Part shown: positions 1 through 64,000 of the stretch, piece by piece
Position numbering within the stretch: position 1 is the stretch's first letter
Layout of the letters: each line of letters starts with the position of its first letter
NCBI GenBank assembly: GCA_011033025.1
Contig: WFMF01000057.1
Location: 558,001-622,000 of the forward strand
Direction of reading: 5' to 3'
DNA length: 64,000 nt
Origin: Beroe forskalii
Taxonomy: Eukaryota > Ctenophora > Nuda > Beroida > Beroidae
Translations under genes and position numbers: made by a program
Notes under the pieces: generated by a model
Seen by the model: only the letters and a program-made list of their open reading frames with translations
Database searches by the model: none
Told to the model about the DNA's origin: nothing

Positions 1-930
1 GATGATGACGTCATCAATTCACCATAGCATTCCTTGATGGTGACTTGATGACGTCATCAATGCACCATGTTATCTTTTGATAATGACGTCATAATGACGT
101 CACAAAACCCCTGCTCGTGGTATCTCGTGATAATGGTATCTCGTGATAATGGTATCTCGTCACACCGCGGTAGAGTGATAATGAGAGTGATAATGAGATC
201 CAGAGAGTGATAATGGCATCTCGTCACACTGCGGTGGATCTCACAACATGCATTAGTTCTCCCACAACCGCAATGGTCCAAACAACATGCAACAAGTTCT
301 CGCATAACCGCACTTTATCAGTCCACGTCAGGTTACGTATCTCGTTACTGCTAGTATATGGGGGTTCATCCAGGCAAAGTATCTCATTCGCAATATGTCT
401 ACTCTACACACCTTCTACCTACATACCTTCTACAGACGGAATACCTACTCTACGGACAACCTTCGACAGAATACCTACGCACCTTCTACAGATGGAATAC
501 CTACGCAACAGAAACTTGGAGGTGGAGGAGAGAGAGAGCTAATTTCGTCGTAAAATTTCACGTTCCACGAAATTTTGTACGCATCAATTTTCTGACGCAC
601 GTTTAGATTTTATGACGCACGTTTCAATTTTATGACGCACGTTTCAATTTTAGATAAATAATTAAAATAGCCATGCGCTCCTCGTCCTGTGGCGAGTTGA
701 GGTGGTTTCGTGGTTAACATGCGGTCAGAACGTGGACTTTAAATAGAAAGATAAGGGATGTCCTCCCTTAGTGGAGGGGACTAGAGTCCTGAAGGCTATT
801 ATTTTTTATTTTTTTTACACCTTATTAAAAGTAGGTTTCCCACGCGCGAAGCAGCAATGGAGGAATGGGGGAGGAGATGAGGTGGTGTGAGGCATAGCAC
901 CCAACGCTAGTTGGGTGCCTAGCCCCTCAG
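1..930 (+). repeat. Mosaic repeat block R1, copy 1 (+)
   Basis: This block begins with TGACGTCA palindromes and short repeated 'gtgataatg' stretches. It runs through a T-rich 'acgcacgtttcaatttt' triplet repeat and ends with 'cacgcgcgaagcagcaatgg' and a 'caggcatttg' tail. The same block recurs on the + strand near 3.3–4.3 kb and 4.45–5.06 kb, and inverted near 1.9–2.3, 13.4–14.5, 14.6–15.6 and 16.5–17.4 kb. I see no convincing coding region; the short open frames are not shared between copies in a conserved way. It could be a long non-autonomous element or a segmental duplication unit. Confidence 0.75.
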
Positions 931-1120
931 GCATTTGTACTATAGAAGACAGGCCAGGACTGTGTGATGGTGTGGAAGATACTAAGAATGGAAGGCGATC
1001 AGAACTGACGCCAGGCTGATGGGCTTAAGTTGCTCTGGATCCATTGGCGTTATTCACCACGTTATTCTAGATGATGACGTTTAGATTTTGGTGACGATTA
1101 ATCTCTGACGCACCTTTCCA

Positions 1121-1515
1121 TCCTGAGTGCTTCCTGCACAAACACTTGATTTGTGATGGGGTTGAGGACTGAAAGACGGAGCTGATGAGAGACGGGCAGT
1201 GCAGCAGTGTCCTCAGGAAGAAGTGCGTTTCAGGTTTAGTCTACCGAGAATGGATCACTGGTGGGGAATATTACACTGCCATGTAAGGGTTTGCAATGTC
1301 AGACTCAGATAAAATCAGGTAACTCAGAAGCTCAAAGAAAATGGGAAGGGTGACTTATGTCGAAGGGAGAAAGGCAAGTTTAGAGGGGCGCACTGGCTAT
1401 CCATCGTTGTGGATCAAAACAGTGACACCCCCGATTGTTTATCGTAGGAGAGGACGAATTAACGTCCATCTTGCCCACGTGCAAACTTTCCCACATCAAC
1501 CTGGATATGAAGACG
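1121..1515 (+). pseudogene. Broken LDLa-type receptor exon, copy 1
   Basis: This matches the better copies at 5.33 and 6.27 kb base for base over long stretches (start 'ECFLHKHLICDG'). It carries a stop in the middle of the LDLa motif where the others read 'EDCEDGADE', plus several one- or two-base indels. The downstream part, equivalent to 'PSLWIN', is also shifted. LDLa modules are about 40-residue, six-cysteine, calcium-binding extracellular modules. This copy cannot encode one and looks like a decayed exon. Confidence 0.6.
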
Positions 1516-1539
1516 ATTTTAACATCCCCATCACGAGCC

Positions 1540-1900
1540 CCTGAAAATATCAAACGCGATTATTTTTTCTTTAAAGACGACGGGGGTTTACATCACCAGT
1601 TTGATTACAATTTGATTACGATGAGGCGGGGTTGAAATTTGCTCAAGACTTGGACATAGTCCAGAAGGCGATTATTTTTGTTGCCTTTCATGCGACAAAT
1701 TATGATAATCAAGTACTACTTAGGCGACAAAAAATAGCTCATCCCAGAAAGGACAAAAAACAAAATTGCAAATGGTCAAGCCTACTTAGAAAATTGTCCA
1801 AATGATGTAATTGCTGGCGATTGTTTTTCAGAAGGAGGCGATAACTGATTCCACTGAGGCGATATCAATGCTCTTCATGGCGATATCATTCAGTTTGGGG
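1540..1900 (+). repeat. 'ggcgaca' interspersed repeat block, copy 1
   Basis: The block contains recurring 'aggcgacaa'/'aggcgata' words spaced by unrelated AT-rich sequence. It is duplicated at 5770–6080, where the words are better preserved. In both places it follows an LDLa exon copy, so exon and block were duplicated together. No coding potential is seen. Confidence 0.6.
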
Positions 1901-1904
1901 CCTG

Positions 1905-2300
1905 TGAGTATCTCTGTAGAAGGTTGTCCGTAGAGTAGGTATTCCGTCAAAGAAGGTGTGTAGGTAGAAGGTGTGTAGAGTAGACATATATCGAATGAGA
2001 TACTTTTGCCTGGACCCCGCCATATATACTAGCATTAACGAGACAGTAACGTGATGGACTGATAAAAATGCGGTTATGAGAACTTGTTGTATGATGTTTG
2101 GAGCATTGCGGTTATGGGAGAACCTAATGCATGTTGTGAGATCCCACCGCAGTGCGAATGATACCATTATCACTTTCTGGATCAGGAGGCCACTCTACCG
2201 CAGGTGACGAGGCATACCAGGAATGAAAAGTGATTATCGAGATACATTTGTTCTTTTGTGACGTCATTATCAAAAGATAACATGGTGCATCAAGGAATAA
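1905..2300 (-). repeat. R1 block fragment, inverted
   Basis: This is the reverse complement of the central part of R1, from the 'gaaggttgtccgtagagtagg' stretch through the TGACGTCA end. It lies between two + copies, so the 1–5 kb region already contains both orientations. Confidence 0.65.
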
Positions 2301-2439
2301 CATGGTGAAGATACTAAGGATGGAAGATAATCCAGAACTGGAAGCCAGGCTGTCCTGTAAGCCCCATCTGGACAAAGAAGTCTGCCTGGCAATGTCTGTC
2401 AGAAAAAAAAGTCGATTTTGGGCATGTTCATGTTCCCAC

Positions 2440-2997
2440 CATTTAAATTTTCTGAACTTTGCAGGGATGTTCATTTGGGAGATTGATGTGCTAATTTTCG
2501 AGAGTCTGACATTTTTTCTATGCCAAACGGTTGGTTCCATAACGACGAAAGTGGTTCAAAAAAATGACAAAAGGATTTTTACAGCACTGTCTCTAAAGCA
2601 GTGATCTGTACTATAGAAGACAGGCCAGGACTCTGTGACGATGGTCCATATCCAGTGCAGGGATTGTTCCCTGAGTGCTTCCCACAAACACTTGATTTGT
2701 GATGGGGGCTGAGGACTGTGAGGATGGAGCTGATGAGAGAGACAGACAGTGCAGCAGTGTCCTCAGGAAGAAGTGTACTCGCAGGTTTACTCTACCGAGG
2801 AATGGATCACTGGGTGAGGGCCATTACACTGCCAGACGAGGGCAGTAGTCACAGGACTCAGATAAAATCAGGGCACTGTCAAAAAAATCAGGGGTACTGT
2901 CGAAGGGAATGTTCAAGATTAGAGACAGAGCGCACTGGCTATCCCATCGTTGTGGATCAATGATGGTTTCCCCGATTGTTTATCAGAGGGCTGATTG
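2440..2997 (+). pseudogene. Broken LDLa exon, copy 2, with upstream duplicated segment
   Basis: A segment equivalent to 6150–6270 (containing 'gggatgttcatttgggagat') leads into 'STVSKAVICTIEDRPGL'-type sequence and then an LDLa region. Two bases are lost in the equivalent of 'ECFLHKH' and one is gained after 'CDG', so the frame is broken twice. The downstream half also differs from the 5.3 kb copy by deletions. It is a decayed copy of the same exon pair. Confidence 0.6.
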
Positions 2998-3045
2998 CTG
3001 ACTCTCCTATCCCCCTCAGAGGGCTGATTGCTGACCCTCCCTTCC

Positions 3046-3277
3046 CCAGGTGAACTGCAGTGACCCTGCCAGAGGAGTGTTGCAGTGTGACATCAGACGC
3101 TACCCCAGCACTGTCTCCAAAGCAGTGATCTGTACTATAGAAGACAGGCCAGGAGAGGACGAATTAACGTCCATTTGGCCCACATGCAATGATGTATGTG
3201 GCAAGAAAATTATTTCTGGAGTGTGGCCTAAGTTGCTAGCCGGATCCATTGGCGTTATTCACCACGTTATTCCTAGA
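3046..3277 (+). pseudogene. Receptor ectodomain exon fragment fused to an LDLa exon tail
   Basis: A good acceptor (…ccttccccag) is followed by an open frame beginning 'VNCSDPARGVLQCD' and running to 'ICTIEDRPG'. The frame then jumps directly into 'GEDELTSIWPTC', which elsewhere is the far end of the LDLa exon (5.65 kb). About 350 bases present in the other copies are missing, so this is a rearranged fusion of two exon pieces. A stop occurs just before the TGACGTCA cluster. The intact version of the first half is at 12.88 kb. Confidence 0.55.
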
Positions 3278-3445
3278 TGATGACGTCATCATCTCACCCT
3301 GTTATTCTTTGATGATGACGTCATCATCTCACCCTGTTATTCTTTGATGATGACGTCATCAATTCACCATGTTATTCCTTGATGGTGACTTGATGACGTC
3401 ATCAATGCACCATGTTATCTTTTGATAATGACGTCATAATGACGT
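3275..3445. repeat. Cluster of TGACGTCA (CRE-like) palindromes
   Basis: At least five TGACGTCA octamers occur in about 170 bases, embedded in a roughly 35-bp tandem unit 'gatgatgacgtcatc…ttattctt'. TGACGTCA is the full consensus site for CREB/ATF bZIP factors. The sequence shows only the site cluster. Regulatory use is not established, because the same motif is part of a repeat that recurs through the window. Confidence 0.55.
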
Positions 3446-4290
3446 CACAAAACCCCTGCTCGTGGTATCTCGTGATAATGGTATCTCGTGATAATGGTAT
3501 CTCGTCACACCGCGGTAGAGTGATAATGAGAGTGATAATGAGATCCAGAGAGTGATAATGGCATCTCGTCACACTGCGGTGGATCTCACAACATGCATTA
3601 GGTTCTCCCATAACCGCAATGGTCCAAACAACATGCAACAAGTTCTCGCATAACCGCACTTTATCAGTCCACATCAGGTTACGTATCTCGTTACTGCTAG
3701 TATATATGGGGGGTTCATCCAGGCAAAGTATCTCATTCGCAATATGTCTACTCTACACACCTTCTACCTACATACCTTCTACAGACGGAATACCTACTCT
3801 ACGGACAACCTTCTGACAGAATACCTACGCACCTTCTACAGATGGAATACCTACGCAACAGAAACTTGGAGGGGTGGAGGGAGGGAGAGAGAGAGAGAGG
3901 AGCTAATTTCGTCGTAAAATTTCACGTTCCACGAAATTTTGTACGCATCAATTTTCTGACGCACGTTTAGATTTTATGACGCACGTTTCAATTTTATGAC
4001 GCACGTTTCAATTTTAGATAAATAATTAAAATAGCCATGCGCTCCTCGTCCTTGTGGCGAGTTGAGGTGGTTTTCCGTGGTTAACATGCGGTCAGAACGT
4101 GGACTTTAAATAGGAAAGATGTAAGGGATGTCCCTCCCTTAGTGGAGGGACTAGAGTCCGAAGGCTATTATTTATTTTTTATTTTTTTACACCTTATTAA
4201 AAGTAGGTTTCCCACGCGCGAAGCAGCAATGGAGGAATGGGGGAGGGAGATGAGGTGGGTGTGAGGCATAGCACCCAACACTAGTTGGGT
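3290..4290 (+). repeat. Mosaic repeat block R1, copy 2 (+), near full length
   Basis: This is collinear with 1–930 at high identity. It is the longest copy: the TGACGTCA end, the 'gtgataatg' repeats, the 'acgcacgttt' triplets, then the 'cacgcgcgaagcagcaatgg' end. No protein-coding gene is seen. Confidence 0.75.
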
Positions 4291-4375
4291 TGTACGTCTA
4301 CTTGAGCTGCACAGGGCGGTGTTTTGTAATACTTCCTGTGCCCTGCAGCCCTCAGGCATTTGGTACTATAGAAGA
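4288..4375 (+). pseudogene. Chimeric scrap of receptor ectodomain exons
   Basis: The sequence equals the 3' end of the ectodomain exon at 13.3 kb ('LYVYLSC…GRCFNTSCALQP') joined straight to 'CTIEDRPG', the region that starts the LDLa exon. The same junction occurs at 5058–5145. The junction being shared shows that the chimera was made once and then duplicated together with R1. Confidence 0.5.
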
Positions 4376-4439
4376 CATGAAGGACTGTGTGACGATGGTG
4401 TAGGAAGATACTAAGAATGGAAGATAATCCAGAACTGGA

Positions 4440-5060
4440 CGCCAGGCTGGAGTGTGGCTTATGGTATATATGGGGGGTTCATCCAGGCAAAGTATCTCAT
4501 TCGCAATATGTCTACTCTACACACCTTCTACCTACATACCTTCAACATCCAGAACATGAATACCTACTCTACGGACAACCTTCTGACAGAATACCTACGC
4601 ACCTTCTACAGATGGAATACCTACGCAACAGAAACTTGGAGGGGTGGAGGGAGGGAGAGAGAGAGGAGCTAATTTCGTCGTAAAATTTCACGTTCCACGA
4701 AATTTTGTACGCATCAATTTTCTGACGCACGTTTAGATTTTATGACGCACGTTTCAATTTTATGACGCACGTTTCAATTTTAGATAAATAATTAAAATAG
4801 CCATGCGCTCCTCGTCCTTGTGGCGAGTTGAGGTGGTTTTCCGTGGTTAACATGCGGTCAGAACGTGGACTTTAAATAGGAAAGATGTAAGGGATGTCCC
4901 CTCCCTTAGTGGAGGGGACTGGAGTCCGGAAGGCTATTATTTATTTTTTATTTTTTTACACCTTATTAAAAGTAGGTTTCCCACGCGCGAAGCAGCAATG
5001 GAGGAATGGGGGAGGGAGATGAGGTGGGTGTGAGGCATAGCACCCAACACTAGTTGGGTT
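4440..5060 (+). repeat. Mosaic repeat block R1, copy 3 (+), 5' truncated
   Basis: This starts abruptly at the 'tatatatggggggttcatcc' stretch and then follows copies 1 and 2 closely to the 'cacgcgcgaagc' end. It lacks the TGACGTCA half. The downstream flank repeats the chimeric scrap described at 4288. Confidence 0.7.
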
Positions 5061-5333
5061 GTACGTCTACTTGAGCTGCACAGGGCGGTGTTTTAATACT
5101 TCCTGTGCCCTGCAGCCCCTCAGGCATTTGTACTATAGAAGACAGGCCAGGACTGTGTGACGATGGTGTAGGAAGATACTAAGAATGGAAGATAATCCAG
5201 AACTGGACGCCAGGCTGGAGTGTGGCTTAAGTTGCTAGCCGGATCCATTGGCGTTATTCACCACGTTATTCCTAGATGATGACGTTTAGATTTTATGACG
5301 CACGTTTCAATTTTATGACGCACGTTTCAATTC

Positions 5334-5727
5334 CTGAGTGCTTCCTGCACAAACACTTGATTTGTGATGGGGTTGAGGACTGTGAGGACGGAGCTGATGA
5401 GAGAGACGGGCAGTGCAGCAGTGTCCTCAGGAAGAAGTGTACCCGCAGGTTTACTCTACCGAGGAATGGATCACTGGGTGAGGGGAATATTACACTGCCA
5501 GACGAGGGCAGTGCAATGTCAGACTCAGATAAAATCAGGGAACTGTCAAATAAAATCAAGGCACTGTCGAAGGGAGAGAAGGCAAGTTTAGAGGGGAGCG
5601 CACTGGCTATCCCATCGTTGTGGATCAATGATGGTTTCCCTGATTGTTTATCAGGAGAGGACGAATTAACGTCCATCTGGCCCACGTGCAAGCTTTCCCA
5701 CATCAACCTGGATATGCGACGATTTTA
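5334..5727 (+). pseudogene. LDLa-type receptor exon, copy 3 (longest open copy)
   Basis: The open frame encodes a canonical LDLa module ('ECFLHKHLICDG' then 'EDCEDGADERD' and two more cysteines), then a linker with a Ser/Lys-rich helix-like stretch, then 'PSLWINDGFPDCLSGEDE', which resembles a second LDLa calcium loop. The 5' edge is abrupt: the R1 triplet repeat runs straight into the coding sequence without an acceptor site, so this copy is probably not expressed. It is the best guide to the ancestral exon. LDLa modules bind calcium and ligands outside the cell. The related intact receptor lies at 57.7–62.2 kb. It could instead be a live exon using an upstream acceptor that I cannot see. 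Confidence 0.5.
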
Positions 5728-5769
5728 ATCTAGAATTCGGATATTCTACGAAAATATCAAACGCGATTA

Positions 5770-6080
5770 TTTTTTCTTAAAGACGACGGATTTATTACAT
5801 CACCAGAGTAAGCGACAATTTATTACATGAGGCGACAAATTTGCTCAAGACTTGGACATAGTCCAGAAGGCGATTATTTTTTGTTACATGCGACAAATTA
5901 TGATAATCAAGTACTACTTAGGCGACAAAAAATACATTGTAGGCGACAAAAACAAAACTAAATGGTCGCCTACTTAGAAAATTGTCGCAAATGATGTAAT
6001 TGCTGGCGACAATTTTCAGAAGGAGGCGATAACTGATTCCACTGAGGCGATATCAATGCTCTTCATGGCGATGTCGCATT
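5770..6080 (+). repeat. 'ggcgaca' interspersed repeat block, copy 2
   Basis: About ten 'ggcgaca'/'ggcgata' words are scattered through AT-rich sequence. The block is collinear with 1540–1900 but better preserved. The words look like a degenerate short tandem repeat. No coding region is seen. Confidence 0.6.
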
Positions 6081-6149
6081 CTGGGTGGGGGCTCGTAGAG
6101 TAGGTATTCCGTCTGTAGAAGGTTGTCCGTAGAGTAGGTATTCCGTCTG

Positions 6150-6680
6150 TAGAAATTTTCTGAACTTTGCAGGGATGTTCATTTGGGAGATTGATGTGCT
6201 AATTTTCGAGATATAATGCCAAACGCAAAGAAATACCGACGAAAGTGGTTCAAAAATGACAAAAAGTCGATTTTTGGCAGCACTGTCTCTAAAGCAGTGA
6301 TCTGTACTATAGAAGACAGGCCAGGACTCTGTGACGATGGTCTGGATATCCAGTGCAGACGATTGTCTCCTGAGTGCTTCCTGCACAAACACTTGATTTG
6401 TGATGGGGTTGAGGACTGTGAGGATGGAGCTGATGAGAGAGACAGACAGTGCAGCAGTGTCCTCAGGAAGAAGTGTACCCGCAGGTTTACTCTACCGAGG
6501 AATGGATCACTGGGTGAGGGAAATATTACACTGCCAGACGATGGCAGTGCAATGTCAGACTCAAGGCACTGTCGAAGGGAGAGAAGGCAAGTCTAGAAAG
6601 GAGTGCACTGGCTACCTATCCCATCGTTGTGGATCAATGACGGTTTCCCCGATTGTTTATCAGGAGAGGACGAATTAACA
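6150..6680 (+). pseudogene. LDLa-type receptor exon, copy 4
   Basis: The frame reads 'STVSKAVICTIEDRPGLCDDG', continues to 'ECFLHKHLICDG' and 'EDCEDGADERDRQC', and then hits a deletion that removes the linker found in copy 3 and shifts into a stop. Together with the fragment at 3046 it shows that the ancestral order was 'NCSDPARG' domain, LDLa, linker, second LDLa-like loop. I judge it broken. The LDLa part itself is intact, so a truncated product is conceivable. Confidence 0.5.
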
Positions 6681-6711
6681 TTGTAAGAAACGCGAAATTT
6701 CTACAGCCCAT

Positions 6712-6860
6712 GGGGGGGGGGGCCAACGTCCCGCTTTGTCCCGCTTTGTCCCGTTTTGTCCCGCTCCAAAAAATGTCCCGTTTGGAAAAATAGGTGAGCA
6801 ACGGGACAAAAATGGGACATAGCGGGACATTGCGGGACAAAGCGGGACATTTGTCTCTTG
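6712..6860. repeat. GGGACAAAGC hairpin (left copy)
   Basis: The left arm is a run of 'tttgtcccgc' units and the right arm is a run of 'gcgggacaaa' units, with a short spacer. The transcript would therefore fold into a long hairpin. It opens with 11 G and 'ccaacgtcccgc'. An inverted counterpart closes at 12815. AGCCCAT occurs immediately outside both ends (6705–6711 and 12816–12822). Confidence 0.6.
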
Positions 6861-7560
6861 CAGACTTCACTGCAACATGAGACTCATTTTAAAACCTTAC
6901 AACTATTTGATATAGTCAGATACATCACTACATGGGCATTCTATACGTATATCAAACAAAATGGAAGAGATAAGGTCGACTAAAAAAGGGAGATTAAGCA
7001 GGAGAGAATGGGTCCAAAAATTGCTATTTTTCTTATGAAATGCGATTGTTCTTGAGTTTTCGAGCCGGAAATTGCTGTCTGATACAGATTAAAAAACTTT
7101 TGAGATGACTAGTGTCCAGTTATCCAGTATGCCAGACCAGGTATCCTTGATTCTTCGAACCCCAGGCCTGATATACTGATGTAGGCATTAGAAATAAGAG
7201 ATACGTCCTGGTTTTACGTTCTGATTATATGTTTTCAGGATACCTGGTCTGGCATTTATGATCACAATGTTTCAAATAGATGTGGCAATGTTTTTAGTCC
7301 GACCTACTGTGGCACGGCACTTTCAGCAGTCAATGCCATGTTAACAAGACAGTGTTATTGTCGTGGTGTCAGAAAAGCACGCAATTAGCCTGATAAAGTC
7401 AATAACTCAGTAGTACTACGAGTCCCTAATTATACAAACTAGTTGGTTCCCGTCCTACGGACGGCGAATGATGGCAGCCGCATGAGCTAACGGCCACATG
7501 TCCCTTTGACAGTGATTTGGCCGAGCGAGTTCGGAGGGGAAATTCGAAACTTAAATTTCT
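6861..7560. other. Non-coding stretch with one short inverted-repeat element
   Basis: I see no gene here. A 19-bp inverted repeat (ATGCCAGACCAGGTATCCT at 7129–7147 and its reverse complement at 7237–7255) bounds a 127-bp element that resembles a MITE. The rest is unremarkable AT-rich sequence. Confidence 0.45.
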
Positions 7561-7564
7561 ACGG

Positions 7565-8115
7565 AAAAAAAAGCTTCCCACGCCCCCAACGGTAACCCAA
7601 TATTGCCGACAATATTCTCAAAACCTTTACTCATCATAAGCAACTCCATAGCGAAGGAATTTTGAAAAAATTCGAAAATCTATTTTTTGAAAAAGGGCGT
7701 GGCCTCCCACGCCCCTTAGAATGACAATAATTCGGACAAAATTCTCAAAACTTTTATTCATCATAAGCAACTTGATGGCGAAGGAATTTTGAAAAATTCG
7801 AAAGTTTAATTTTTGCGGAAAAAAGGGCGTGGCCTCCCACGCTCCTCAGAGTCACACAATAATTCGGACAAAATTCTCAAAATTTTTATTCATCATAAGC
7901 AACTCAATGGCGAAGGAATTTTGAAAAAAATCGAAAGTTTAATTTTGCGAAAAAAGGGCGTGGCCCCCCGCCCCTCAGGGTGACCCAATAATTCGGACAA
8001 AATTCTCAAAATTTTTATTCATCATAAGCAACTCAATGGCGAAAGAATTTTGGAAAAATTCGAAACTTTTATTTTTGCGGAAAAAAGGGCGTGGCCCACC
8101 ACGCCCCTCAGGATG
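7565..8115. repeat. About 130-bp tandem repeat, 4–5 copies
   Basis: Each unit contains 'catcataagcaact', 'gcgaaggaattttgaaaaa' and a GC-rich core 'gggcgtggcctcccacgcc'. The cores fall near 7696, 7826, 7958 and 8087. Identity between copies is high but not perfect. Nothing coding is seen. Confidence 0.75.
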
Positions 8116-8689
8116 GCCGAAAAAATCTCATATTATTTTTCTGATTTATTATAAAGTTTTTGCAACACGATGAAAAAAGAATTTCGTTGCCTACTTGAAA
8201 ACGAATCGCCATAAATAAATAAATATATATATATATATTAACAACACGCATTATATATAGTAAGATACGCCAGACTGCGTGTCTCTTACATCAGGACGTG
8301 ACACTTCATGTACTATCTGAGTAATTTCAAACCATCACTATCTCTCTGTGTAGACTACGTGTCAGAGATATTATTTGACACCAGTAGGTAAGTGTTGACG
8401 TCTTTTGGCGTATAACGGCACGGTGCCTGACACCAGTACGTCATACAGAGTGTCCTTACTGCCTACTATCTTTAAACTTCAGTCACATAATGTGTCTATG
8501 ACACCACAACAGCTCTGACACCAGTATAATAGTACCAATTCTGACACCAGCATTAGTAAAACATCATAGTCTCTAAAACCAGTACGTCATACAAGGTGTC
8601 TCTGTCACCACTACGCAACCCTCTAACACTAGTAAAACGCCTTATGAAGAGTCCCTGACAACAGTACTGCAGACAACTCTCAAACATCA
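8116..8689. other. Non-coding lead-in to the 29-bp minisatellite
   Basis: It holds a short (AT)n microsatellite near 8217–8240 and widely spaced, degenerate 'ctgacaccagta' words that become the regular array downstream. No gene is seen. Confidence 0.5.
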
Positions 8690-11540
8690 GTGAGACTACC
8701 CGGGGTGTCTGACACGAGCAGGTGAGACTACGTGTCTCTGTCACCAGCCGGTGAGACTATGGTCTGACACCAGCAGGTGAGACTTCGTGTCTCTGTCACA
8801 AGCAGGTGAGACGTGTCTCTGTCACCAGCAGGTGAGACTACGTGTCTGACACCAGCAGATGAGACTTCGTGTCTCTGTCACAAGCAGGTGAGACTACGTG
8901 TCTCTGTCACAAGCAGGTGAGACTACGTGTCTCTGTCACAAGCAGGTGAGACGTATCTCTGTCACCAGCAGGTGAGACTACGTGTCTCTGACACCAGCAG
9001 GTGAGACTACGTGTCTCTGACACCAGCAGGTGAGACAACGTGTCTCTGTCACCAGCAGGTGAGACTACGTGTCTCTGTCACCAGCAGGTGACACTACGTG
9101 TCTCTGACACCAGCAGGTGAGACTACGTGTCTCTGTCACCAGCAGGTGAGACTAACTACGTGTCTCTGTCACCAGCAGGTGAGACTAACTACGTGTCTCT
9201 GTCACCAGCAGGTGAGACAACGTGTCTCTGTCACCAGCAGGTGGGACTACGTGTCTCTGTCACCAGCAGGTGAGACTACGTGTCTCTGACACCAGCAGGT
9301 GAGACTACGTGTCTCTGACACCAGCAGGTGAGACTACGTGTCTGTCACCAGCAGGTGAGACTACGTGTCTCTGTCACAAGCAGGTGAGACTACGTGTCTG
9401 TGTCACAAGCAGGTGAGACGTGTCTCTGTCACCAGCAGGTGAGACTACGTGTCTCTGTCACCAGCAGGTGAGACTACGTGTCTCTGTCACAAGCAGGTGA
9501 GACGTGTCTCTGTCACCAGCAGGTGAGACGTTTCTCTGTCACCAGCAGGTGAGACTACGTGTCTCTGACACCAGCAGGTGAGACTACGTGTCTCTGTCAC
9601 CAGCAGGTGAGACTACGTGTCTCTGACACCAGCAGGTGAGACTACGTGTCTCTGTCACCAGCAGGTGAGACTACGTGTCTCTGTCACAAGCAGGTGAGAC
9701 TACTTGTCTGTGTCACAAGCAGGTGAGACGTGTCTCTGTCACCAACAGGTGAGACTACGTGTCTCTGACACCAGCAGGTGAGACTACGTGTCTCTGACAC
9801 CAGCAGGTGAGACTACGTGTCTCTGACACCAGCAGGTGAGACTACGTGTCTCTGTCACCAGCAGGTGAGACTACGTGTCTCTGACACCAGCAGGTGAGAC
9901 GTGTCTCTGTCACCAGCAGGTGAGACGTGTCTCTGTCACAAGCAGGTGAGACTACGTGTCTCTGTCACAAGCAAGTGAGACGTATCTCTGTCACCAGCAG
10001 GTGAGACTACGTGTCTCTGACACCAGCAGGTGAGACTACGTGTCTCTGACACCAGCAGGTGAGACAACGTGTCTCTGTCACCAGCAGGTGAGACTACGTG
10101 TCTCTGTCACCAGCAGGTGAGACTACGTGTCTCTGACACCAGCAGGTGAGACTACGTGTCTCTGTCACCAGCAGGTGAGACTAACTACGTGTCTCTAACA
10201 CCAGCAGGTGAGACTACGTGTCTCTGTCACCAGCAGGTGAGACTACGTGTCTCTGTCACAAGCAGGTGAGACTACGTGTCTGTGTCACAAGCAGGTGAGA
10301 CGTGTCTCTGTCACCAACAGGTGAGACTACGTGTCTCTGACACCAGCAGGTGAGACTACGTGTCTCTGACACCAGCAGGTGAGACTACGTGTCTCTGACA
10401 CCAGCAGGTGAGACGTGTCTCTGTCACCAGCAGGTGAGACGTGTCTCTGTCACCAGCAGGTGAGACTACGTGTCTCTGACACCAGCAGGAGAGACGTGTC
10501 TCTGTCACCAGCAGGTGAGACTACGTGTTTCTGACACCAGCAGGTGAGACGTGTCTCTGTCAACAGCAGGTGAGACTACGTGTCTCTGACACCAGTGGGT
10601 GAGACTAGGTGACTCTGAAACCAGCTGGTGAGACGTGTCTCAGACACCAGCAGGCGAGACTACGTGTCTTTGTCACCAGTAGACAAGACTCGGTGTATCT
10701 GACACCAGGTGGTGAGACTGCATGTATCTGACAGCCTGACACCAGTAGGTAAGACTTCGTGTCTTTGACACCAGTATACAGTCAGTATGTGAGACTAGGT
10801 GTCTCTGACACGAGTAGGTGATATGACGTGTCTCTGACACCAGTAGGGGGACTACGTGTCTCTGACACCAGGTGGTGAGACTGCGTGTATCTGACACCAG
10901 GTGGTGAGACTGCGTGTATGTCAGTATGTGAGACTAGGTGTCTCTGACACCAGTAGGTGATATTATGACGTGTCTCTGACACCAGTAAGGGGACTACGTG
11001 TTCCTGACACCAGTAGGTGACAAAACGTGACTCTGACACCAGTATGTGAGACTGTGTGTCTACTGTCTCTGAAACCACTGGTGAGACACTAGTGTCCCTG
11101 ACATCATTATGTAGAACTGGAGGTAAGACTACGTGTTTATGACACCAGTAGGTGAGACTACGTGTCTCTGACACCAGTAGGTGATACTACGTGTTTCTGA
11201 CACCAGTAGGTGAGACTACGTGTCTCTGACACCAGTAGGTGATACTACGTGTTTCTGACACCAGCAGGTGAGACTACGTGTCTCTGACACCAGTAGGTGA
11301 TACTACGTGTTTCTGACACCAGTAGGTGAGACTACGTGTCTCTGACACCAGTAGGCGAGACTACGTGTCTCTGACACCAGGTGGTGAGACTGCGTGTATC
11401 TGACAGCCTGACACCAGTAGGTAAGACTACGTGTCTCTGACACCAGTATGTGAGTATGTGAGACTTGGCTGACACGAGTAGGTGATATGTCGTGTCTCTG
11501 ACACCAGTAGGGGGGACTGCGTGTTGCTGATACCAGTACG
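8690..11540 (+). repeat. 29-bp minisatellite carrying CAG|GTGAG in most units
   Basis: The consensus unit is 'gtgagactacgtgtctctg' followed by 'acaccagcag', 29 bp, repeated on the order of 90–100 times. The array is very regular from 8.8 to 10.6 kb and more degenerate toward 11.5 kb. Common variants drop 'actac' or have 'gtcacaagcag'. Nearly every unit places CAG directly before GTGAG, a good 5' splice-site match that is preceded by AG as in a 3' splice site. Short open frames exist on both strands only because of the repeat, and I do not regard them as genes. Confidence 0.9.
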
Positions 11541-12060
11541 TAAGTCGTAAGTCTACCTCAGTTCATCACTTGTTTTGTCCGGTTTGTGCAGCTTCTACCA
11601 CTTTTCTTCACTTTTTTGAGTCAAATTTGTCTCCATTGTCCTTGTCTGTTTTCATTTTCTGAGTCTCATTTGTCTCTGTCACATTTGTCCAAACTTTCCT
11701 TGTCCGTTCTCACTCGTTTGAGTCCAATTGCCTTTGTCCCAATTGTCCCTCTCATCCCAATTGTCCATGTCCCAATTCCATTTTTGAGCCTTATTAGTTA
11801 TCCGCCAGTTATGCCATCTTTTATAGCCTGAGGCACTACTTGGCAAGGTCACATGGTCGGCGGATTTTTAATACGCGAACTGTATTCTCTGACCCAACTT
11901 TTCATGCCCAAATTCACTTTTTGAGTCCCTTCTGCCCCTATCCCAATTTCCCTGATCCGTTTTCACTTTTTGACTCCCATTTGTCGCTGTCCAATTTATC
12001 TCAATCATTCTTGTTCATTGTCATTCTCGCCTCACAAATTTGAGTCCACACTCCTACTCT
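11541..12060. repeat. Degenerate 'tttgtccc' repeat
   Basis: Loosely repeated words such as 'tttgagtccaatttgtc' and 'cccaattgtcc' recur every 30–45 bases. They resemble decayed versions of the 'tttgtcccgc' hairpin arms on either side. No gene is seen. Confidence 0.45.
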
Positions 12061-12685
12061 TCACTCCTCTTCAGACCATGCACAAGCTCTAACCAGTGGC
12101 ATGCCCAAAGGGCACAAGGTTAAGAGGGTCTCATCACTCTCTTATTTCTTACCATAGGGATCAAGGTAGTTAATCTTCGAAGGGGCGCCCCCGACCAATT
12201 GTTACTCCTAGAGTATCACCACCTGGTAACAGGTAAGAGGTTGCTAGCAAGGCTAGTAGTGCAACCAGGTGGGTCCCAGTAGAACTCTCTGCAATTGAGA
12301 GTTGCCACCCACCCCGGAAGGGGATGTGGTGGTACGTTGGATATTCTGATATTGCACCAAACAAACAAATTGTCGTTCTCTTGCGTACCATTTGTCAATG
12401 TCCCATTTGTCCCAAGTGTCCTAAAGGTATTTCCTTAAATTTTCAAAATCAAATGCATTCAAGACCATTGGGCCATTGGGGTGAGCGTTTAACTTTGCAG
12501 CATATATTTGTGAGCTATGAGGGCAAGAAAAGTAGTCCATGAGACTGAGATCTAAGGTCAGATTTCCCACCATTAGGTCGAAAATATGCCTGGGATGAAG
12601 TTTCACCCCTTATTCAATGAATTCAATGCCCGGTGAGCCAACAAATAAACTTTTTCCTTAAATATAGGAAATTTCATATCAGAAA
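12061..12685. other. Non-coding; shares a segment with 14.5 and 15.6 kb
   Basis: The piece near 12590–12680 ('gatgaagtttcaccccttat' onward) is repeated near 14490–14560, with traces at 15604. Otherwise I see nothing recognisable. Confidence 0.4.
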
Positions 12686-12689
12686 TGTC

Positions 12690-12815
12690 CCAGTTTGTCC
12701 TGTGTCCCTTTGTCCCGGTTTGTCCCGCTCCAAAAAATGTCCCGCTCCAAGATTTGGGTGAGCAATGGGACAAAGCGGGACAAACCGGGACAAAGCGGGA
12801 CGTTGGCCCCCCCCC
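12690..12815. repeat. GGGACAAAGC hairpin (right copy, inverted)
   Basis: 'tttgtcccgg' units on the left pair with 'gggacaaagc' units on the right, and it ends in 'gcgggacgttgg' plus nine C. This is the mirror image of the start of the 6712 hairpin. A diverged homologue without clear hairpin arms lies at about 15645–15785, sharing both flanks ('cagaaatgtccca' and 'ttctgaattgtcaatctacc'). The hairpin may therefore have grown in place rather than inserted. Confidence 0.55.
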
Positions 12816-12880
12816 AGCCCATTCTGAATTGTCAATCTACCTTCCTTAGATGGCTGATTGCTGACCCTCCCTTCCCCAGG

Positions 12881-13365
12881 TGAACTGCAGTGATCCAGCC
12901 AGAGGAGTGTTGCAGTGTGACATCAGACACTACCCCAGCACTGTCTCTAAAGCAGTGATCTGTACTATAGAAGACAGGCCAGGACTGTGTGCCAACAAGG
13001 CTCTCTTGACTTCGTGGAACTGTCAGACCTATGTGATGGCAGGGACAAATGCGACGGTGAAAAGGCTGTTTGTTTTGCTTCTAGGAGTATCCCTGAACTC
13101 TATACAAAACCTGTCCTCTATGGCAGGCATATTTCAATGTTTTATTGCTTGCCAGGCATGGACAGTATCCAACATTTGAGCCCAAGATGTGTAATAGAAA
13201 ATTTCTATAATCCAAATTATCCAACATACGGACATTTGGACACGGAACTGGTGATTCCAACCAGCACCAGAACTTGTGAGCATGTTTTTGGAGAGTTGTA
13301 CGTCTACTTGAGCTGCTCAGGGCGGTGTTTTAATACTTCCTGTGCCCTGCAGCCCCTCAGGCATG
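12881..13365 (+). pseudogene. LDLa receptor ectodomain exon with a frameshift
   Basis: A strong acceptor (ccttccccag) precedes a frame starting 'VNCSDPARGVLQCD' and reaching 'RPGLC'. A one-base shift near 12985 then moves the good frame, which continues 'LDFVELSDLCDGRDKCDG' (LDLa-like), then about 90 residues, then 'GELYVYLSCSGRCFNTSC'. The cysteine spacing suggests a secreted or extracellular domain paired with LDLa modules. The shift and the R1 block that follows without a clear donor suggest a broken exon. Fragments of it occur at 3046, 4288, 5058 and 15950. An assembly error instead of a true frameshift is possible. Confidence 0.55.
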
Positions 13366-13396
13366 ATTCCAGAATACCTCCCTACCTATTTCAATT

Positions 13397-14490
13397 ATTT
13401 ATCTAAAATTGAAACGTGCGTCATAAAATCTAAACGTGCGTCAGAAAATTGATACGTACAAAATTTCGTGGAACGTGAAATTTTACGACGAAATTGGTTC
13501 CTCTCTCTCTCTCTCCCTCCTCCACCCTCCAAGTTTCTGTTGCGTAGGTATTCCATCTGTAGAAGGTGCGTAGGTATTCTGTCAGAAGGTTGTCCGTAGA
13601 GTAGGTATTCCGTCTGTAGAAGGTTGTCCGTTGTTTTTATTGTGCAGGCAATAAAAACAAGATCTTCACTTTAGCAAAGAACTCCTTTCTCACATTTGTT
13701 GTTCAGACAGAGGACCGAGATCAGTCTCTCCACAGCCCAATTAACCGCTCCAACCACCATCGCCTGTCTCACACCCACCTCATCTCCCTCCCACATTCCT
13801 CCATTGCTGCTTCGCGCGGGGGAAACCTACTTTTAATAAGGTGTAAAAAAAAAATAATAATAATAATAGCCTTCCGGACTCTAGGCCCCCTCCACTAAGG
13901 GAGGGGGACATCCCTTACATCTTTCCTATTTAAAGTCCACGTTCTGACCGCATGTTAACCACGGAAAACCACCTCAACTCGCCACAAGGACGAGGAGCGC
14001 ATGGCTATTTCAATTATTTATCTAAAATTGAAACGTGCGTCATAAAATCTAAACGTGCGTCAGAAAATTGATACGTACAAAATTTCGTGGAACGTGAAAT
14101 TTTACGACGAAATTGGTTCCTCTCTCTCTCTCTCTCCCTTCCTCCACCCCTCCAAGTTTCTGTTGCGTAGGTATTCCATCTGTAGAAGGTGCGTAGGTAT
14201 TCTGTCAGAAGGTTGTCCGTAGAGTAGGTATTCCGTCTGTAGAAGGTGTGTAGGTAGAAGGTGTAGAGTAGACATATATCGAATGAGATACTTTGCCTGG
14301 ACCCCGCCATATATACTAGCATTAACGAGATACGTAACGTGATGTGGACTGATAAAATGCGGTTATGCGAGAACTTGTTGCATGATGTTTGGAGCATTGC
14401 GGTTATGGGAGAACCTAATGCATGTTGTGAGATCCACCGCAGTGTGACAAGATACCATTATCACTCTCTGGATCTCATTATCACTCTACC
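13397..14490 (-). repeat. R1 blocks, inverted (partial copy plus fuller copy)
   Basis: The first about 230 bases are a partial inverted R1. A spacer with 'tgtgcaggcaataaaaac' follows, then a fuller inverted copy from the 'cttcgcgcggggg' end through the 'gtgataatg'-type end. It is the reverse complement of 1–930 and 3290–4290. Confidence 0.7.
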
Positions 14491-14599
14491 TGGGATGAAG
14501 TTTCACCCCTTATTCAATGAATTCAATGCCCGGTGAGCCAACAAATAAACTTTTTCTGGATATTGGACGTTTCATAAGAAATGTAACAGTTTGATATGG

Positions 14600-15610
14600 T
14601 GAATGTCCCGCTTTGTCTGTAGAAGGTGGTCCTGTAGGTATTCTTAATGTCTGTCAGAAGGTTGTCCGTAGAGTAGGTATTCCGTCTGTAGGAAGGTTGT
14701 CCGTTGTTTTTATTTTGCAGGCAAATTCACAAGATCTTCACTTTAGCAAAAACTCCTTTCTAATCATTTGTTGTTCAGACAGGTCAACCGAGATCAGTCT
14801 CTCCACAGCCCAATTAACCGCTCCAACCACCATCGCCTGTCTCACACCCACCTCATCTCCTCCCACATTCAACTCCTCCATTGCTGCTTCGCGCGGGGAA
14901 ACCTACTTTTAATAAGGTGTAAAAAAAAAAATAAAAAATAATAGCCTTCCGGACTCTAGGCCCCTCCACTAAGGGAGGGGACATCCCTTATCTTTCCTAT
15001 TTAAAGTCCACGTTCTGACCGCATGTTAACCACGGAAAACCACCTCAACTCGCCACAAGGACGAGGAGCGCATGGCTATTTAAATTATTTATCTAAAATT
15101 GAAACGTGCGTCATAAAATCTAAACGTGCGTCAGAAAATTGATACGTACAAAATTTCGTGGAACGTGAAATTTTACGACGAAATTGGTTCCTCTCTCTCT
15201 CCCTTCCTCCACCCCTCCAAGTTTCTGTTGCGTAGGTATTCCATCTGTAGAAGGTGCGTAGGTATTCTGTCAGAAGGTTGTCCGTAGGGCGTAGGTAGGT
15301 ATTCCGTCTGTAGAAGGTTGTCCGTGTGAAGGTAGAGTAGACATATATCGAATGAGATACTTTGCCTGGACCCCGCCATATACTAGCATTAACGAGATAC
15401 GTAACATGATGTGGACTGATAAAATGCGGTTATGCGAGAACTTGTTGCATGATGTTTGGAGCATTGCGGTTATGGGAGAACCTAATGCATGTTGTGAGAT
15501 CCACCGCAGTGTGACAAGATACCATTATCACTCTCTGGATCTCATTATCACTCTACCGCAGTGTGACGAGATACCATTATCACGAATACCATTATCACGA
15601 GATAAATAAA
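14600..15610 (-). repeat. R1 block, inverted, copy 2
   Basis: It is collinear with the preceding inverted copy, including the 'cagaggaccgagatcag'-related lead ('tcaaccgagatcagtctc'), the 'gcttcgcgcgggg' end and the 'tatatcgaatgagatacttt' core. It differs by small indels in the 'gaaggttgtccgtag' section. Confidence 0.7.
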
Positions 15611-15949
15611 CTTTTTCCTGTCATTATTAAAAATAACATTCATCAGAAATGTCCCAATTTGTTATGGTAACTTTGTCATGGTGTTTGCCTCTTCAAGTTC
15701 TTCAAAAAAAAGACCCCCAAAGATTTGGAACAGTAATATACAAAGGGGACAAAGTTGTTAAAAATGATCAGTACCCTATGGTTCTGAATTGTCAATCTAC
15801 CTTCCTTTCTACATGGCATGATCATCAGGTATATACCATTCCCCAATTCACTGCAAATGATTAGAGGACTGATGGAGTGGGGCGTGCATTTAAATTAATC
15901 AAAAATAAACCAGCAAGCAATTCAAAGCAGTAAATTATTGTACAATAGG

Positions 15950-16400
15950 AGACAGGAAGGGAACTGTGTTCCAAAAAAGGACCCTCTTGAGCATCCTTTG
16001 GAACTGTCAGACCTATTGGCAGGGACAAATGCGACGGGGAAAAGGCTGTTTGTTTTGGCTCTAAGGCATTATCCCTGAACTTCTTTAGCAAAAACCTGTC
16101 CACATTTGGTTGTTGAGGCATTATTTTATGTTTTCAAAAGTGACAATGAGAAACATGGACAAACTATCCAACAAAGTAAAACGATTTATTCAAGATGTGT
16201 AATACCAGTGAAAATTTCTATATCCAAATTATGTCCAACATACGGACATTTGGGACACATGACTTATGATTCCAACCAGTGCAAGAACTTGTGAATATCA
16301 CATTTTTTCAAAGTTGAATGTCTGATCTCAGCTGCACAGTACGATGTTTTTCCATGTTTCTTCCCTGGTGCCTGCAGCCACTTGAGGCATGATTCCATGA
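15950..16400 (+). pseudogene. Decayed copy of the receptor ectodomain exon
   Basis: It aligns with 13000–13365 over its whole length ('ggaactgtcagacctat', 'gacaaatgcgacgg', 'aacatacggacatttgg', 'gcctgcagcc' in the same order). Many substitutions and indels leave no open frame. It is clearly older or faster-decaying than the 12.88 kb copy. Confidence 0.6.
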
Positions 16401-16539
16401 ACTGTGTAGGCATTCTCAAAAAACAAGATGCTTTAGTTTATTGAAAGAAGAACCTCCAGGTTTCTCCACATTAGTTGTTCCAGATAACCCATCTAATTCC
16501 CTACCTAATATGACTTTTTGAGCGTAGAGAGAGAAGAAC

Positions 16540-17395
16540 AACAGAGGACCGAGGTCAGTCTTTCCACAGCCCAATTAACCGCTCCCACCACCATAGCCTG
16601 CCTCACACCCACCTCATCTCCCTCCCCCATTCCTCCATTGCTGCTTCGCGCGGGGGAAACCTACTTTTAATAAGGTGTAAAAAAATAAAAAAAAATAATA
16701 GCCTTCCGGACTCTAGCCCCCCTCCACTAAGGGAGGGGGACCTCCCTTACATCTTGCCTATTTAAAGTCCACGTTCTGACCGCATGTTAACCACGGAAAA
16801 CCACCTCAACTCGCCAAAAGGACGAGGAGCGCATGGCTATTTCAATTATTTATCTAAAATTGAAACGTGCGTCATAAAATCTAAATGTGCGTCAGAAAAT
16901 TGATACGTACAAAATTTCGTGGAACGTGAAATTTTACGACGAAATTGGTTCCTCTCTCTCTCTCCCTTCCTCCACCCCTCCAAGTTTCTGTTGCGTAGGT
17001 AGAAGGTGCGTAGGTATTCTGTCAGAAGGTTGTCCGTAGAGTAGGTATTCCGTCTGTAGAAGGTGTGTAGGTAGAAGGTGTGTAGAGTAGACATATATCG
17101 AATGAGATACTTTGCCTGGACCCCGCCATATATACTAGCATTAACGAGATACGTAACGTGATGTGGACTGATAAAATGCGGTTATGCGAGAACTTGTTGC
17201 ATGATGTTTGGAGCATTGCGGTTATGGGAGAACCTAATGCATGTTGTGAGATCCACCGCAGTGTGACAAGATACCATTATCACTCTCTGGATCTCATTAT
17301 CACTCTACCGCAGTGTGACGAGATACCATTATCACGAGATACCATTATCACGAGATACCACGAGCAGGGGTTTTGTGACGTCATTATCAAAGATG
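16540..17395 (-). repeat. R1 block, inverted, copy 3
   Basis: This is a full inverted copy ending in the 'ttttgtgacgtcattatcaaa' TGACGTCA half. It is preceded by the ectodomain pseudo-exon at 15950, the same neighbour order as at 12.9–14.5 kb. The whole exon-plus-R1 segment therefore seems to have been duplicated. Confidence 0.7.
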
Positions 17396-18160
17396 AGACT
17401 GAGGCCAATTTATTTTCAAGAGTATTTTAGTAAGTTTGACAATCATTCAGCCTCTAGCCCCGAACGTAACATCTCAAAAAATCATTCGTTATAGTTTTGA
17501 TGAAATATTATATAGTTGTTTTGAATAAATTGTGTCACTTTTATAATGCAAGAAATTATATACGTATATACAAGAAATTATATATAATTTCTACCCTTCA
17601 AACACTCATTCTGAATAAATGTTTATTAAATGTGTTATATTTCTGTATTTAAACGTCTCCGCCAAGCCATATTGTCATTGGTTATTGTTTTGTGGCGTAT
17701 TAATCGCATAATAAACTTACAAAAGCATAATAAATAATGCATTTAGTTAGTGGGAGACTCATACGAATTACAGACTGTTGCAAAATGATCAGTCGGGGGT
17801 CAGTAGGGGGTCAGCAGGGGGTCAGTAGGAGGTCAGTAGGGGGTCATTGGTATACTTTCATACGACCCATTAATCGGCCAGTCTTCACAACTGGATTATT
17901 CAAGTCACCTTTTCTTAATATTTGATCACCAGAACCACCTTATGTTTTACAAAATCTATCATTCATCATTTTTTCAATTTTGCAAGAAAAAATCGAAGAT
18001 TAGGCACAAAAGTAGGCTAACTAAGTTTTTCCTAAGTAGATGTAACACTTGCTTGCCTTTTGGCTTATTAGATTTTACTTGGAATGTCCGATGGCCCATA
18101 TGCGGACTATGGTTGTGGGGCTGGTTTGTCTAACTGACTGTATAAAGTAATATAATAAAC
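17396..18160. other. AT-rich spacer with a short G-rich minisatellite
   Basis: No gene is seen. Near 17790–17848 there is a run of five to six 11-bp units of the form 'gggggtcagta', G-rich on the + strand. Confidence 0.45.
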
Positions 18161-18162
18161 TA

Positions 18163-18440
18163 GCAGGCCCGTTGGACCTGCACACAGCTCACTCGGCGCT
18201 GCTACGCAGCACCTCGTTCGCAGGTTTTAAAGGGTTCTCTGCTCCAGAAAAAGTGCTATTTTCATGATCCAATTTATTAATTATTTCTGTAATCATGGTG
18301 AAATTCCATGTTTCTAGGTGCCTCCTATCGCACCTTTATGTTACGCGCGATGACGTCACTACTGCACCAGACCGCAACTGACTGCTATGCGCGCTATTAA
18401 AATACGTGATAAAATTGGTATTTCCCACATTACTTTTGTT
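18163..18440 (+). mobile_element. Double-hairpin element, diverged solitary copy
   Basis: It begins 'ctagcaggcccgttgg', a near-palindrome, followed by 'gctcactcgg' and a second hairpin 'gtgctgctacgcagcac' (as 'gcgctgctacgcagcacc'). The remainder diverges from the array copies at 22.8–24.9 kb. The body is non-coding. Confidence 0.5.
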
Positions 18441-19229
18441 GTTTGCTTCACTTTTAGTTTTCTTATTTTCTTTTAAATGATTGTTTGCTGATTAGATATG
18501 TTAGTTAATTGATGCACTCAACTATTTATGCATTCATTTGGGACAATAGGATGGGAAATGAGCCCATCTTGCCTGCAAAATTCTGATAGTTTTCATTGTG
18601 AAATCAGTACTTTAAGGCATCAGCTAACTCGAGATACCTTCACTCACCCCTTATTTGATCTGACTTCAGTTCATTCTGAAAGTGAAACTCGTCACTCTTC
18701 AGTAGCAATTTACTCTAAGTTCCTTCTTACCGTAATACCGGTCGACCAGTTCAATTATATTTTGACAACTGTCCAGTCCGACTAAAATTCACTTTTTAAC
18801 AAGTTTTGACAAGTTTCAGTTCTGTGCAATGTAGGACCTGTCCTCTCTAACACCAAACACTCTGGCTCATGAACTCATGAAAATAGTCCCGGTTTAAACA
18901 AGTTTTATACTCTGACACAAGTCCACTCCGGTCTAATCTTACCGACTATAGCACATGTTCACTCTGAATCTATATTAATTCCCATTCTAGCCGATTCCGA
19001 AGTAGGTTCACTGTTTCTTCTAACACCAGTTCACTCTAACAACAGTAAACGACCGAGTTCAAGTTCTTAGCCGAGGCCGAGTTTGCGTTGTTTTCTGACT
19101 GACGCCAGTCTACTCTAACATCAATTCAATCTGACACTAGTCCGGTTTTATCACAACAGCTCAGTGATCACTCGGACACCAATTCACTGATCATTCGTAA
19201 ATTTCAAATCAACCAAATACATTTTACCG
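18441..19229. repeat. Decayed tandem repeat with 'cagttcactctaacacc' words
   Basis: From about 18650 the words 'gttcactct', 'ctgacacaagtcc' and 'taacaccagttc' recur at irregular 25–40 base spacing, like an old minisatellite. No gene is seen. Confidence 0.35.
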
Positions 19230-19530
19230 CATCAAAGAATTCCAGTCACATCAAAAGTTTCGGGGCAACGTATTGAAAACAGCATTAAACAGAAATTTAA
19301 TCGCACGCGCGCAATATGCAACCATAGCAACGCACGCGCTCATATTCATACTGCACGTGGCCACCCCAAAATGTGTCTACAAAATTAAAAGGACAAAAAC
19401 GTTACGACGTACAGAAAATGGTAAATAATATAAGAGACTAGCAGGCCCGTTGGGCCTGCAAATACACAGCTCACTCGGTGCTGCTACGCAGCACCTCGTT
19501 CGCAAATTTCAAATCAGCTAAATACTTACT
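19230..19530 (+). mobile_element. Double-hairpin element, second solitary copy
   Basis: It contains a body with 'cgcacgcgcgcaatatg', 'ccatagcaacgcacgcgc' and 'cacgtgg', then 'ctagcaggcccgttgggcct' and the 'gctgctacgcagcacc' hairpin. A body-only relative lies at 26190–26395. It is followed by a (actt)n tract near 19529–19545. Confidence 0.5.
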
Positions 19531-19985
19531 TACTTACTTACTTTGGGGTGGAACGGTAAATTCGGCCGAAGCCCTACAAACCGTGCCATCAGGAACAACC
19601 TCTGCTGGCTGAGCCTAAGGCTCCCTGAGATATACAATATTAATACTACCAATATGATATGCTGCGACGATCTTTCCGGAGCCTAGATGGTCGTCGCCAT
19701 CCTGCAGCTTGCAATCCCTTATGGAGCGAGTCCAAAAGAGAAGACAGAGACCAAACTGCAGGGTGTAGTACCTGAGAGGATTCGCACACTAGGAGTGCTT
19801 TGACCTGGAGATATGATCTATTAAGTGGGAACTGGGAATAGGAATCGAAGTCGCTTTAACTGAGACCAGGTCTAAGTGCAAAGAAGATACTGTTGTTATT
19901 AATCAGTCAAAACTTCTGAGAAACAAATCTGTACTTTCCTAAGTTGTGTTATCTGACTGCCATTAAATGCAAAGGGCCCCGGGAT
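19531..19985. other. Non-coding flank of the hAT element
   Basis: Only a short 'actt' microsatellite and unique sequence are seen. The last 8 bases (19978–19985, CCCGGGAT) are the left target-site duplication. Confidence 0.5.
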
Positions 19986-21599
19986 TAGGGTTTCCATCTA
20001 GATATTATCTAGATAAGATTATCTAGATAATTTGCAAAAAATCTTTGTCTATTTATCTAGATAATTTTTACTAGATATCTAGATAAACTTCATATCCCTT
20101 TGCCGAGAAATTTCAGCTAAATTTTCCAATTTTCTAGAAATTTTTCAATAATTGATGGACTTTGAATATTCAAAATTTCTGTTCTGTTCATTTTCACACC
20201 CGTTTTGGAGATCTAAGTTAGTAAGACACCTTGTGGCTATGCATAGATGGACTTGGACTTATTTCAGACTTCTATGAACATTGCTCAATGTTCAGGAACT
20301 CCAGGTTAATGGAAAGACTGTCCGGCTTCATGTACAATCTGTTTAACTAATAATTCGACCATTGTCGAACTGAAATGAATTTAAACAGAACTAGATAATA
20401 GAAGGCAATGTTAAAAGTTTAATAAAGGATCTTATCACATCAAACAAAAGTTATAATAATAATAAATAAATTCAAAATACTTATAACACGCTTAGACAAT
20501 CACTAATATTACACAAGGCAATATTTTGCCATTCAAGCGTGACCATGAATCAATATCCAAATTATTCAGTCTATATGAAAGATATACGAACACAAGATTT
20601 TAGTCTTATATTAAACATTAAATCCAACTTCACTTTGTGCCTTAAAAATTAAAATATCCAAAATATTCCAGTCTATATTAAACATCAGTCTCAATTTACT
20701 CAACTCCCATAAACGCAGTCTCAAAATAGTGAGTCTTAAGAAGTGTTTAAATGATTCCAACTCTGCAGCTTCTTATACTATATGGTAAACAGTTCCAAGT
20801 TTTGGGAGCCATGTAGGTAAAAGAGGCATCTGTCTTGGAGAGGCGAGATGGTGGAGGCACTTTGAGGAGGTAAAAGTCATTGTCAAGCCTCAGACTCACA
20901 ATACCTACTCTTAACTCTCGATATTCTCCTCCACTACTATATAAATATTCTGTCACAAAACATTGTGCCCTTTTCAAAAAATGAGGTGAAAATATGTACG
21001 AAATTAGCCTCCAGCTATGGCAAATTCATTGCTTGTTTAAACTTTTAAAATCAACCCCCTAAATAACCAACATTAAATTGTTAACGCATCCAACTCGAAC
21101 AACTATTAACTTTGGTATGTTAATTAGGGAATTTCATTCCTTTTTCTTATTCTCTAATTCTCACTCCAGCAACTCCGACTGTCCGAGGCCATCATCATGA
21201 AATCAACCTTAATTCGCCATTAATTGACTCCTTTCCGATGGATAATGGCTAATGCAAGTGTTTATAGCGACTGATGGGTAGATGAGGAACTTGTTGCTAC
21301 TTTTTTATGGATGATGACATATTTCAACTTAATCAAATGAAACAACGAATGTCCTGAACACCTGAACTTCATTCGATATCAAATGATCTTTTGGTGGTCA
21401 TTGATATCATAAATTTCAAATAACAACAAGGTGAATAACCAAGAGCTGGTTATGGGATGATACTTACGTTGAAGTTGTGTAAAATATGTATAAATTCCGG
21501 ATTCAAAAATTATCTAGATTATCTAGATAATCTAGATAATTGCGAAAAAATTATCTATTTATCTAGATAAAAGATTCCAAGTAGATAATGGAAACCCTA
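19986..21599. mobile_element. Non-autonomous hAT-type DNA transposon with 8-bp target duplication
   Basis: The left end reads TAGGGTTTCCAT followed by several 'tatctagataa' words. The right end is the reverse complement (…ATGGAAACCCTA), preceded by the same words. CCCGGGAT is duplicated exactly on both sides (19978–19985 and 21600–21607). An 8-bp target duplication with short inverted ends is diagnostic of the hAT superfamily. The 1,614-bp interior has no transposase-like frame, only a retrotransposon scrap (20747–20980), so it would move only with help from another element. The exact duplication suggests fairly recent insertion. Confidence 0.85.
20747..20980 (-). pseudogene. 3' end of a non-LTR retrotransposon reverse-transcriptase ORF
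   Basis: The 76-codon minus-strand frame ends in 'SKTDASFTYMAPKTWNCLP'. This resembles the common C-terminal signature of many LINE reverse transcriptases (…F.Y.APK.WN.LP..IR). It is nested in the hAT element and lacks everything upstream, so it is a 5'-truncated remnant carried along by that element. Confidence 0.55.
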
Positions 21600-21607
21600 C
21601 CCGGGAT

Positions 21608-22800
21608 GTTACTAGGAGTTAGGACTGAGTGTTGATGCCTAACCAGAGAGGTTAAGGCAGCTATTTTTTGTCCTGTAGAGAAATGTGTTATGAAATCTAG
21701 GACGATTTGACTAAGAAACTATCTGCTAAATAAATACTGTATGTGGGGAATCATAACTAAATGTTGGAGTTGCTAAGTGGTGAAAGCTCGATACAAAGCC
21801 TCATTACCAGACAAACTTATAGGGTGCTGGGGACATTTCCTGATAGTGGTAGAAGAATATCTCCCTTTACCTCGAGAGATACTATAGGTCTCTTCCTGGT
21901 GAATCTGCATGTCCTGCGTTGCATCTAGATGTATGAAGTCTGTGCCAACAGCAATCAGCATCCTACGGCTGCTTCATGTAGCTGATAGCACACTAATTTG
22001 CATCATCAACCGCCTGATAGAGTGATAAATGCTTTTCCCATGTGGGACTTCCTGCGTAACGTTAAATTTTCCTGGGTATTCGGGCTGGCTCATGGCTCAT
22101 TGCCAATAGCAGTGGATCCTTCGCAGGAAAGCTAGCCTTTCTTTGAGAAAGGCTAGTATCTTGGTCTGCATCCTGTTGATGTAAGACTGAGGTAGTCCAA
22201 ACCTTTTGGAATCTTCCTTAGCTGTTTCCTATTTCGTTACAATTGCCTGACGATAGAAAGCTATGATAATATTATTCTTAGTGGGGTCTGAGTGATTTGA
22301 CATGAACAATAGCAATTAACATTTGCCTGATCATGTAAAATAGATCCTGCACGAAGAAGAGATCGTAAGATTAATCAAAACTTCATGAGCGCTGGAAAAA
22401 TGGAAAACTGGATAAAAAGAAAGAATACTCCTCTCAGAAAAGATGGGAGATCCTAGTGTAGAATGATCCACTGATGTCCTCTTCACACTATCACAGGAAA
22501 ATCAAGAGCGGGATCAGATCCAGAGGAGATGGTGATGTCTCACAACAGGAAGGTGACGAGGAGGGTGGGGGTGAAGGAAACTTTGAGCTACCGAAGCGGG
22601 TTGCAGGATAATGAGTCTTGGTCCTCCAGGAGAATTAGCAGGGAAGAAGTGAAGTGAAGAAGTTCCAGATGGTAGGATAGGGTAGCAACGATAGGAGAGG
22701 CTCTGTAGCGTAAGGATTCGGGGTGTTGCAGAAGCTGGTTGAGATTCAAGATTCACTGCATCTGGTGCGGAGGATTCAAGAAAACTTGATTGGATGTCTC
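21608..22800. other. Unique non-coding stretch
   Basis: I find no gene, RNA or repeat that I can name. The short minus-strand frame near 22.5–22.75 kb is proline/serine-rich, has no recognisable motif and is probably chance. Confidence 0.4.
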
Positions 22801-22804
22801 AGGA

Positions 22805-24930
22805 AAGCTAAATATTTGTTACCGCATCAAAAAATTCCAGTCATCAAAAGTTACGAATCTCCGAAATCAAAACAAAACAGCATTAAACCGAAATGATCGC
22901 GCGCGCAGTTAATCTGCACGTGCAATTTCCCCATTTCGCGCGCGTTGCCATGGGGCGTGACGTACGGAGAAACACGAAATGCGATTTTATATTAGAGACC
23001 AGCAGGCCCGTTGGGCCTGCAAATACACAGCTCACTCGGCGATTTAATTGAATGCTTTTTACCGCATCAAAAAATTCCAATCATATCAAAAGTTATGAAT
23101 CTCCGAAATCAAAACAGAAACAGAAATGATCGCGCGCACAGTTAATCTGCACGTGCACTTCCCCCATAACGCGCACGTTGCCATGGGGCGTGACATACAA
23201 AAACCATACACAATCTGCGACTTTATAAGTAAGACTAGCAGGCCCGTTGGGCCTGCGAAAACACAGCTCACTCGGCGCTGCTACGCAGCACCTCGTTCGC
23301 AAATTCAAATCAATTCAATACTTTTTACCGTATCAAAAACCGTACCAACCACATCAAAAGTTATGAAGCTCCGAAATCAAAACAGCATTAAACAGAAATG
23401 AACGCGCGCGCAATTAATCTGCGCGTGCATTTCCCCCATTGCGCGTGCGTTGCCATGGGGCGTGACGTACAAAAAACATACACAATCTGCGACTTTATAA
23501 GTCTGCCTGCAAAAACACAGCTCACTCCGCGCTGCTACGCAGCACCTCGTTCGCAAATTCAAATCAATTCAATATACTTTTTACCGTATCAAAAAATTCC
23601 AACCACATCAAAAGTTATGAAGCTCCGAAATCAAAACAGCATTAAACAGAAATGAACGCGCGCGCAATTAATCTGCACGTGCATTTCCCCCATTGCGCGC
23701 GCGTTGCCATGAGGCGTGACGTACAAAAAACATACACAATCTGCGACTTTATAAGTCTGCCTGCAAAAACACAGCTCACTCGGCGCTGCTACGCAGCACC
23801 TCGTTCGCAAATTCAAATCAATTCAATACTTTTTACCGTATCAAAAAATTCCAACCACATCAAAAGTTATGAAGCTCCGAAATCAAAACAGCATTAAACA
23901 GAAATGAACGCGCGCGCAATTAATCTGCACGTGCATTTCCCCATTGCGCGCGCGTTGCCATGGGGCGTGACGTACAAAAAAACACCGATTTGCGACTTTA
24001 TAATAGAAATGGCAGGCCCGTTGGGCCTGCAAAAACACAGCTCACTCGGCGCTGCTACGCAGCACCTCGTTCGCAACAAATTCAAATCAATTCAATACTT
24101 TTTACCGCATCAAAAAATTCCAATCATATCAAAAGTTGCAAGCTCGTGTATTAAACAGAAATGAACGCGCGCGCTATTAATCTGCACGTGCAATTTCTCT
24201 CATTGCGTGCGCGTTGCCATGGGGCGTGACGTACAAAGAACATACACGATTTGCGACTTTATAAGTAAGACTAGCAGGCCCGTTGGGCCTGCAAATACAC
24301 AGCTCACTCGGCGCTGCTACGCAGCACCTCCCTCGCAAATTTTAAACCCCACGATTCAAATTTATTGAACACTTTTTACCGTATCAAAAAATTCCAATCA
24401 GATCAAAAGTTATAGAGCACCAAAATTAAAACAGCATTAAACAGAAATGAACACGCGCGCAGTTAATCTGCACGTGCAATTTCCCCCATTGCGTGCGCGT
24501 TGCCATGGGGCGTGACGTACAAAGAAAAAACAGAAAATGCGACTTTATAAGTAAGACTAGCAGGCCCGTTGGGCCTGCAAATACACAGCTCACTCGGCGC
24601 TGCTACGCAGCACCTCGTTCGCAAATTTCAAATCAACTAAATAATTTTTACCGCATCAAAAAACTCCAATCACATCAAAAGTTATGAAGCTCCGAAATTA
24701 AAAAATCATTAAACAGTAATGACCGAGCGCGCAATTAATCTGCACGTGCAATTCCCCCCATTGCGCGCGCGTTGCCATGGTGCGGGACGTACAAAAAACA
24801 AACACGATTTGCGACTTTATAAGTAAGTCTAGCAGGCCCGTTGGTCCTGCTAATACACAGCTCACTCGGTGCTGCTATGCAGCACCTCGTTCGTAAATTT
24901 CAAATCAACCAAATACATTTTTTTTTATTT
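22805..24930 (+). repeat. Tandem array of 250–285-bp double-hairpin units (about 8 copies)
   Basis: Each unit has the palindrome GCAGGCCCGTTGGGCCTGC and then 'cagctcactcggcgctgct' leading into the second hairpin 'gctgctacgcagcac'. These are followed by 'ttttaccg(c/t)atcaaaaaa', 'catcaaaagttatgaa', 'gcgcgcgcaattaatctgc', 'gttgccatggggcgtgac' and 'gcgactttataagta'. Palindrome centres lie near 23.00, 23.24, 24.01, 24.27, 24.56 and 24.84 kb. Two units (about 23.50 and 23.76 kb) have lost most of the first hairpin by the same deletion, so that unit was copied after the loss. On the minus strand the first hairpin is followed directly by CTAG, as at some Helitron 3' ends; that family assignment is tentative. 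Confidence 0.75.
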
Positions 24931-25245
24931 CGAAGGTTTTACTTCTATTCTAACAGCTGTAACAGCCAATGACAGGAATCGAAGGATTCAAGTAATCAAG
25001 CCAGTGACGGTTAAGGAAGTGTAATCCATACTTTCGTCGCCCGAGACTTCGCTGCAATGGGCAGCTCCTCATTTAACCCTCCCGCACAGTTTCCTGTATG
25101 CTCGGCTGAGTGAACCGTGTGGCTGCTTAGGTGAGAGTTCTCACCCTTAGCACGGTAGGCAAGGCCGGGAATGGAACCACCAACCTCGCGATTGAAAGTC
25201 AGACGCCCTAACCACTGCGCTACCTGGCCACTAAAACAAGAATTG
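24931..25245 (-). mobile_element. tRNA-derived SINE
   Basis: On the minus strand, starting near 25235, the sequence reads like a tRNA: 'ccaggtagcgcagtggttag' holds an A box (TAGCGCAGTGG). About 35 bases later 'ggtggttccattcccggcc' holds a slightly degenerate B box (consensus GGTTCGANTCC). A 150-base non-tRNA body follows ('agccgagcatacagg…gaagtctcgg'). The conceptual peptide 'VAQWLGRL…REVGGSIPG' is a familiar by-product of such tRNA heads in many genomes, not a protein. RNA polymerase III would transcribe it. Confidence 0.75.
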
Positions 25246-26189
25246 CGCCTGCACCGACACAATTATTGTTGTTCCCGCAAGGCCGTACGCAGGCGCTTAA
25301 TTTCCCTCCCCCGCGGTGCTTGATGTAACCTTAGCATCATAATAAGATAATACAAAACGCAGTCGTTATAAAGTAATAAGAGTATAAATACTGTTCCGAT
25401 GCGCGTGCTGCGGGCGACCACCGAGAACATGAATTGGCACGTGCCATTTCTTCTAAAATTCTTGCGCGCGCGTTCGTTGTTGTACTCAGTTCGTTGTAGA
25501 TTTCGCGCCATTTTGTTGAATTGGTTTACGTTTCGCATCAAATTGTGTCACCGTTTATTCACGCGATGTATTTTCTTGAATGTTTATACTAAGTTGCTAT
25601 CACTTTTTATCCGATTTTCAAATTTCGTGCTTGTATTTTCTGTGTCGATGCTGTCTCTTGTTCCAAAAAGCAATATTCGTCTTTCACAGCGAATAGTATT
25701 TCTCAGACTTAGTCGAATCCAGCAGAAACTCTAATAGTTATGCATTTTGGTACTAAACCTAGAACAAAACCGAAGCCTTTTTCTCAAATCTACCGCCCAA
25801 CTCACACCTAAGATTTTAACTTTTCAAGACACGAATTCTTCAGCAGCCTAATTAAATTTAGAACTTATCATAATCTAAGAGTTCGAGCATGCGACACGGA
25901 TGGGCCAGATCAATCTATAAGATTTATACTTTTGACAACCGACAGCTCCATGAATTAAGAAATTCGTTATTTTGAAGATTTATGTGACATGGGGACGGAG
26001 GGACGGAGGGAGGGACATTTTCGCGACTGATATTATAAAGGAGCAATCCGGGCACTTTCCAGAAATTACAGTAGTTGTATTGCAAAACTGGACCTGATAT
26101 ACACATATTCTATTTCTCACCCTCCCAGACCACGATCTCTGCCAACCCTCTCATTTGCCTTTTTGTATTCACAAAAAGGCCAATGGGGA
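25246..26189. other. Non-coding stretch, nothing recognised
   Basis: The open frames here have no recognisable motif, no splice context and no homologous copy in the window. A short 'gggacggagggacgg' purine run is at about 25993. Confidence 0.4.
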
Positions 26190-26400
26190 GGGAAAAAATT
26201 CCAGTCACATCAAAAGTTTCGGGGCAACGTATTGAAGACAGCATTTAACAGAAATTAACGCACGCGCGCAATATGTAACCATAGCAACGCACGCGCTCAT
26301 ATTCATACTGCACGTGGGCACCCCAAAATGTGTCTACAAAAGGACAAAAAACGTTACGGCGTACAGAGAATGGTAAATAATACAAGAGATGAGTCACATT
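26190..26400 (+). mobile_element. Double-hairpin element body, hairpins missing
   Basis: It is collinear with 19235–19435 ('ttccagtcacatcaaaagtt', 'cacgcgcgcaatatg', 'caccccaaaatgtgtctac', 'aatggtaaataata'). It ends where the 19.4 kb copy enters the CTAG palindrome, so the body can occur without the hairpin part. Confidence 0.5.
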
Positions 26401-28180
26401 ACCCTCAGGTATTGTGACATAACTGCTTACAGTCTTCAGAATATTATAAACTTTTAGACTATCAGAGCTCATTTTTAAGAAAGGCAGCACTATTTCTCAG
26501 ATATTAAATATTTCTATCCTATCATTTGATTGTAAAAGTGTCAAGAAACTGAAAATAAATTTGTTTACTTGATAATAGATTTGTTTATTTGACTCATTTC
26601 AGTTTTTACTTTGTAAAATTAACACTGACTTGGCTTTTCCCAGGCAAATTTAACATTTACCTTAGTACGAAAAACACCAATTCGGTTTTTTACAACTGTT
26701 TAAAGATAATATGCTTGGTAGTTTCCCTTGTGCAAAAAACAGATATTTTAGTACAAAAAGCTCATTTTGTGTTATTCTGTAGTGTAAAAAAGGAGCAAAA
26801 AACATTTACTTGATTTTAGCTTTTTAACAACAACTGATACCTGCTTGATCGCCAAATAGTAAGTAAAATGAACAGGTTTTTCTTAACTATCTTTTATTTA
26901 TTACTTTGTTTTATTTACTACTTTGTTTTTTCTTAGGGCATCAAAATGTCAGGTACTTGGTTAACAAAATTTTGAAAATCAAGTATCTTAATTTCTAGAC
27001 ATCTTTTGGGCCCCAAACCTTTTGAAGGTTGTGCAGAATCGCTTGCACATGACGGTAATGTATGTGACTCAATTTTGACCAAAATGTCAGTTACTTGTTT
27101 CCTCCATGTGACAGTAGAGTTATTGCCGATATGAATAATGCAGCAACGTTTATCATTTATGGATGTACGCTAAAGAAGAAACAAGCGCTTCGTTAACTTA
27201 TAAATGTGTAGCAGCTTTATCTTGTTTTCTACAAACAAAATATAATCATTAGTGCTTACCCATAGGATCCAGAATCATCATGAAACCGATGTATTTGACA
27301 CAAATGTAGGTCACCCGCCTGAACATGTCACAATGACAAGTCATAATCTGAGACCCATCTTGAGGCCAAAAATGTTAGGTCTAAATATAGTAATAGTACG
27401 CAAGTGTTGTCTGTAGCGATGCCTTCATTCATGACCATTTGTTTGCTATTAACAAAGATTTTTATAAACCTTAGTTAAAATGTTAGGCTCTGAAATATAA
27501 ATATTTCCCATGTTCTGCTAAATGTCTGTGAATTTCTTAGAAAGCACTGAGGCATATTTAAGGCTAAACAAACAGGATTAAACAGGATTAAACAGGATTA
27601 AACAGGATTAAAAAGGATTAAACATAAATAGTCCACAAGGGCACTAACATCCTTGTCTGGACAATAGTACAATCTCAATGATTCTGATCAAAATATTCAT
27701 ATGTAAAGTAAATGAATCATTGCCACGGCCTACTCATATGGAAGGGAAAACCACAACTCGGATACATCCAGCGATATAAGATAAGATGAGTTGTGGAAAC
27801 CCCCGCCTTAAAACGAAAAGCAAGAGAAAAATCTCTAGTTCTAAAAGTGATAATAACTTCAAATCCAAAAAGTAAATAAATTATCCCTATCCGAAATGCA
27901 TTCAATAAGAAATGAATTACTAAAGAAAAATCATTTACCGAAATCCGAAAATCAAAAAAGTATAAATACGGTCCCAACTAACAAAGCAAAAAATTGTGGG
28001 AAAAATACTAACGAAAGAAGAGTTCATAAAGTGTGCCTAAATATAGAGTGTAATGTATCATTTAATTCCAGATGTAAAAGTGTTCACGTAACTTGAGCTT
28101 TTCATTATTCACTTCAATTAAAACGATTTTGGTGATTTATCTTAAGATAATGCCCACAGTTAGGTAGTAAAGTCCAAAGC
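26401..28180. other. AT-rich spacer with an 11-bp minisatellite
   Basis: No gene is seen. Near 27570–27622 the 11-mer 'aaacaggatta' is repeated five times in tandem. The rest is AT-rich sequence with only short frames. Confidence 0.45.
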
Positions 28181-28181
28181 G

Positions 28182-29460
28182 ATGATCTATTTCCCATCTT
28201 CCTCTTTTTTCTGTTCTTCGCTAATTTTTTCATCTTCATCCTGTACCAGTACCGCATTTATGTATTCCCCATCTTCCTCTTTTTTCTGTTCTTCATCAAT
28301 TTCTTCATCTTCATCCTGTATCAGTATTGCATTTATGTATTCCCCATCTTCCTCTTTTTTCTGTTGTTCATCAATTTCTTCATCTTCATCCTGTATCAGT
28401 ATAGCATTTATGTATTCCCCATCTTCCTCTTTTTTCTGTTCTCCATCAATTTCTTCATCTTCATCCTGTATCAGTATCGCATTTATATATTCCCCATCTT
28501 CCTCTTTTTTCTGTTCTTCATCAATTTCTTCATCTTCATCCTGTATCAGTATAACATTTATGTATTCCCCATCTTCCTCTTTTTTCTGTTGTTCATCAAT
28601 TTCTTCATCTTCATCCTGTATCAGTATCGCATTTATATATTCCCCATCTTCCTCTTTTTTCTGTTCTTCATCAATTTCTTCATCTTCATCCTGTATCAGT
28701 ATAGCATTTATGTATTCCCCATCTTCCTCTTTTTTCTGTTCTCCATCAATTTCTTCATCTTCATCCTGTATCAGTATAACATTTATGTATTCCCCATCTT
28801 CTTCTTTTTTCTGTTGTTCATCAATTTCTTCATCTTCATCCTGTATCAGTATAGCATTTATGTATTCCCCATCTTCCTCTTTTTTCTGTTCTTCATCAAT
28901 TTCTTCATCTTCATCCTGTATCAGTATAGCATTTATGTATTCCCCATCTTCCTCTTTTTTCTGTTCTCCATCAATTTTTTCATCTTCATCCTGTATCAGT
29001 ACCGCATTTATGTATTCCCCATCTTCCTCTTTTTTCTGTTGTTCATCAATTTCTTCATCTTCATCCTGTATCAGTACCGCATTTATGTATTCCCCATCTT
29101 CCTCTTTTTTCTGTTCTCCATCAATTTCTTCATCTTCATCCTGTATCAGTATCACATTTTCGTATTCTCCAATTCCTTTTTTTGTTCTTTCATCCAGTTT
29201 CTTCATCTTCATCCTGTATCAGTATCCTTTACATATTCCCCATCTTCTCTTTTCCTGTTCTTCATCAGTTTCTTCATCTTCATCCTGTATCAGTATAGGT
29301 CATTTATGGTATTCCCCATCTTCCTTTTTTCTGTTCTTTATAGTTTCTTCATCTTCATCCTGTATCAGTATCACATTTATGTATCTCTTTATTCTGTTCT
29401 TTTTCAGTTTGTTCATCTTCATCCTCATCAGTTCACATTCTCCATCTTCCAGTTTCATCT
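28182..29460. repeat. 75-bp tandem array
   Basis: About 16–17 copies of a unit containing 'cccatcttcctcttttttct', 'tcatcaatttcttcatcttc' and 'atcctgtatcagta'. The copies from 28.25 to 29.15 kb are nearly identical and differ at a few recurrent positions (gttcatc/cttcatc/ctccatc; cgcatt/agcatt/aacatt). Adjacent units share variants in blocks, a sign of unequal exchange. The strand asymmetry is extreme (pyrimidine-rich on +). Confidence 0.9.
28187..29212 (-). CDS. Possible acidic tandem-repeat protein (75-bp units), 5' end unclear
   Basis: A minus-strand frame of 341 codons consists of about 13–14 repeats of a 25-residue unit of the form 'QDEDEEIDEEQKKEEDGEYI', followed by N(A/V) and a hydrophobic LI/LV. 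It ends in '…EEDGK' and a TAG. The composition (Glu/Asp/Lys with an Ile every unit) would give a charged, probably helical or disordered protein. Upstream of 29212 the units continue but lose frame through indels, so either the 5' end is a pseudogene or an intron/start is hidden. Because the period is divisible by three and lacks stops, two + frames also stay open, so openness alone proves little. Many unit differences change the amino acid. I do not recognise a family. Confidence 0.35.
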   Translation of the reverse strand: MKMKKLDERTKKGIGEYENVILIQDEDEEIDGEQKKEEDGEYINAVLIQDEDEEIDEQQKKEEDGEYINAVLIQDEDEKIDGEQKKEEDGEYINAILIQDEDEEIDEEQKKEEDGEYINAILIQDEDEEIDEQQKKEEDGEYINVILIQDEDEEIDGEQKKEEDGEYINAILIQDEDEEIDEEQKKEEDGEYINAILIQDEDEEIDEQQKKEEDGEYINVILIQDEDEEIDEEQKKEEDGEYINAILIQDEDEEIDGEQKKEEDGEYINAILIQDEDEEIDEQQKKEEDGEYINAILIQDEDEEIDEEQKKEEDGEYINAVLVQDEDEKISEEQKKEEDGK

Positions 29461-30229
29461 GTGGTGTCTTCCGATCCTCCCCTTCATCTCCTCACTTTCC
29501 CTGTGTGAAGATGTTCCGAGTAACAGTTTTTGGTCTCTATCTCTAATGATCATGAATTAATCATATTCTAAACGGACTTATTATTCTTCATTTTATTCTT
29601 TGAGGTTTCAGTTTCTTCATCTTCATCCTGTATCTAAGACAAACCAAAGTATATATCTATCACCTCATGTTCCTCTTTCCCAAAAGTTTCATCTTCATCA
29701 AACCAGTATAGTTTAGGTTTCTGTTCGTCCATCTTTATTCTGTTCTTTCATTCTTCTTCATCTTCCCTGTGTCTGTGTGAAAAATTTACATATTCCCCAT
29801 CTTCCTCTTTTTTCTTTGCCAGTTTCTTCATCTTCATCTTGTATCAAAATTCATAATATGTTCCCCCTTTCCTCCTTTTCCTTTCTTTTCCGCTCTTGCT
29901 CCATCTTTATCCTGCGTCCTCATCCTTCACTTCTTCCCTGCTTCCCATTTCCCTTGCAAAACTCTTTAATCCACATCTACCAAATTCCACTTTTCCCTTT
30001 AAGTCCTCCAAGTGTGTTCCATTCTTTCAGAATGTTTTTCCACTTTGAAAATGAAATCAGTTAACCTCACCTCATGTACAATTACATCGGCGTCCCACAT
30101 CAAACCAGCATCCTTTCTGTGGCGTCCTCCGATCCTCCTCTCATTCTCCTCACTTTTCCCTGTGTCCTGTGTAATCCCATGTTCCGTACTAGCGGCTGCT
30201 TGGTCTCTACCCTGAATATGAACCAAAAT
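29461..30229. repeat. Decayed edge of the 75-bp array
   Basis: Words such as 'tttcttcatcttcatcctgt' recur without regular spacing up to about 29.9 kb, then fade into pyrimidine-rich sequence. No gene is seen. Confidence 0.5.
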
Positions 30230-30985
30230 ATTTTGAGTCCATAGGTCCAAAGTTGCCCGTGTGGGTCCAAAAATCAAAATTTTAACGGAGTTTAGGTTTC
30301 ATTCGTCTTTACAAGCTGATCATTCTTAATAAAGGCTATTTGCTTGTCAAGATTGGATGAAAAAAGACAAAATCATGGCCACGTGAAGCGCGCACGCCTA
30401 AGTGGCACTGGCCTGGCCTATTTTGGACTTGATTTGCACCCTTCCCATAAGTGACTTCAACTCACCATATCATGCATCATAAAATTCTCATAATAATCTT
30501 CCTCCTCCCACCACTCATCACTCAAAGATTCCTCCTCCGGCTTTACTCCTGCTTCCTCATCAAGTGCTCTGTGTCCCTGTAACATGACCATCATCCCTAG
30601 CAGCAACTTAAATAATTTGGAAAACGCGAATTTGAGATAGGAGTTGGCCATGATGGCTAGGACATAAACCAATTTGTTGAGTCCATAGGTCCAACATTGC
30701 CCATAATATGAGGCCTCAGTTAAAAAAGGGGTCCACAAAATCAAAATTTTAACGGAAGCGGTAGAGTTTGTGGTTTGATTCGTCTCTATGAGCTGATCAT
30801 TCAAGTGTATTTATTTGTCAAGGTTGGATGAAAAAAGAGGTAATTATGGCCATATGAAGCGCGTGTCAAATGGCACCAGCCTGCCCTATTTTGGGCTTGA
30901 TTTGCACCACACTTCCGTTATCAGTGACTTCAACTCACCATATCATGCATTATAAAATCCTCATAATAATCTTCCTCTGGCTTTA
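30230..30985. repeat. Tandem duplication (about 450-bp offset) of the DSL-like gene's 3' end
   Basis: 30258–30540 and 30723–30985 are homologous: 'aaaatcaaaattttaacgga', 'agctgatcatt', 'cttgatttgcacc' and 'acttcaactcaccatatcat' occur in the same order. The second copy holds the real 3' end of the gene at 30930. The first copy holds the duplicated tail. Confidence 0.65.
30457..30620 (-). pseudogene. Duplicated C-terminal tail of the DSL/EGF-like membrane protein
   Basis: The frame reads '…LLLGMMVMLQGHRALDEEAG', then '…WWEEEDYYENFMMHDMVS' and a stop, closely matching the end of the gene at 30930. It includes a 10-residue acidic insertion. Upstream the similarity stops at a short dispersed repeat ('ttggaaaacgcgaatttgag', also at 36.76 kb), so the ectodomain is absent. 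It is a partial duplicate without its own start. Confidence 0.6.
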
Positions 30986-31951
30986 CTCCTGCTTCCTCAT
31001 CAGGTGCTCTGGGTCCCTGTAACTTGACCATTATCCCTAGCAGCAACTTTACCAGTGCCCGTAGTATCGGTATTGCAGCTATAGATATTGCTGATATGAA
31101 CAATGCAGCAACGTTTATCAGGGGCTCCTTAACGCAGTAGTTTTCTGGGTTGTTTGTCTCGTCAATACACACCTTTTGCCCTGTTTCGCTACAGTAATAA
31201 TTTTCTGTGGGAAAGCAAGGTGTTTGACACTGCTCCCCAAAATACCCTTTGGAGCAGGCGTTGCAGTCCTCTCCCCGCCAGTTGTAGCTGCATTTCTTCC
31301 CTCCATCCGCCTGACAAGTGTATTTGCTTTCTTCTGGGATGCATTCCACATTGCATATCCCTGCTGGGTAGTAGGTTGCGGCACATAACTTCCCTATCTT
31401 TCCTCCCTCCTCAATACAAGTGTATTTGCCTTCAACAGGTATGCAATTGTCACAAGTACTTATGTTCTGGTAGTACTGTGAGCAGAAAGGACAGTTCCCT
31501 GTGTCACACGTGAGTTGTGTCTTTATTGATACTAGATGGACATTCCATTGCAAGCAATTAATTTCTGTGGCTTCACTCCATGTCTTATCACTTGGTTGAG
31601 GAAGGTGTATAATGCCCTGTTCATTCATGTCACACTCGTTGTAATAATCAAACTCCAGCACCACACGTCCAGGTGGGGAGACAGTGGAGGCAAGCTGAAT
31701 TCCCAGTACCAGATAGCCTCTAAGTCCCTAGCATTGCTGCCACCTTCATATCTGCGTAAATAAAGTATGGTTTCGGGGACCTTTTGGTACAATATCGTCA
31801 TCTTTGTATTATCGAGCAGTGTAAGTATGAATGTATTATATTGGCAGTCATCATCCCTGTAAGTACACCTGGACTGTGTTTTTCCGTCATAAAAGACCTC
31901 GTATTCTTCTATTTTAAAACGGAAGGTATTATTCGACTGCGATGTCGGTTC
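30930..31951 (-). CDS. DSL/EGF-like type I membrane protein, exon 2 (one-base frameshift)
   Basis: The first part reads from 'EPTSQSNNTFRFKIEEYE' to 'DLEAIWYWE', a cysteine-poor domain in the place where Delta/Jagged ligands have their N-terminal C2/MNNL domain. A single missing base near 31700 shifts the frame. Restoring phase leads to 'LASTVSPPGRVVLEFDYYNE' and then a cysteine-rich region with repeated DSL-like motifs ('CIPEESKYTC' … 'NWRGEDC') and an EGF-like 'CSKGYFGEQC'. A transmembrane segment ('NVAALFISAISIAAIPIL') and a short acidic tail ending 'DMVS' follow. The acceptor is ccacag|GAACCG. The exon length of 1,022 is one short of a multiple of three, which fits one lost base. In Notch ligands DSL and EGF modules bind the receptor; that role here is inference. 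The shift could be an assembly error. Confidence 0.6.
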
Positions 31952-32159
31952 CTGTGGATTGGTAAATCTTTGTTATTTTGGTGTTATGATTTCGATGCAA
32001 ATCGTGCATATTGAACTTGGCACCCAAATTATGAATCCGTGCGATAGTGTGACCCGTGCAGGAAAAATATAAATTATATGTTCTCGTAAGGTCACACCAC
32101 TACTGTTAGTTGCACTCATGGAGATATGATAGCCCCAGCAACAGACTATAATTACTCAC

Positions 32160-32213
32160 CATGAGAGAAGTGAAGACAACAAGAGTCAGAAGAAAACAGG
32201 GGCTCCAAAACAT
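32160..32213 (-). CDS. DSL/EGF-like membrane protein, exon 1 (signal peptide)
   Basis: Eighteen codons, 'MFWSPCFLLTLVVFTSLM', form a typical secretory signal peptide. They end at a textbook donor (ATG|gtgagt) in phase 0, and the acceptor at 31951 is also phase 0. The start is the first ATG of the exon. Together with exon 2 the predicted protein is about 358 residues. The intron is about 208 bases. Confidence 0.6.
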
Positions 32214-33159
32214 GCTTCCAACGTTTAACATGCACCTATTCAGAAAGATCCTTTAATTTGTAAAATAAAATCGAGAAGAAAAGAGTGAATGGAACCAAAA
32301 AAGAATGTTCATTTGGAGAAATGGAGAAATTTTTTAGTTTTTAAAGATATCAACTGTTTCATATTGTCAAAATGATATTTCCGATACGGAAACTCGCCTT
32401 CAGTCAGTCACAATGTTGATGACTATTTAACATGTTTTAGTGTTTTTCAAAAAGTCAAAATTATTTTCTGAGTAAGTTTTGACAACATGTTTTGTCCGGA
32501 AATGGGGCAATTTCTTCGTATTTTTAAAGATATTGACTGTTTCATTCTATTCCTTGATGATAAAATAATTTCCCGTACGGAAACTCATCTTTAGTCAGTC
32601 ACAATGTGATGCCTAAACCTGTTTTACTGTTTTTCAAAAAGTCAAAATTATATTTTGAGTAAGTTTTGAATTATCAAATATTTTAATCGCAACACAAAAT
32701 CACAAAGTAGCTGCTCCTGCTTTTTGTTTCGTGATTTCGTCATTATCCTGGTGACTGGTTGGTACCTGGTGCCTGATTGGTATCGGAGCACCACCTATCG
32801 TTATGGGAAGGTGGCACAAGACTTGTAAATTATGTCCAAGGGACATGATGTCCATACGATTTATTGTAAAATGGTGGTAAAATGGAACCATTTCCAATGT
32901 CCAAACATGTTGATGTGTCATGATCAGAGGGGAGAGTGTTTTTTCAAACAAGGAATCGAAACCGAGGGGCTCCGTACAGGACATTGCTATTGCGACGTAT
33001 GTGATTATACAGATAAGATTTAGATTACTTTCGACAGAAATGCGCACACAGTAAAATGTGCTCCTTGACAATCCCTTCGTGATCATCGATTGATTCAATG
33101 ATACATGTGCACACTGCACACATAATATGGGTAAACTCGTTGCTCGTACCTACTACTCT
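32214..33159. other. Intergenic spacer between the DSL-like and cyclase-like genes
   Basis: A 130-base imperfect duplication is visible ('gaaatttttt…actgtttcatattg' near 32320 and 'atttcttcgt…actgtttcattcta' near 32510, each followed by 'gtcagtcacaatg' and 'gtttttcaaaaagtc'). A cyclase catalytic domain for the neighbouring gene was looked for on the minus strand and not found. Confidence 0.4.
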
Positions 33160-33323
33160 GGGATCGTTCACATATTATTACGTAATCACCTAGAGGGGGG
33201 AGGGGTTTCCGAATGATTACGTTATATGTTATTGTAACAAATACAACTACTGTAAACTTGATTACGAGGGGGAGGGGGGTTGAAATCGGCCAAAGATTGA
33301 TTACGTAATATGTGAACGATCCC
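33160..33323. mobile_element. 164-bp MITE with 25-bp inverted ends
   Basis: The left end GGGATCGTTCACATATTA continues to 'ttacgtaatc'. The right end is 'gattacgtaatatgtgaacg' followed by 'atccc'. The interior has G-runs and is non-coding. A transposase is absent. The flanks carry a similar 'cataatatgggt' sequence on both sides, indicating a wider local duplication. Confidence 0.7.
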
Positions 33324-33362
33324 TCTACTATGCACGTGCACATAATATGGGTTTGCTCCTAC

Positions 33363-33458
33363 CTAGCCTTCATGTTGGTAGCCAGCACGTGCGACTTGGT
33401 GGAATCGTGGGGCGGTGTGTCTCCCAAATATACCTGCCCGTTCTGATACATCTCCTGC
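33363..33458 (-). CDS. Cyclase-like gene, HNOBA exon 9
   Basis: After acceptor caccccag the frame reads 'QEMYQNGQVYLGDTPPHDST' and continues to 'ATNMKAR', ending at a donor (CTAG|gtagga). The segment 'GQVYLGDTPPHD' corresponds to the 'GLYLSDIPLHD' segment of soluble guanylate cyclase beta, just before the coiled coil. The intron 3' end contains two TGACGTCA octamers within 50 bases of the acceptor. Confidence 0.65.
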   Translation of the reverse strand, partial: AGDVSERAGIFGRHTAPRFHQVARAGYQHEG

Positions 33459-36400
33459 CTGGGGTGTGATGACGTCATTATCGTAGTGAGTTGATGACGT
33501 CATTATCATTACCAAACATGGGCATTTGGAATCTTGCCAGATATTTAAGCTATTTAAGAATGGAAACAAATGCATCCTATTACTTTGGTTTAGCTCTCAT
33601 GACAGCAGTGTTCTCCTCCTCGAAACCAATTATACCATATATGGTATGTTTATTGTTTGGAGAGAGTTATTACCAATTAATATGGGCATTGGGAATCTTG
33701 CCAGATATTTAAGCTATTTTAAGAATGTAAACCAATGCATCTAATTACTTTGGTTTAGCGATCATTACAGCAGTGTTCTCCTCCTCGAATGTTAGGAACT
33801 GGCAGGAAAAGAGCACGTTGTTCTCATCCAGTCCAGTGCTGCTCGTGTAGGCTAGCTCTATCGTAGACTCCGACATCAACGTCAACTGCAGAGGGATTTA
33901 ATCTCAATATCGTTCAATGAGGACGATGTGGGTTTATCATGTAGAGGGATTAATCTCATAACTGAAATATCGGATAATTGTTTATGAACCGCATAATAGA
34001 ATGAATAATTTTCTTTATTCTCTTCTTATCATGAAACGGCTTTTCTGAAATTCAATTAATTTCGTCGAATCGTCAACGTCATCAGGAAATCTCAAATTTG
34101 ATTGTATAAAGTAGTGTTGTAAATTTTAAAATCTCAGTCATTCAATCACTCCTTTGGTCCTTCAGGATGTTTGGATGTGGCATTGATAGCCTACGTATGG
34201 GTGTGCAACTCTTCAAAGTTTTATGGTCACATTAGCTCTCTACAAATGGCCCATTATTGCTGTCAAGTAAGGACTGGGCACTGTTAGAACTTAGGGCAGG
34301 ACTGAATTGGAAGTTCAGGAAGTTCAAAACTCACGTAATCGATGTCAAAACACCCATCTATGGGTCGTTGGAACTTCATCGTGTCCTTCATGTTCCTATC
34401 CATGAGGTCAGGACAAGTTTTCAACATCAGCTTCCCTGCCCTAATAACCTTCCCTGAGGGGCAAGAGTAGGGTTAGTGGTGTAGTGGTATCGATTTGAGC
34501 ACAGGATCAAAAGATCCTGAGTTCGAACCCCGGCCAGCGCCACTGAGCTAAGGGTGAGGGGCAAGTGTTATAATGATATCCTTCACGGCAGTGCTTTCAG
34601 CCTCAGCTGTAAAAGTGAGATGGTAGCTAACTATACAAAAATAGGACGAGTAGAGTGGTTACGAACATCTTCAATTGTAACAATTAAAACGTCGTGTTCT
34701 TGTGATATTTCAATGAATATATCATTCATCATAGTCATACATTCTGAGAAGTTTATTGGTTTCAGAACATACAACTGACTTTTCAACATATTCATATCAC
34801 TAAGCTCTTATCTTAGCTAAATCTATAAATAATTGAATTAAATTAATTTATTGGAAAATGCAATGCATTGCATTTTCCAATAAATTAATTTAATTCAATT
34901 ATTTATAGATTTAGCTAAGATAAGAGCTTAGTGATATGAATATGTTGCGTGTCAGTTGTATGTTCTAACCAATAAACTTCTCAGAATGTATGACTATGAT
35001 GAATGATATATTCATTGAAATATCACAAGAACACGACGTTTTAATTGTTACAATTGAAGATGTTCGTAACCACTCTACTCGTCCTATTTCTGATTAAATT
35101 GACGACGAAATCCCTATTCTACACACCATAGCTAACTATAATTTCGTTGTTAGCTAGAAGTGGGTTGAGGTTCATTACCATCCTTTAAAGGGGAGAAGGG
35201 GGGCCGGGGGGACTAAAAAATTAATGGCATTGAATCTGCTATTTTTCGATAAAATGAGGATATTACAATTCATTGCAATTAATCATTAAATTAAATGACA
35301 TTGAATCTGCTATTTTTTGATAAAATGAGAAGATTGTAACATATTGCAATTAATCATTGAATTTAATGACATTAGATATGCTGTTTTTTCATAAAATGAG
35401 GATATTACAATGCATTGCAATTTATTCTCACCCGAGTTGTCGAAGTAGACAAAGAAAGGGAACAGGGTCGTCCAGCAGAGTTTTTCTAGCTGACGTTGGT
35501 TTTCCTCTTTGATACAGCCTATATCGAAGATCTTCAATTTCTGAAATTAAATTGAGTTCTTTGAGATCCATATATGAAAGAGTACATTTTTACTCAGAAT
35601 CCCTAATTCTATTAGCCAATTTCGAGGGTAGTTGTAGGCGTGCATTTCCTGCTATGCTCTAAGCGTAAATTATTGCATTCCCAGCCATGCTCTTAGCGTA
35701 TATAAAGATGTTTTTGTCGCATATGAACATTCATGAAAAGTATAAAAATCTATCTCATTTCCCAGTATCTGAACCTGGTTGTCCATCTGCACGTTGATGT
35801 TGTGGAAGAACCTGGCTTCTCCTCCGATGTTCTTAGACTCCACCTCCTGCAGCACTACCTTACACTTCTTACTCGACGACACGATCTCATCCTGGTGGGA
35901 ATTTAAGGCAGTCTGGAAGAATGCCGACTCGGTTTAGGCGGAATCCTTAGGCGGATCCAATCAAGATTTCAGACCTCTTATGCGGAATCTTAGTTATGTT
36001 TTATAATTTGGGTTTGTGTTGATACACACAATTTGTATCGTATCAGCCTAAATTTTGAAAATTTGACAAGACTGAAGTTGACAGAGGCCCTTTTGGTAAA
36101 CTTATTGTAAACTGGTGGTTAATTTGTGATGGAGTTGTGGTAAACTAATGATATTTTTATGTCAAAGTGGTGGTAAACTTATGGTAAAGTGGTGGTTAAC
36201 GTATGGTAAACTATAATGAGAAAAGTTGCCCTTCCATTTTCCCACTCACCCCCACATTGACGTCAGCAGCCACGTCCTCTGCCGCGTCTTTTCCCAGGAA
36301 CTCAGCCTAGGTGCAGATGTATAACGTTAATAAATACGTGCGAAAATACGTAAAAAAATACGTGAAAATGATTCATAACTTCCTATGAAAACGTGTCCTA

Positions 36401-39400
36401 CTTTTTGACGTTTTTATAAAAATATTTTTATCAAACCTTGGTGCAGATGTAGGTGACGAAGCCGAGCACGAACTTTGAGTACTTGTCGGTGCTGAGGACG
36501 GCGATCATCCGGTATCCGACCTTCTTTTCTGGAAATACCTGCAATGAGTTTCATATGTCAGGGATAGGGAAATACCTGGGGTTTTATAGAACCAAGGGGC
36601 ATGTAGAGCGCAACAATCATAAACTTTCCTGGAAATATCTGCAGGGATTCTAATGTACCCCATGTTGGAGTTTCATCTGGTTTTATATTTCAGAGAATGT
36701 GCTGTGAGCTGGGCCCTCAGTGTTTCTTAAGGGGGGGGGGGGGGGGGCTTACCCCTCATATTTTGGAAAACACGAATTTGAGATATGAATTGGCCAGAAC
36801 GTGTACCAACATTTTTCTTCTTCCCTGGAAATGCCTGCAGGGAGCAGAGCAACACCTGAACAAAGCCGGTTTCAGCTCCTTGTTTAACATGCCGTTCAGC
36901 AAGGATATCCCCAGTGTTTTAATTGTTTTCCATCCTTTGAAAAATGTTAAACCTACGGTCAACAAACATCATGATCCATGACATAACGCTAAGTCTGATA
37001 GTTGCAAAAGTTGTGACAAATATTTGCTTTGTATTGAACTTGAATGAGGTTTGATTGAGAGGAGTCAAATGAAAAGCTGTAAAGTGTAATTATGTAACTA
37101 GTTGACCTTACAGAAGTCTTGAACAATACTACTTGTTGGCCTTACAAAAGTCTTGAACAATACTATTTATCACTCTTGTCCAATTCTAGCTCCAATATTC
37201 TTTGTAATTTATTACAATGTCTGGAAGTGATTGTGTCAAGTTTTACAATATATTGTTATAAAGAAGGCTAGATAAAGAAGGCTAGTTAAAGAAGGCTAAA
37301 TACTAGGTTACAAAAACTCCGTGACATTTGCGTTGGATCATCCATGACTATATCGTTTGGATATAAATAGTCAACCACCGGCAATTCTCGTTCAAATATT
37401 CCTACAACCTATCCAAGATGAAGCTGCTGCTGCTGTCTGCACTGCTTTGTGTCTCTCACAGTGTCAAAGACCACGCTGACAACATCCCTGCCATGTTCCA
37501 GGCTGCCATGATGAAATATCGGGGAGAAGACGTGACGACGCAAGGACGCATGGCGTCCTCAGAAAAGAAGGAGCGACTGGAGAACTTCAGGAAGACCGTG
37601 AAGCTCGTTGAGAAGATAAATGATGATCACTCCAAGGGGTATACTGGTGCTATCAACTTCCTTTCTGTCATGACTAAGGAAGAAAAGGATGCTTTGCTGA
37701 ATCTGAAGGTAATGAATGACACAACTCACTTATATAATCAACCTTAAATCTGTCATCCTCAGCTGAAGATGGTAATCACATGATTTTTCAAAGTTCTTGA
37801 TTTATCATTTAAAGTTTAAACGATTTCAACTTACTCCTATAGGTAATGAATGAGACTGGAGCCGACGACTTTGTTTCCAGACGAACCAGGAGGCACCACG
37901 AGGAGCTGCCAACTGCCGTGGATTGGGTGGCAAGAGGAGCTCAGCCAGCTGTAAAAGACCAAGGACAATGTGGCAGTTGCGGGATGTTCTCCGCTGCCAG
38001 TGCCCTTGAGGGTAACTACTTCATCGCCACCGGCAAGCTCGTTGCCTTCGCAGAACAGGAGTACCTTGACTGTCTGATGGAACACCGGGGACGGGGAAAC
38101 ACGGGGTGTTCTGGTGTTTGGATGGATTGGGCTTACAACTACAACAAGGACACGGGCAGAATGGGAGCGCTGGCAGACTTGGACTATGTGGCAGAAGACC
38201 GAGCATGTGACGTATCGGGCGTTCCTGATGCCATGGTGGAAGCTGTGGTGACTGGAGTAGACATGTCCATGAGGGGGTCAGATGCAGCCCTCCTTGAAAC
38301 AGCAGCTCACCATGTAGTGGCAGTAGCTATCCTGGTGGTGGAACAGTTCGGAGCCTACCGCTCTGGGGTCTTCTCTTGTCAAGGAGACTGTGACTGTACA
38401 AACTACATCAACCATGCGGTTACCATAGTCGGGTATGCACCGGGGTACTGGAATGTGAGGAATTCCTGGGGCTCATGGTGGGGTGATGGAGGTTACATCA
38501 GGATGAGCAGAGCTCAAGACAACATCTGCAACATCAACAGGTATGCCACTCTGCCAGTTGTGGAGTGTAGGAGTGGCATGACTTGTGAGGGATGGGAAGA
38601 GGAGGAGGAGGAGGAAGAGGAAGAAGAAGAAGAGGAAGAAGAGGAGGAGGAGGTTGATGTGGGAGAAAACGTAGCATGTGGGGAGATACAGCACTATGGA
38701 GGACTCTGTGTGGACATGGGTGAACACAATCACGAGGACCACTCTGACCCTGCTGTCTTGACGTCAGCAGGTTGTAGCAGAGAGTTCTGCCTCACTGACA
38801 GGGGGTATCTCCTGGATCAACCATCAGGGAAGTGCCTCTCTGTGGATAACCGGAGAGCGCTGGATGAGATGGTAAAGTTTGTGTCGTGTGGTGAGGCAGA
38901 GCAATGGGAGACAACTAGTGTGGGATTCAGAGTGAAGGCTGCCCCTGAAATGTGCTGGCACCCTCATAAGGGGTCAGCTAGACCGAGTGAGGGTACCAAT
39001 GTGGTGATTTACACATCGTGTAATGAGGAACGGCTAACTTTCAAGATACAGGAAAACATTTGTTGGGAAGCAAAAAGTGGGATGAAATTCACGAAGAGCC
39101 TCAAGATCGACAATAAGATTGTCAAATTCAAGAAGAATCAACTTGACAAAGCCAAGGACGTGTGCTTGAACACAGAAGGATGCGATGGGCTTTATCTACA
39201 CAAGGGTCGTAAACTGCGACTAGCTCGCGGGGAGGTTGTGAATTCCGATAACAGTAAGGAGAAGGTGGTTGTGAAAGTTGGATGTGAGGATGCCTGCGCT
39301 GAGGGCACAGTGATGTGTGGTGATGGGGTGTGCAGACATATTCACATGTGTTAGATCCATGGGACTATCAGGTGAGAGTGAAAAATGCATTATGGTGATT

Positions 39401-40798
39401 GGTGCAAATGGTGAAAAATTGTTTTGTTCGATTTCTTTTTTGTTCAAAGTACCAATTTGTAGTTTGTTTCGATGTTAATCCAAATGAAACTCAGCCAGTT
39501 AGAATATGAACTAAACTTATGGCCAAAAAGGACTAGGGAAAGTCTGTATGGTGTTATTTCTCATGCTTGAATAACTTACAGATAAGAGCAGAGTAGTATA
39601 TAAAAAATTTTAATACAATCAATTAATGTGGAACAATAATCTGGAGATCGAAATTATTGGGGTTTGATAACAATAATAATATGGGGATTTATTCAAATAT
39701 TTCAAAAATCTCCAAATTTCGTACCCCAAATTAAGAAAGGGATTTTCCCCTTTTTTCTGATTTTGAAAAACAGGGGAAATTTTGGGAGCAAACCTTGAAC
39801 TGTATCTGAAGCATGTCAGGGAAGTCTATGAGCTTGTACTGGAGGTAGTCATTCCATGTCTTGAAGAAGCCGTAAGCTGTCCGAGCTACTAGTTGCATCT
39901 TCCACGCTGCAGGGAGGAAGGAATGTTCAGGATCAGGTCACCCATGTGTGTTGAGATTGCTCAATAGAAAAAGGCCTCAATAAAGACGGGCGAAATTGCG
40001 TGCTTTTGATGGAGTATATATAGAAAGTTGAAGCGCGCAGAGGAAATTTGCGCATCAGAGCCTCTGTCAATCAAGCAGTCTGCACACATATGGGTAAAGC
40101 CTTCATGAATTAGGTTTGTCAGAATTCAGGTTTCTTCAAGAATTCAAGTGGAAATTTGGACTTCATTCGTTAGCAGTTTCACATAAAAATTTGGCAGTTT
40201 GAATCATATTATGAAGCAGGGCATGATAATTTTGGTTGCAATCTTCAAATAATTTGATTGTTTGTATGAAGTCAAGTAAAATTACCTGAAAATAGGTACG
40301 CAATGTACCAGCCCCCAAAATACTCCATCGCGTTCTCCTCTGTGAAGCGGAACCTTGTAGCGAATGCTGGGGGGGGAGTGAGTGCCTCACATCCTCACAA
40401 CAGCAAAAAAGGTTGCCCATATTATGATATTCATGATATTCATGTTTGCACATAGATTCATTGATAAAATCACCAACTTATGGCAAACATAGACTAGATA
40501 CTTACTACCTTACTGCTAGAAGTTTCTCACCTAGTTAGAATACCTTACCTTTAGCGAGGTCTGCTAGAAGTTTCTCACCTAGTTAGAATACCTTACCTTT
40601 AGCGAGGTCTGATAGCAGTTTCTCACCTAGTTAGAATACGTTACCTTTAGCGAGGTCTGAGAGCAACTTCTCATCGTAGTTGGAGAACTTCTCAAACTCG
40701 AGGGGCGCGTTTATGGTCTCTGATATAGAGTGCCAAACGGAACTGGAGTAGTTGTCCGTGATGCCCACCTTGATGGCTTCGAACACAAACCCGTACAT
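33363..40798 (-). CDS. Soluble guanylate cyclase-like gene (HNOB + HNOBA), overall extent of recognised exons
   Basis: Seven exons from 40798 down to 35432 join without phase conflict into a HNOB (heme-NO-binding) domain followed by the start of a HNOBA domain; two further exons near 33.8 and 33.4 kb match later HNOBA. The protein starts 'MYGFVFEAIKVGITDNY', the classic HNOB opening, and has 'LFPFFVYFDNSG' where beta subunits have the HNOBA start. In known enzymes HNOB binds heme and senses nitric oxide, and the cyclase makes cGMP in the cytosol. Here the proximal-histidine position and the YxSxR motif are not conserved (exon 4 has 'VLSTDKYSK'), and no coiled coil or cyclase domain is found downstream. 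A heme-less, possibly cyclase-less paralogue is likely. Intron 3 contains an oppositely oriented protease gene. Confidence 0.7.
33518..33800. repeat. Tandem duplication of an exon 3' end and donor (2 copies, 164-bp offset)
   Basis: 33519–33626 and 33682–33789 share 'aatcttgccagatatttaag', 'ttactttggtttagc' and 'cagcagtgttctcctcctcg'. On the minus strand the shared end is the coding 'FEEENTA' plus the adjoining splice-donor region of exon 8. Only the copy at 33789 joins the full exon. Confidence 0.65.
33772..33893 (-). CDS. Cyclase-like gene, HNOBA exon 8 (edges tentative)
   Basis: From acceptor ctgcag the frame reads 'LTLMSESTIELAYTSSTGLD' and continues 'ENNVLFSCQFLTFEEENTA', matching the late HNOBA strands ('ILFLCSP…') of cyclase subunits. 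The exon's 3' end and donor region lie in a 164-bp tandem duplication, whose second copy sits at 33518–33626. The phase to exon 7 is not settled, so another exon may lie between 33.9 and 35.4 kb. Confidence 0.5.
34466..34545 (+). mobile_element. tRNA-like SINE head
   Basis: 'tggtgtagtgg' matches the A-box consensus, and 'gagttcgaacccc' about 40 bases later matches the B box. The would-be acceptor stem halves do not pair well, so this is not a functional tRNA. It is related to the tandem tRNA-like units at 56.9 kb (shared 'tggtatc', 'gatcctg', 'gttcga'). It lies in an intron of the cyclase-like gene. Confidence 0.55.
34636..35128. mobile_element. Giant near-perfect palindrome flanked by 12-bp direct repeats
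   Basis: The arms at about 34639–34865 and 34866–35089 are reverse complements with only a few mismatches. There is no spacer (centre 'gcaatg|cattgc'). TAGCTAACTATA occurs on both sides (34624–34635 and 35129–35140). Such foldback structures arise from inverted-repeat elements or replication errors. No coding potential is seen. It sits in an intron of the cyclase-like gene, whose transcript could form a hairpin of over 200 bp. Confidence 0.75.
35225..35425. repeat. About 64-bp tandem repeat, 3 copies
   Basis: The units contain 'cattgaatctgctattttt', 'cgataaaatgaggatatt' and 'acaattcattgcaatta'. They end directly at the donor side of cyclase-like exon 7 (donor at 35430–35431), in the intron. 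Confidence 0.65.
35432..35540 (-). CDS. Cyclase-like gene, exon 7 (start of HNOBA)
   Basis: Acceptor tttcag, 36 codons plus one base, donor CTCGG|gtgaga. It reads 'KLKIFDIGCIKEEN' … 'LCWTTLFPFFVYFDNS'. The 'FPFFVYFD' segment aligns with 'FPFHIIFD' that opens HNOBA in cyclase beta subunits. HNOBA is a PAS-like dimerisation domain. Confidence 0.7.
35775..35891 (-). CDS. Cyclase-like gene, exon 6 (end of HNOB)
   Basis: Thirty-nine codons in phase 0 on both sides; acceptor cccaccag, donor ACCAG|gttcag. It reads 'DEIVSSSKKCKVVLQEVESK' and ends 'NINVQMDNQ'. It fits the final strand of HNOB and the linker to HNOBA. Confidence 0.65.
36250..36306 (-). CDS. Cyclase-like gene, exon 5
   Basis: A 19-codon exon ('AEFLGKDAAEDVAADVNVG') in phase 0, acceptor acctag, donor GGGG|gtgagt. 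Its small size is normal for an internal exon. It matches the region after the 'IGIIKTV'-like helix of HNOB. Confidence 0.6.
36437..36538 (-). CDS. Cyclase-like gene, exon 4 (lacks the YxSxR heme motif)
   Basis: Thirty-four codons in phase 0; acceptor attgcag, donor ACCAAG|gtttga. It begins 'VFPEKKVGYRMIAVLSTDKY' and continues 'SKFVLGFVTYICTK'. In HNOB proteins this segment carries YxSxR, which holds the heme propionates. Here the equivalent residues are 'VLSTDK', so canonical heme binding is unlikely. The rest of the helix pattern is kept. Confidence 0.7.
36660..37320. other. Intronic/intergenic sequence upstream of the protease gene
   Basis: It holds a G16–18 homopolymer at about 36731, a 35-base dispersed repeat ('ttggaaaacacgaatttgag', shared with 30.62 kb), and tandem duplications of 'aagtcttgaacaatacta' (37110–37165) and 'aagaaggcta' (37261–37300). 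No exon is recognised. Confidence 0.4.
37361..37369 (+). promoter_or_regulatory. TATA box of the protease gene
   Basis: 'tataaatag' lies 56 bases before the start codon. Initiation 25–30 bases downstream would give a 5' UTR of roughly 25–30 bases. It is the only strong TATA match close to this start. Confidence 0.55.
37418..37708 (+). CDS. Papain-family cysteine protease, exon 1 (signal peptide and propeptide)
   Basis: Starts 'MKLLLLSALLCVSHSV', a signal peptide. An I29-type inhibitory propeptide follows: 'SSEKKERLENFRKTVKLVE' then 'AINFLSVMTKEEK', which resembles the ERFNIN helix and the N.F.D(M)T.EE loop of cathepsin L-like proforms. The exon is 97 codons and ends AAG|gtaatg in phase 0. 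The first ATG after the TATA box is chosen as start. The protein should enter the secretory or lysosomal pathway as an inactive zymogen. The gene lies within an intron of the cyclase-like gene on the opposite strand. Confidence 0.85.
37843..39354 (+). CDS. Papain-family cysteine protease with poly-Glu hinge and trefoil-like C-terminus, exon 2
   Basis: In the joined 600-residue protein the mature protease starts near 'LPTAVDWVARGAQPAVKDQ'. The active-site loop is 'QGQCGSCGMFS' with catalytic Cys143; the usual Trp after it is Gly144. His288 lies in 'NHAVTIVGY' and Asn304 in 'NVRNSWGSWWGDGGY', so the triad is complete. Residues about 349–370 are an uninterrupted glutamate run. Next come 'GKCLSVDN' and 'FVSCGEAEQWE', resembling a ricin-type beta-trefoil with a QxW motif. 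The end is '…VMCGDGVC…HMC', like the start of an LDLa module cut short. A protease fused to a carbohydrate-binding module would suggest digestion or immunity; this is inference. Acceptor cctatag, phase 0; TAG at 39352. Confidence 0.85.
   Translation, partial: VMNETGADDFVSRRTRRHHEELPTAVDWVARGAQPAVKDQGQCGSCGMFSAASALEGNYFIATGKLVAFAEQEYLDCLMEHRGRGNTGCSGVWMDWAYNYNKDTGRMGALADLDYVAEDRACDVSGVPDAMVEAVVTGVDMSMRGSDAALLETAAHHVVAVAILVVEQFGAYRSGVFSCQGDCDCTNYINHAVTIVGYAPGYWNVRNSWGSWWGDGGYIRMSRAQDNICNINRYATLPVVECRSGMTCEGWEEEEEEEEEEEEEEEEEEEVDVGENVACGEIQHYGGLCVDMGEHNHEDHSDPAVLTSAGCSREFCLTDRGYLLDQPSGKCLSVDNRRALDEMVKFVSCGEAEQWETTSVGFRVKAAPEMCWHPHKGSARPSEGTNVVIYTSCNEERLTFKIQENICWEAKSGMKFTKSLKIDNKIVKFKKNQLDKAKDVCLNTEGCDGLYLHKGRKLRLARGEVVNSDNSKEKVVVKVGCEDACAEGTVMCGDGVCRHIHMC
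39355..39793. other. 3' flank of the protease gene within the cyclase-like intron
   Basis: No canonical AATAAA is seen close to the protease stop. The stretch is AT-rich and otherwise featureless. Confidence 0.4.
39794..39906 (-). CDS. Cyclase-like gene, exon 3 (HNOB core)
   Basis: Acceptor ccctgcag, donor TTCAAG|gtttgc; 113 bases whose phase (2 + 111) matches exon 2. It reads 'AWKMQLVARTAYGFFKTWN' then 'DYLQYKLIDFPDMLQIQFK'. The pattern aligns with '…FLQNLDALHDHLATIYPGM' of cyclase beta. The proximal heme histidine of that segment has no counterpart here. Confidence 0.7.
40286..40366 (-). CDS. Cyclase-like gene, exon 2 (HNOB)
   Basis: Acceptor ccccccccag, donor TTTTCAG|gtaatt; 81 bases (2 + 78 + 1) in phase with its neighbours. 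It reads 'FATRFRFTEENAMEYFGGWY' then 'IAYLFS', equivalent to '…[20 protein letters not shown]' in cyclase beta. Confidence 0.7.
40505..40665. repeat. Triplicated splice donor of cyclase-like exon 1 (48-bp unit)
   Basis: Three copies of a 48-bp unit hold 'ttacctttagcgaggtctg' and 'tctcacctagttagaat'. On the minus strand each contains the last about 17 coding bases of exon 1 ('CAGACCTCGCTAAAG') plus its donor gtaa(g/c)g. Only the copy at 40645 joins the full exon. The other two, further into the intron, are complete decoy donors. Confidence 0.8.
40645..40798 (-). CDS. Cyclase-like gene, exon 1 (HNOB start)
   Basis: Begins 'MYGFVFEAIKVGITDNYSSS', continues 'VWHSISETINAPLEFEKF' and ends 'LLSDLAK' plus one base at a donor gtaacg. 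The opening MYGFV…NYG/S..VW is diagnostic of HNOB/H-NOX domains, where the start methionine begins helix A. Start choice is secure because the family begins exactly there. Confidence 0.75.
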
Positions 40799-40799
40799 C

Positions 40800-43065
40800 G
40801 TACCTTACGAAATAAATTTACATGGAGCAATAATTCCATGTTATTAACGTATGATGATGGCGTCATTTTGAAATTTTGCGGGGAACGAAAATATGGGGAT
40901 TTTTTCGAAAAATTTCCAAATTTCGTACCTTATAAATTTGTCTCGTAAGGAACTGTGTATCTAGAACACAAACCCGTACATTGTACTCTGTGGGTATCAG
41001 TTCAAAAATCCTTTTTCTCATCAAATCAATAGACGACAATGTTAATAAGTTGCTCCAGGACATCAAGAAAGTTCAATGTCATCGGGAAAACTTAACTTTG
41101 ATTTATAAAGTCTTGTTTTAAAGTTTACAACAAGTTACAAATACCCACTTGGTATCTAGAGTTGTAAAGTCTTTACAACAATACGTCATACAATCAAATT
41201 TAAGTTAGTCCAGGTGACATTGAACTTTCGACGAAATTATTCTAATTCCAAAAAACTTAGAGAGCAAGTTTAAACGTTAAATGATATGAAAAAGTCCGTC
41301 TCACTTCGCCGGGCCAAGAAGAGAATAGTAAAATTATTCATTCTATTCCATGGATTTTTGGCTACTTCTTGATCAAACCAACCTAGAATTGCACCAAAAC
41401 CTGTGATGACTTCAAGAAATTTACAGGAAAAAAGTAACAAATTCCTCGTCAAATGATCTAGCTAGGTCTATATTTATACGTGCACCACCACTTAATGGTT
41501 GATAAATTTAGTGTGGTATTTTGTATTTGTATGCTGCCCCATCAGGACAATTCTTCATTTGACATCACCAGTTGAAGGCACCACACCCAGATTATGACGT
41601 AACTCTCGTGAGACTTATGTTTGTGCACGGCTGGAGACAGGTAATGGACCTGTCAAGACCTGTATCCATTGACGGAGGGTTATTGTTGGCAACCAAAATA
41701 TCAACATGTCAAAAGTTACAAATGGAAATAAGGTTCTGTTACATCGCCATCTGTAACACTCCTTCTGCGTTTTTATATCGTGAACATGTTTCACTTGTTA
41801 ATATTCTTTAGTTTTCATTCAATGTTTTTTTCAATTTCCAAGAGTTTAAAAGAAACCTAAGTCTTTGTTTAGCTGCCCACTTAAGTCTACTATAGTCTAA
41901 ACTTGATAATCTTGAGTCTCTTCTCTGGCAACATTATATCAAACTTGTCATGTGATTTGTGGTGTCATGTACTAATGTATAATGATATTCCTCGTATAAA
42001 GTAGTTTTTGTAACAGTCATGGCTGGCCCATAATAACAAAGATGGTGAGAGAAGGTCAGGATTGTAAAGGATGTGTCCGAACTCCGACAGTGACACAAGG
42101 AATGGTACGCAATCAATCTAAATATTGGCTAATTTCACATAATATATATCGCAACAGTATTAGGTCTACAATCTACATGGCGAATACGTGCCTACTGCAT
42201 AATCCACTGTTTTATCTATAAAGGTGTATGGGTATACTACAAACATAACAAAATAATCCGGGGTTGTGTTGAGAAACACATTTTGGATAAACTTGAAAAC
42301 AAAATAAAAAGCCGTCATATTAGGAATATTTCGACATATGCTTTATGTCATTTTCAACCTGAATATTGATTATTTATTATACAATGCTAGCAAGCGAATA
42401 TATAATACTTTATAGCCTACAAGCACACAAACATTATCTTGGATATACCAACATTTGACACAATAGTTGTTCGTACTAACCCAAGAAAGATCTAAAGGGA
42501 TTACAATGATCTAGTTGACAAAATCATTTTTCAAGTCGCCCGTTCGTCCAAAACCCGTACGATTAAAACTAATTTTATCCTTCTTTTTTAAAAATTCCAT
42601 GGCCGTTTGGGCAGACCCTAAGCCATATCGGTGACAAGGTCTCTGATCTCATTGTATTGAGTCTTGACATCTTAGGTCGTCCAACAAATGCGCATAATTT
42701 TAACTGATGAATACAAATTGCACTTTTGATTCGTAGCATCTTCCGACACTATCATACTCTTGAGTCTGTTGCATGAAAATCCCTGATTCAAGGAATGATT
42801 TATTACTCCTTCTTGTTATGATCTTCTCTGATGTAAGCCATGTTGATGAATGTTAATCTTCTCTCGTATGCTAAACTCTTGAAGTCTTGATAACGATTAA
42901 CGATAAGATTGAAAGCAGAAGTGAATAAAATATTTTATTTATGTAACAATTTTCTATCGGATTGAAGTTATGTTTAGCTTATATGAGCCTAGGGGTTAAA
43001 ATTGTCAGATTGGAAAAATATTGGAGCTGGAACTTACAAATTTAAACTGAACTTGATGATGACGT
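40800..43065. other. Intergenic region between divergent cyclase-like and furry genes
   Basis: This is a 2.3 kb AT-rich stretch. A duplicated pair 'cgaacacaaacccgtacat' / 'agaacacaaacccgtacatt' (40778 and 40965) shows that the exon 1 start region was also copied upstream. It should include the cyclase-like promoter. No further exon is recognised. Confidence 0.4.
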
Positions 43066-43089
43066 CACCACACTGAAATGACTTTATGG

Positions 43090-43310
43090 TTTTCATGTCT
43101 GTTGGTTACCATGGCTACCATTGCACCCATAGTAACCTTGGTTACCATGGTATCTATGGTTATCATGGTATCTATAGTTACCGTAGTATTCATGGTCGCC
43201 ATGGTATCCATGGTCACCTTGGTATCTATGGTTACCATGGTATCTATGGTTACCATGGTATCTATGGTCACCATGGTATCTATGGTTACCACCCTTACCA
43301 CGGTATCCTC
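43090..43310. repeat. 18-bp tandem array 'ggttaccatggtatctat'
   Basis: About 12 units are present; many contain GTTACCATGGTATC, which resembles the RFX X-box (GTTGCCATGGCAAC). The array ends just before the acceptor of a furry exon (43317). All three frames stay open on the minus strand only because of the repeat. Confidence 0.7.
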
Positions 43311-43316
43311 TGTTAG

Positions 43317-43432
43317 GTGGTTGTGGTGGAGGCAGCTCCCAGGAAATTGACAACAACAGCGATGATGGCAGCGGATCAAGTCACATGTCAGCCGAGATTG
43401 ACAGTTCTCACCCGAGTGAACAAAACGATCAG
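43317..43432 (+). CDS. fry: furry exon (acidic/serine-rich linker)
   Basis: Acceptor ctctgttag, donor GATCAG|gtttga, phase 2-in and 0-out. It reads 'GSSQEIDNNSDDGSGSSHM' then 'SAEIDSSHPSEQNDQ', a low-complexity hydrophilic linker as found between furry's folded regions. The assignment rests on phase and position. Confidence 0.55.
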
Positions 43433-46400
43433 GTTTGAATAACTTCCCTGAGCTAGGCTGGTGATTTTCCACTCAATATAATGAGAACTTTTTGTTTGTA
43501 AATATTTCAATAGCCATTGTTAGCAAACTGAAATTTCAGTGTTGGAAGGTTTGAATATTTGGTGGAACTTATATATTGAAATTGGGAGTAATCATCAGCT
43601 GCTTTGGCGCAGATGAAGTTGAGTTTATATTTATTCCTCATCAACGAACTCCCCACTCTATAAGGCATGCCAATGACGTCATCAACTCCCCATGACGTCA
43701 TCAACTCCCCACTCTAACCCCTGACTATAACGTTATCAACTCCCCACTCTAACCCCTGATAATGACGTCATCAGGTGCCGATGACCGGCTCGCGAGGCTC
43801 CACCCCCACGGAGTTCATTTCCCGGAAGCACGGAGTGGAACCTGAGATCCTGGCGGAGAGGGTCCGCAATGTCCTCAAATTCATGAACTCCAGGTACATA
43901 TTGACCAATCAGAGCGCAAGACAAATTTGGCAGCTTGCACTCTGATTGGTTAGTGGTTACTCATCTTGACCAATCACAGTTAAGGCTGAGAACTGCCTGT
44001 GATCGTCGACCAATCAGTGCGTGAGATGAATGACAGGCGTCAGTGTGTGCTCTGATTCGTTAATCGTTAGTGATCCATCATTTTCAAGTTTATGAAATTA
44101 TGAACTCTCGGTTAAGTGACTAATCTCTGTGATCTTGCACATTGATTGACTTTATAACTCAGCAAAAGAGCCGAATTATGAAAAATCAAACCTGTGCGTA
44201 GTTGCGTAACTTAAAAATGGACGTTACGTCCTGGACTATGAGGCTCAGCTTACTAGCTGACTAGCAATTAGCCAGTAGCCGCTGATATCCAATATTAGGC
44301 GGCAAGAAGACAATAAATAGTCCAAAAAGCGTTAAGGCTCTGTTATTAACTTTTCTCAACTATCATTTGAATTTAACACGAATCATAACATTATCGCCAA
44401 TATAACCTTCCTCCCGTTGCAGGGATCAGCGACCTCTGTGGAGCTACGAGGAGATCACGCCTCAAAACCTGAACATCGGAAGTCTGCATCTCATGCACAC
44501 TTTCCTGGGATCCGTGAGTACCAATATTCTTGAGTGGGCACAAAACTGCAGTGTGACGTTATCAATTCGCGATTTTAAACCCTAACGCTGACGTCACCCT
44601 CTAATTCTCCCAGGTTTTGGGGGTGTTCGAGGCGTTGGTGGAGACGGATTTCAAGGCTCAGATGTGCGCGGAGACGCTCAGTTGGGCCGTACACTGCGGA
44701 CAACGGCACTATGCCGGCCGGAGCTTCGAGGTTTGGGGGGGTTTAAACTGCGGACAGCGGCACTATTTGGGGGGGGTTAAACTGCGGACAACGGCACTAT
44801 GCAGGCCGGAGCTTCGAGGTTTGGGGGGAGGGGGGTTAAAATGCGGACAACGGCACTATGCAGGCCGGAGCTTTGAGGTTGGGGGGGGGGGTAAACTGCG
44901 GACAACGGCACTATGCCGGCCGGAGTTTCGAGGTTTGGGGGGGGGGGTTAAACTGCGGACAACGGCACTATGCCGGCCGGAGGTTGGGGGGTTAAACTGC
45001 GGACAACGGCACTATGCCGGCCGGAGCTTCGAGGTTTGGGGGGGTTAAACTGCGGACAACGGCACTATCATGCAGGCCGGAGCTTCGAGGTTTGGGGGGG
45101 GGGTTAAAATGCGGACAACGGCACTATGCAGGCCGGAGCTTCGAGGTTTGGGGGGGGTTAAACTGCGGACAACGGCACTATGCCGGCCGGAGTTTCGAGG
45201 TTTGGGGGGGGGTTAAACTGCGGACAACGGCACTATGCAGGTCAGAGTTTCGAGGTTTGGGGGGGTAAACTGCGGACAACGGCACTATGCCGGCCGGAGC
45301 TTCGAGGTTTGGGGGGGGGGTTAAACTGCGGACAACGGCACTATGCCGGCCGGAGTTTCGAGGTTTGGGGGGGGGGGTTAAACTGCGGACAACGGCACTA
45401 TGCAGGTCGGAGTTTCGAGGTTTGGGGGGGGGGTAAACTGCGGACAACGGCACTATACCGGCTTTCGGACAACGGTTTGGGGGGGGGTTAAACTGCGGAC
45501 AGCGGCACTATGACGGCCGGAGTTGGGGGGGTTAAACTGCGGACAACGGCACTATGCTAACCCTGGGCCGGAGTTTCGAACCCTGGGGGGTTTAACGCGG
45601 ACACCATACATCCATTTCTAATCCCTGATAATACCCAGATATTCCGCTGCCTACGCACGGAGTTAACTCCCATTTCCTTCTGGATAAACCCAGATATTTC
45701 GGAGGCTTATGGATTTGGGGGGGGTTAACCCCTCTCAAACGGTATATGCCGGCCGTTTCTTAAACTGCTGATTTAACAGTTCTAATCCCTGTTATTGAGA
45801 GTAATGTGTGATTTTGTCACCTGCAGGTAAATATTTCCTTTTCCCATTTGAACCCCCCAGAACCTGTTTAAAACATATTTCATTCTAACCCCTTATTATA
45901 AATGGTTGAACATATTTCATTGCTAAACCCCCTAATGCCCCGGAGTATTTTTAACCCTACGGACAACGGCAAAACATGCATCACCAACTCCCATTTGAAC
46001 CCCATTTTAATGGGGATATTCCTGGACTGACATGTTGCTGTTTGAAGTTAACCCCCCATTCTAATCCCCGATATTAATAAATATTCCCTTGTGTCCCATG
46101 AAACCCCATATTTGGGGTTTAAAAACATATTTCTAACCCTGTTTTAATGCCATCCCTCCCCATTCTAACCCCTTATTTTAATGCCCAGATATTCCGCTGC
46201 CTGCTCACGGAGTTAACTCCCCATTCTAATCCCCGATATTACCCAGATATTCCGCTGCCTACGCACGGAGGGCCATGTTTCTAATCCCTTGGAAACGGCT
46301 CATTCTCCCCTTTCCTGGTGCCTACGGGGGGGTTAAACAACCCCTTATTTGTGCCATTTGAAACCCCCAGATATTTCGGGGCCTGCGTTTTAACTCTCAT

Positions 46401-49400
46401 TTACTTGTGTTCCAACCTTTTTTACCCTGCCAAAAACATATTCGTGTTTCGGTGCCTACGCACGGAGTTAACTCCCCATTCTAATCCCCGATATTACCCA
46501 AATTCCGCTGCCGTTAACTCCTCATTCCCAATCCCCGTGTTAGATATTCCCTCCTGTTCAGGTTAACTATGTTGTGTTTGATAATGCCCAGATATTCCGC
46601 TGCCTGCGCACGGAGTTAACTCCCCATTCTAATCCCCGATAATGCCCAGATATTCCGCTGCCTACGCACAGAGTTAACTCCCCATTCCAATCCCTGATAA
46701 TGCCCAGATATTCCTCTGTCTGCGCACGGAATTAACTCCTCATTCTAACCCCTTCTTATAAGCCATCCTCATCTCCTCATTCTAACCCCTTATTATAAGC
46801 CATCCTCAACTCCTCATTCTAACCCCTTCTTATAAGCCATCACCAACTCTTCATTCTAATCCCCGATATTACCCAGATATTTCGGTGCCTCCTGTTAAAA
46901 CAGTTTCCTTTTTTGAAAGGTCCTGCCTGGCTTATGGATCACGTGTGCGATACGGACGACTCTCAAACGGTATACTTTAGATTCTCAGATGATTTAACAG
47001 TTGGGGTGTAAATATGTTTTAAACAGGAAACCCTCTCCTGTTCAAAATATTTTTCCTTGTATTCGAAACCCCCTCCTGTTTAAAACATATTTCCTTGTAT
47101 TTGAAACCCCCTCCTGTTTAAAACATATTTCCTTGTGTTTGAAACGCCCTCCTGTTTAAAACATATTTCCTTGTGTTTGAAAAACACATTTCCTTGTGTT
47201 TAAACCCCTTCTGAATTAATTTTATATATTTCCAACACTGCAAGATTACTATACACACTATACACACTATACACACAATAAACCCCTCCTGTACAGGGCT
47301 ATGTTGTGGAGTGCCTCCTCACGCTGGAGTGTAATACTCTCCTCCTCGGTGAACGGATCCACTCCGAACTCTTGCCCCAATTCAAAAGTAAAAAAACGTT
47401 GGAGATAAGCCAACCGCCATGTACGTAACCCATAAGTGTGCACATGCATCGATCGATGAAGGGAACGATAAAGACGCGCATTTTACAGAATTTCTGTCGA
47501 AAGCACAGCGTTTTCACGCGTTATTATCGATCGATCCATGTCACACATGTGGGCAATTCCTACTTACGTAACGCGCGTATGTGTGCAGATGGATCGATCA
47601 AAAGACCCATCAAAAGAACGCGCAAATTACTGTGCGCGCGCAAAGCTGTAATTTATTAGCTTTTATCATTGAAATTTGCGCATTTTTTGACGGGTCTTTC
47701 GATCGATCCATGTGCACAGATACGCTTTATTAAAACCACGCTATCCTAACTCCGAGTAGTCGCCCTCAGGCGGATAGCTCTGTCTCCGATCTCTCGGATC
47801 CACCGCTCCACTGGTCCCAGCCAGAGTTTCTGTACCTGGAGCGCCTACTCCAGGACTGTACTCTGTCACGGGACATGATCTGTCCGGAACTGTTCGAGAT
47901 TAGGGACATCGAGGATATCCTATTTGATATTTATAAGTAGGGGTGATATTTGTAATCTGGTGTCTGTGAATGTGCTGTCACATTATTACATTAATTGTTA
48001 GATGGGGCTGCCCCCCCCCCATAATAAAAGGTGGGTCTAACAGGGCTTCCGTATTAAAGGGGGTGGAATATTGTCTGTTTGAGTTAAGGGATATCGAGAA
48101 TATCAGCTTTAAATAGGACATTATGATTGTATGTGGTGTCTGGAATGTCACTTGGAAGTGAAGTGTGACCTCACATTATGACATTATGGGCAGGGCTCAA
48201 CCGATTTCTCGGTCTCGGTTGTGAATCCTGCCCTCGGTTGTGAATCCTGTCCTTGGTTGTGAATCCTGCCCTCGGCCGATCCTTGGCCATGGGAGCCTGG
48301 GAATGGTAATCTCATTGCACGAGGTTTCGGATAAAGCACAAAATGTGGATGTATCGTAATGCGTGCAGTGATTGTCGTGTTTTAGTCAGGCATGACAACT
48401 GTATTAACTTTATTAACTCTTATTTCAGATGGAGATAGAAATGATTATTAATTAGTAAAATAATTTCAGGTGGAGAAATATTTGGATTATCGCCCCTCCA
48501 AAACTCTGTTGATTGAAACTCGTCACAATTCCCCATCTTTAAATCGATAACATGCTTTAATCCTTTATTTATTTTGTATCCTTACTCCCCATTACCATTA
48601 ACAATAAATCAATAAAATGTCGTTCCCTCAGTAAAACCGACACTCCCCATTACCATTAACAATAAATCAATAAAATGTCGTTCCCTCAGTAAAACCGACA
48701 CTCCCCATTACCATTAACAATAAATCAATAAAATGTCGTTCCCTCAGTAAAACCGACACTCCCATAACCATTAACAATAAATCAATAAAATGTCGTTCCC
48801 TCAGTAAAACCGACACTCTCCATAACCCATTAACAATAAATCAATAAAATGTCGTTCCCTCAGTAAAACCGACACTCCCCATTACCATTAACAATAAATC
48901 AATAAAATGTCATTCCCTCAGTAAAACCGACACTCCCCATTACCATTAACAATAAATCAATAAAATGTCATTCCCTCAGTAAAACCGACACTCCCATTAC
49001 CATTAACAATAAATCAATAAAATGTCGTTCCCTCAGTAAAACCGACACTCCCATTACCATTAACAATAAATCAATAAAATGTCGTTCCTCAGTAAAACCG
49101 ACACTCCCCATTACCATTAACAATAAATCAATAAAATGTCGTTCCCTCACATCTGCTGGGACACTCCCCATCTGATTAACAATAAATCAATAAAATGTTG
49201 TTCCTCAACCGACGGCCGTCTAAATCAATAAAATGTCGTTCCTCAGTAAAACCGTATACCATTAACAATAAATCGTAAAATGTCATTCCCTCACGGCACT
49301 AAATCTGCTGGGAGGCAACAATAAATCATGTCAACAATCTCAACAAAACCTGGGAGGCAGCATTAACAATAAATCAATAAAATGTCTTCCCTCAGTAAAA

Positions 49401-52400
49401 CCGCATCCCCATGCAGTTAACAATAAATCAATAAAATGTCGTTCCCTCAGTAAAACATCTGCCATTAACAATAAATCAATGAAATGTCATTCAGGTCAGT
49501 AAAACGACACTTCTAACATCTGCTGGCAGGCAGCACGGCATGTCGTTCAGGTAAAACATCTCTGCTGGGGGCAGCACGGCATCTGATGAGTTCAGGTGAG
49601 GAGAGTGTTGTATTGTTCTAACATCTGCTGGGAGGCAGCACGGCATCTGATGAGTTCAGGTGAGGAGAGTGTTGTATTGTTCTAACATCTGCTGGGAGGC
49701 AGCACGGCGTCTGATGAGTTCAGGTGAGGAGAGTGGTATTGTTCTATGAGTTCAGGTGAGGAGAGCACGGCATCTGATGAGTTCAGGTGAGGAGAGTGTT
49801 GTATTGTTCTAACATCTGCTGGGAGGCAGCACGGCGTCTGATGAGTTCAGGTGAGGAGAGTGTTGTATTGTTCTAACATCTGCTGGGAGGCAGCACGGCA
49901 TCTGATGAGTTCAGGTGAGGAGAGTGTTGTATTGTTCTAACATCTGCTGGGAGGCAGCACGGCGTCTGATGAGTTCAGGTGAGGAGAGTGTTGTATTGTT
50001 CTAACATCTGCTGGGGGCAGCACGGCATCTGATGAGTTCAGGTGAGGAGAGTGTTGTATTGTTCTAACATCTGCTGGGAGGCAGCACGGCATCTGATGAG
50101 TTCAGGTGAGGAGAGTGTTGTATTGTTCTAACATCTGCTGGGGGCAGCATCTGATGAGTTCTGGGAGGCAGCACGGGCATCTGATGAGTTCAGGTGAGGA
50201 GAGTGTTGTATTGTTCTAACATCTGCTGGGAGGCAGCACGGCATCTGATGAGTTCAGGTGAGGAGAGTGTTGTATTGTTCTAACATCTGCTGGGAGGCAG
50301 CACGGCATCTGATGAGTTCAGGTGAGGAGAGTGTTGTATTGTTCTAACATCTGCTGGGGCAGCACGGCGTCTGATGAGTTCAGGTGAGAGTGTTGTATTG
50401 TTCTAACATCTGCTGGGAGGGCAGCACGGCGTCTGATGAGTTCAGGTGAGGAGAGTGTTGTATTGTCTAACATCTGCTGGGGGCAGCACGGCGTCTGATG
50501 AGTTCAGGTGAGGAGAGAGTGTTGTATTGTTCTAACATCTGCTGGGAGGCAGCACGGCGTCTGATGAGTTCAGGTGAGGAGAGTGTTGTATTGTTCTAAC
50601 ATCTGCTGGGAGGCAGCACGGCGTCTGATGAGTTCAGGTGAGTTTGTTCAGCTGGGAGGCAGCACGGCGTCTGATGAGTTCAGGTGAGGAGAGTGTTGTA
50701 TTGTTCTAACATCTGCTGGGGGCAGCACGGCGTCTGATGAGTTCAGGTGAGGAGAGTGTTGTATTGTTCTAACATCTGCTGGGAGGCAGCACGGCGTCTG
50801 ATGAGTTCAGGTGAGGAGAGTGTTGTATTGTTCTAACATCTGCTGGGGGGCAGCACGGCATCTGATGAGTTCAGGTGAGGAGAGTGTTGTATTGTTCTAA
50901 CATCTGCTGGGGGGCAGCACGGCATCTGATGAGTTCAGGTGAGGAGAGTGTTGTATTGTTCTAACATCTGCTGGGGGCAGCACGGCGTCTGATGAGTTCA
51001 GGTGAGGAGAGTGTTGTATTGTTCTAACATCTGCTGGGAGGCAGCACGGCATCTGATGAGTTCAGGTGAGGAGAGTGTTGTATTGTTCTAACATCTGCTG
51101 GGAGGCAGCACGGCATCTGATGAGTTCAGGTGAGGAGAGTGTTGTATTGTTCTAACATCTGCTGGGAGGCAGCACGGCGTCTGATGAGTTCAGGTGAGGA
51201 GAGTGTTGTATTGTTCTAACATCTGCTGGGAGGCAGCACGGCATCTGATGAGTTCAGGTGAGGAGAGTGTTGTATTGTTCTAACATCTGCTGGGGGCAGC
51301 ACGGCATCTGATGAGTTCAGGTGAGGAGAGTGTTGTATTGTTCTAACATCTGCTGGGAGGCAGCACGGCATCTGAGTTCAGGTGGGAGAGAGTGTTGTAT
51401 TGTTCTAACATCTGCTGGGGGCAGCACGGCGTCTGATGAGTTCAGGTGAGGAGAGTGTTGTATTGTTCTAACATCTGCTGGGAGGCAGCACGGCATCTGA
51501 TGAGTTCAGGTGAGGAGAGTGTTGTATTGTTCTAACATCTGCTGGGAGGCAGCACGGCATCTGATGAGTTCAGGTGAGGAGAGTGTTGTATTGTTCTAAC
51601 ATCTGCTGGGGGGCAGCACGGCATCTGATGAGTTCAGGTGAGGAGAGTGTTGTATTGTTCTAACATCTGCTGGGAGGCAGCACGGCGTCTGATGAGTTCA
51701 GGTGAGGAGAGTGTTGTATTGTTCTAACATCTGCTGGGAGGCAGCACGGCGTCTGATGAGTTCAGGTGAGGAGAGTGTTGTATTGTTCTAACATCTGCTG
51801 GGAGGCAGCACGGCGTCTGATGAGTTCAGGTGAGGAGAGTGTTGTATTGTTCTAACATCTGCTGGGAGGCAGCACGGCGTCTGATGAGTTCAGGTGAGGA
51901 GAGTGTTGTATTGTTCTAACATCTGCTGGGAGGCAGCACGGCATCTGATGAGTTCAGGTGAGGAGAGTGTTGTATTGTTCTAACATCTGCTGGGAGGCAG
52001 CACGGCGTCTGATGAGTTCAGGTGAGGAGAGTGTTGTATTGTTCTAACATCTGCTGGGAGGCAGCACGGCGTCTGATGAGTTCAGGTGAGTGTTGTATTG
52101 TTCTAGCATCTGTCTGATGAGTTTAGGTGAGGAGAGTGTTGTAATGTTCTAACATCTGCTGGGGGCAGCACGGCGTCTGATGAGTTCAGGTAGGAGAGTG
52201 TTGTATTGTTCTAACATCTGCTGGGAGGCAGCACGGCATCTGATGAGTTCAGGTGAGGAGAGTGTTGTATTGTTCTAACATCTGCCAGGGAGGCAGCACG
52301 GCATCTCTGATGAGTTCAGGTGAGGAGAGTGTTGTATTGTTCTAACATCTGCTGGGGGCAGTGGTTACAGCGACCAATCAGTTCAGGTGAGAGTGGTTGT

Positions 52401-55400
52401 ATTGTTCTAACATCTGCTGGGAGGCAGCACGGCGTCTGAATGAGTTCAGGTGAGGAGATGTTGTATTGTTCTAACATCTGCTGGGAAGCACGGCGTCTGA
52501 TGAGTTCAGGTGAGGAGAGTGTTGTATTGTTCTAACATCTGCTGGGGAGGCAGCACGGCGTCTGCCTGAGTTCAGGTGAGCATTGTTGGGGGGCACCCAT
52601 CTGATGAGTTCTGATGAGTTCAGTGAGGAGTGTTGTATTGTTCTAACATCTGCTGGGAGGCAGCACGGCATCTGATGAGTTCAGGTGAGGAGAGTGTTGT
52701 ATTGTTCTAGCATCTGCTGGGGGGCAGCACGGCATCTGATGAGTTCAGGTGAGGAGAGTGTTGTATTGTTCTAACATCTGCTGGGGCAGCACGGCATCTG
52801 ATGAGTTCAGGTGAGGAGAGAGTGGTGTATTGGTCTAATATCTGCTGGGAGGCAGCACGGCGTCTGATGAGTTCAGGTGAGGAGAGTGGTTATTGGTTCA
52901 CATCTGCAATTCTAATTTACCGATGAGTTTATTCTGAGGAGAGTCTTCATTTCATCAAATATCTCCTAAACCCTTTGTGGAGACGGCCCTCAAATCATTT
53001 CACTAACAGTTTGATACATAGTTCAGGTAGCCCCTAATTTGTATTGTTCTAACAGGGGGTAGGCAGACGGCGTCATGAGCCAATTTTGAGATTGGTGTAT
53101 TGTTCTGACTGTTTTGGTTTTTGGCAACCAATTCTGATCTGCTTATCGTGCAATAACTAATGATAGAGCATTTTGCAGATTAAAATGCTCATGCAAATAA
53201 GTTGAATCGAAAGTGCAATAATTTATAATAGAGCATTTTGCAATTAAAATGCTCATGCAAATAAGTTCTATAATTGCACTCCTAAAAATTTTGCTCTGAA
53301 TAGTTATGGGATGATGATTATAGAACCCTCTGACGTTTTCTGTAATATATAGACACTTGCCTGATCGGGTCCATATTGGTCTAGACCCTCGCCCTACGGG
53401 CTCGGGCCAAAACCAGATACATCCCTCGGGCTAACGCCCTCTGGAACTATCCCAAAATGGACCCGATAGGCGTGTGTCTATGTGTTTTATAGATTCGTCC
53501 GGTTATTATAGTGAGGATTTAGCCAGCGGGAGGGATAAAAAAATAGAGCGATAGACACGCTGCCAGAATCCCTCTATCAAATACATTCACTGTCTCCATC
53601 ACATAGTTTCAGTGTATTGTACTCCTTTCAAACAACACGCACTCTTACTAGCAAATGTATACCAAATCAAATGCAAATGTTTCGTTCCCGCGAGAATCTC
53701 TCTAAACATGTAATTACCGTCCCACGTGACTCGCACACGTGCCACTGTTACTGTATCAAATCAAGGTCACGTGTTGCGCGCGCGCACGTGCCACTCGTTT
53801 CGAGCACTATCCTTCAGCAAACGGTTTCTCATTCTCTCATTCACAGTTTCTGTTTTGTTTCGCCATTCTGGCTCTGCTTTACTTGTTTACACGGCGAGAA
53901 ATTCCATTTACCTCTTTTGCATGCTCTGCAGATTATATCGTTATTATTATTATTCGTTAATATCGTTTTTGTTGTATTGATTCTTTGATCGATATTGTTT
54001 TTGTTGTTGCATTTGTAATCGCACAATATAATAGTGCTCTTTGACACATACTCCTGTTTAATTCATTAAATTATCAATTATTTCTGTTCACGAACCATCT
54101 TTCTCCTTCAGTGATTATTTGTATGAAAATTTTCATTCGTATCATAATTTTCATTGTTTCGTTGCTTTAGTTAACATTTTTTTTAAAGGCATATCGTAAT
54201 GAATTTCAGACTTATTTGTATTACACACGGTAACATGATTTGTAGCTGTCACTGCGCGTCACGTGACCAACTTTATCATATAGCAGCTGTGATTCATCTT
54301 TTCACCTTTTCATAAGTCAAATTGACGAACAATAGGTTTTCATCGAAAGTGCAATAATTTATAATAGAGCATTTTGCAATTAAAATGCTCATGCAAATAA
54401 GTTGAATCGAAAGTGCAATAATTTATAATAGAGCATTTTGCAATTAAAATGCTCATGCAAATAAGTTTTAATATCTTTTTCCTCACATTGGCTAATACAC
54501 TAAGAGCATGGCTTGGGATACGCTAATTACAGTTATTGCACTCGGCTTCGCCTCGTGCAATAACTGAAAGTTATCGCACTCGGCTTCGCCTCGTGACGAT
54601 AACCCAAATTATTTGCACTCGGCTTCGCCTCGTGCAATAATTTTTATTAGCGCATCCCAAGCCATGCTCTAAGCGTATATTAGTTTTCAAAGTGAGAAGG
54701 CATTATCATTTTAATAATTTTTATGAAATTATTTGACTCACTTGATATTCTGCTATTTCGGACAGGGGTCGCACTAACAGTGAGCAGAACAACCTCCGAG
54801 TTAAAGCGTACAGTTTGTCCAGCTTCCGAGACTCCTTCCCTGTGCTACCCATGGAGTACATACCCCAGGTACCGACCAATCAAAAGCCTCGTCACATTGT
54901 ACCATCAACCAATCATAGCCCAGGTGATGTGCTCACGTGGTTCCATCAACCAATCATAGCCCAGGTGATGTGATCACGTGGTAACATCAACCAATCATAG
55001 CCCAGGTGATGTGCTCACGTGGCCACAGCGACCAATCAGCGCACGAGTTTACAGTCAACTCGCCTGTTGATTGGAACGTGAATAATTCACTTGATTAGAT
55101 ATATTCATGATCAAATTATAAAACTGATTTTACATACCTCTGTGAAAATTCTGGATTTTCATCGGTGTCTATGATACATAGACACTTGCCTGATCGGGTC
55201 TATATATTTGTTTAGACCCTCACCCTACGAGCTGCGTTTCTAAACCGGATACATCCCTCGGGCTTACGCCCTCGGGAGCTATCCCAAAATGGGACCGACC
55301 TGCGCGTGTCTATGTATTTTTTAGAATTTTTATTAATTTTTTATTCCCAGGAGTACACGTTGAAAGAGTTGCTCACGGATGACGACATTTTCATCATCAC

Positions 55401-56482
55401 ACGGACTTTCTGGTGCTCCATGTGCCTCAGGTTACTGACCTATGCTATACAGAAATTCTTTGAATTCTTTTTAGCTCACCCGACACCCTTTCATTCCCCC
55501 TTATACTCCATACCTCAAACCCCCGACCCCTTTCCTTCGCAACCCCTTATCTTTCCTAAACCCTTAGTGCTATTCCCCTCCCTCCATCTCCATTCTCCCT
55601 CCCTAACCTTCTCCCCCGTTCCCTTAAAACCCACTTTACCCCCCTTTCCTAACCTCCTCCATTCGCCTTCCTAGCCCCTCCCCTCTTAACCCCCTTCTAA
55701 CCCAATAGCCCCACCCTCATCCCAACCCCTTCCTTTTACTCACCCCCCTCCAGACCCCTTCCCACCCACTTTCTTCCCCTTCCTCGCCCCTCCTACCCCC
55801 TTTCCAACGTCGCCTCCTAACCCCATGCCCTCAGTGAAAGTGATCTGGAGCACGAGTTCGGGTTTGCTGTCCTGTCTCTTACCCCATTTCTCAAAACCCT
55901 CCCACATTTCTCAAACCCCTCCCTCCAGTGAAAGTGATCTGGAGCACGAGTTCGGGTTTGCTGTCCGGCTGTTGTCATGTCTCTTACCCCATTTGTCAAA
56001 CCTCCTCCCCCCATTTGTCAAACCCCCTCCCCCATCCCCCCTATTTCTCAAACCCCTCCCTCCAGTGAAAGTGATCTGCAGCACGAGTTCGGGTTTGCTG
56101 TCCGGCTGCTGTCCTGTCTCTTACCCCATTTCTCAAACCCCCTCCCCCATTTCTCAAACCCCTCCCTCCAGTGAAAGTGATCTGGAGCACGAGTTTGGGT
56201 TTGCTGTCCTGTCTCTTACCCCATTTGTCAAACCTCCTCCCCTCATTTCTCAAACCGCCTCTCCCATCCCCCCCCCATTTCTCTAACTCCATCCTCCCTC
56301 CAGTGAAAGTGATCTGGAGCACGAGTTCGGGTTTGCTGTCCGGCTGCTGTCCTGTCTCCTGGACTGCATCTGTCTCACGGACACCTACACAGAGAATCTT
56401 CTGGAGAAAGTCCTGGATGATATGAACTGGGCAAACTTCCCCGGGGTCATTCACCTGTTCTTGAAGGGCGTCCCCACGCTAG
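43317..56482 (+). CDS. fry: Furry (FRY/FRYL) homologue, internal part, overall extent of recognised exons
   Basis: Ten or so exons on the + strand encode pieces that follow the order of the furry protein. The most diagnostic is exon 44614–44730, ending 'HCGQRHYAGRSFE', continued by 'IFRCLRTE' (human FRY family: RHYAGRSFQIFRAL). 'FWCSMCL' + 'SESDLEHEFGFAVRLLSCLL' also matches the family. Furry proteins are about 3,000-residue, cytoplasmic, repeat-built scaffolds. They act with NDR/LATS kinases and MOB in cell morphogenesis and at microtubules. Both ends of the gene lie outside the recognised exons. Between nearly every pair of exons there is a tandem array whose unit includes an exon edge and its splice site. 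One exon after 'IFRCLRTE' could not be found intact. Confidence 0.75.
43660..43774 (+). repeat. TGACGTCATCA repeat ending at a furry acceptor
   Basis: 'aatgacgtcatcaactcccc' and close variants occur three to four times. The last copy forms the acceptor itself (tgacgtcatcag|GTGCCG). Confidence 0.6.
43775..43893 (+). CDS. fry: furry exon
   Basis: Phase 0 start; reads 'VPMTGSRGSTPTEFISRKHG' then 'VEPEILAERVRNVLKFMNS' and ends with AG of an Arg codon at CCAG|gtacat. The helical 'LAERVRNVLKFMNSR' leads into the next exon without phase conflict. Confidence 0.65.
43894..44422. other. furry intron with CCAATCA repeats
   Basis: Four 'gaccaatca'/'tgattggtt' words occur at 43906–44060 in loosely repeated 70–90 base units. 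They resemble CCAAT-box (NF-Y) sites but lie in an intron. Nothing else is seen. Confidence 0.45.
44423..44513 (+). CDS. fry: furry exon
   Basis: Acceptor cgttgcag, donor GGATCC|gtgagt; 91 bases (1 + 90). It reads 'DQRPLWSYEEITPQNLNIGS' then 'LHLMHTFLGS'. 'RPLWSYEEIT' matches the furry family's 'PLWAYEDIT'-type segment. Confidence 0.75.
44614..44730 (+). CDS. fry: furry exon ending in the RHYAGRSFE signature
   Basis: Acceptor tctcccag; 39 codons 'VLGVFEALVETDFKAQMCAE' then 'TLSWAVHCGQRHYAGRSFE'; donor GAG|gtttgg; phase 0 on both sides. 'RHYAGRSF' is the best single furry signature in the window. The last about 38 coding bases and the donor are tandemly amplified immediately downstream (44731–45560). 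Confidence 0.85.
44693..45570 (+). repeat. Minisatellite made of the furry 'CGQRHYAGRSFE' exon end plus donor (about 15 copies)
   Basis: The units of 50–60 bp read 'aactgcggacaacggcacta', 'tgccggccggagcttcgag', then the donor 'gtttgg' and a variable G-run, then 'ttaa'. The first unit is the true exon end. The other units keep the coding frame of the exon and a donor, so each is a decoy 5' splice site. G-run length varies from 5 to 10, giving frame changes between units. Long chance frames on both strands come from this array. Confidence 0.9.
45640..46880 (+). repeat. Degenerate array of the next furry acceptor and exon start ('IFRCLRTE')
   Basis: The motif 'cccagatattccgctgcctg' followed by 'cgcacggagttaactcc' and 'ccattctaatccccgataat' recurs near 45.64, 46.19, 46.25, 46.45, 46.59, 46.65 and 46.71 kb, with many partial copies between. 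It holds an acceptor (…tgcccag) followed by eight furry codons. The region also contains 'taaccccttattataagcc' repeats. Confidence 0.75.
46592..46615 (+). CDS. fry: furry exon start 'IFRCLRTE' (best of several copies)
   Basis: 'HYAGRSFE' + 'IFRCLRTE' continues the family signature in phase 0. The copy at 46592 is chosen because it has the cleanest acceptor and codons (CTGCGCACG). None of the copies continues into the helix expected next in furry proteins, so the real exon is truncated here, collapsed in assembly, or disrupted by the array. Confidence 0.4.
47030..47220 (+). repeat. 36-bp tandem repeat upstream of a furry acceptor
   Basis: Four to five units of 'aaccccctcctgtttaaaac' plus 'atatttccttgtgtttg'. 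The same 'acccctcctgt' forms the acceptor of the exon at 47297 (cccctcctgtacag). Confidence 0.6.
47297..47348 (+). CDS. fry: furry exon 'GYVVECLLTLE'
   Basis: After acceptor tcctgtacag the frame reads 'GYVVECLLTLECNTLLL', matching the 'GYV.E.LLTLE' segment of furry proteins. The donor CCTCG|gtgaac is preferred; a second candidate is AAA|gtaaaa at about 47390. Both leave phase 1, which does not fit the next recognised exon, so one more exon is probably missing. Confidence 0.6.
47770..47940 (+). CDS. fry: furry exon, 3' edge unclear
   Basis: After acceptor gccctcag the frame reads 'ADSSVSDLSDPPLHWSQPEF', then 'LYLERLLQDCTLSRDMICPE' and 'LFEIRDIEDILFDIYK', ending at TAG. Furry does not end here, so the donor is more likely TTATAA|gtaggg just before the stop. 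The last 60 or so bases and the donor region are duplicated 184 bases downstream (48075 onward), where the copy is broken. Confidence 0.5.
   Translation, partial: ADSSVSDLSDPPLHWSQPEFLYLERLLQDCTLSRDMICPELFEIRDIEDILFDIYK
47941..48589. repeat. Duplicate of the preceding exon edge, then 'ggttgtgaatcctg' triplicate
   Basis: 48075–48150 repeats 'tgttcgagattagggacatc'-type sequence and the following intron with many differences. 48215–48285 has three copies of 'ctcggttgtgaatcctgcc'. No intact exon is seen. Confidence 0.5.
48590..49490 (+). repeat. 58-bp minisatellite with a 3' splice-site-like end
   Basis: About 15 units of 'accattaacaataaatcaat', 'aaaatgtcgttccctcag' and 'taaaaccgacactcccc'. Each unit has a pyrimidine-rich 'ttccctcag', a plausible acceptor, and an AATAAA-containing stretch. 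Units become mixed with the 64-bp array after 49.14 kb ('cacatctgctggga' inserted). Confidence 0.85.
49491..52905 (+). repeat. 64-bp minisatellite: exon end TASDEF + donor GTGAGG + intron, about 50 copies
   Basis: The consensus unit is 'cacggc(a/g)tctgatgagt', 'tcag|gtgaggagagtgttgt', 'attgttctaacatctgctgg', 'gaggcag'. The CAG|GTGAGG is a strong donor, and TTCTAAC…CAG resembles a branch point and acceptor. The 21 bases between acceptor-like and donor-like sites read Thr-Ala-Ser-Asp-Glu-Phe in the phase that would join the next furry exon (54766, needs two bases AG before G). It looks like an amplified furry exon 3' end. Which unit, if any, is the true exon cannot be told. Confidence 0.9.
52906..53346. 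repeat. Array edge and 'aaaatgctcatgcaaataag' repeat
   Basis: From 53130 the unit 'gagcattttgca' – 'ttaaaatgctcatgcaaata' occurs twice; two more copies are at 54.34–54.47 kb. It is an internal inverted repeat (gagcattttgc / gcaaaatgctc-like). Confidence 0.5.
53347..53482. mobile_element. About 136-bp MITE, copy 1
   Basis: 'atagacacttgcctgatcgg' at the left and its near reverse complement 'ccgataggcgtgtgtctat' at the right enclose GC-rich inverted words ('gccctacgggctcgggc'). A second copy lies at 55177. It is non-coding. Confidence 0.65.
53483..54342. other. furry intron, nothing recognised
   Basis: AT-rich with several CACGTG E-box-like words (53.72–53.80 kb). The open frames at 53.6–54.0 kb lack splice context and motifs. 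Confidence 0.4.
54343..54670. repeat. Two 64-bp 'tgctcatgcaaataag' units and a 168-bp inverted-repeat element
   Basis: 54343–54470 holds two tandem copies of the 53.2 kb unit. 54503–54670 is bounded by 'agagcatggcttgggata' and 'tatcc'-less mirror 'gcatcccaagccatgctct'. Inside it, 'gcactcggcttcgcctcgtg' occurs three times as hairpin-like words. Fragments of the same family end lie at 35.65–35.70 kb. Confidence 0.6.
54766..54868 (+). CDS. fry: furry exon
   Basis: Acceptor tcggacag, donor CCCCAG|gtaccg; 103 bases (1 + 102). It reads 'GRTNSEQNNLRVKAYSLSS' then 'FRDSFPVLPMEYIPQ'. Its entry phase fits the exon end amplified in the 64-bp array, and its exit phase fits the next exon. Confidence 0.6.
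54869..55075 (+). repeat. 49-bp tandem repeat with CCAATCA and CACGTGG, 3–4 copies
   Basis: The units 'catcaaccaatcatagccca' + 'ggtgatgtgctcacgtgg' start just after the donor of the exon at 54868. Each also contains 'ccaggtgatg', a donor-like word similar to the true 'cccaggtacc'. Confidence 0.65.
55177..55315. mobile_element. About 138-bp MITE, copy 2
   Basis: Same ends and interior order as 53347–53482 ('catagacacttgcctgatcg' … 'cgcgtgtctatg'), with about 15–20% differences. Confidence 0.65.
55351..55430 (+). CDS. fry: furry exon
   Basis: Acceptor ttattcccag, donor CCTCAG|gttact; 80 bases. It reads 'EYTLKELLTDDDIFIITRTF' then 'WCSMCL' plus two bases. It joins to the exon at 56304 as 'FWCSMCLSESDLEHEF', closely matching the furry family. 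Confidence 0.75.
55470..55831 (+). other. Strongly pyrimidine-rich intron segment
   Basis: About 360 bases are almost purely C/T on the + strand (runs such as 'ccccttcctcgcccctccta'). There are many AG-less stretches followed by the amplified acceptor. No repeat unit is clear. Confidence 0.55.
55832..56303 (+). repeat. Five tandem copies of a furry acceptor plus exon start
   Basis: Acceptor 'ccctccctccag' followed by 'tgaaagtgatctggagcacg' and 'agttcgggtttgctgtcc' occurs at about 55.83, 55.93, 56.06, 56.17 and 56.30 kb. The first four break off after 45–65 coding bases into 'cttaccccatttctcaaac'. Only the fifth continues as the full exon. Confidence 0.85.
56304..56482 (+). CDS. fry: furry exon 'ESDLEHEFGFAVRLL'
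   Basis: Reads 'ESDLEHEFGFAVRLLSCLLD', then 'CICLTDTYTENLLEKVLDDM', then 'NWANFPGVIHLFLKGVPTL'; donor CTAG|gtgagg. '(L)ESD.EHEF..A.RLL' and 'W..FPG...LFLKG' are furry landmarks. This is the last furry exon I recognise; the gene should continue beyond. Confidence 0.8.
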
Positions 56483-56850
56483 GTGAGGCTCTGGAAGTGG
56501 TAATATGAGATAGAGTGTACTTAAGAAAGAAACCGAGCGCATGTTTTCGGCTCAAGCCAGTTAGGCAGATAACTTCTTGAGTTGAGGCCATTGGGGTCTA
56601 TTACCCAATTGGATTTTATAGTTAAGCGTTCAATAGTTTGCATAGTTACCTGTCCTCTGCTATCTAGACTATTCGGCACGCCAACATATCAGCCTCGCCG
56701 CGTCATGCAGCACGACAGTTACTCCTCAGACTTAATTGTTAAATGTGAGGAGTCAGTCGTTTGGCTCAGTACATCTTCGGAAGCGCATCTACATACATAC
56801 ATACAGAGTTTACTTAAGATAAATCGAGGTTTGAGGTATCTTTCACCCGT
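56483..56850. other. furry intron, nothing recognised
   Basis: A short (cata)n tract lies near 56790. No exon, RNA gene or repeat can be named. Confidence 0.4.
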
Positions 56851-56852
56851 AG

Positions 56853-57268
56853 CTCAGTGGGAGCGGCAAGGATTAGGGAATCGAACCCAGGATCTTTCGA
56901 TCACGAGCCAGACTAGATACCATTACACCAACTGACCACTCCTTTCAGTGGGAATGGCAGGGAATCGAACCCAGGATCTTTCGATCACGAGCCAGACTAG
57001 ATACCAATACACCAACTGACCACTCCTTTCAGTGGGAATGGCAGGGAATCGAACCCAGGATCTTTCGATCACGAGCCAGACTAGATACCAATACACCAAC
57101 TGACCACTCCTTTCAGTAGGAATGGCAGGGAATCGAACCCAGGTTCATTCGATCACGAGCCAGACTAGATACCAATACACCAACTGACCACTCCTTTCAG
57201 TGGGAATGGCAGGGAATCGAACCCGGGATCTTTCGATCACGAGCCAGACTAGATACCAATACACCAAC
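56853..57268 (-). repeat. Tandem array of five 84-bp tRNA-like (pol III) units
   Basis: On the minus strand each unit contains 'tggtgtattgg' (A-box match), then about 40 bases, then 'gggttcgattcc' (B-box match). The flanking 'ggagtgg' and 'ccattcc' could pair as a 7-bp acceptor stem with one G·U. The anticodon stem is poor and no clear anticodon emerges, so these are tRNA-derived, not proven tRNAs. The copies differ at only a few sites; the first is a partial, diverged unit. Confidence 0.65.
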
Positions 57269-57697
57269 TTAAGATGGATCGAAGATCGATTTCGTTATGG
57301 GATTTTTCGGAGCAAATAAAACAAATTTGTTAAGTGGAAATTGCTTTTTATGTGAACAGCGAAAATAGTTCAAAAATATGACTGTAAACCCACGGTGGGC
57401 ACCAAAAAGAAAGTTTTTAAAATCAAATAATCATATTGATAACAGAATTGATAGAAAAATTTCAAACAAAACATAACCCTTGTAAGGTATTCATTACTTC
57501 GAAAACTTCACCTTTGATAATTTCAAAAATTTAACAGCGACAATACAACAATTAATCAAGAACCGACAAAATAAGGTTAATTGTCAATTTTCTAAACCCA
57601 CGTAACGGGTTCTGCTAAAGAACAAGTCTTTTGTATAATCTTGCAGTTTTGTCCCAACATTTCCTGTTTTCTGGTGCTCTGCAATCCATATTGCATT
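57269..57697. other. 3' flank of the LDLa receptor gene
   Basis: AT-rich; presumably includes the 3' UTR of the minus-strand receptor. No clear poly(A) signal or other element was identified. Confidence 0.4.
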
Positions 57698-59755
57698 TCA
57701 AAGATTCAAGCTGTCCTTTCTAGCCTCTGTAACTCCGTTTAGTGCTTTACTGACTGTACCATCTGGTGTTTTGATTCCTCGTTTGATGATTTCCAGTGCT
57801 ATATTCCCTTCTTTCTCCCTTTGAAAGTATTTTGCGTCTACCACCATCCTTCTCAAAGATGCGAATAAGTCGGAATTGAAGACTGGGTTCAGCAAGCTGT
57901 TTGCAGGAATAATGCATATGGCTGTTGCTTCAAACCACCCGTCAGGCACGTATTTCTGGGTCGCATGATAATACAGCATCCCTCCTAATATGGTTAGCCA
58001 TGACACAAGCTTTGTTCCCAGTATCAGAATCACCTTTGTCTTGAGATCCTGGGCAACTTCATCATTCTCCCTACTCCTCCGGTCTGGGTTTATAACCTTT
58101 CGTCGTGACTTGATGAACACGTTCACGATTGAAATGTAACACCCACTGATGGTTGCAACTACGAATAGAATGAATCCTATGTAGATTGTTTTGTACACTT
58201 TCAGTGGTTCTCGGTAGCCGAAGCTGTCCTGGACGCACACTGAGGACCAGCTATAGAACGATATTTCGTTGTAGTCAAAGAGTTTTGGATCGTTTGTGAT
58301 AGACCTAAGGGCTTCAATCCGCTCGTAGAGGCCAGAGGCGGTTCCATTTGCACCAAAATACTGAGTATATATCCTTTCAACGTGGCTCAAGTTGGTGAAA
58401 TCATCCACTATGAAGGGATTAGACTTTGTGAATGTTATCTTCACACGAAACATCTTTTGGATGGACTCCAGTGGAATAATGGGAAGGATGGAATGTGAAA
58501 TGTTAATGACTGCAAATAGAACAGAAATTATAATGATTTTTCCTAACGAAATCCCCTGAGAAAGGGCAAATCTGCACTTGTAAGCTCTTGTTATGCTCAT
58601 GAGGAACACTGACAGAAGAGATCCATGAGATCCGAAGTTATAAAGCATCCCCAGGCCCTTGCAAGCCCAACCGTTCCTCCAATCGTTATCAAACAAGCAG
58701 TATCTACCATGGAAGGTGATGTTGGCAATCACTAAAGAAGAGAGATACAAACCTACCATTGTGTCATACAAACAAAGTTGGAGCTTCAGGATGAAATCAA
58801 CCTTTAGGTAGTTCTTATCCTTCTTCCATCCACCTTCAACGATTTGCCTCAACGATTCCAGATTCATGATCAAGTTGGTGATACAGGAAATGGTCAGCCA
58901 GGCAAAGACCCCGTGGTTTTTTACCAGAAACTGGTCGGAGGATAGACCCCTTTCATTTAAGCAGTCGACACATTCGTCGTTCCCGTTCTCACAATCCTTG
59001 TAGCTGTCACAGACGGCACTCTGAGAAACCCACGACACCACCCCCGAGCTGCGATCCGTGCAGTAAAACCGGCCTAAACAATCAAATTCATCAGATTTAT
59101 CAGCGCAATCAAACTTCCCATCGCAAACCAGTTGCAGCCCGATTTGCCCCAAATAGTTCCCCCTGCTGGAGGACTGACACAGGAACTGGAAGTACTGCAG
59201 GGGGGCCATGCTGTAGTCCAACCTTCCACAGGTCTCGGGGGAGAGAAGGTTCTTACAGTGAGTCAGACAAAGGAGGGTGAAGTTAACTTCCTCCCTGACA
59301 TAAGCTTCGTGATTAATCCCACTCTTCAACATTTTGTCCACACAAACATCAGAAAAGGCGCTTTTCACCAGCTGATCTGGTATTTTAATGTCTCTGCAGG
59401 CAGATCGGTCACACCTTGCGTAGGGCTCTAAGAAGCCGTAAAGTTTCCAACTGTCAGAGGGAGAGCAGAGAATGTACTTCGTGAAGGCAAATACTTTGGG
59501 TATATCAGTCCTTTGTGCAGCACGGACACAGGTGAAGTTAACCAGCCCATCACAGAGCAGTTCATCAGACCGGTCCAGACAGTCGTAGATCCCATCACAC
59601 AGCTTATCCATGGTCTGACACCCCTTCCCATCGCCGCAGTAAAACAGGGTCTTGTTGGAGTTGGGACAGTTGCACTCATCGCTCAGACACATGGACTCTC
59701 CATCGCACACGTTATTCTCCATATCAATCCTACAGAACCACTCCGTCTCCAAGCA
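57698..59755 (-). CDS. LDLa receptor, exon 3 (LDLa modules, seven helices, tail)
   Basis: Starts after acceptor cacccag with 'CLETEWFCRIDMENNVCDGE', phase 0, and runs 685 codons to a stop. It contains all LDLa calcium loops and all seven helices in one exon. The long loop between TM4 and TM5 (about 90 residues, with cysteine 605) is unusual. The cytoplasmic tail of about 55 residues has basic and Ser/Thr sites. Upstream in-frame codons to 59866 belong to the intron. Confidence 0.8.
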   Translation of the reverse strand, partial: CLETEWFCRIDMENNVCDGESMCLSDECNCPNSNKTLFYCGDGKGCQTMDKLCDGIYDCLDRSDELLCDGLVNFTCVRAAQRTDIPKVFAFTKYILCSPSDSWKLYGFLEPYARCDRSACRDIKIPDQLVKSAFSDVCVDKMLKSGINHEAYVREEVNFTLLCLTHCKNLLSPETCGRLDYSMAPLQYFQFLCQSSSRGNYLGQIGLQLVCDGKFDCADKSDEFDCLGRFYCTDRSSGVVSWVSQSAVCDSYKDCENGNDECVDCLNERGLSSDQFLVKNHGVFAWLTISCITNLIMNLESLRQIVEGGWKKDKNYLKVDFILKLQLCLYDTMVGLYLSSLVIANITFHGRYCLFDNDWRNGWACKGLGMLYNFGSHGSLLSVFLMSITRAYKCRFALSQGISLGKIIIISVLFAVINISHSILPIIPLESIQKMFRVKITFTKSNPFIVDDFTNLSHVERIYTQYFGANGTASGLYERIEALRSITNDPKLFDYNEISFYSWSSVCVQDSFGYREPLKVYKTIYIGFILFVVATISGCYISIVNVFIKSRRKVINPDRRSRENDEVAQDLKTKVILILGTKLVSWLTILGGMLYYHATQKYVPDGWFEATAICIIPANSLLNPVFNSDLFASLRRMVVDAKYFQREKEGNIALEIIKRGIKTPDGTVSKALNGVTEARKDSLNL

Positions 59756-62175
59756 CTGGGTGGAAGCTATTAGTTCATTCCGCGAAAAAGTGCGCGCGCG
59801 GCGCGCTATCGAAGAGAATTTTGATATCGTCATCATTATCGGTGCGCGCGATGTTTTTGCACGCATGACAATACAAATTACTAATCATAAAAGTTGATCG
59901 ATGAATTTTGACTGATTATTGCACCGCAATTTTCAGAAAAATTAAGCATCATATTTTTTGCTGTACTTTTTAAAAATAATTATTTTTCTAAAGTTGGCTA
60001 ATAGCCAACAACCTTGGCTATTAACTCGCTCGGCAGAGAGCAGGTTGTGAAGCTTGGTCGGAAGGGACACAACCCCTTCTCCATGGGGTCCACCAAGCCG
60101 CCAGGGGACACCAAGCTCCCGTTTACTGTCCCTATCGTGGTGCTCCGGGAGAACTTCTGTGCGTTGCAGTTGAACATGTAGTACCTGCAGAAAACGAGGG
60201 TCTGGGAAGTGTGCTGGTAGGGTACCAAAGGAAAACGAGGGTCTGGGAAGTGTGCTGGTAGGGTACCAAAGGAAAACGAGGATCTGAGAAGTGTGCTGGT
60301 AGGGTTTCATAGGAAAAAGAGGGTCTGAGAAGGGTGCTGGTAGGTTACCAAAGGAAAACTAGGGTCTGAGAAGGGTGCTGGTAGGTTACCAAAGGAAAAC
60401 GAGGGTCTGGGAAGGGTGGTGGTAGGGTACCTGCAGTAAACGAGGGTCTGAGAAGGGTGCTGATAGGGTACCTGCAGAAAACGAGGGTCTGGGAAGGGTG
60501 GTGGTAGGGTACCAAAGGAAAACGAGGGTCTGGGAAGGGTGCTGGTAGGTTACCAAAGGAAAACTAGGGTCTGAGAAGGGTGCTGGTAGGTTACCAAAGG
60601 AAAACGAGGGTCTGGGAAGGGTGGTGGTAGGGTACCTGCAGTAAACGAGGGTCTGAGAAGGGTGCTGGTAGGTTACCAAAGGAAAACGAGGGTCTGGGAA
60701 GGGTGCTGATAGGGTACCAAAGGAAAACGAGGGTCTGGGAAGGGTGCTGGTAGGGTACCAAAGGAAAACTAGGATCTGGGAAGGGTGCTGGTAGGGTACC
60801 TGCGGAAAACGAGGGTCTGGGAAGGGTGGTGGTAGGGTACCTGCGGTAAACGAGGGTCTGGGAAGGGTGCTGATAGGGTACCAAAGGAAAACGAGGATCT
60901 GAGAAGGGTGCTGATAGGGTACCTGCAGAAAACGAGGGTCTGAGAAGTGTGCTGATAGGGTACCTGCAGAAAACGAGGGTCTGGGAAGGGTGGTGGTAGG
61001 TTACCAAAGGAAAACGAGGGTCTGGGAAGGGTGCTGATAGGGTACCTGCAGAAAACGAGGGTCTGGGAAGGGTGCTGGTAGGGTACCAAAGGAAAACGAG
61101 GATCTGAGAAGTGTGCTGGTAGGGTTTCATAGGAAAAAGAGGGTCTGAGAAGGGTGCTGGTAGGTTACCAAAGGAAAACGAGGATCTGGGAAGGGTGCTG
61201 GTAGGTTACCAAAGGTAAACGAGGGTCTGGGAAGGGTGCTGGTAGGGTACCAAAGGAAAACAAGGGTCTGGGAAGGGTGCTGATAGGGTACCTGCAGAAA
61301 ACGAGGGTCTGAGAAGTGTGCTGATAGGGTACCTGCGGTAAACGAGGGTCTGGGAAGGGTGGTGGTAGGGTACCAAAGGAAAACGAGGGTCTGGGAAGGG
61401 TGCTGGTAGGGTACCTGCAGAAAACGAGGGTCTGGGAAGGGTGCTGATAGGTTACCAAAGGAAAACGAGGATCTGGGAAGGGTGCTGATAGGGTACCAAA
61501 GGTAAACGAGGGTCTGGGAAGGGTGCTGATAGGGTACCAAAGGAAAACGAGGGTCTGGGAAGGGTGCTGGTAGGGTACCAAAGGAAAACGAGGATCTGAG
61601 AAGTGTGCTGGTAGGGTTTCATAGGAAAAAGAGGGTCTGAGAAGGGTGCTGGTAGGTTACCAAAGGAAAACGAGGATCTGGGAAGGGTGCTGGTAGGTTA
61701 CCAAAGGTAAACGAGGGTCTGGGAAGGGTGCTGGTAGGGTACCAAAGGAAAACAAGGGTCTGGGAAGGGTGCTGATAGGGTACCTGCAGAAAACGAGGGT
61801 CTGGGAAGGGTGCTGATAGGGTACCTGCGGTAAACGAGGGTCTGGGAAGGGTGCTGGTAGGGTACCAAAGGAAAACGAGGGTCTGGGAAGGGTGCTGGTA
61901 GGGTACCAAAGGAAAGTCCTTGAACTTACCATGATAGGAAGGTGATATAACAGAGACGAATAACTAAATCAAGATAAAGGCAATACTGTATGAGGGGAAA
62001 TATTATAGGGAACACGGAAATGATAATAAAATCTGAAAGCAGATCAGCAGTACCCGTCAACAAATCCATTGTGATGGAACGCTCTGTGAAAGTCGTAGAA
62101 GTACGCTTCATCTACCAGAACAACGCTTCCAAACATGACCACAACCAGCAAGGATAGTTTGACATGGGGCAACAT
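57698..62175 (-). CDS. LDLa-containing seven-transmembrane receptor, complete three-exon gene
   Basis: Exons 62175–62054, 60184–60013 and 59755–57698 join with perfect phase into 783 residues. Order: signal peptide (1–25), a Cys-containing N-terminal domain, LDLa-like modules at about 105–128, 137–166 ('KLCDGIYDCLDRSDE'), 308–324 ('CDGKFDCADKSDEFDC') and 346–362, then seven hydrophobic helices (about 376–397, 421–446, 461–489, 502–527, 619–645, 669–695, 705–728). TM3 ends 'SITRAY' instead of DRY, and TM7 has 'NPVFN' instead of NPxxY. LDLa plus rhodopsin-like helices occur in relaxin-type receptors and mollusc GRL101, but no leucine-rich repeats are seen, so the ligand is unknown. The first intron is filled with a minisatellite. 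Confidence 0.8.
59756..60012. other. Receptor intron 2
   Basis: 257 bases between donor GCCAAG|gttgtt and acceptor cacccag. It contains a GC-rich 'gtgcgcgcgcggcgcgc' patch and a 20-base palindrome at the donor ('atagccaacaaccttggcta'). Confidence 0.55.
60013..60184 (-). CDS. LDLa receptor, exon 2
   Basis: 172 bases (1 + 171). It reads 'YYMFNCNAQKFSRSTTIGTV', 'NGSLVSPGGLVDPMEKGLCP' and 'FRPSFTTCSLPSELIAK'. The three or four cysteines suggest a small extracellular domain. The acceptor 'ctcgttttctgcag' is the same sequence that recurs through the array in the intron before it. Confidence 0.75.
60185..61925 (-). repeat. 41-bp minisatellite built on the acceptor of receptor exon 2, about 42 copies
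   Basis: On the minus strand units read 'cctaccagcacccttcccag', 'accctcgttttc' and then either 'ctgcag|gtac' or 'ctttggtac'. Roughly eight units have the full CTGCAG|GTAC, identical to the functional junction at 60184. Others have changed AG to GG or carry the CTTTGG variant. Variants (ctggta/ctgata, gggtct/ggatct) occur in blocks, and a block of several hundred bases around 61.08–61.50 kb is repeated at 61.56–61.90 kb, indicating unequal exchange of large segments. Confidence 0.9.
62054..62175 (-). CDS. LDLa receptor, exon 1 (signal peptide)
   Basis: Reads 'MLPHVKLSLLVVVMFGSVVL' then 'VDEAYFYDFHRAFHHNGFVD' and ends with two bases of a Gly codon at GACGG|gtactg. It joins exon 2 as 'GFVDGYYMFNC'. 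The hydrophobic core predicts cleavage near residue 20–25. The start is the first ATG and the only one that gives a signal peptide. Confidence 0.7.
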
Positions 62176-63500
62176 GGCTGAAATGTGTTCTTATCTTCCA
62201 AAAGGAAAAATCCCCTCGGTTACACCATTCCAAATCCCCTCACTTTCAATCAAATTTTTCATGTTTTCTAAGGCTCCCCTAAGTTTCAAAGATAATAGGG
62301 CCCGCTTGCTTTTCTTACAAAAGCACTAACAATTAACAAGTGCAAGGCATTTTTTGATTCAGAATCCCTACTGTCCCTTTCTAGGCGCCGCAGGCGAATT
62401 TTTTGAAGGTTTTACTTCTAAGATCAATTAAGTAACATAATTTGATCACAATTCACTGTTCACAACAGCTCGCCGCAGGCGAAAATTTTCAAGGTTTTTT
62501 TGCACATGAATCTGCCTCTAAGATCAATTTGGTTATGAATAATTTGATTACAATTTTTTTCTAAAGTTTCACATTTCTGGGTGTGTCTGCAGGTGAAAAT
62601 TTGCAAGGTTTCACATCCGAAGCTGAATTTTGAATGATGAAAGTGACAGAACACTCTCACTTCTTCCAATTCGATGGGAAAAGGCTCTTATTCGAAAGAT
62701 TGCAGGGTGAGAGAACACCCTCACTTCTTCCAAATTCATCGGAAAAGGCCCTCGTGCAAATGATAAAAGTGAGGGCCAAAGTGAGATAACACTCACTCTT
62801 TACAAGTTGATACCAAAAGGCTTTCATTCAAATCATAAAAGTGAGGGCCCACGTGAGAAAACACTTACTTGTTACAAGTTGATAGGAAAAGGCCCTCATT
62901 CAAATGATAAAGCCAAAGTGAGACAACACTCTCACTTCATCGAAATTGATAGGAAAATGCTCTCATATCTCTTAAATTGATGGAATTGAGGCCTTCATTT
63001 TGGGCTCTGGTTCACGCACAAGTAAGTTTGTCAAAATCCCCTCACTTTTGATAAAAATCCCCTCGGTTACAGTGTAACCCGTGCAACCCAACTTTGGAAG
63101 GTAAGAATGTGTTTATTTGACCTTTATACGGTACTTCTAAACGGGGGATGGATCTAAAAATATGCAACCCAAGCACGGGATCTCCCGCTGGGAGGTCCCT
63201 GTTGCCAGGGTTACTGTGGATGGGAACAAGTCCCGTACCTCCCCAGGAGGACCAATATGCCGGGAGCACATTGGTGTTGATAACATGGTTACGGGAAGAG
63301 ACTTCCTGCCCATTGATGGGATTCCGGGGTACCGTCGAGTCTCGACCAGGTTGGAGATAGTGCTTTTTCGAAATTTACAAATTAAAGCGAAATTTCAAAC
63401 TTGAAGGAGAAAAAAGTACGGCGGTTTCTGCCAAATACGTATTCAACAATCTTTGCTGCGTGGCCAGTCAGAAATTGAGTGGTCACTCTCAAGACGTCCC
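62176..63500. repeat. Upstream flank with degenerate 60–70-bp repeats
   Basis: 62395–62600 has two to three diverged copies of 'gcaggcgaaaattttcaagg' / 'taagatcaattt'. 62635–62970 has about five degenerate units of 'gtgagagaacaccctcactt' with 'ggaaaaggccctc'. The 63.05–63.36 kb stretch is unique, and I recognise no gene in it. The receptor promoter should lie just upstream of 62175, but no TATA box is evident. Confidence 0.45.
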
Positions 63501-63502
63501 TT

Positions 63503-64000
63503 CTACCCATGCTGCGCAGTGTCAGCCTTGAAGGAGCTGGTCCAGACCTCAAACGTCTTCCTCTTAAGAGCCGCTTGGAACATTGTACTGTGTTTGCCCA
63601 GGTGGAAGGGTTCACAGTGATTCAGGTGGGCCGAATGTGGCCCTCCTCGTATCACCACCCCTGCTCCTGATTGGTCGTTGATTCTAGATCCATCAGTATA
63701 ACACACAATGTCATAGTTACCTTCTTCCGGTTGTCCCTTAAGGTCAATACTAAGAATTGGCGTCATTGGATCGTGTTCCGAGGAGGCTACATCTCTGGGC
63801 AATGCTCTGAGGAGCTTCTCGTTTGTGTCTATGTGGCTAGCGATGCGGATCGAGGGTTCCCCAGGCGGTGGAAGAGACCAATGAACATTGGTCTTCAACC
63901 TCAGGGTCTCCTGTTGCACATTCGTTAATCCACAATGTGATTGGGGGCAAGCCCGTGATCACATCCAGCGCTGTGTTTGGTGTCAAAGGTAAGGCTCCTG
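63503..64000 (-). pseudogene. Decayed non-LTR retrotransposon: end of RT and RNase H region
   Basis: On the minus strand, near 63.95 kb, 'TPNTALDVITGLPPITLWI' matches the connection between reverse transcriptase and RNase H in I/Jockey-type LINEs. After a one-base shift the frame reads '…LKTNVHWSLPPPGEP', and later 'YTDGSRINDQSGAGVVI' and 'FHLGKHSTMFQA', the first two motifs of a LINE RNase H domain. The frame then breaks. The element continues off the right edge. The presence of RNase H suggests an I-like clade. Confidence 0.75.

Follow-up and report, generated by a model that had tools for sequence, protein, structure and literature searches.

Splice-junction minisatellites of the amphioxus mirage type in a ctenophore genome, found in unrelated genes and on several contigs

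Tandem arrays in unrelated genes of this ctenophore carry, in their repeat unit, an exon edge together with its splice site, and the question is whether duplication in this genome is aimed at exon-intron borders or takes them in by chance. An earlier note on this DNA had proposed the former. The window, i.e., the whole 64-kb stretch analysed here, covers positions 558001-622000 of contig C658 in an assembly of 216 Mb and 1134 contigs. Its splice junctions were set by hand, with an ab initio gene finder serving as a guide only.

Most of the arrays lie in a furry gene, whose exon query was placed at a single position in the assembly. The following exons were used:

44614..44730, plus strand: exon A, set by sequence reading and frame joining (PF14228, 18.2 bits)
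46877..46969, plus strand: exon B, in frame with exons A and C, with copies of its junction and its acceptor taken as live
47297 onwards, plus strand: exon C, 3' end uncertain
47770-47936, plus strand: exon D, provisional
54766-54868 and 55351-55430, plus strand: further exons, set by sequence reading and in-frame joining
56304..56482, plus strand: exon H, acceptor CTCCAG|TGAAAG, with PF14225 across the G/H junction

Splicing the exons raised the PF14225 match, which crosses the junction at 56304 and lies above its cut-off, from 31.4 to 41.6 bits, while the weak PF14228 match (23.6 bits vs. a cut-off of 27) extends 5 residues past the A/B junction. Both donors tried for exon C (47348 and 47387) left the C/D join out of frame, and since this join is unresolved, junctions 47348, 47770, and 47936 were treated as provisional. 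A homologue search with a furry query that included the same join returned no significant match among 566 candidates. Four repeat regions belong to this gene:

44693..45580, plus strand: array of the exon A end and its donor, its unit made of the last ~38 exon bases, the donor (CGAG|GTTTGG) and ~17 intron bases
45600..46876, plus strand: degenerate array of the exon B acceptor, copies of CAG|ATATTCCG...
49561..52907, plus strand: 64-base array in a furry intron, with 50 TTCAGGTGAG and 46 TTCTAAC sites
55830..56303, plus strand: exon H acceptor present four more times in the intron, together with ~55 exon bases

The donor array at 44.7 kb, for which about 15 copies had been claimed, was recovered at 44.69-45.55 kb and counts 17 core units, of which 11 have CGAGGTT intact, the first unit being exon A's own last ~38 bases with the donor 44730|44731. 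Acceptor copies at 45.6-46.9 kb were likewise found, as nine CAG|ATATT sites ending with that of exon B at 46877, and the five reported at 55.8-56.3 kb correspond to CAG|TGAAAGTGATCT starting at 55832, 55926, 56063, 56169, and 56301, the last of which is taken as live. For the 49.5-52.9 kb array the copy number of about 50 stands (50 TTCAGGTGAG sites), whereas its proposed attachment to an exon falls away, as no exon could be tied to it. The donor pair suggested at 47.9/48.1 kb was not upheld either: judged with the provisional donor 47936, what is copied is a stretch of exon lying 30 bases 5' of the donor (23/30), and the donor itself reaches 17/30. Fragments of exon B and its donor are present near 45690-45785 with their order kept. 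Two mosaic zones (45580-45830 and 49140-49560) consist of 10-40-base fragments drawn from the two arrays on either side, or from exon B with its order kept; in the zone at 49.14-49.56 kb these fragments account for 75% of the sequence. The zones could have arisen by template switching, through array sequence overwriting an old duplication, or as a polishing error.

A guanylate-cyclase-like gene on the minus strand was recognised by its match to PF07701, a domain that stands beside soluble guanylate cyclases. Its repeated elements are:

33518..33790, minus strand: two ~120-150-base copies of an exon end and its donor, the exon ending at 33749
36307..36436, minus strand: 130-base intron with a repeated exon end, its acceptor flank ACATCTGCACCTAG matching the last bases of the exon before the intron, ACATCTGCACCAAG|GT
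36437..36860, minus strand: exon 36538-36437, its acceptor region copied near 36643 and, on visual inspection, near 36842

Duplication of the donor at 33749, given earlier as two copies, is confirmed by one 26/30 copy lying 165 bases inside the intron. What had been described as three copies of an exon 1 donor is better read as an acceptor, TTGCAG|GTATTTCCAG, with the exon running from 36538; this is a reading rather than a proof, and the acceptor has a 23/30 copy 100 bases off and, judged by eye, another stretch like it near 36842. Elsewhere in the window, a large near-perfect palindrome at 34810-34930 (centre near 34868) is possibly a transposable element end, and a long ORF at 37843-39354 matches a papain-type peptidase and, weakly and below the cut-off, a ricin-B-lectin, and between the two matches a GGA-type repeat is read as a run of poly-glutamate.

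The third gene is a receptor, with an ORF at 57698-59884 that finds protein matches of up to 53% identity; four of its 22 matches name an organism, in every case Mnemiopsis leidyi, and the best of these share 45-47% identity over most of the query. From this one protein, the animal is very likely a ctenophore. Two features concern us here:

60013..60184, minus strand: receptor exon 2, acceptor CTGCAG|GTAC, with an LCPFRP block common with homologue P0001 (by eye)
60190..61915, minus strand: 41-base unit x 42, indel-free, in receptor intron 1

This array accounts for 1726 of the 1745 bases of intron 1 and comes near both intron ends, and its units have variants common to blocks of units as well as a constant 41-base phase. 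As an acceptor array of about 42 copies, it keeps its unit count (42), while its junction content is weaker than had been stated, with ~4 bases of exon overlap and 13 CAGGTAC sites in the 42 units. Collapsed to one unit, the intron measures ~60 bases, so that a 41-base unit had to adjoin a junction. A separate 84-base tandem array at 56875-57269 consists of tRNA-like units, with one tRNA-Thr called by ARAGORN at 57116-57195.

Junction copies were scored with a 30-base stretch centred on each of 34 window junctions, for which a same-strand copy of at least 23/30 was sought within 4 kb. Six junctions (donors 2/17, acceptors 4/17) have one, namely furry 44730, 46877, and 56304, cyclase-like 33749 and 36538, and receptor 60184, compared with 0/34 in the shuffled control. 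Without the three provisional junctions the figure is 6/31, and the totals are identical whether acceptors 44423 and 59755 or 44429 and 59757 are used. The core observation, that array units hold an exon edge and splice site in unrelated genes on both strands and run into the intron, is thereby borne out.

Genes on other contigs were surveyed with the Myosin_head profile, which gave 78 exon-level matches, 66 of them within 13 stretches, which make up 12 loci once two are joined and were selected for compactness and not randomly. Splice sites were called from profile continuity, frame, and site scores, yielding 35 paired introns and 113 junctions, of which 111 were kept (the doubtful edges C173a donor 1185 and C29 acceptor 177 were left out). 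A copy of at least 23/30 within 1.5 kb exists for 5/111 junctions (donors 0/58, acceptors 5/53), representing four events, vs. 0/111 after shuffling, and a single tandem exon duplication on C225 accounts for two of the five. Repeats of this kind in the myosin genes are:

C29: acceptor array, 69-base unit x 32, ending inside the exon and including exon sequence
C225: acceptor array, 34-base unit x 7.9, TTTCAG|TTCAAC
C163: acceptor repeat, 44 bases x 2
C785: donor-side repeat, 22 bases, its exon part too short for the 30-base test

The C29 acceptor is ambiguous, having two AGs 8 bases apart, both within the unit. With the cases on C29, C225, and C163, the expectation that junction arrays extend beyond the window was confirmed. 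Several other duplications were seen along the way: a myosin exon (profile ~105-170) in two copies 254 bases apart at C225:1041609-1042105 (L031), perhaps mutually exclusive exons; kinesin profile segments 221-264 and 263-302 alternating several times at C291:171201-174881, an exon-pair tandem duplication with possibly alternative exons; and two inverted chaperonin genes with near-equal profile scores at C558:175419-178055 and 214250-216894, either an inverted duplication or both haplotypes assembled.

The statement that no named system matches has to be withdrawn, as the amphioxus "mirages" do (PMC3087553, PMC3902484). In the sections of these two reports that were available, amphioxus is the only source named, and its mirages are built like the present arrays, with splicing that appears normal. 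As in the arrays described here, their unit spans an exon-intron boundary, which can be the 5' as well as the 3' one; AG/GT survives in many copies and is lost from others, and the authentic section stands at the cluster end. In our material a boundary-spanning unit occurs at 6/34 window and 5/111 myosin junctions; both boundaries are involved in the window (donors 2/17, acceptors 4/17) and acceptors only in the myosins; units measure 34-151 bases (95, 100, and 151 being hand-set) compared with ~10-160 bases in mirages; and AG/GT is retained in part (11 CGAGGTT in 17 units, 13 CAGGTAC in 42 receptor units). What differs is the host, here a ctenophore, the size of the largest examined arrays (17, about 32, and 42 units), and the presence of several arrays in one gene. 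The dual-specific AGGT splice sites of UBC, as far as the available part of PMC10809524 describes them, also sit in tandem units that each carry AG|GT, like the 49.5 kb array; the UBC repeats are coding monomers, unlike this intronic array, whose AG|GT sites are candidates only. No report of a ctenophore minisatellite or mirage was found in literature that covered few subscription journals. We conclude that the structure is real and of an already-named kind, mirage-type junction minisatellites, now seen in a ctenophore and on several contigs.

As for their origin, we favour, with a probability of about 0.68, mirage-type minisatellites for which random duplication suffices, the local data needing no aiming device. 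A tandem duplication with breakpoints flanking a splice junction would place an extra exon edge and splice site beside the original, and such extra copies are seen in the sequence; the array would then grow into the intron, one terminal unit joining the exon and the rest leaving as intron, and would probably be nearly neutral. Amplification by slippage and unequal exchange is suggested by the near-identical units, the block-shared variants, and the constant 41-base phase of the receptor array. The sequence itself shows units that run head to tail with an exon edge and splice site, an exon joined to a terminal unit, and a unit number that varies. Because the genome is rich in tandem repeats (TRF coverage of 4-27% in five stretches) and several introns are short once their arrays are collapsed, random duplication would often take in a junction.

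The alternative put forward earlier, preferential nucleation at exon-intron borders, would have a process tied to splicing or transcription make donors the preferred founders of arrays, and we consider it unlikely. If tandem duplication were targeted to junctions, the copy profile should peak there. In the window, copies were found for 6/34 stretches centred on the junction; within the intron, positions 8-30 bases from it gave 4-5/34 and those 45-150 bases from it 9-13/34. The small bump at the junction is due to acceptors (4/17 vs. 2/17 at 8 bases either side) and leans slightly towards targeting, but lies far under the intron interior. The myosin profile instead rises smoothly, from 2-3/111 at 30-75 bases inside the exon through 5/111 at the junction to 6-8/110-111 at 30-150 bases into the intron, and the 0/58 myosin donors with a nearby copy in the 30-base test also argue against preferred donors. 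Crossing was evaluated by placing a unit at random on an intron reduced to one unit per array and computing the chance that it crosses a junction. With hand-set array limits, which favour finding crossings, 6/20 window arrays cross vs. 4.95 expected (P=0.34); with automatic TRF limits 0/22 do vs. 2.51 expected (P of a count this low 0.037), since the program cuts off the first unit, which has diverged. Among the myosin loci, 2/18 arrays cross vs. 1.77 expected under uniform seeding (P=0.56), and in a "touch" test on 31 paired introns, run without one bad intron call (C1, score -7), 3/12 arrays come within 10 bases of a junction vs. 1.43 expected (P=0.15). A strong donor is contained in 7/22 window arrays vs. 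1.6 expected, which counts against a purely random origin, and in four of the 37 arrays of four 50-kb blocks picked regardless of genes vs. 2.0 expected; these 37 arrays show no rank shift of splice motifs relative to non-array segments (mean percentile 0.46 for donors and 0.49 for acceptors). Preferential nucleation is thus not sustained, junction copies being not clearly commoner than copies in the intron interior and crossing arrays equalling random seeding. The samples are small and the window was chosen because of this very pattern. Targeting of exon edges is neither established nor refuted by these data.

A result on the side of a junction-directed process comes from a whole-genome count of close tandem triplets started by a given word, with gaps of 12-42 bases. 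The donor word CAGGTGAG starts 1679 triplets in 8858 occurrences (19.0%) and MAGGTAAG 1019 in 15654 (6.5%), compared with 46 in 7031 (0.65%) for the near-miss control CAGATGAG, one base off, and 91/3602 (2.5%), 220/16765 (1.3%), and 121/3449 (3.5%) for three reversed control words; as reversed words share the base composition, composition does not explain the excess. Large arrays weigh heavily here, since the first 100 CAGGTGAG rows among the matches listed belong to five arrays. These five have unrelated units by eye and are therefore not one family, which favours junction-directed duplication. Counted by array over the contig ranges listed and allowing for word frequency, MAGGTAAG exceeds CAGATGAG by 13 to 2 (P=0.11) and CAGGTGAG by 5 to 0 (P=0.054). 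Donors are over-represented among array copies genome-wide, with a possible per-array excess at P 0.05-0.11, in counts that cover words anywhere and do not place them at real junctions, which weakens their bearing on a junction-directed process. The triplet excess exceeds what tolerance alone would give, and this is evidence against purely random duplication. A 29-base array with 61 CAGGTGAG sites lies at 8708-11538 of the window, and its unit also forms an array at C2:1053955-1054902; it looks like a dispersed minisatellite family and not a local one.

Less probable still is a filter on spliceable duplications combined with intron gain, by which duplications bearing AG|GT would be tolerated since they can be spliced, and some would become or lengthen introns. 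The cyclase-like intron 36436-36307 fits it best: its two ends repeat one another at 12/15 bases, where the maximum among 2450 mismatched pairs is 10, and such a pattern would be left by a tandem duplication that created the intron or captured its acceptor, a putative sign of intron remodelling. In repeating the exon end at its acceptor, this intron resembles intron gain by tandem AGGT duplication as described in the available sections of PMC3087553, where intron gain from mirages is also proposed for the amphioxus globins. The pattern is clear in only 1/50 introns, and the main arrays differ from such gain in that they duplicate an existing junction and create no intron; they use an unrelated far splice site, so that the intron extends beyond the repeat. 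Donor words, moreover, should gain only slightly from tolerance, most of the genome presumably tolerating any array.

That the arrays were inflated or scrambled by assembly or polishing is very improbable: the mosaic zones at 45.58-45.83 and 49.14-49.56 kb, the G-runs of 6 to 11 in the 44.7 kb array, one amphioxus mirage aberrantly assembled in a draft (PMC3087553, in part), and PGBD5 repeat counts that differ between two amphioxus sequences (PMC3902484, in part) would suit it, while the receptor array, whose 42 units of 41 bases are all free of indels, the like structures on other contigs, and the amphioxus PGBD5 repeats upheld by re-examined reads (PMC3902484, in part) argue against it.

If the random origin preferred here is correct, junction arrays are an ordinary outcome: genomes with many tandem repeats and short introns would make them untargeted. 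Tentatively, and with odds well short of even, donors may instead be preferred founders or growers of arrays genome-wide in this ctenophore, as may hold in cephalochordates, which would hint that introns are remodelled from their edges by a general mutational mechanism linked to transcription or splicing; the donor-word excess offers a concrete and cheap test of such splice-site-tied duplication. Junction arrays are a natural system for how introns lengthen and arise, and the occurrence of mirages in several genes of a ctenophore, with many copies each, points to a feature that recurs across distant animals.
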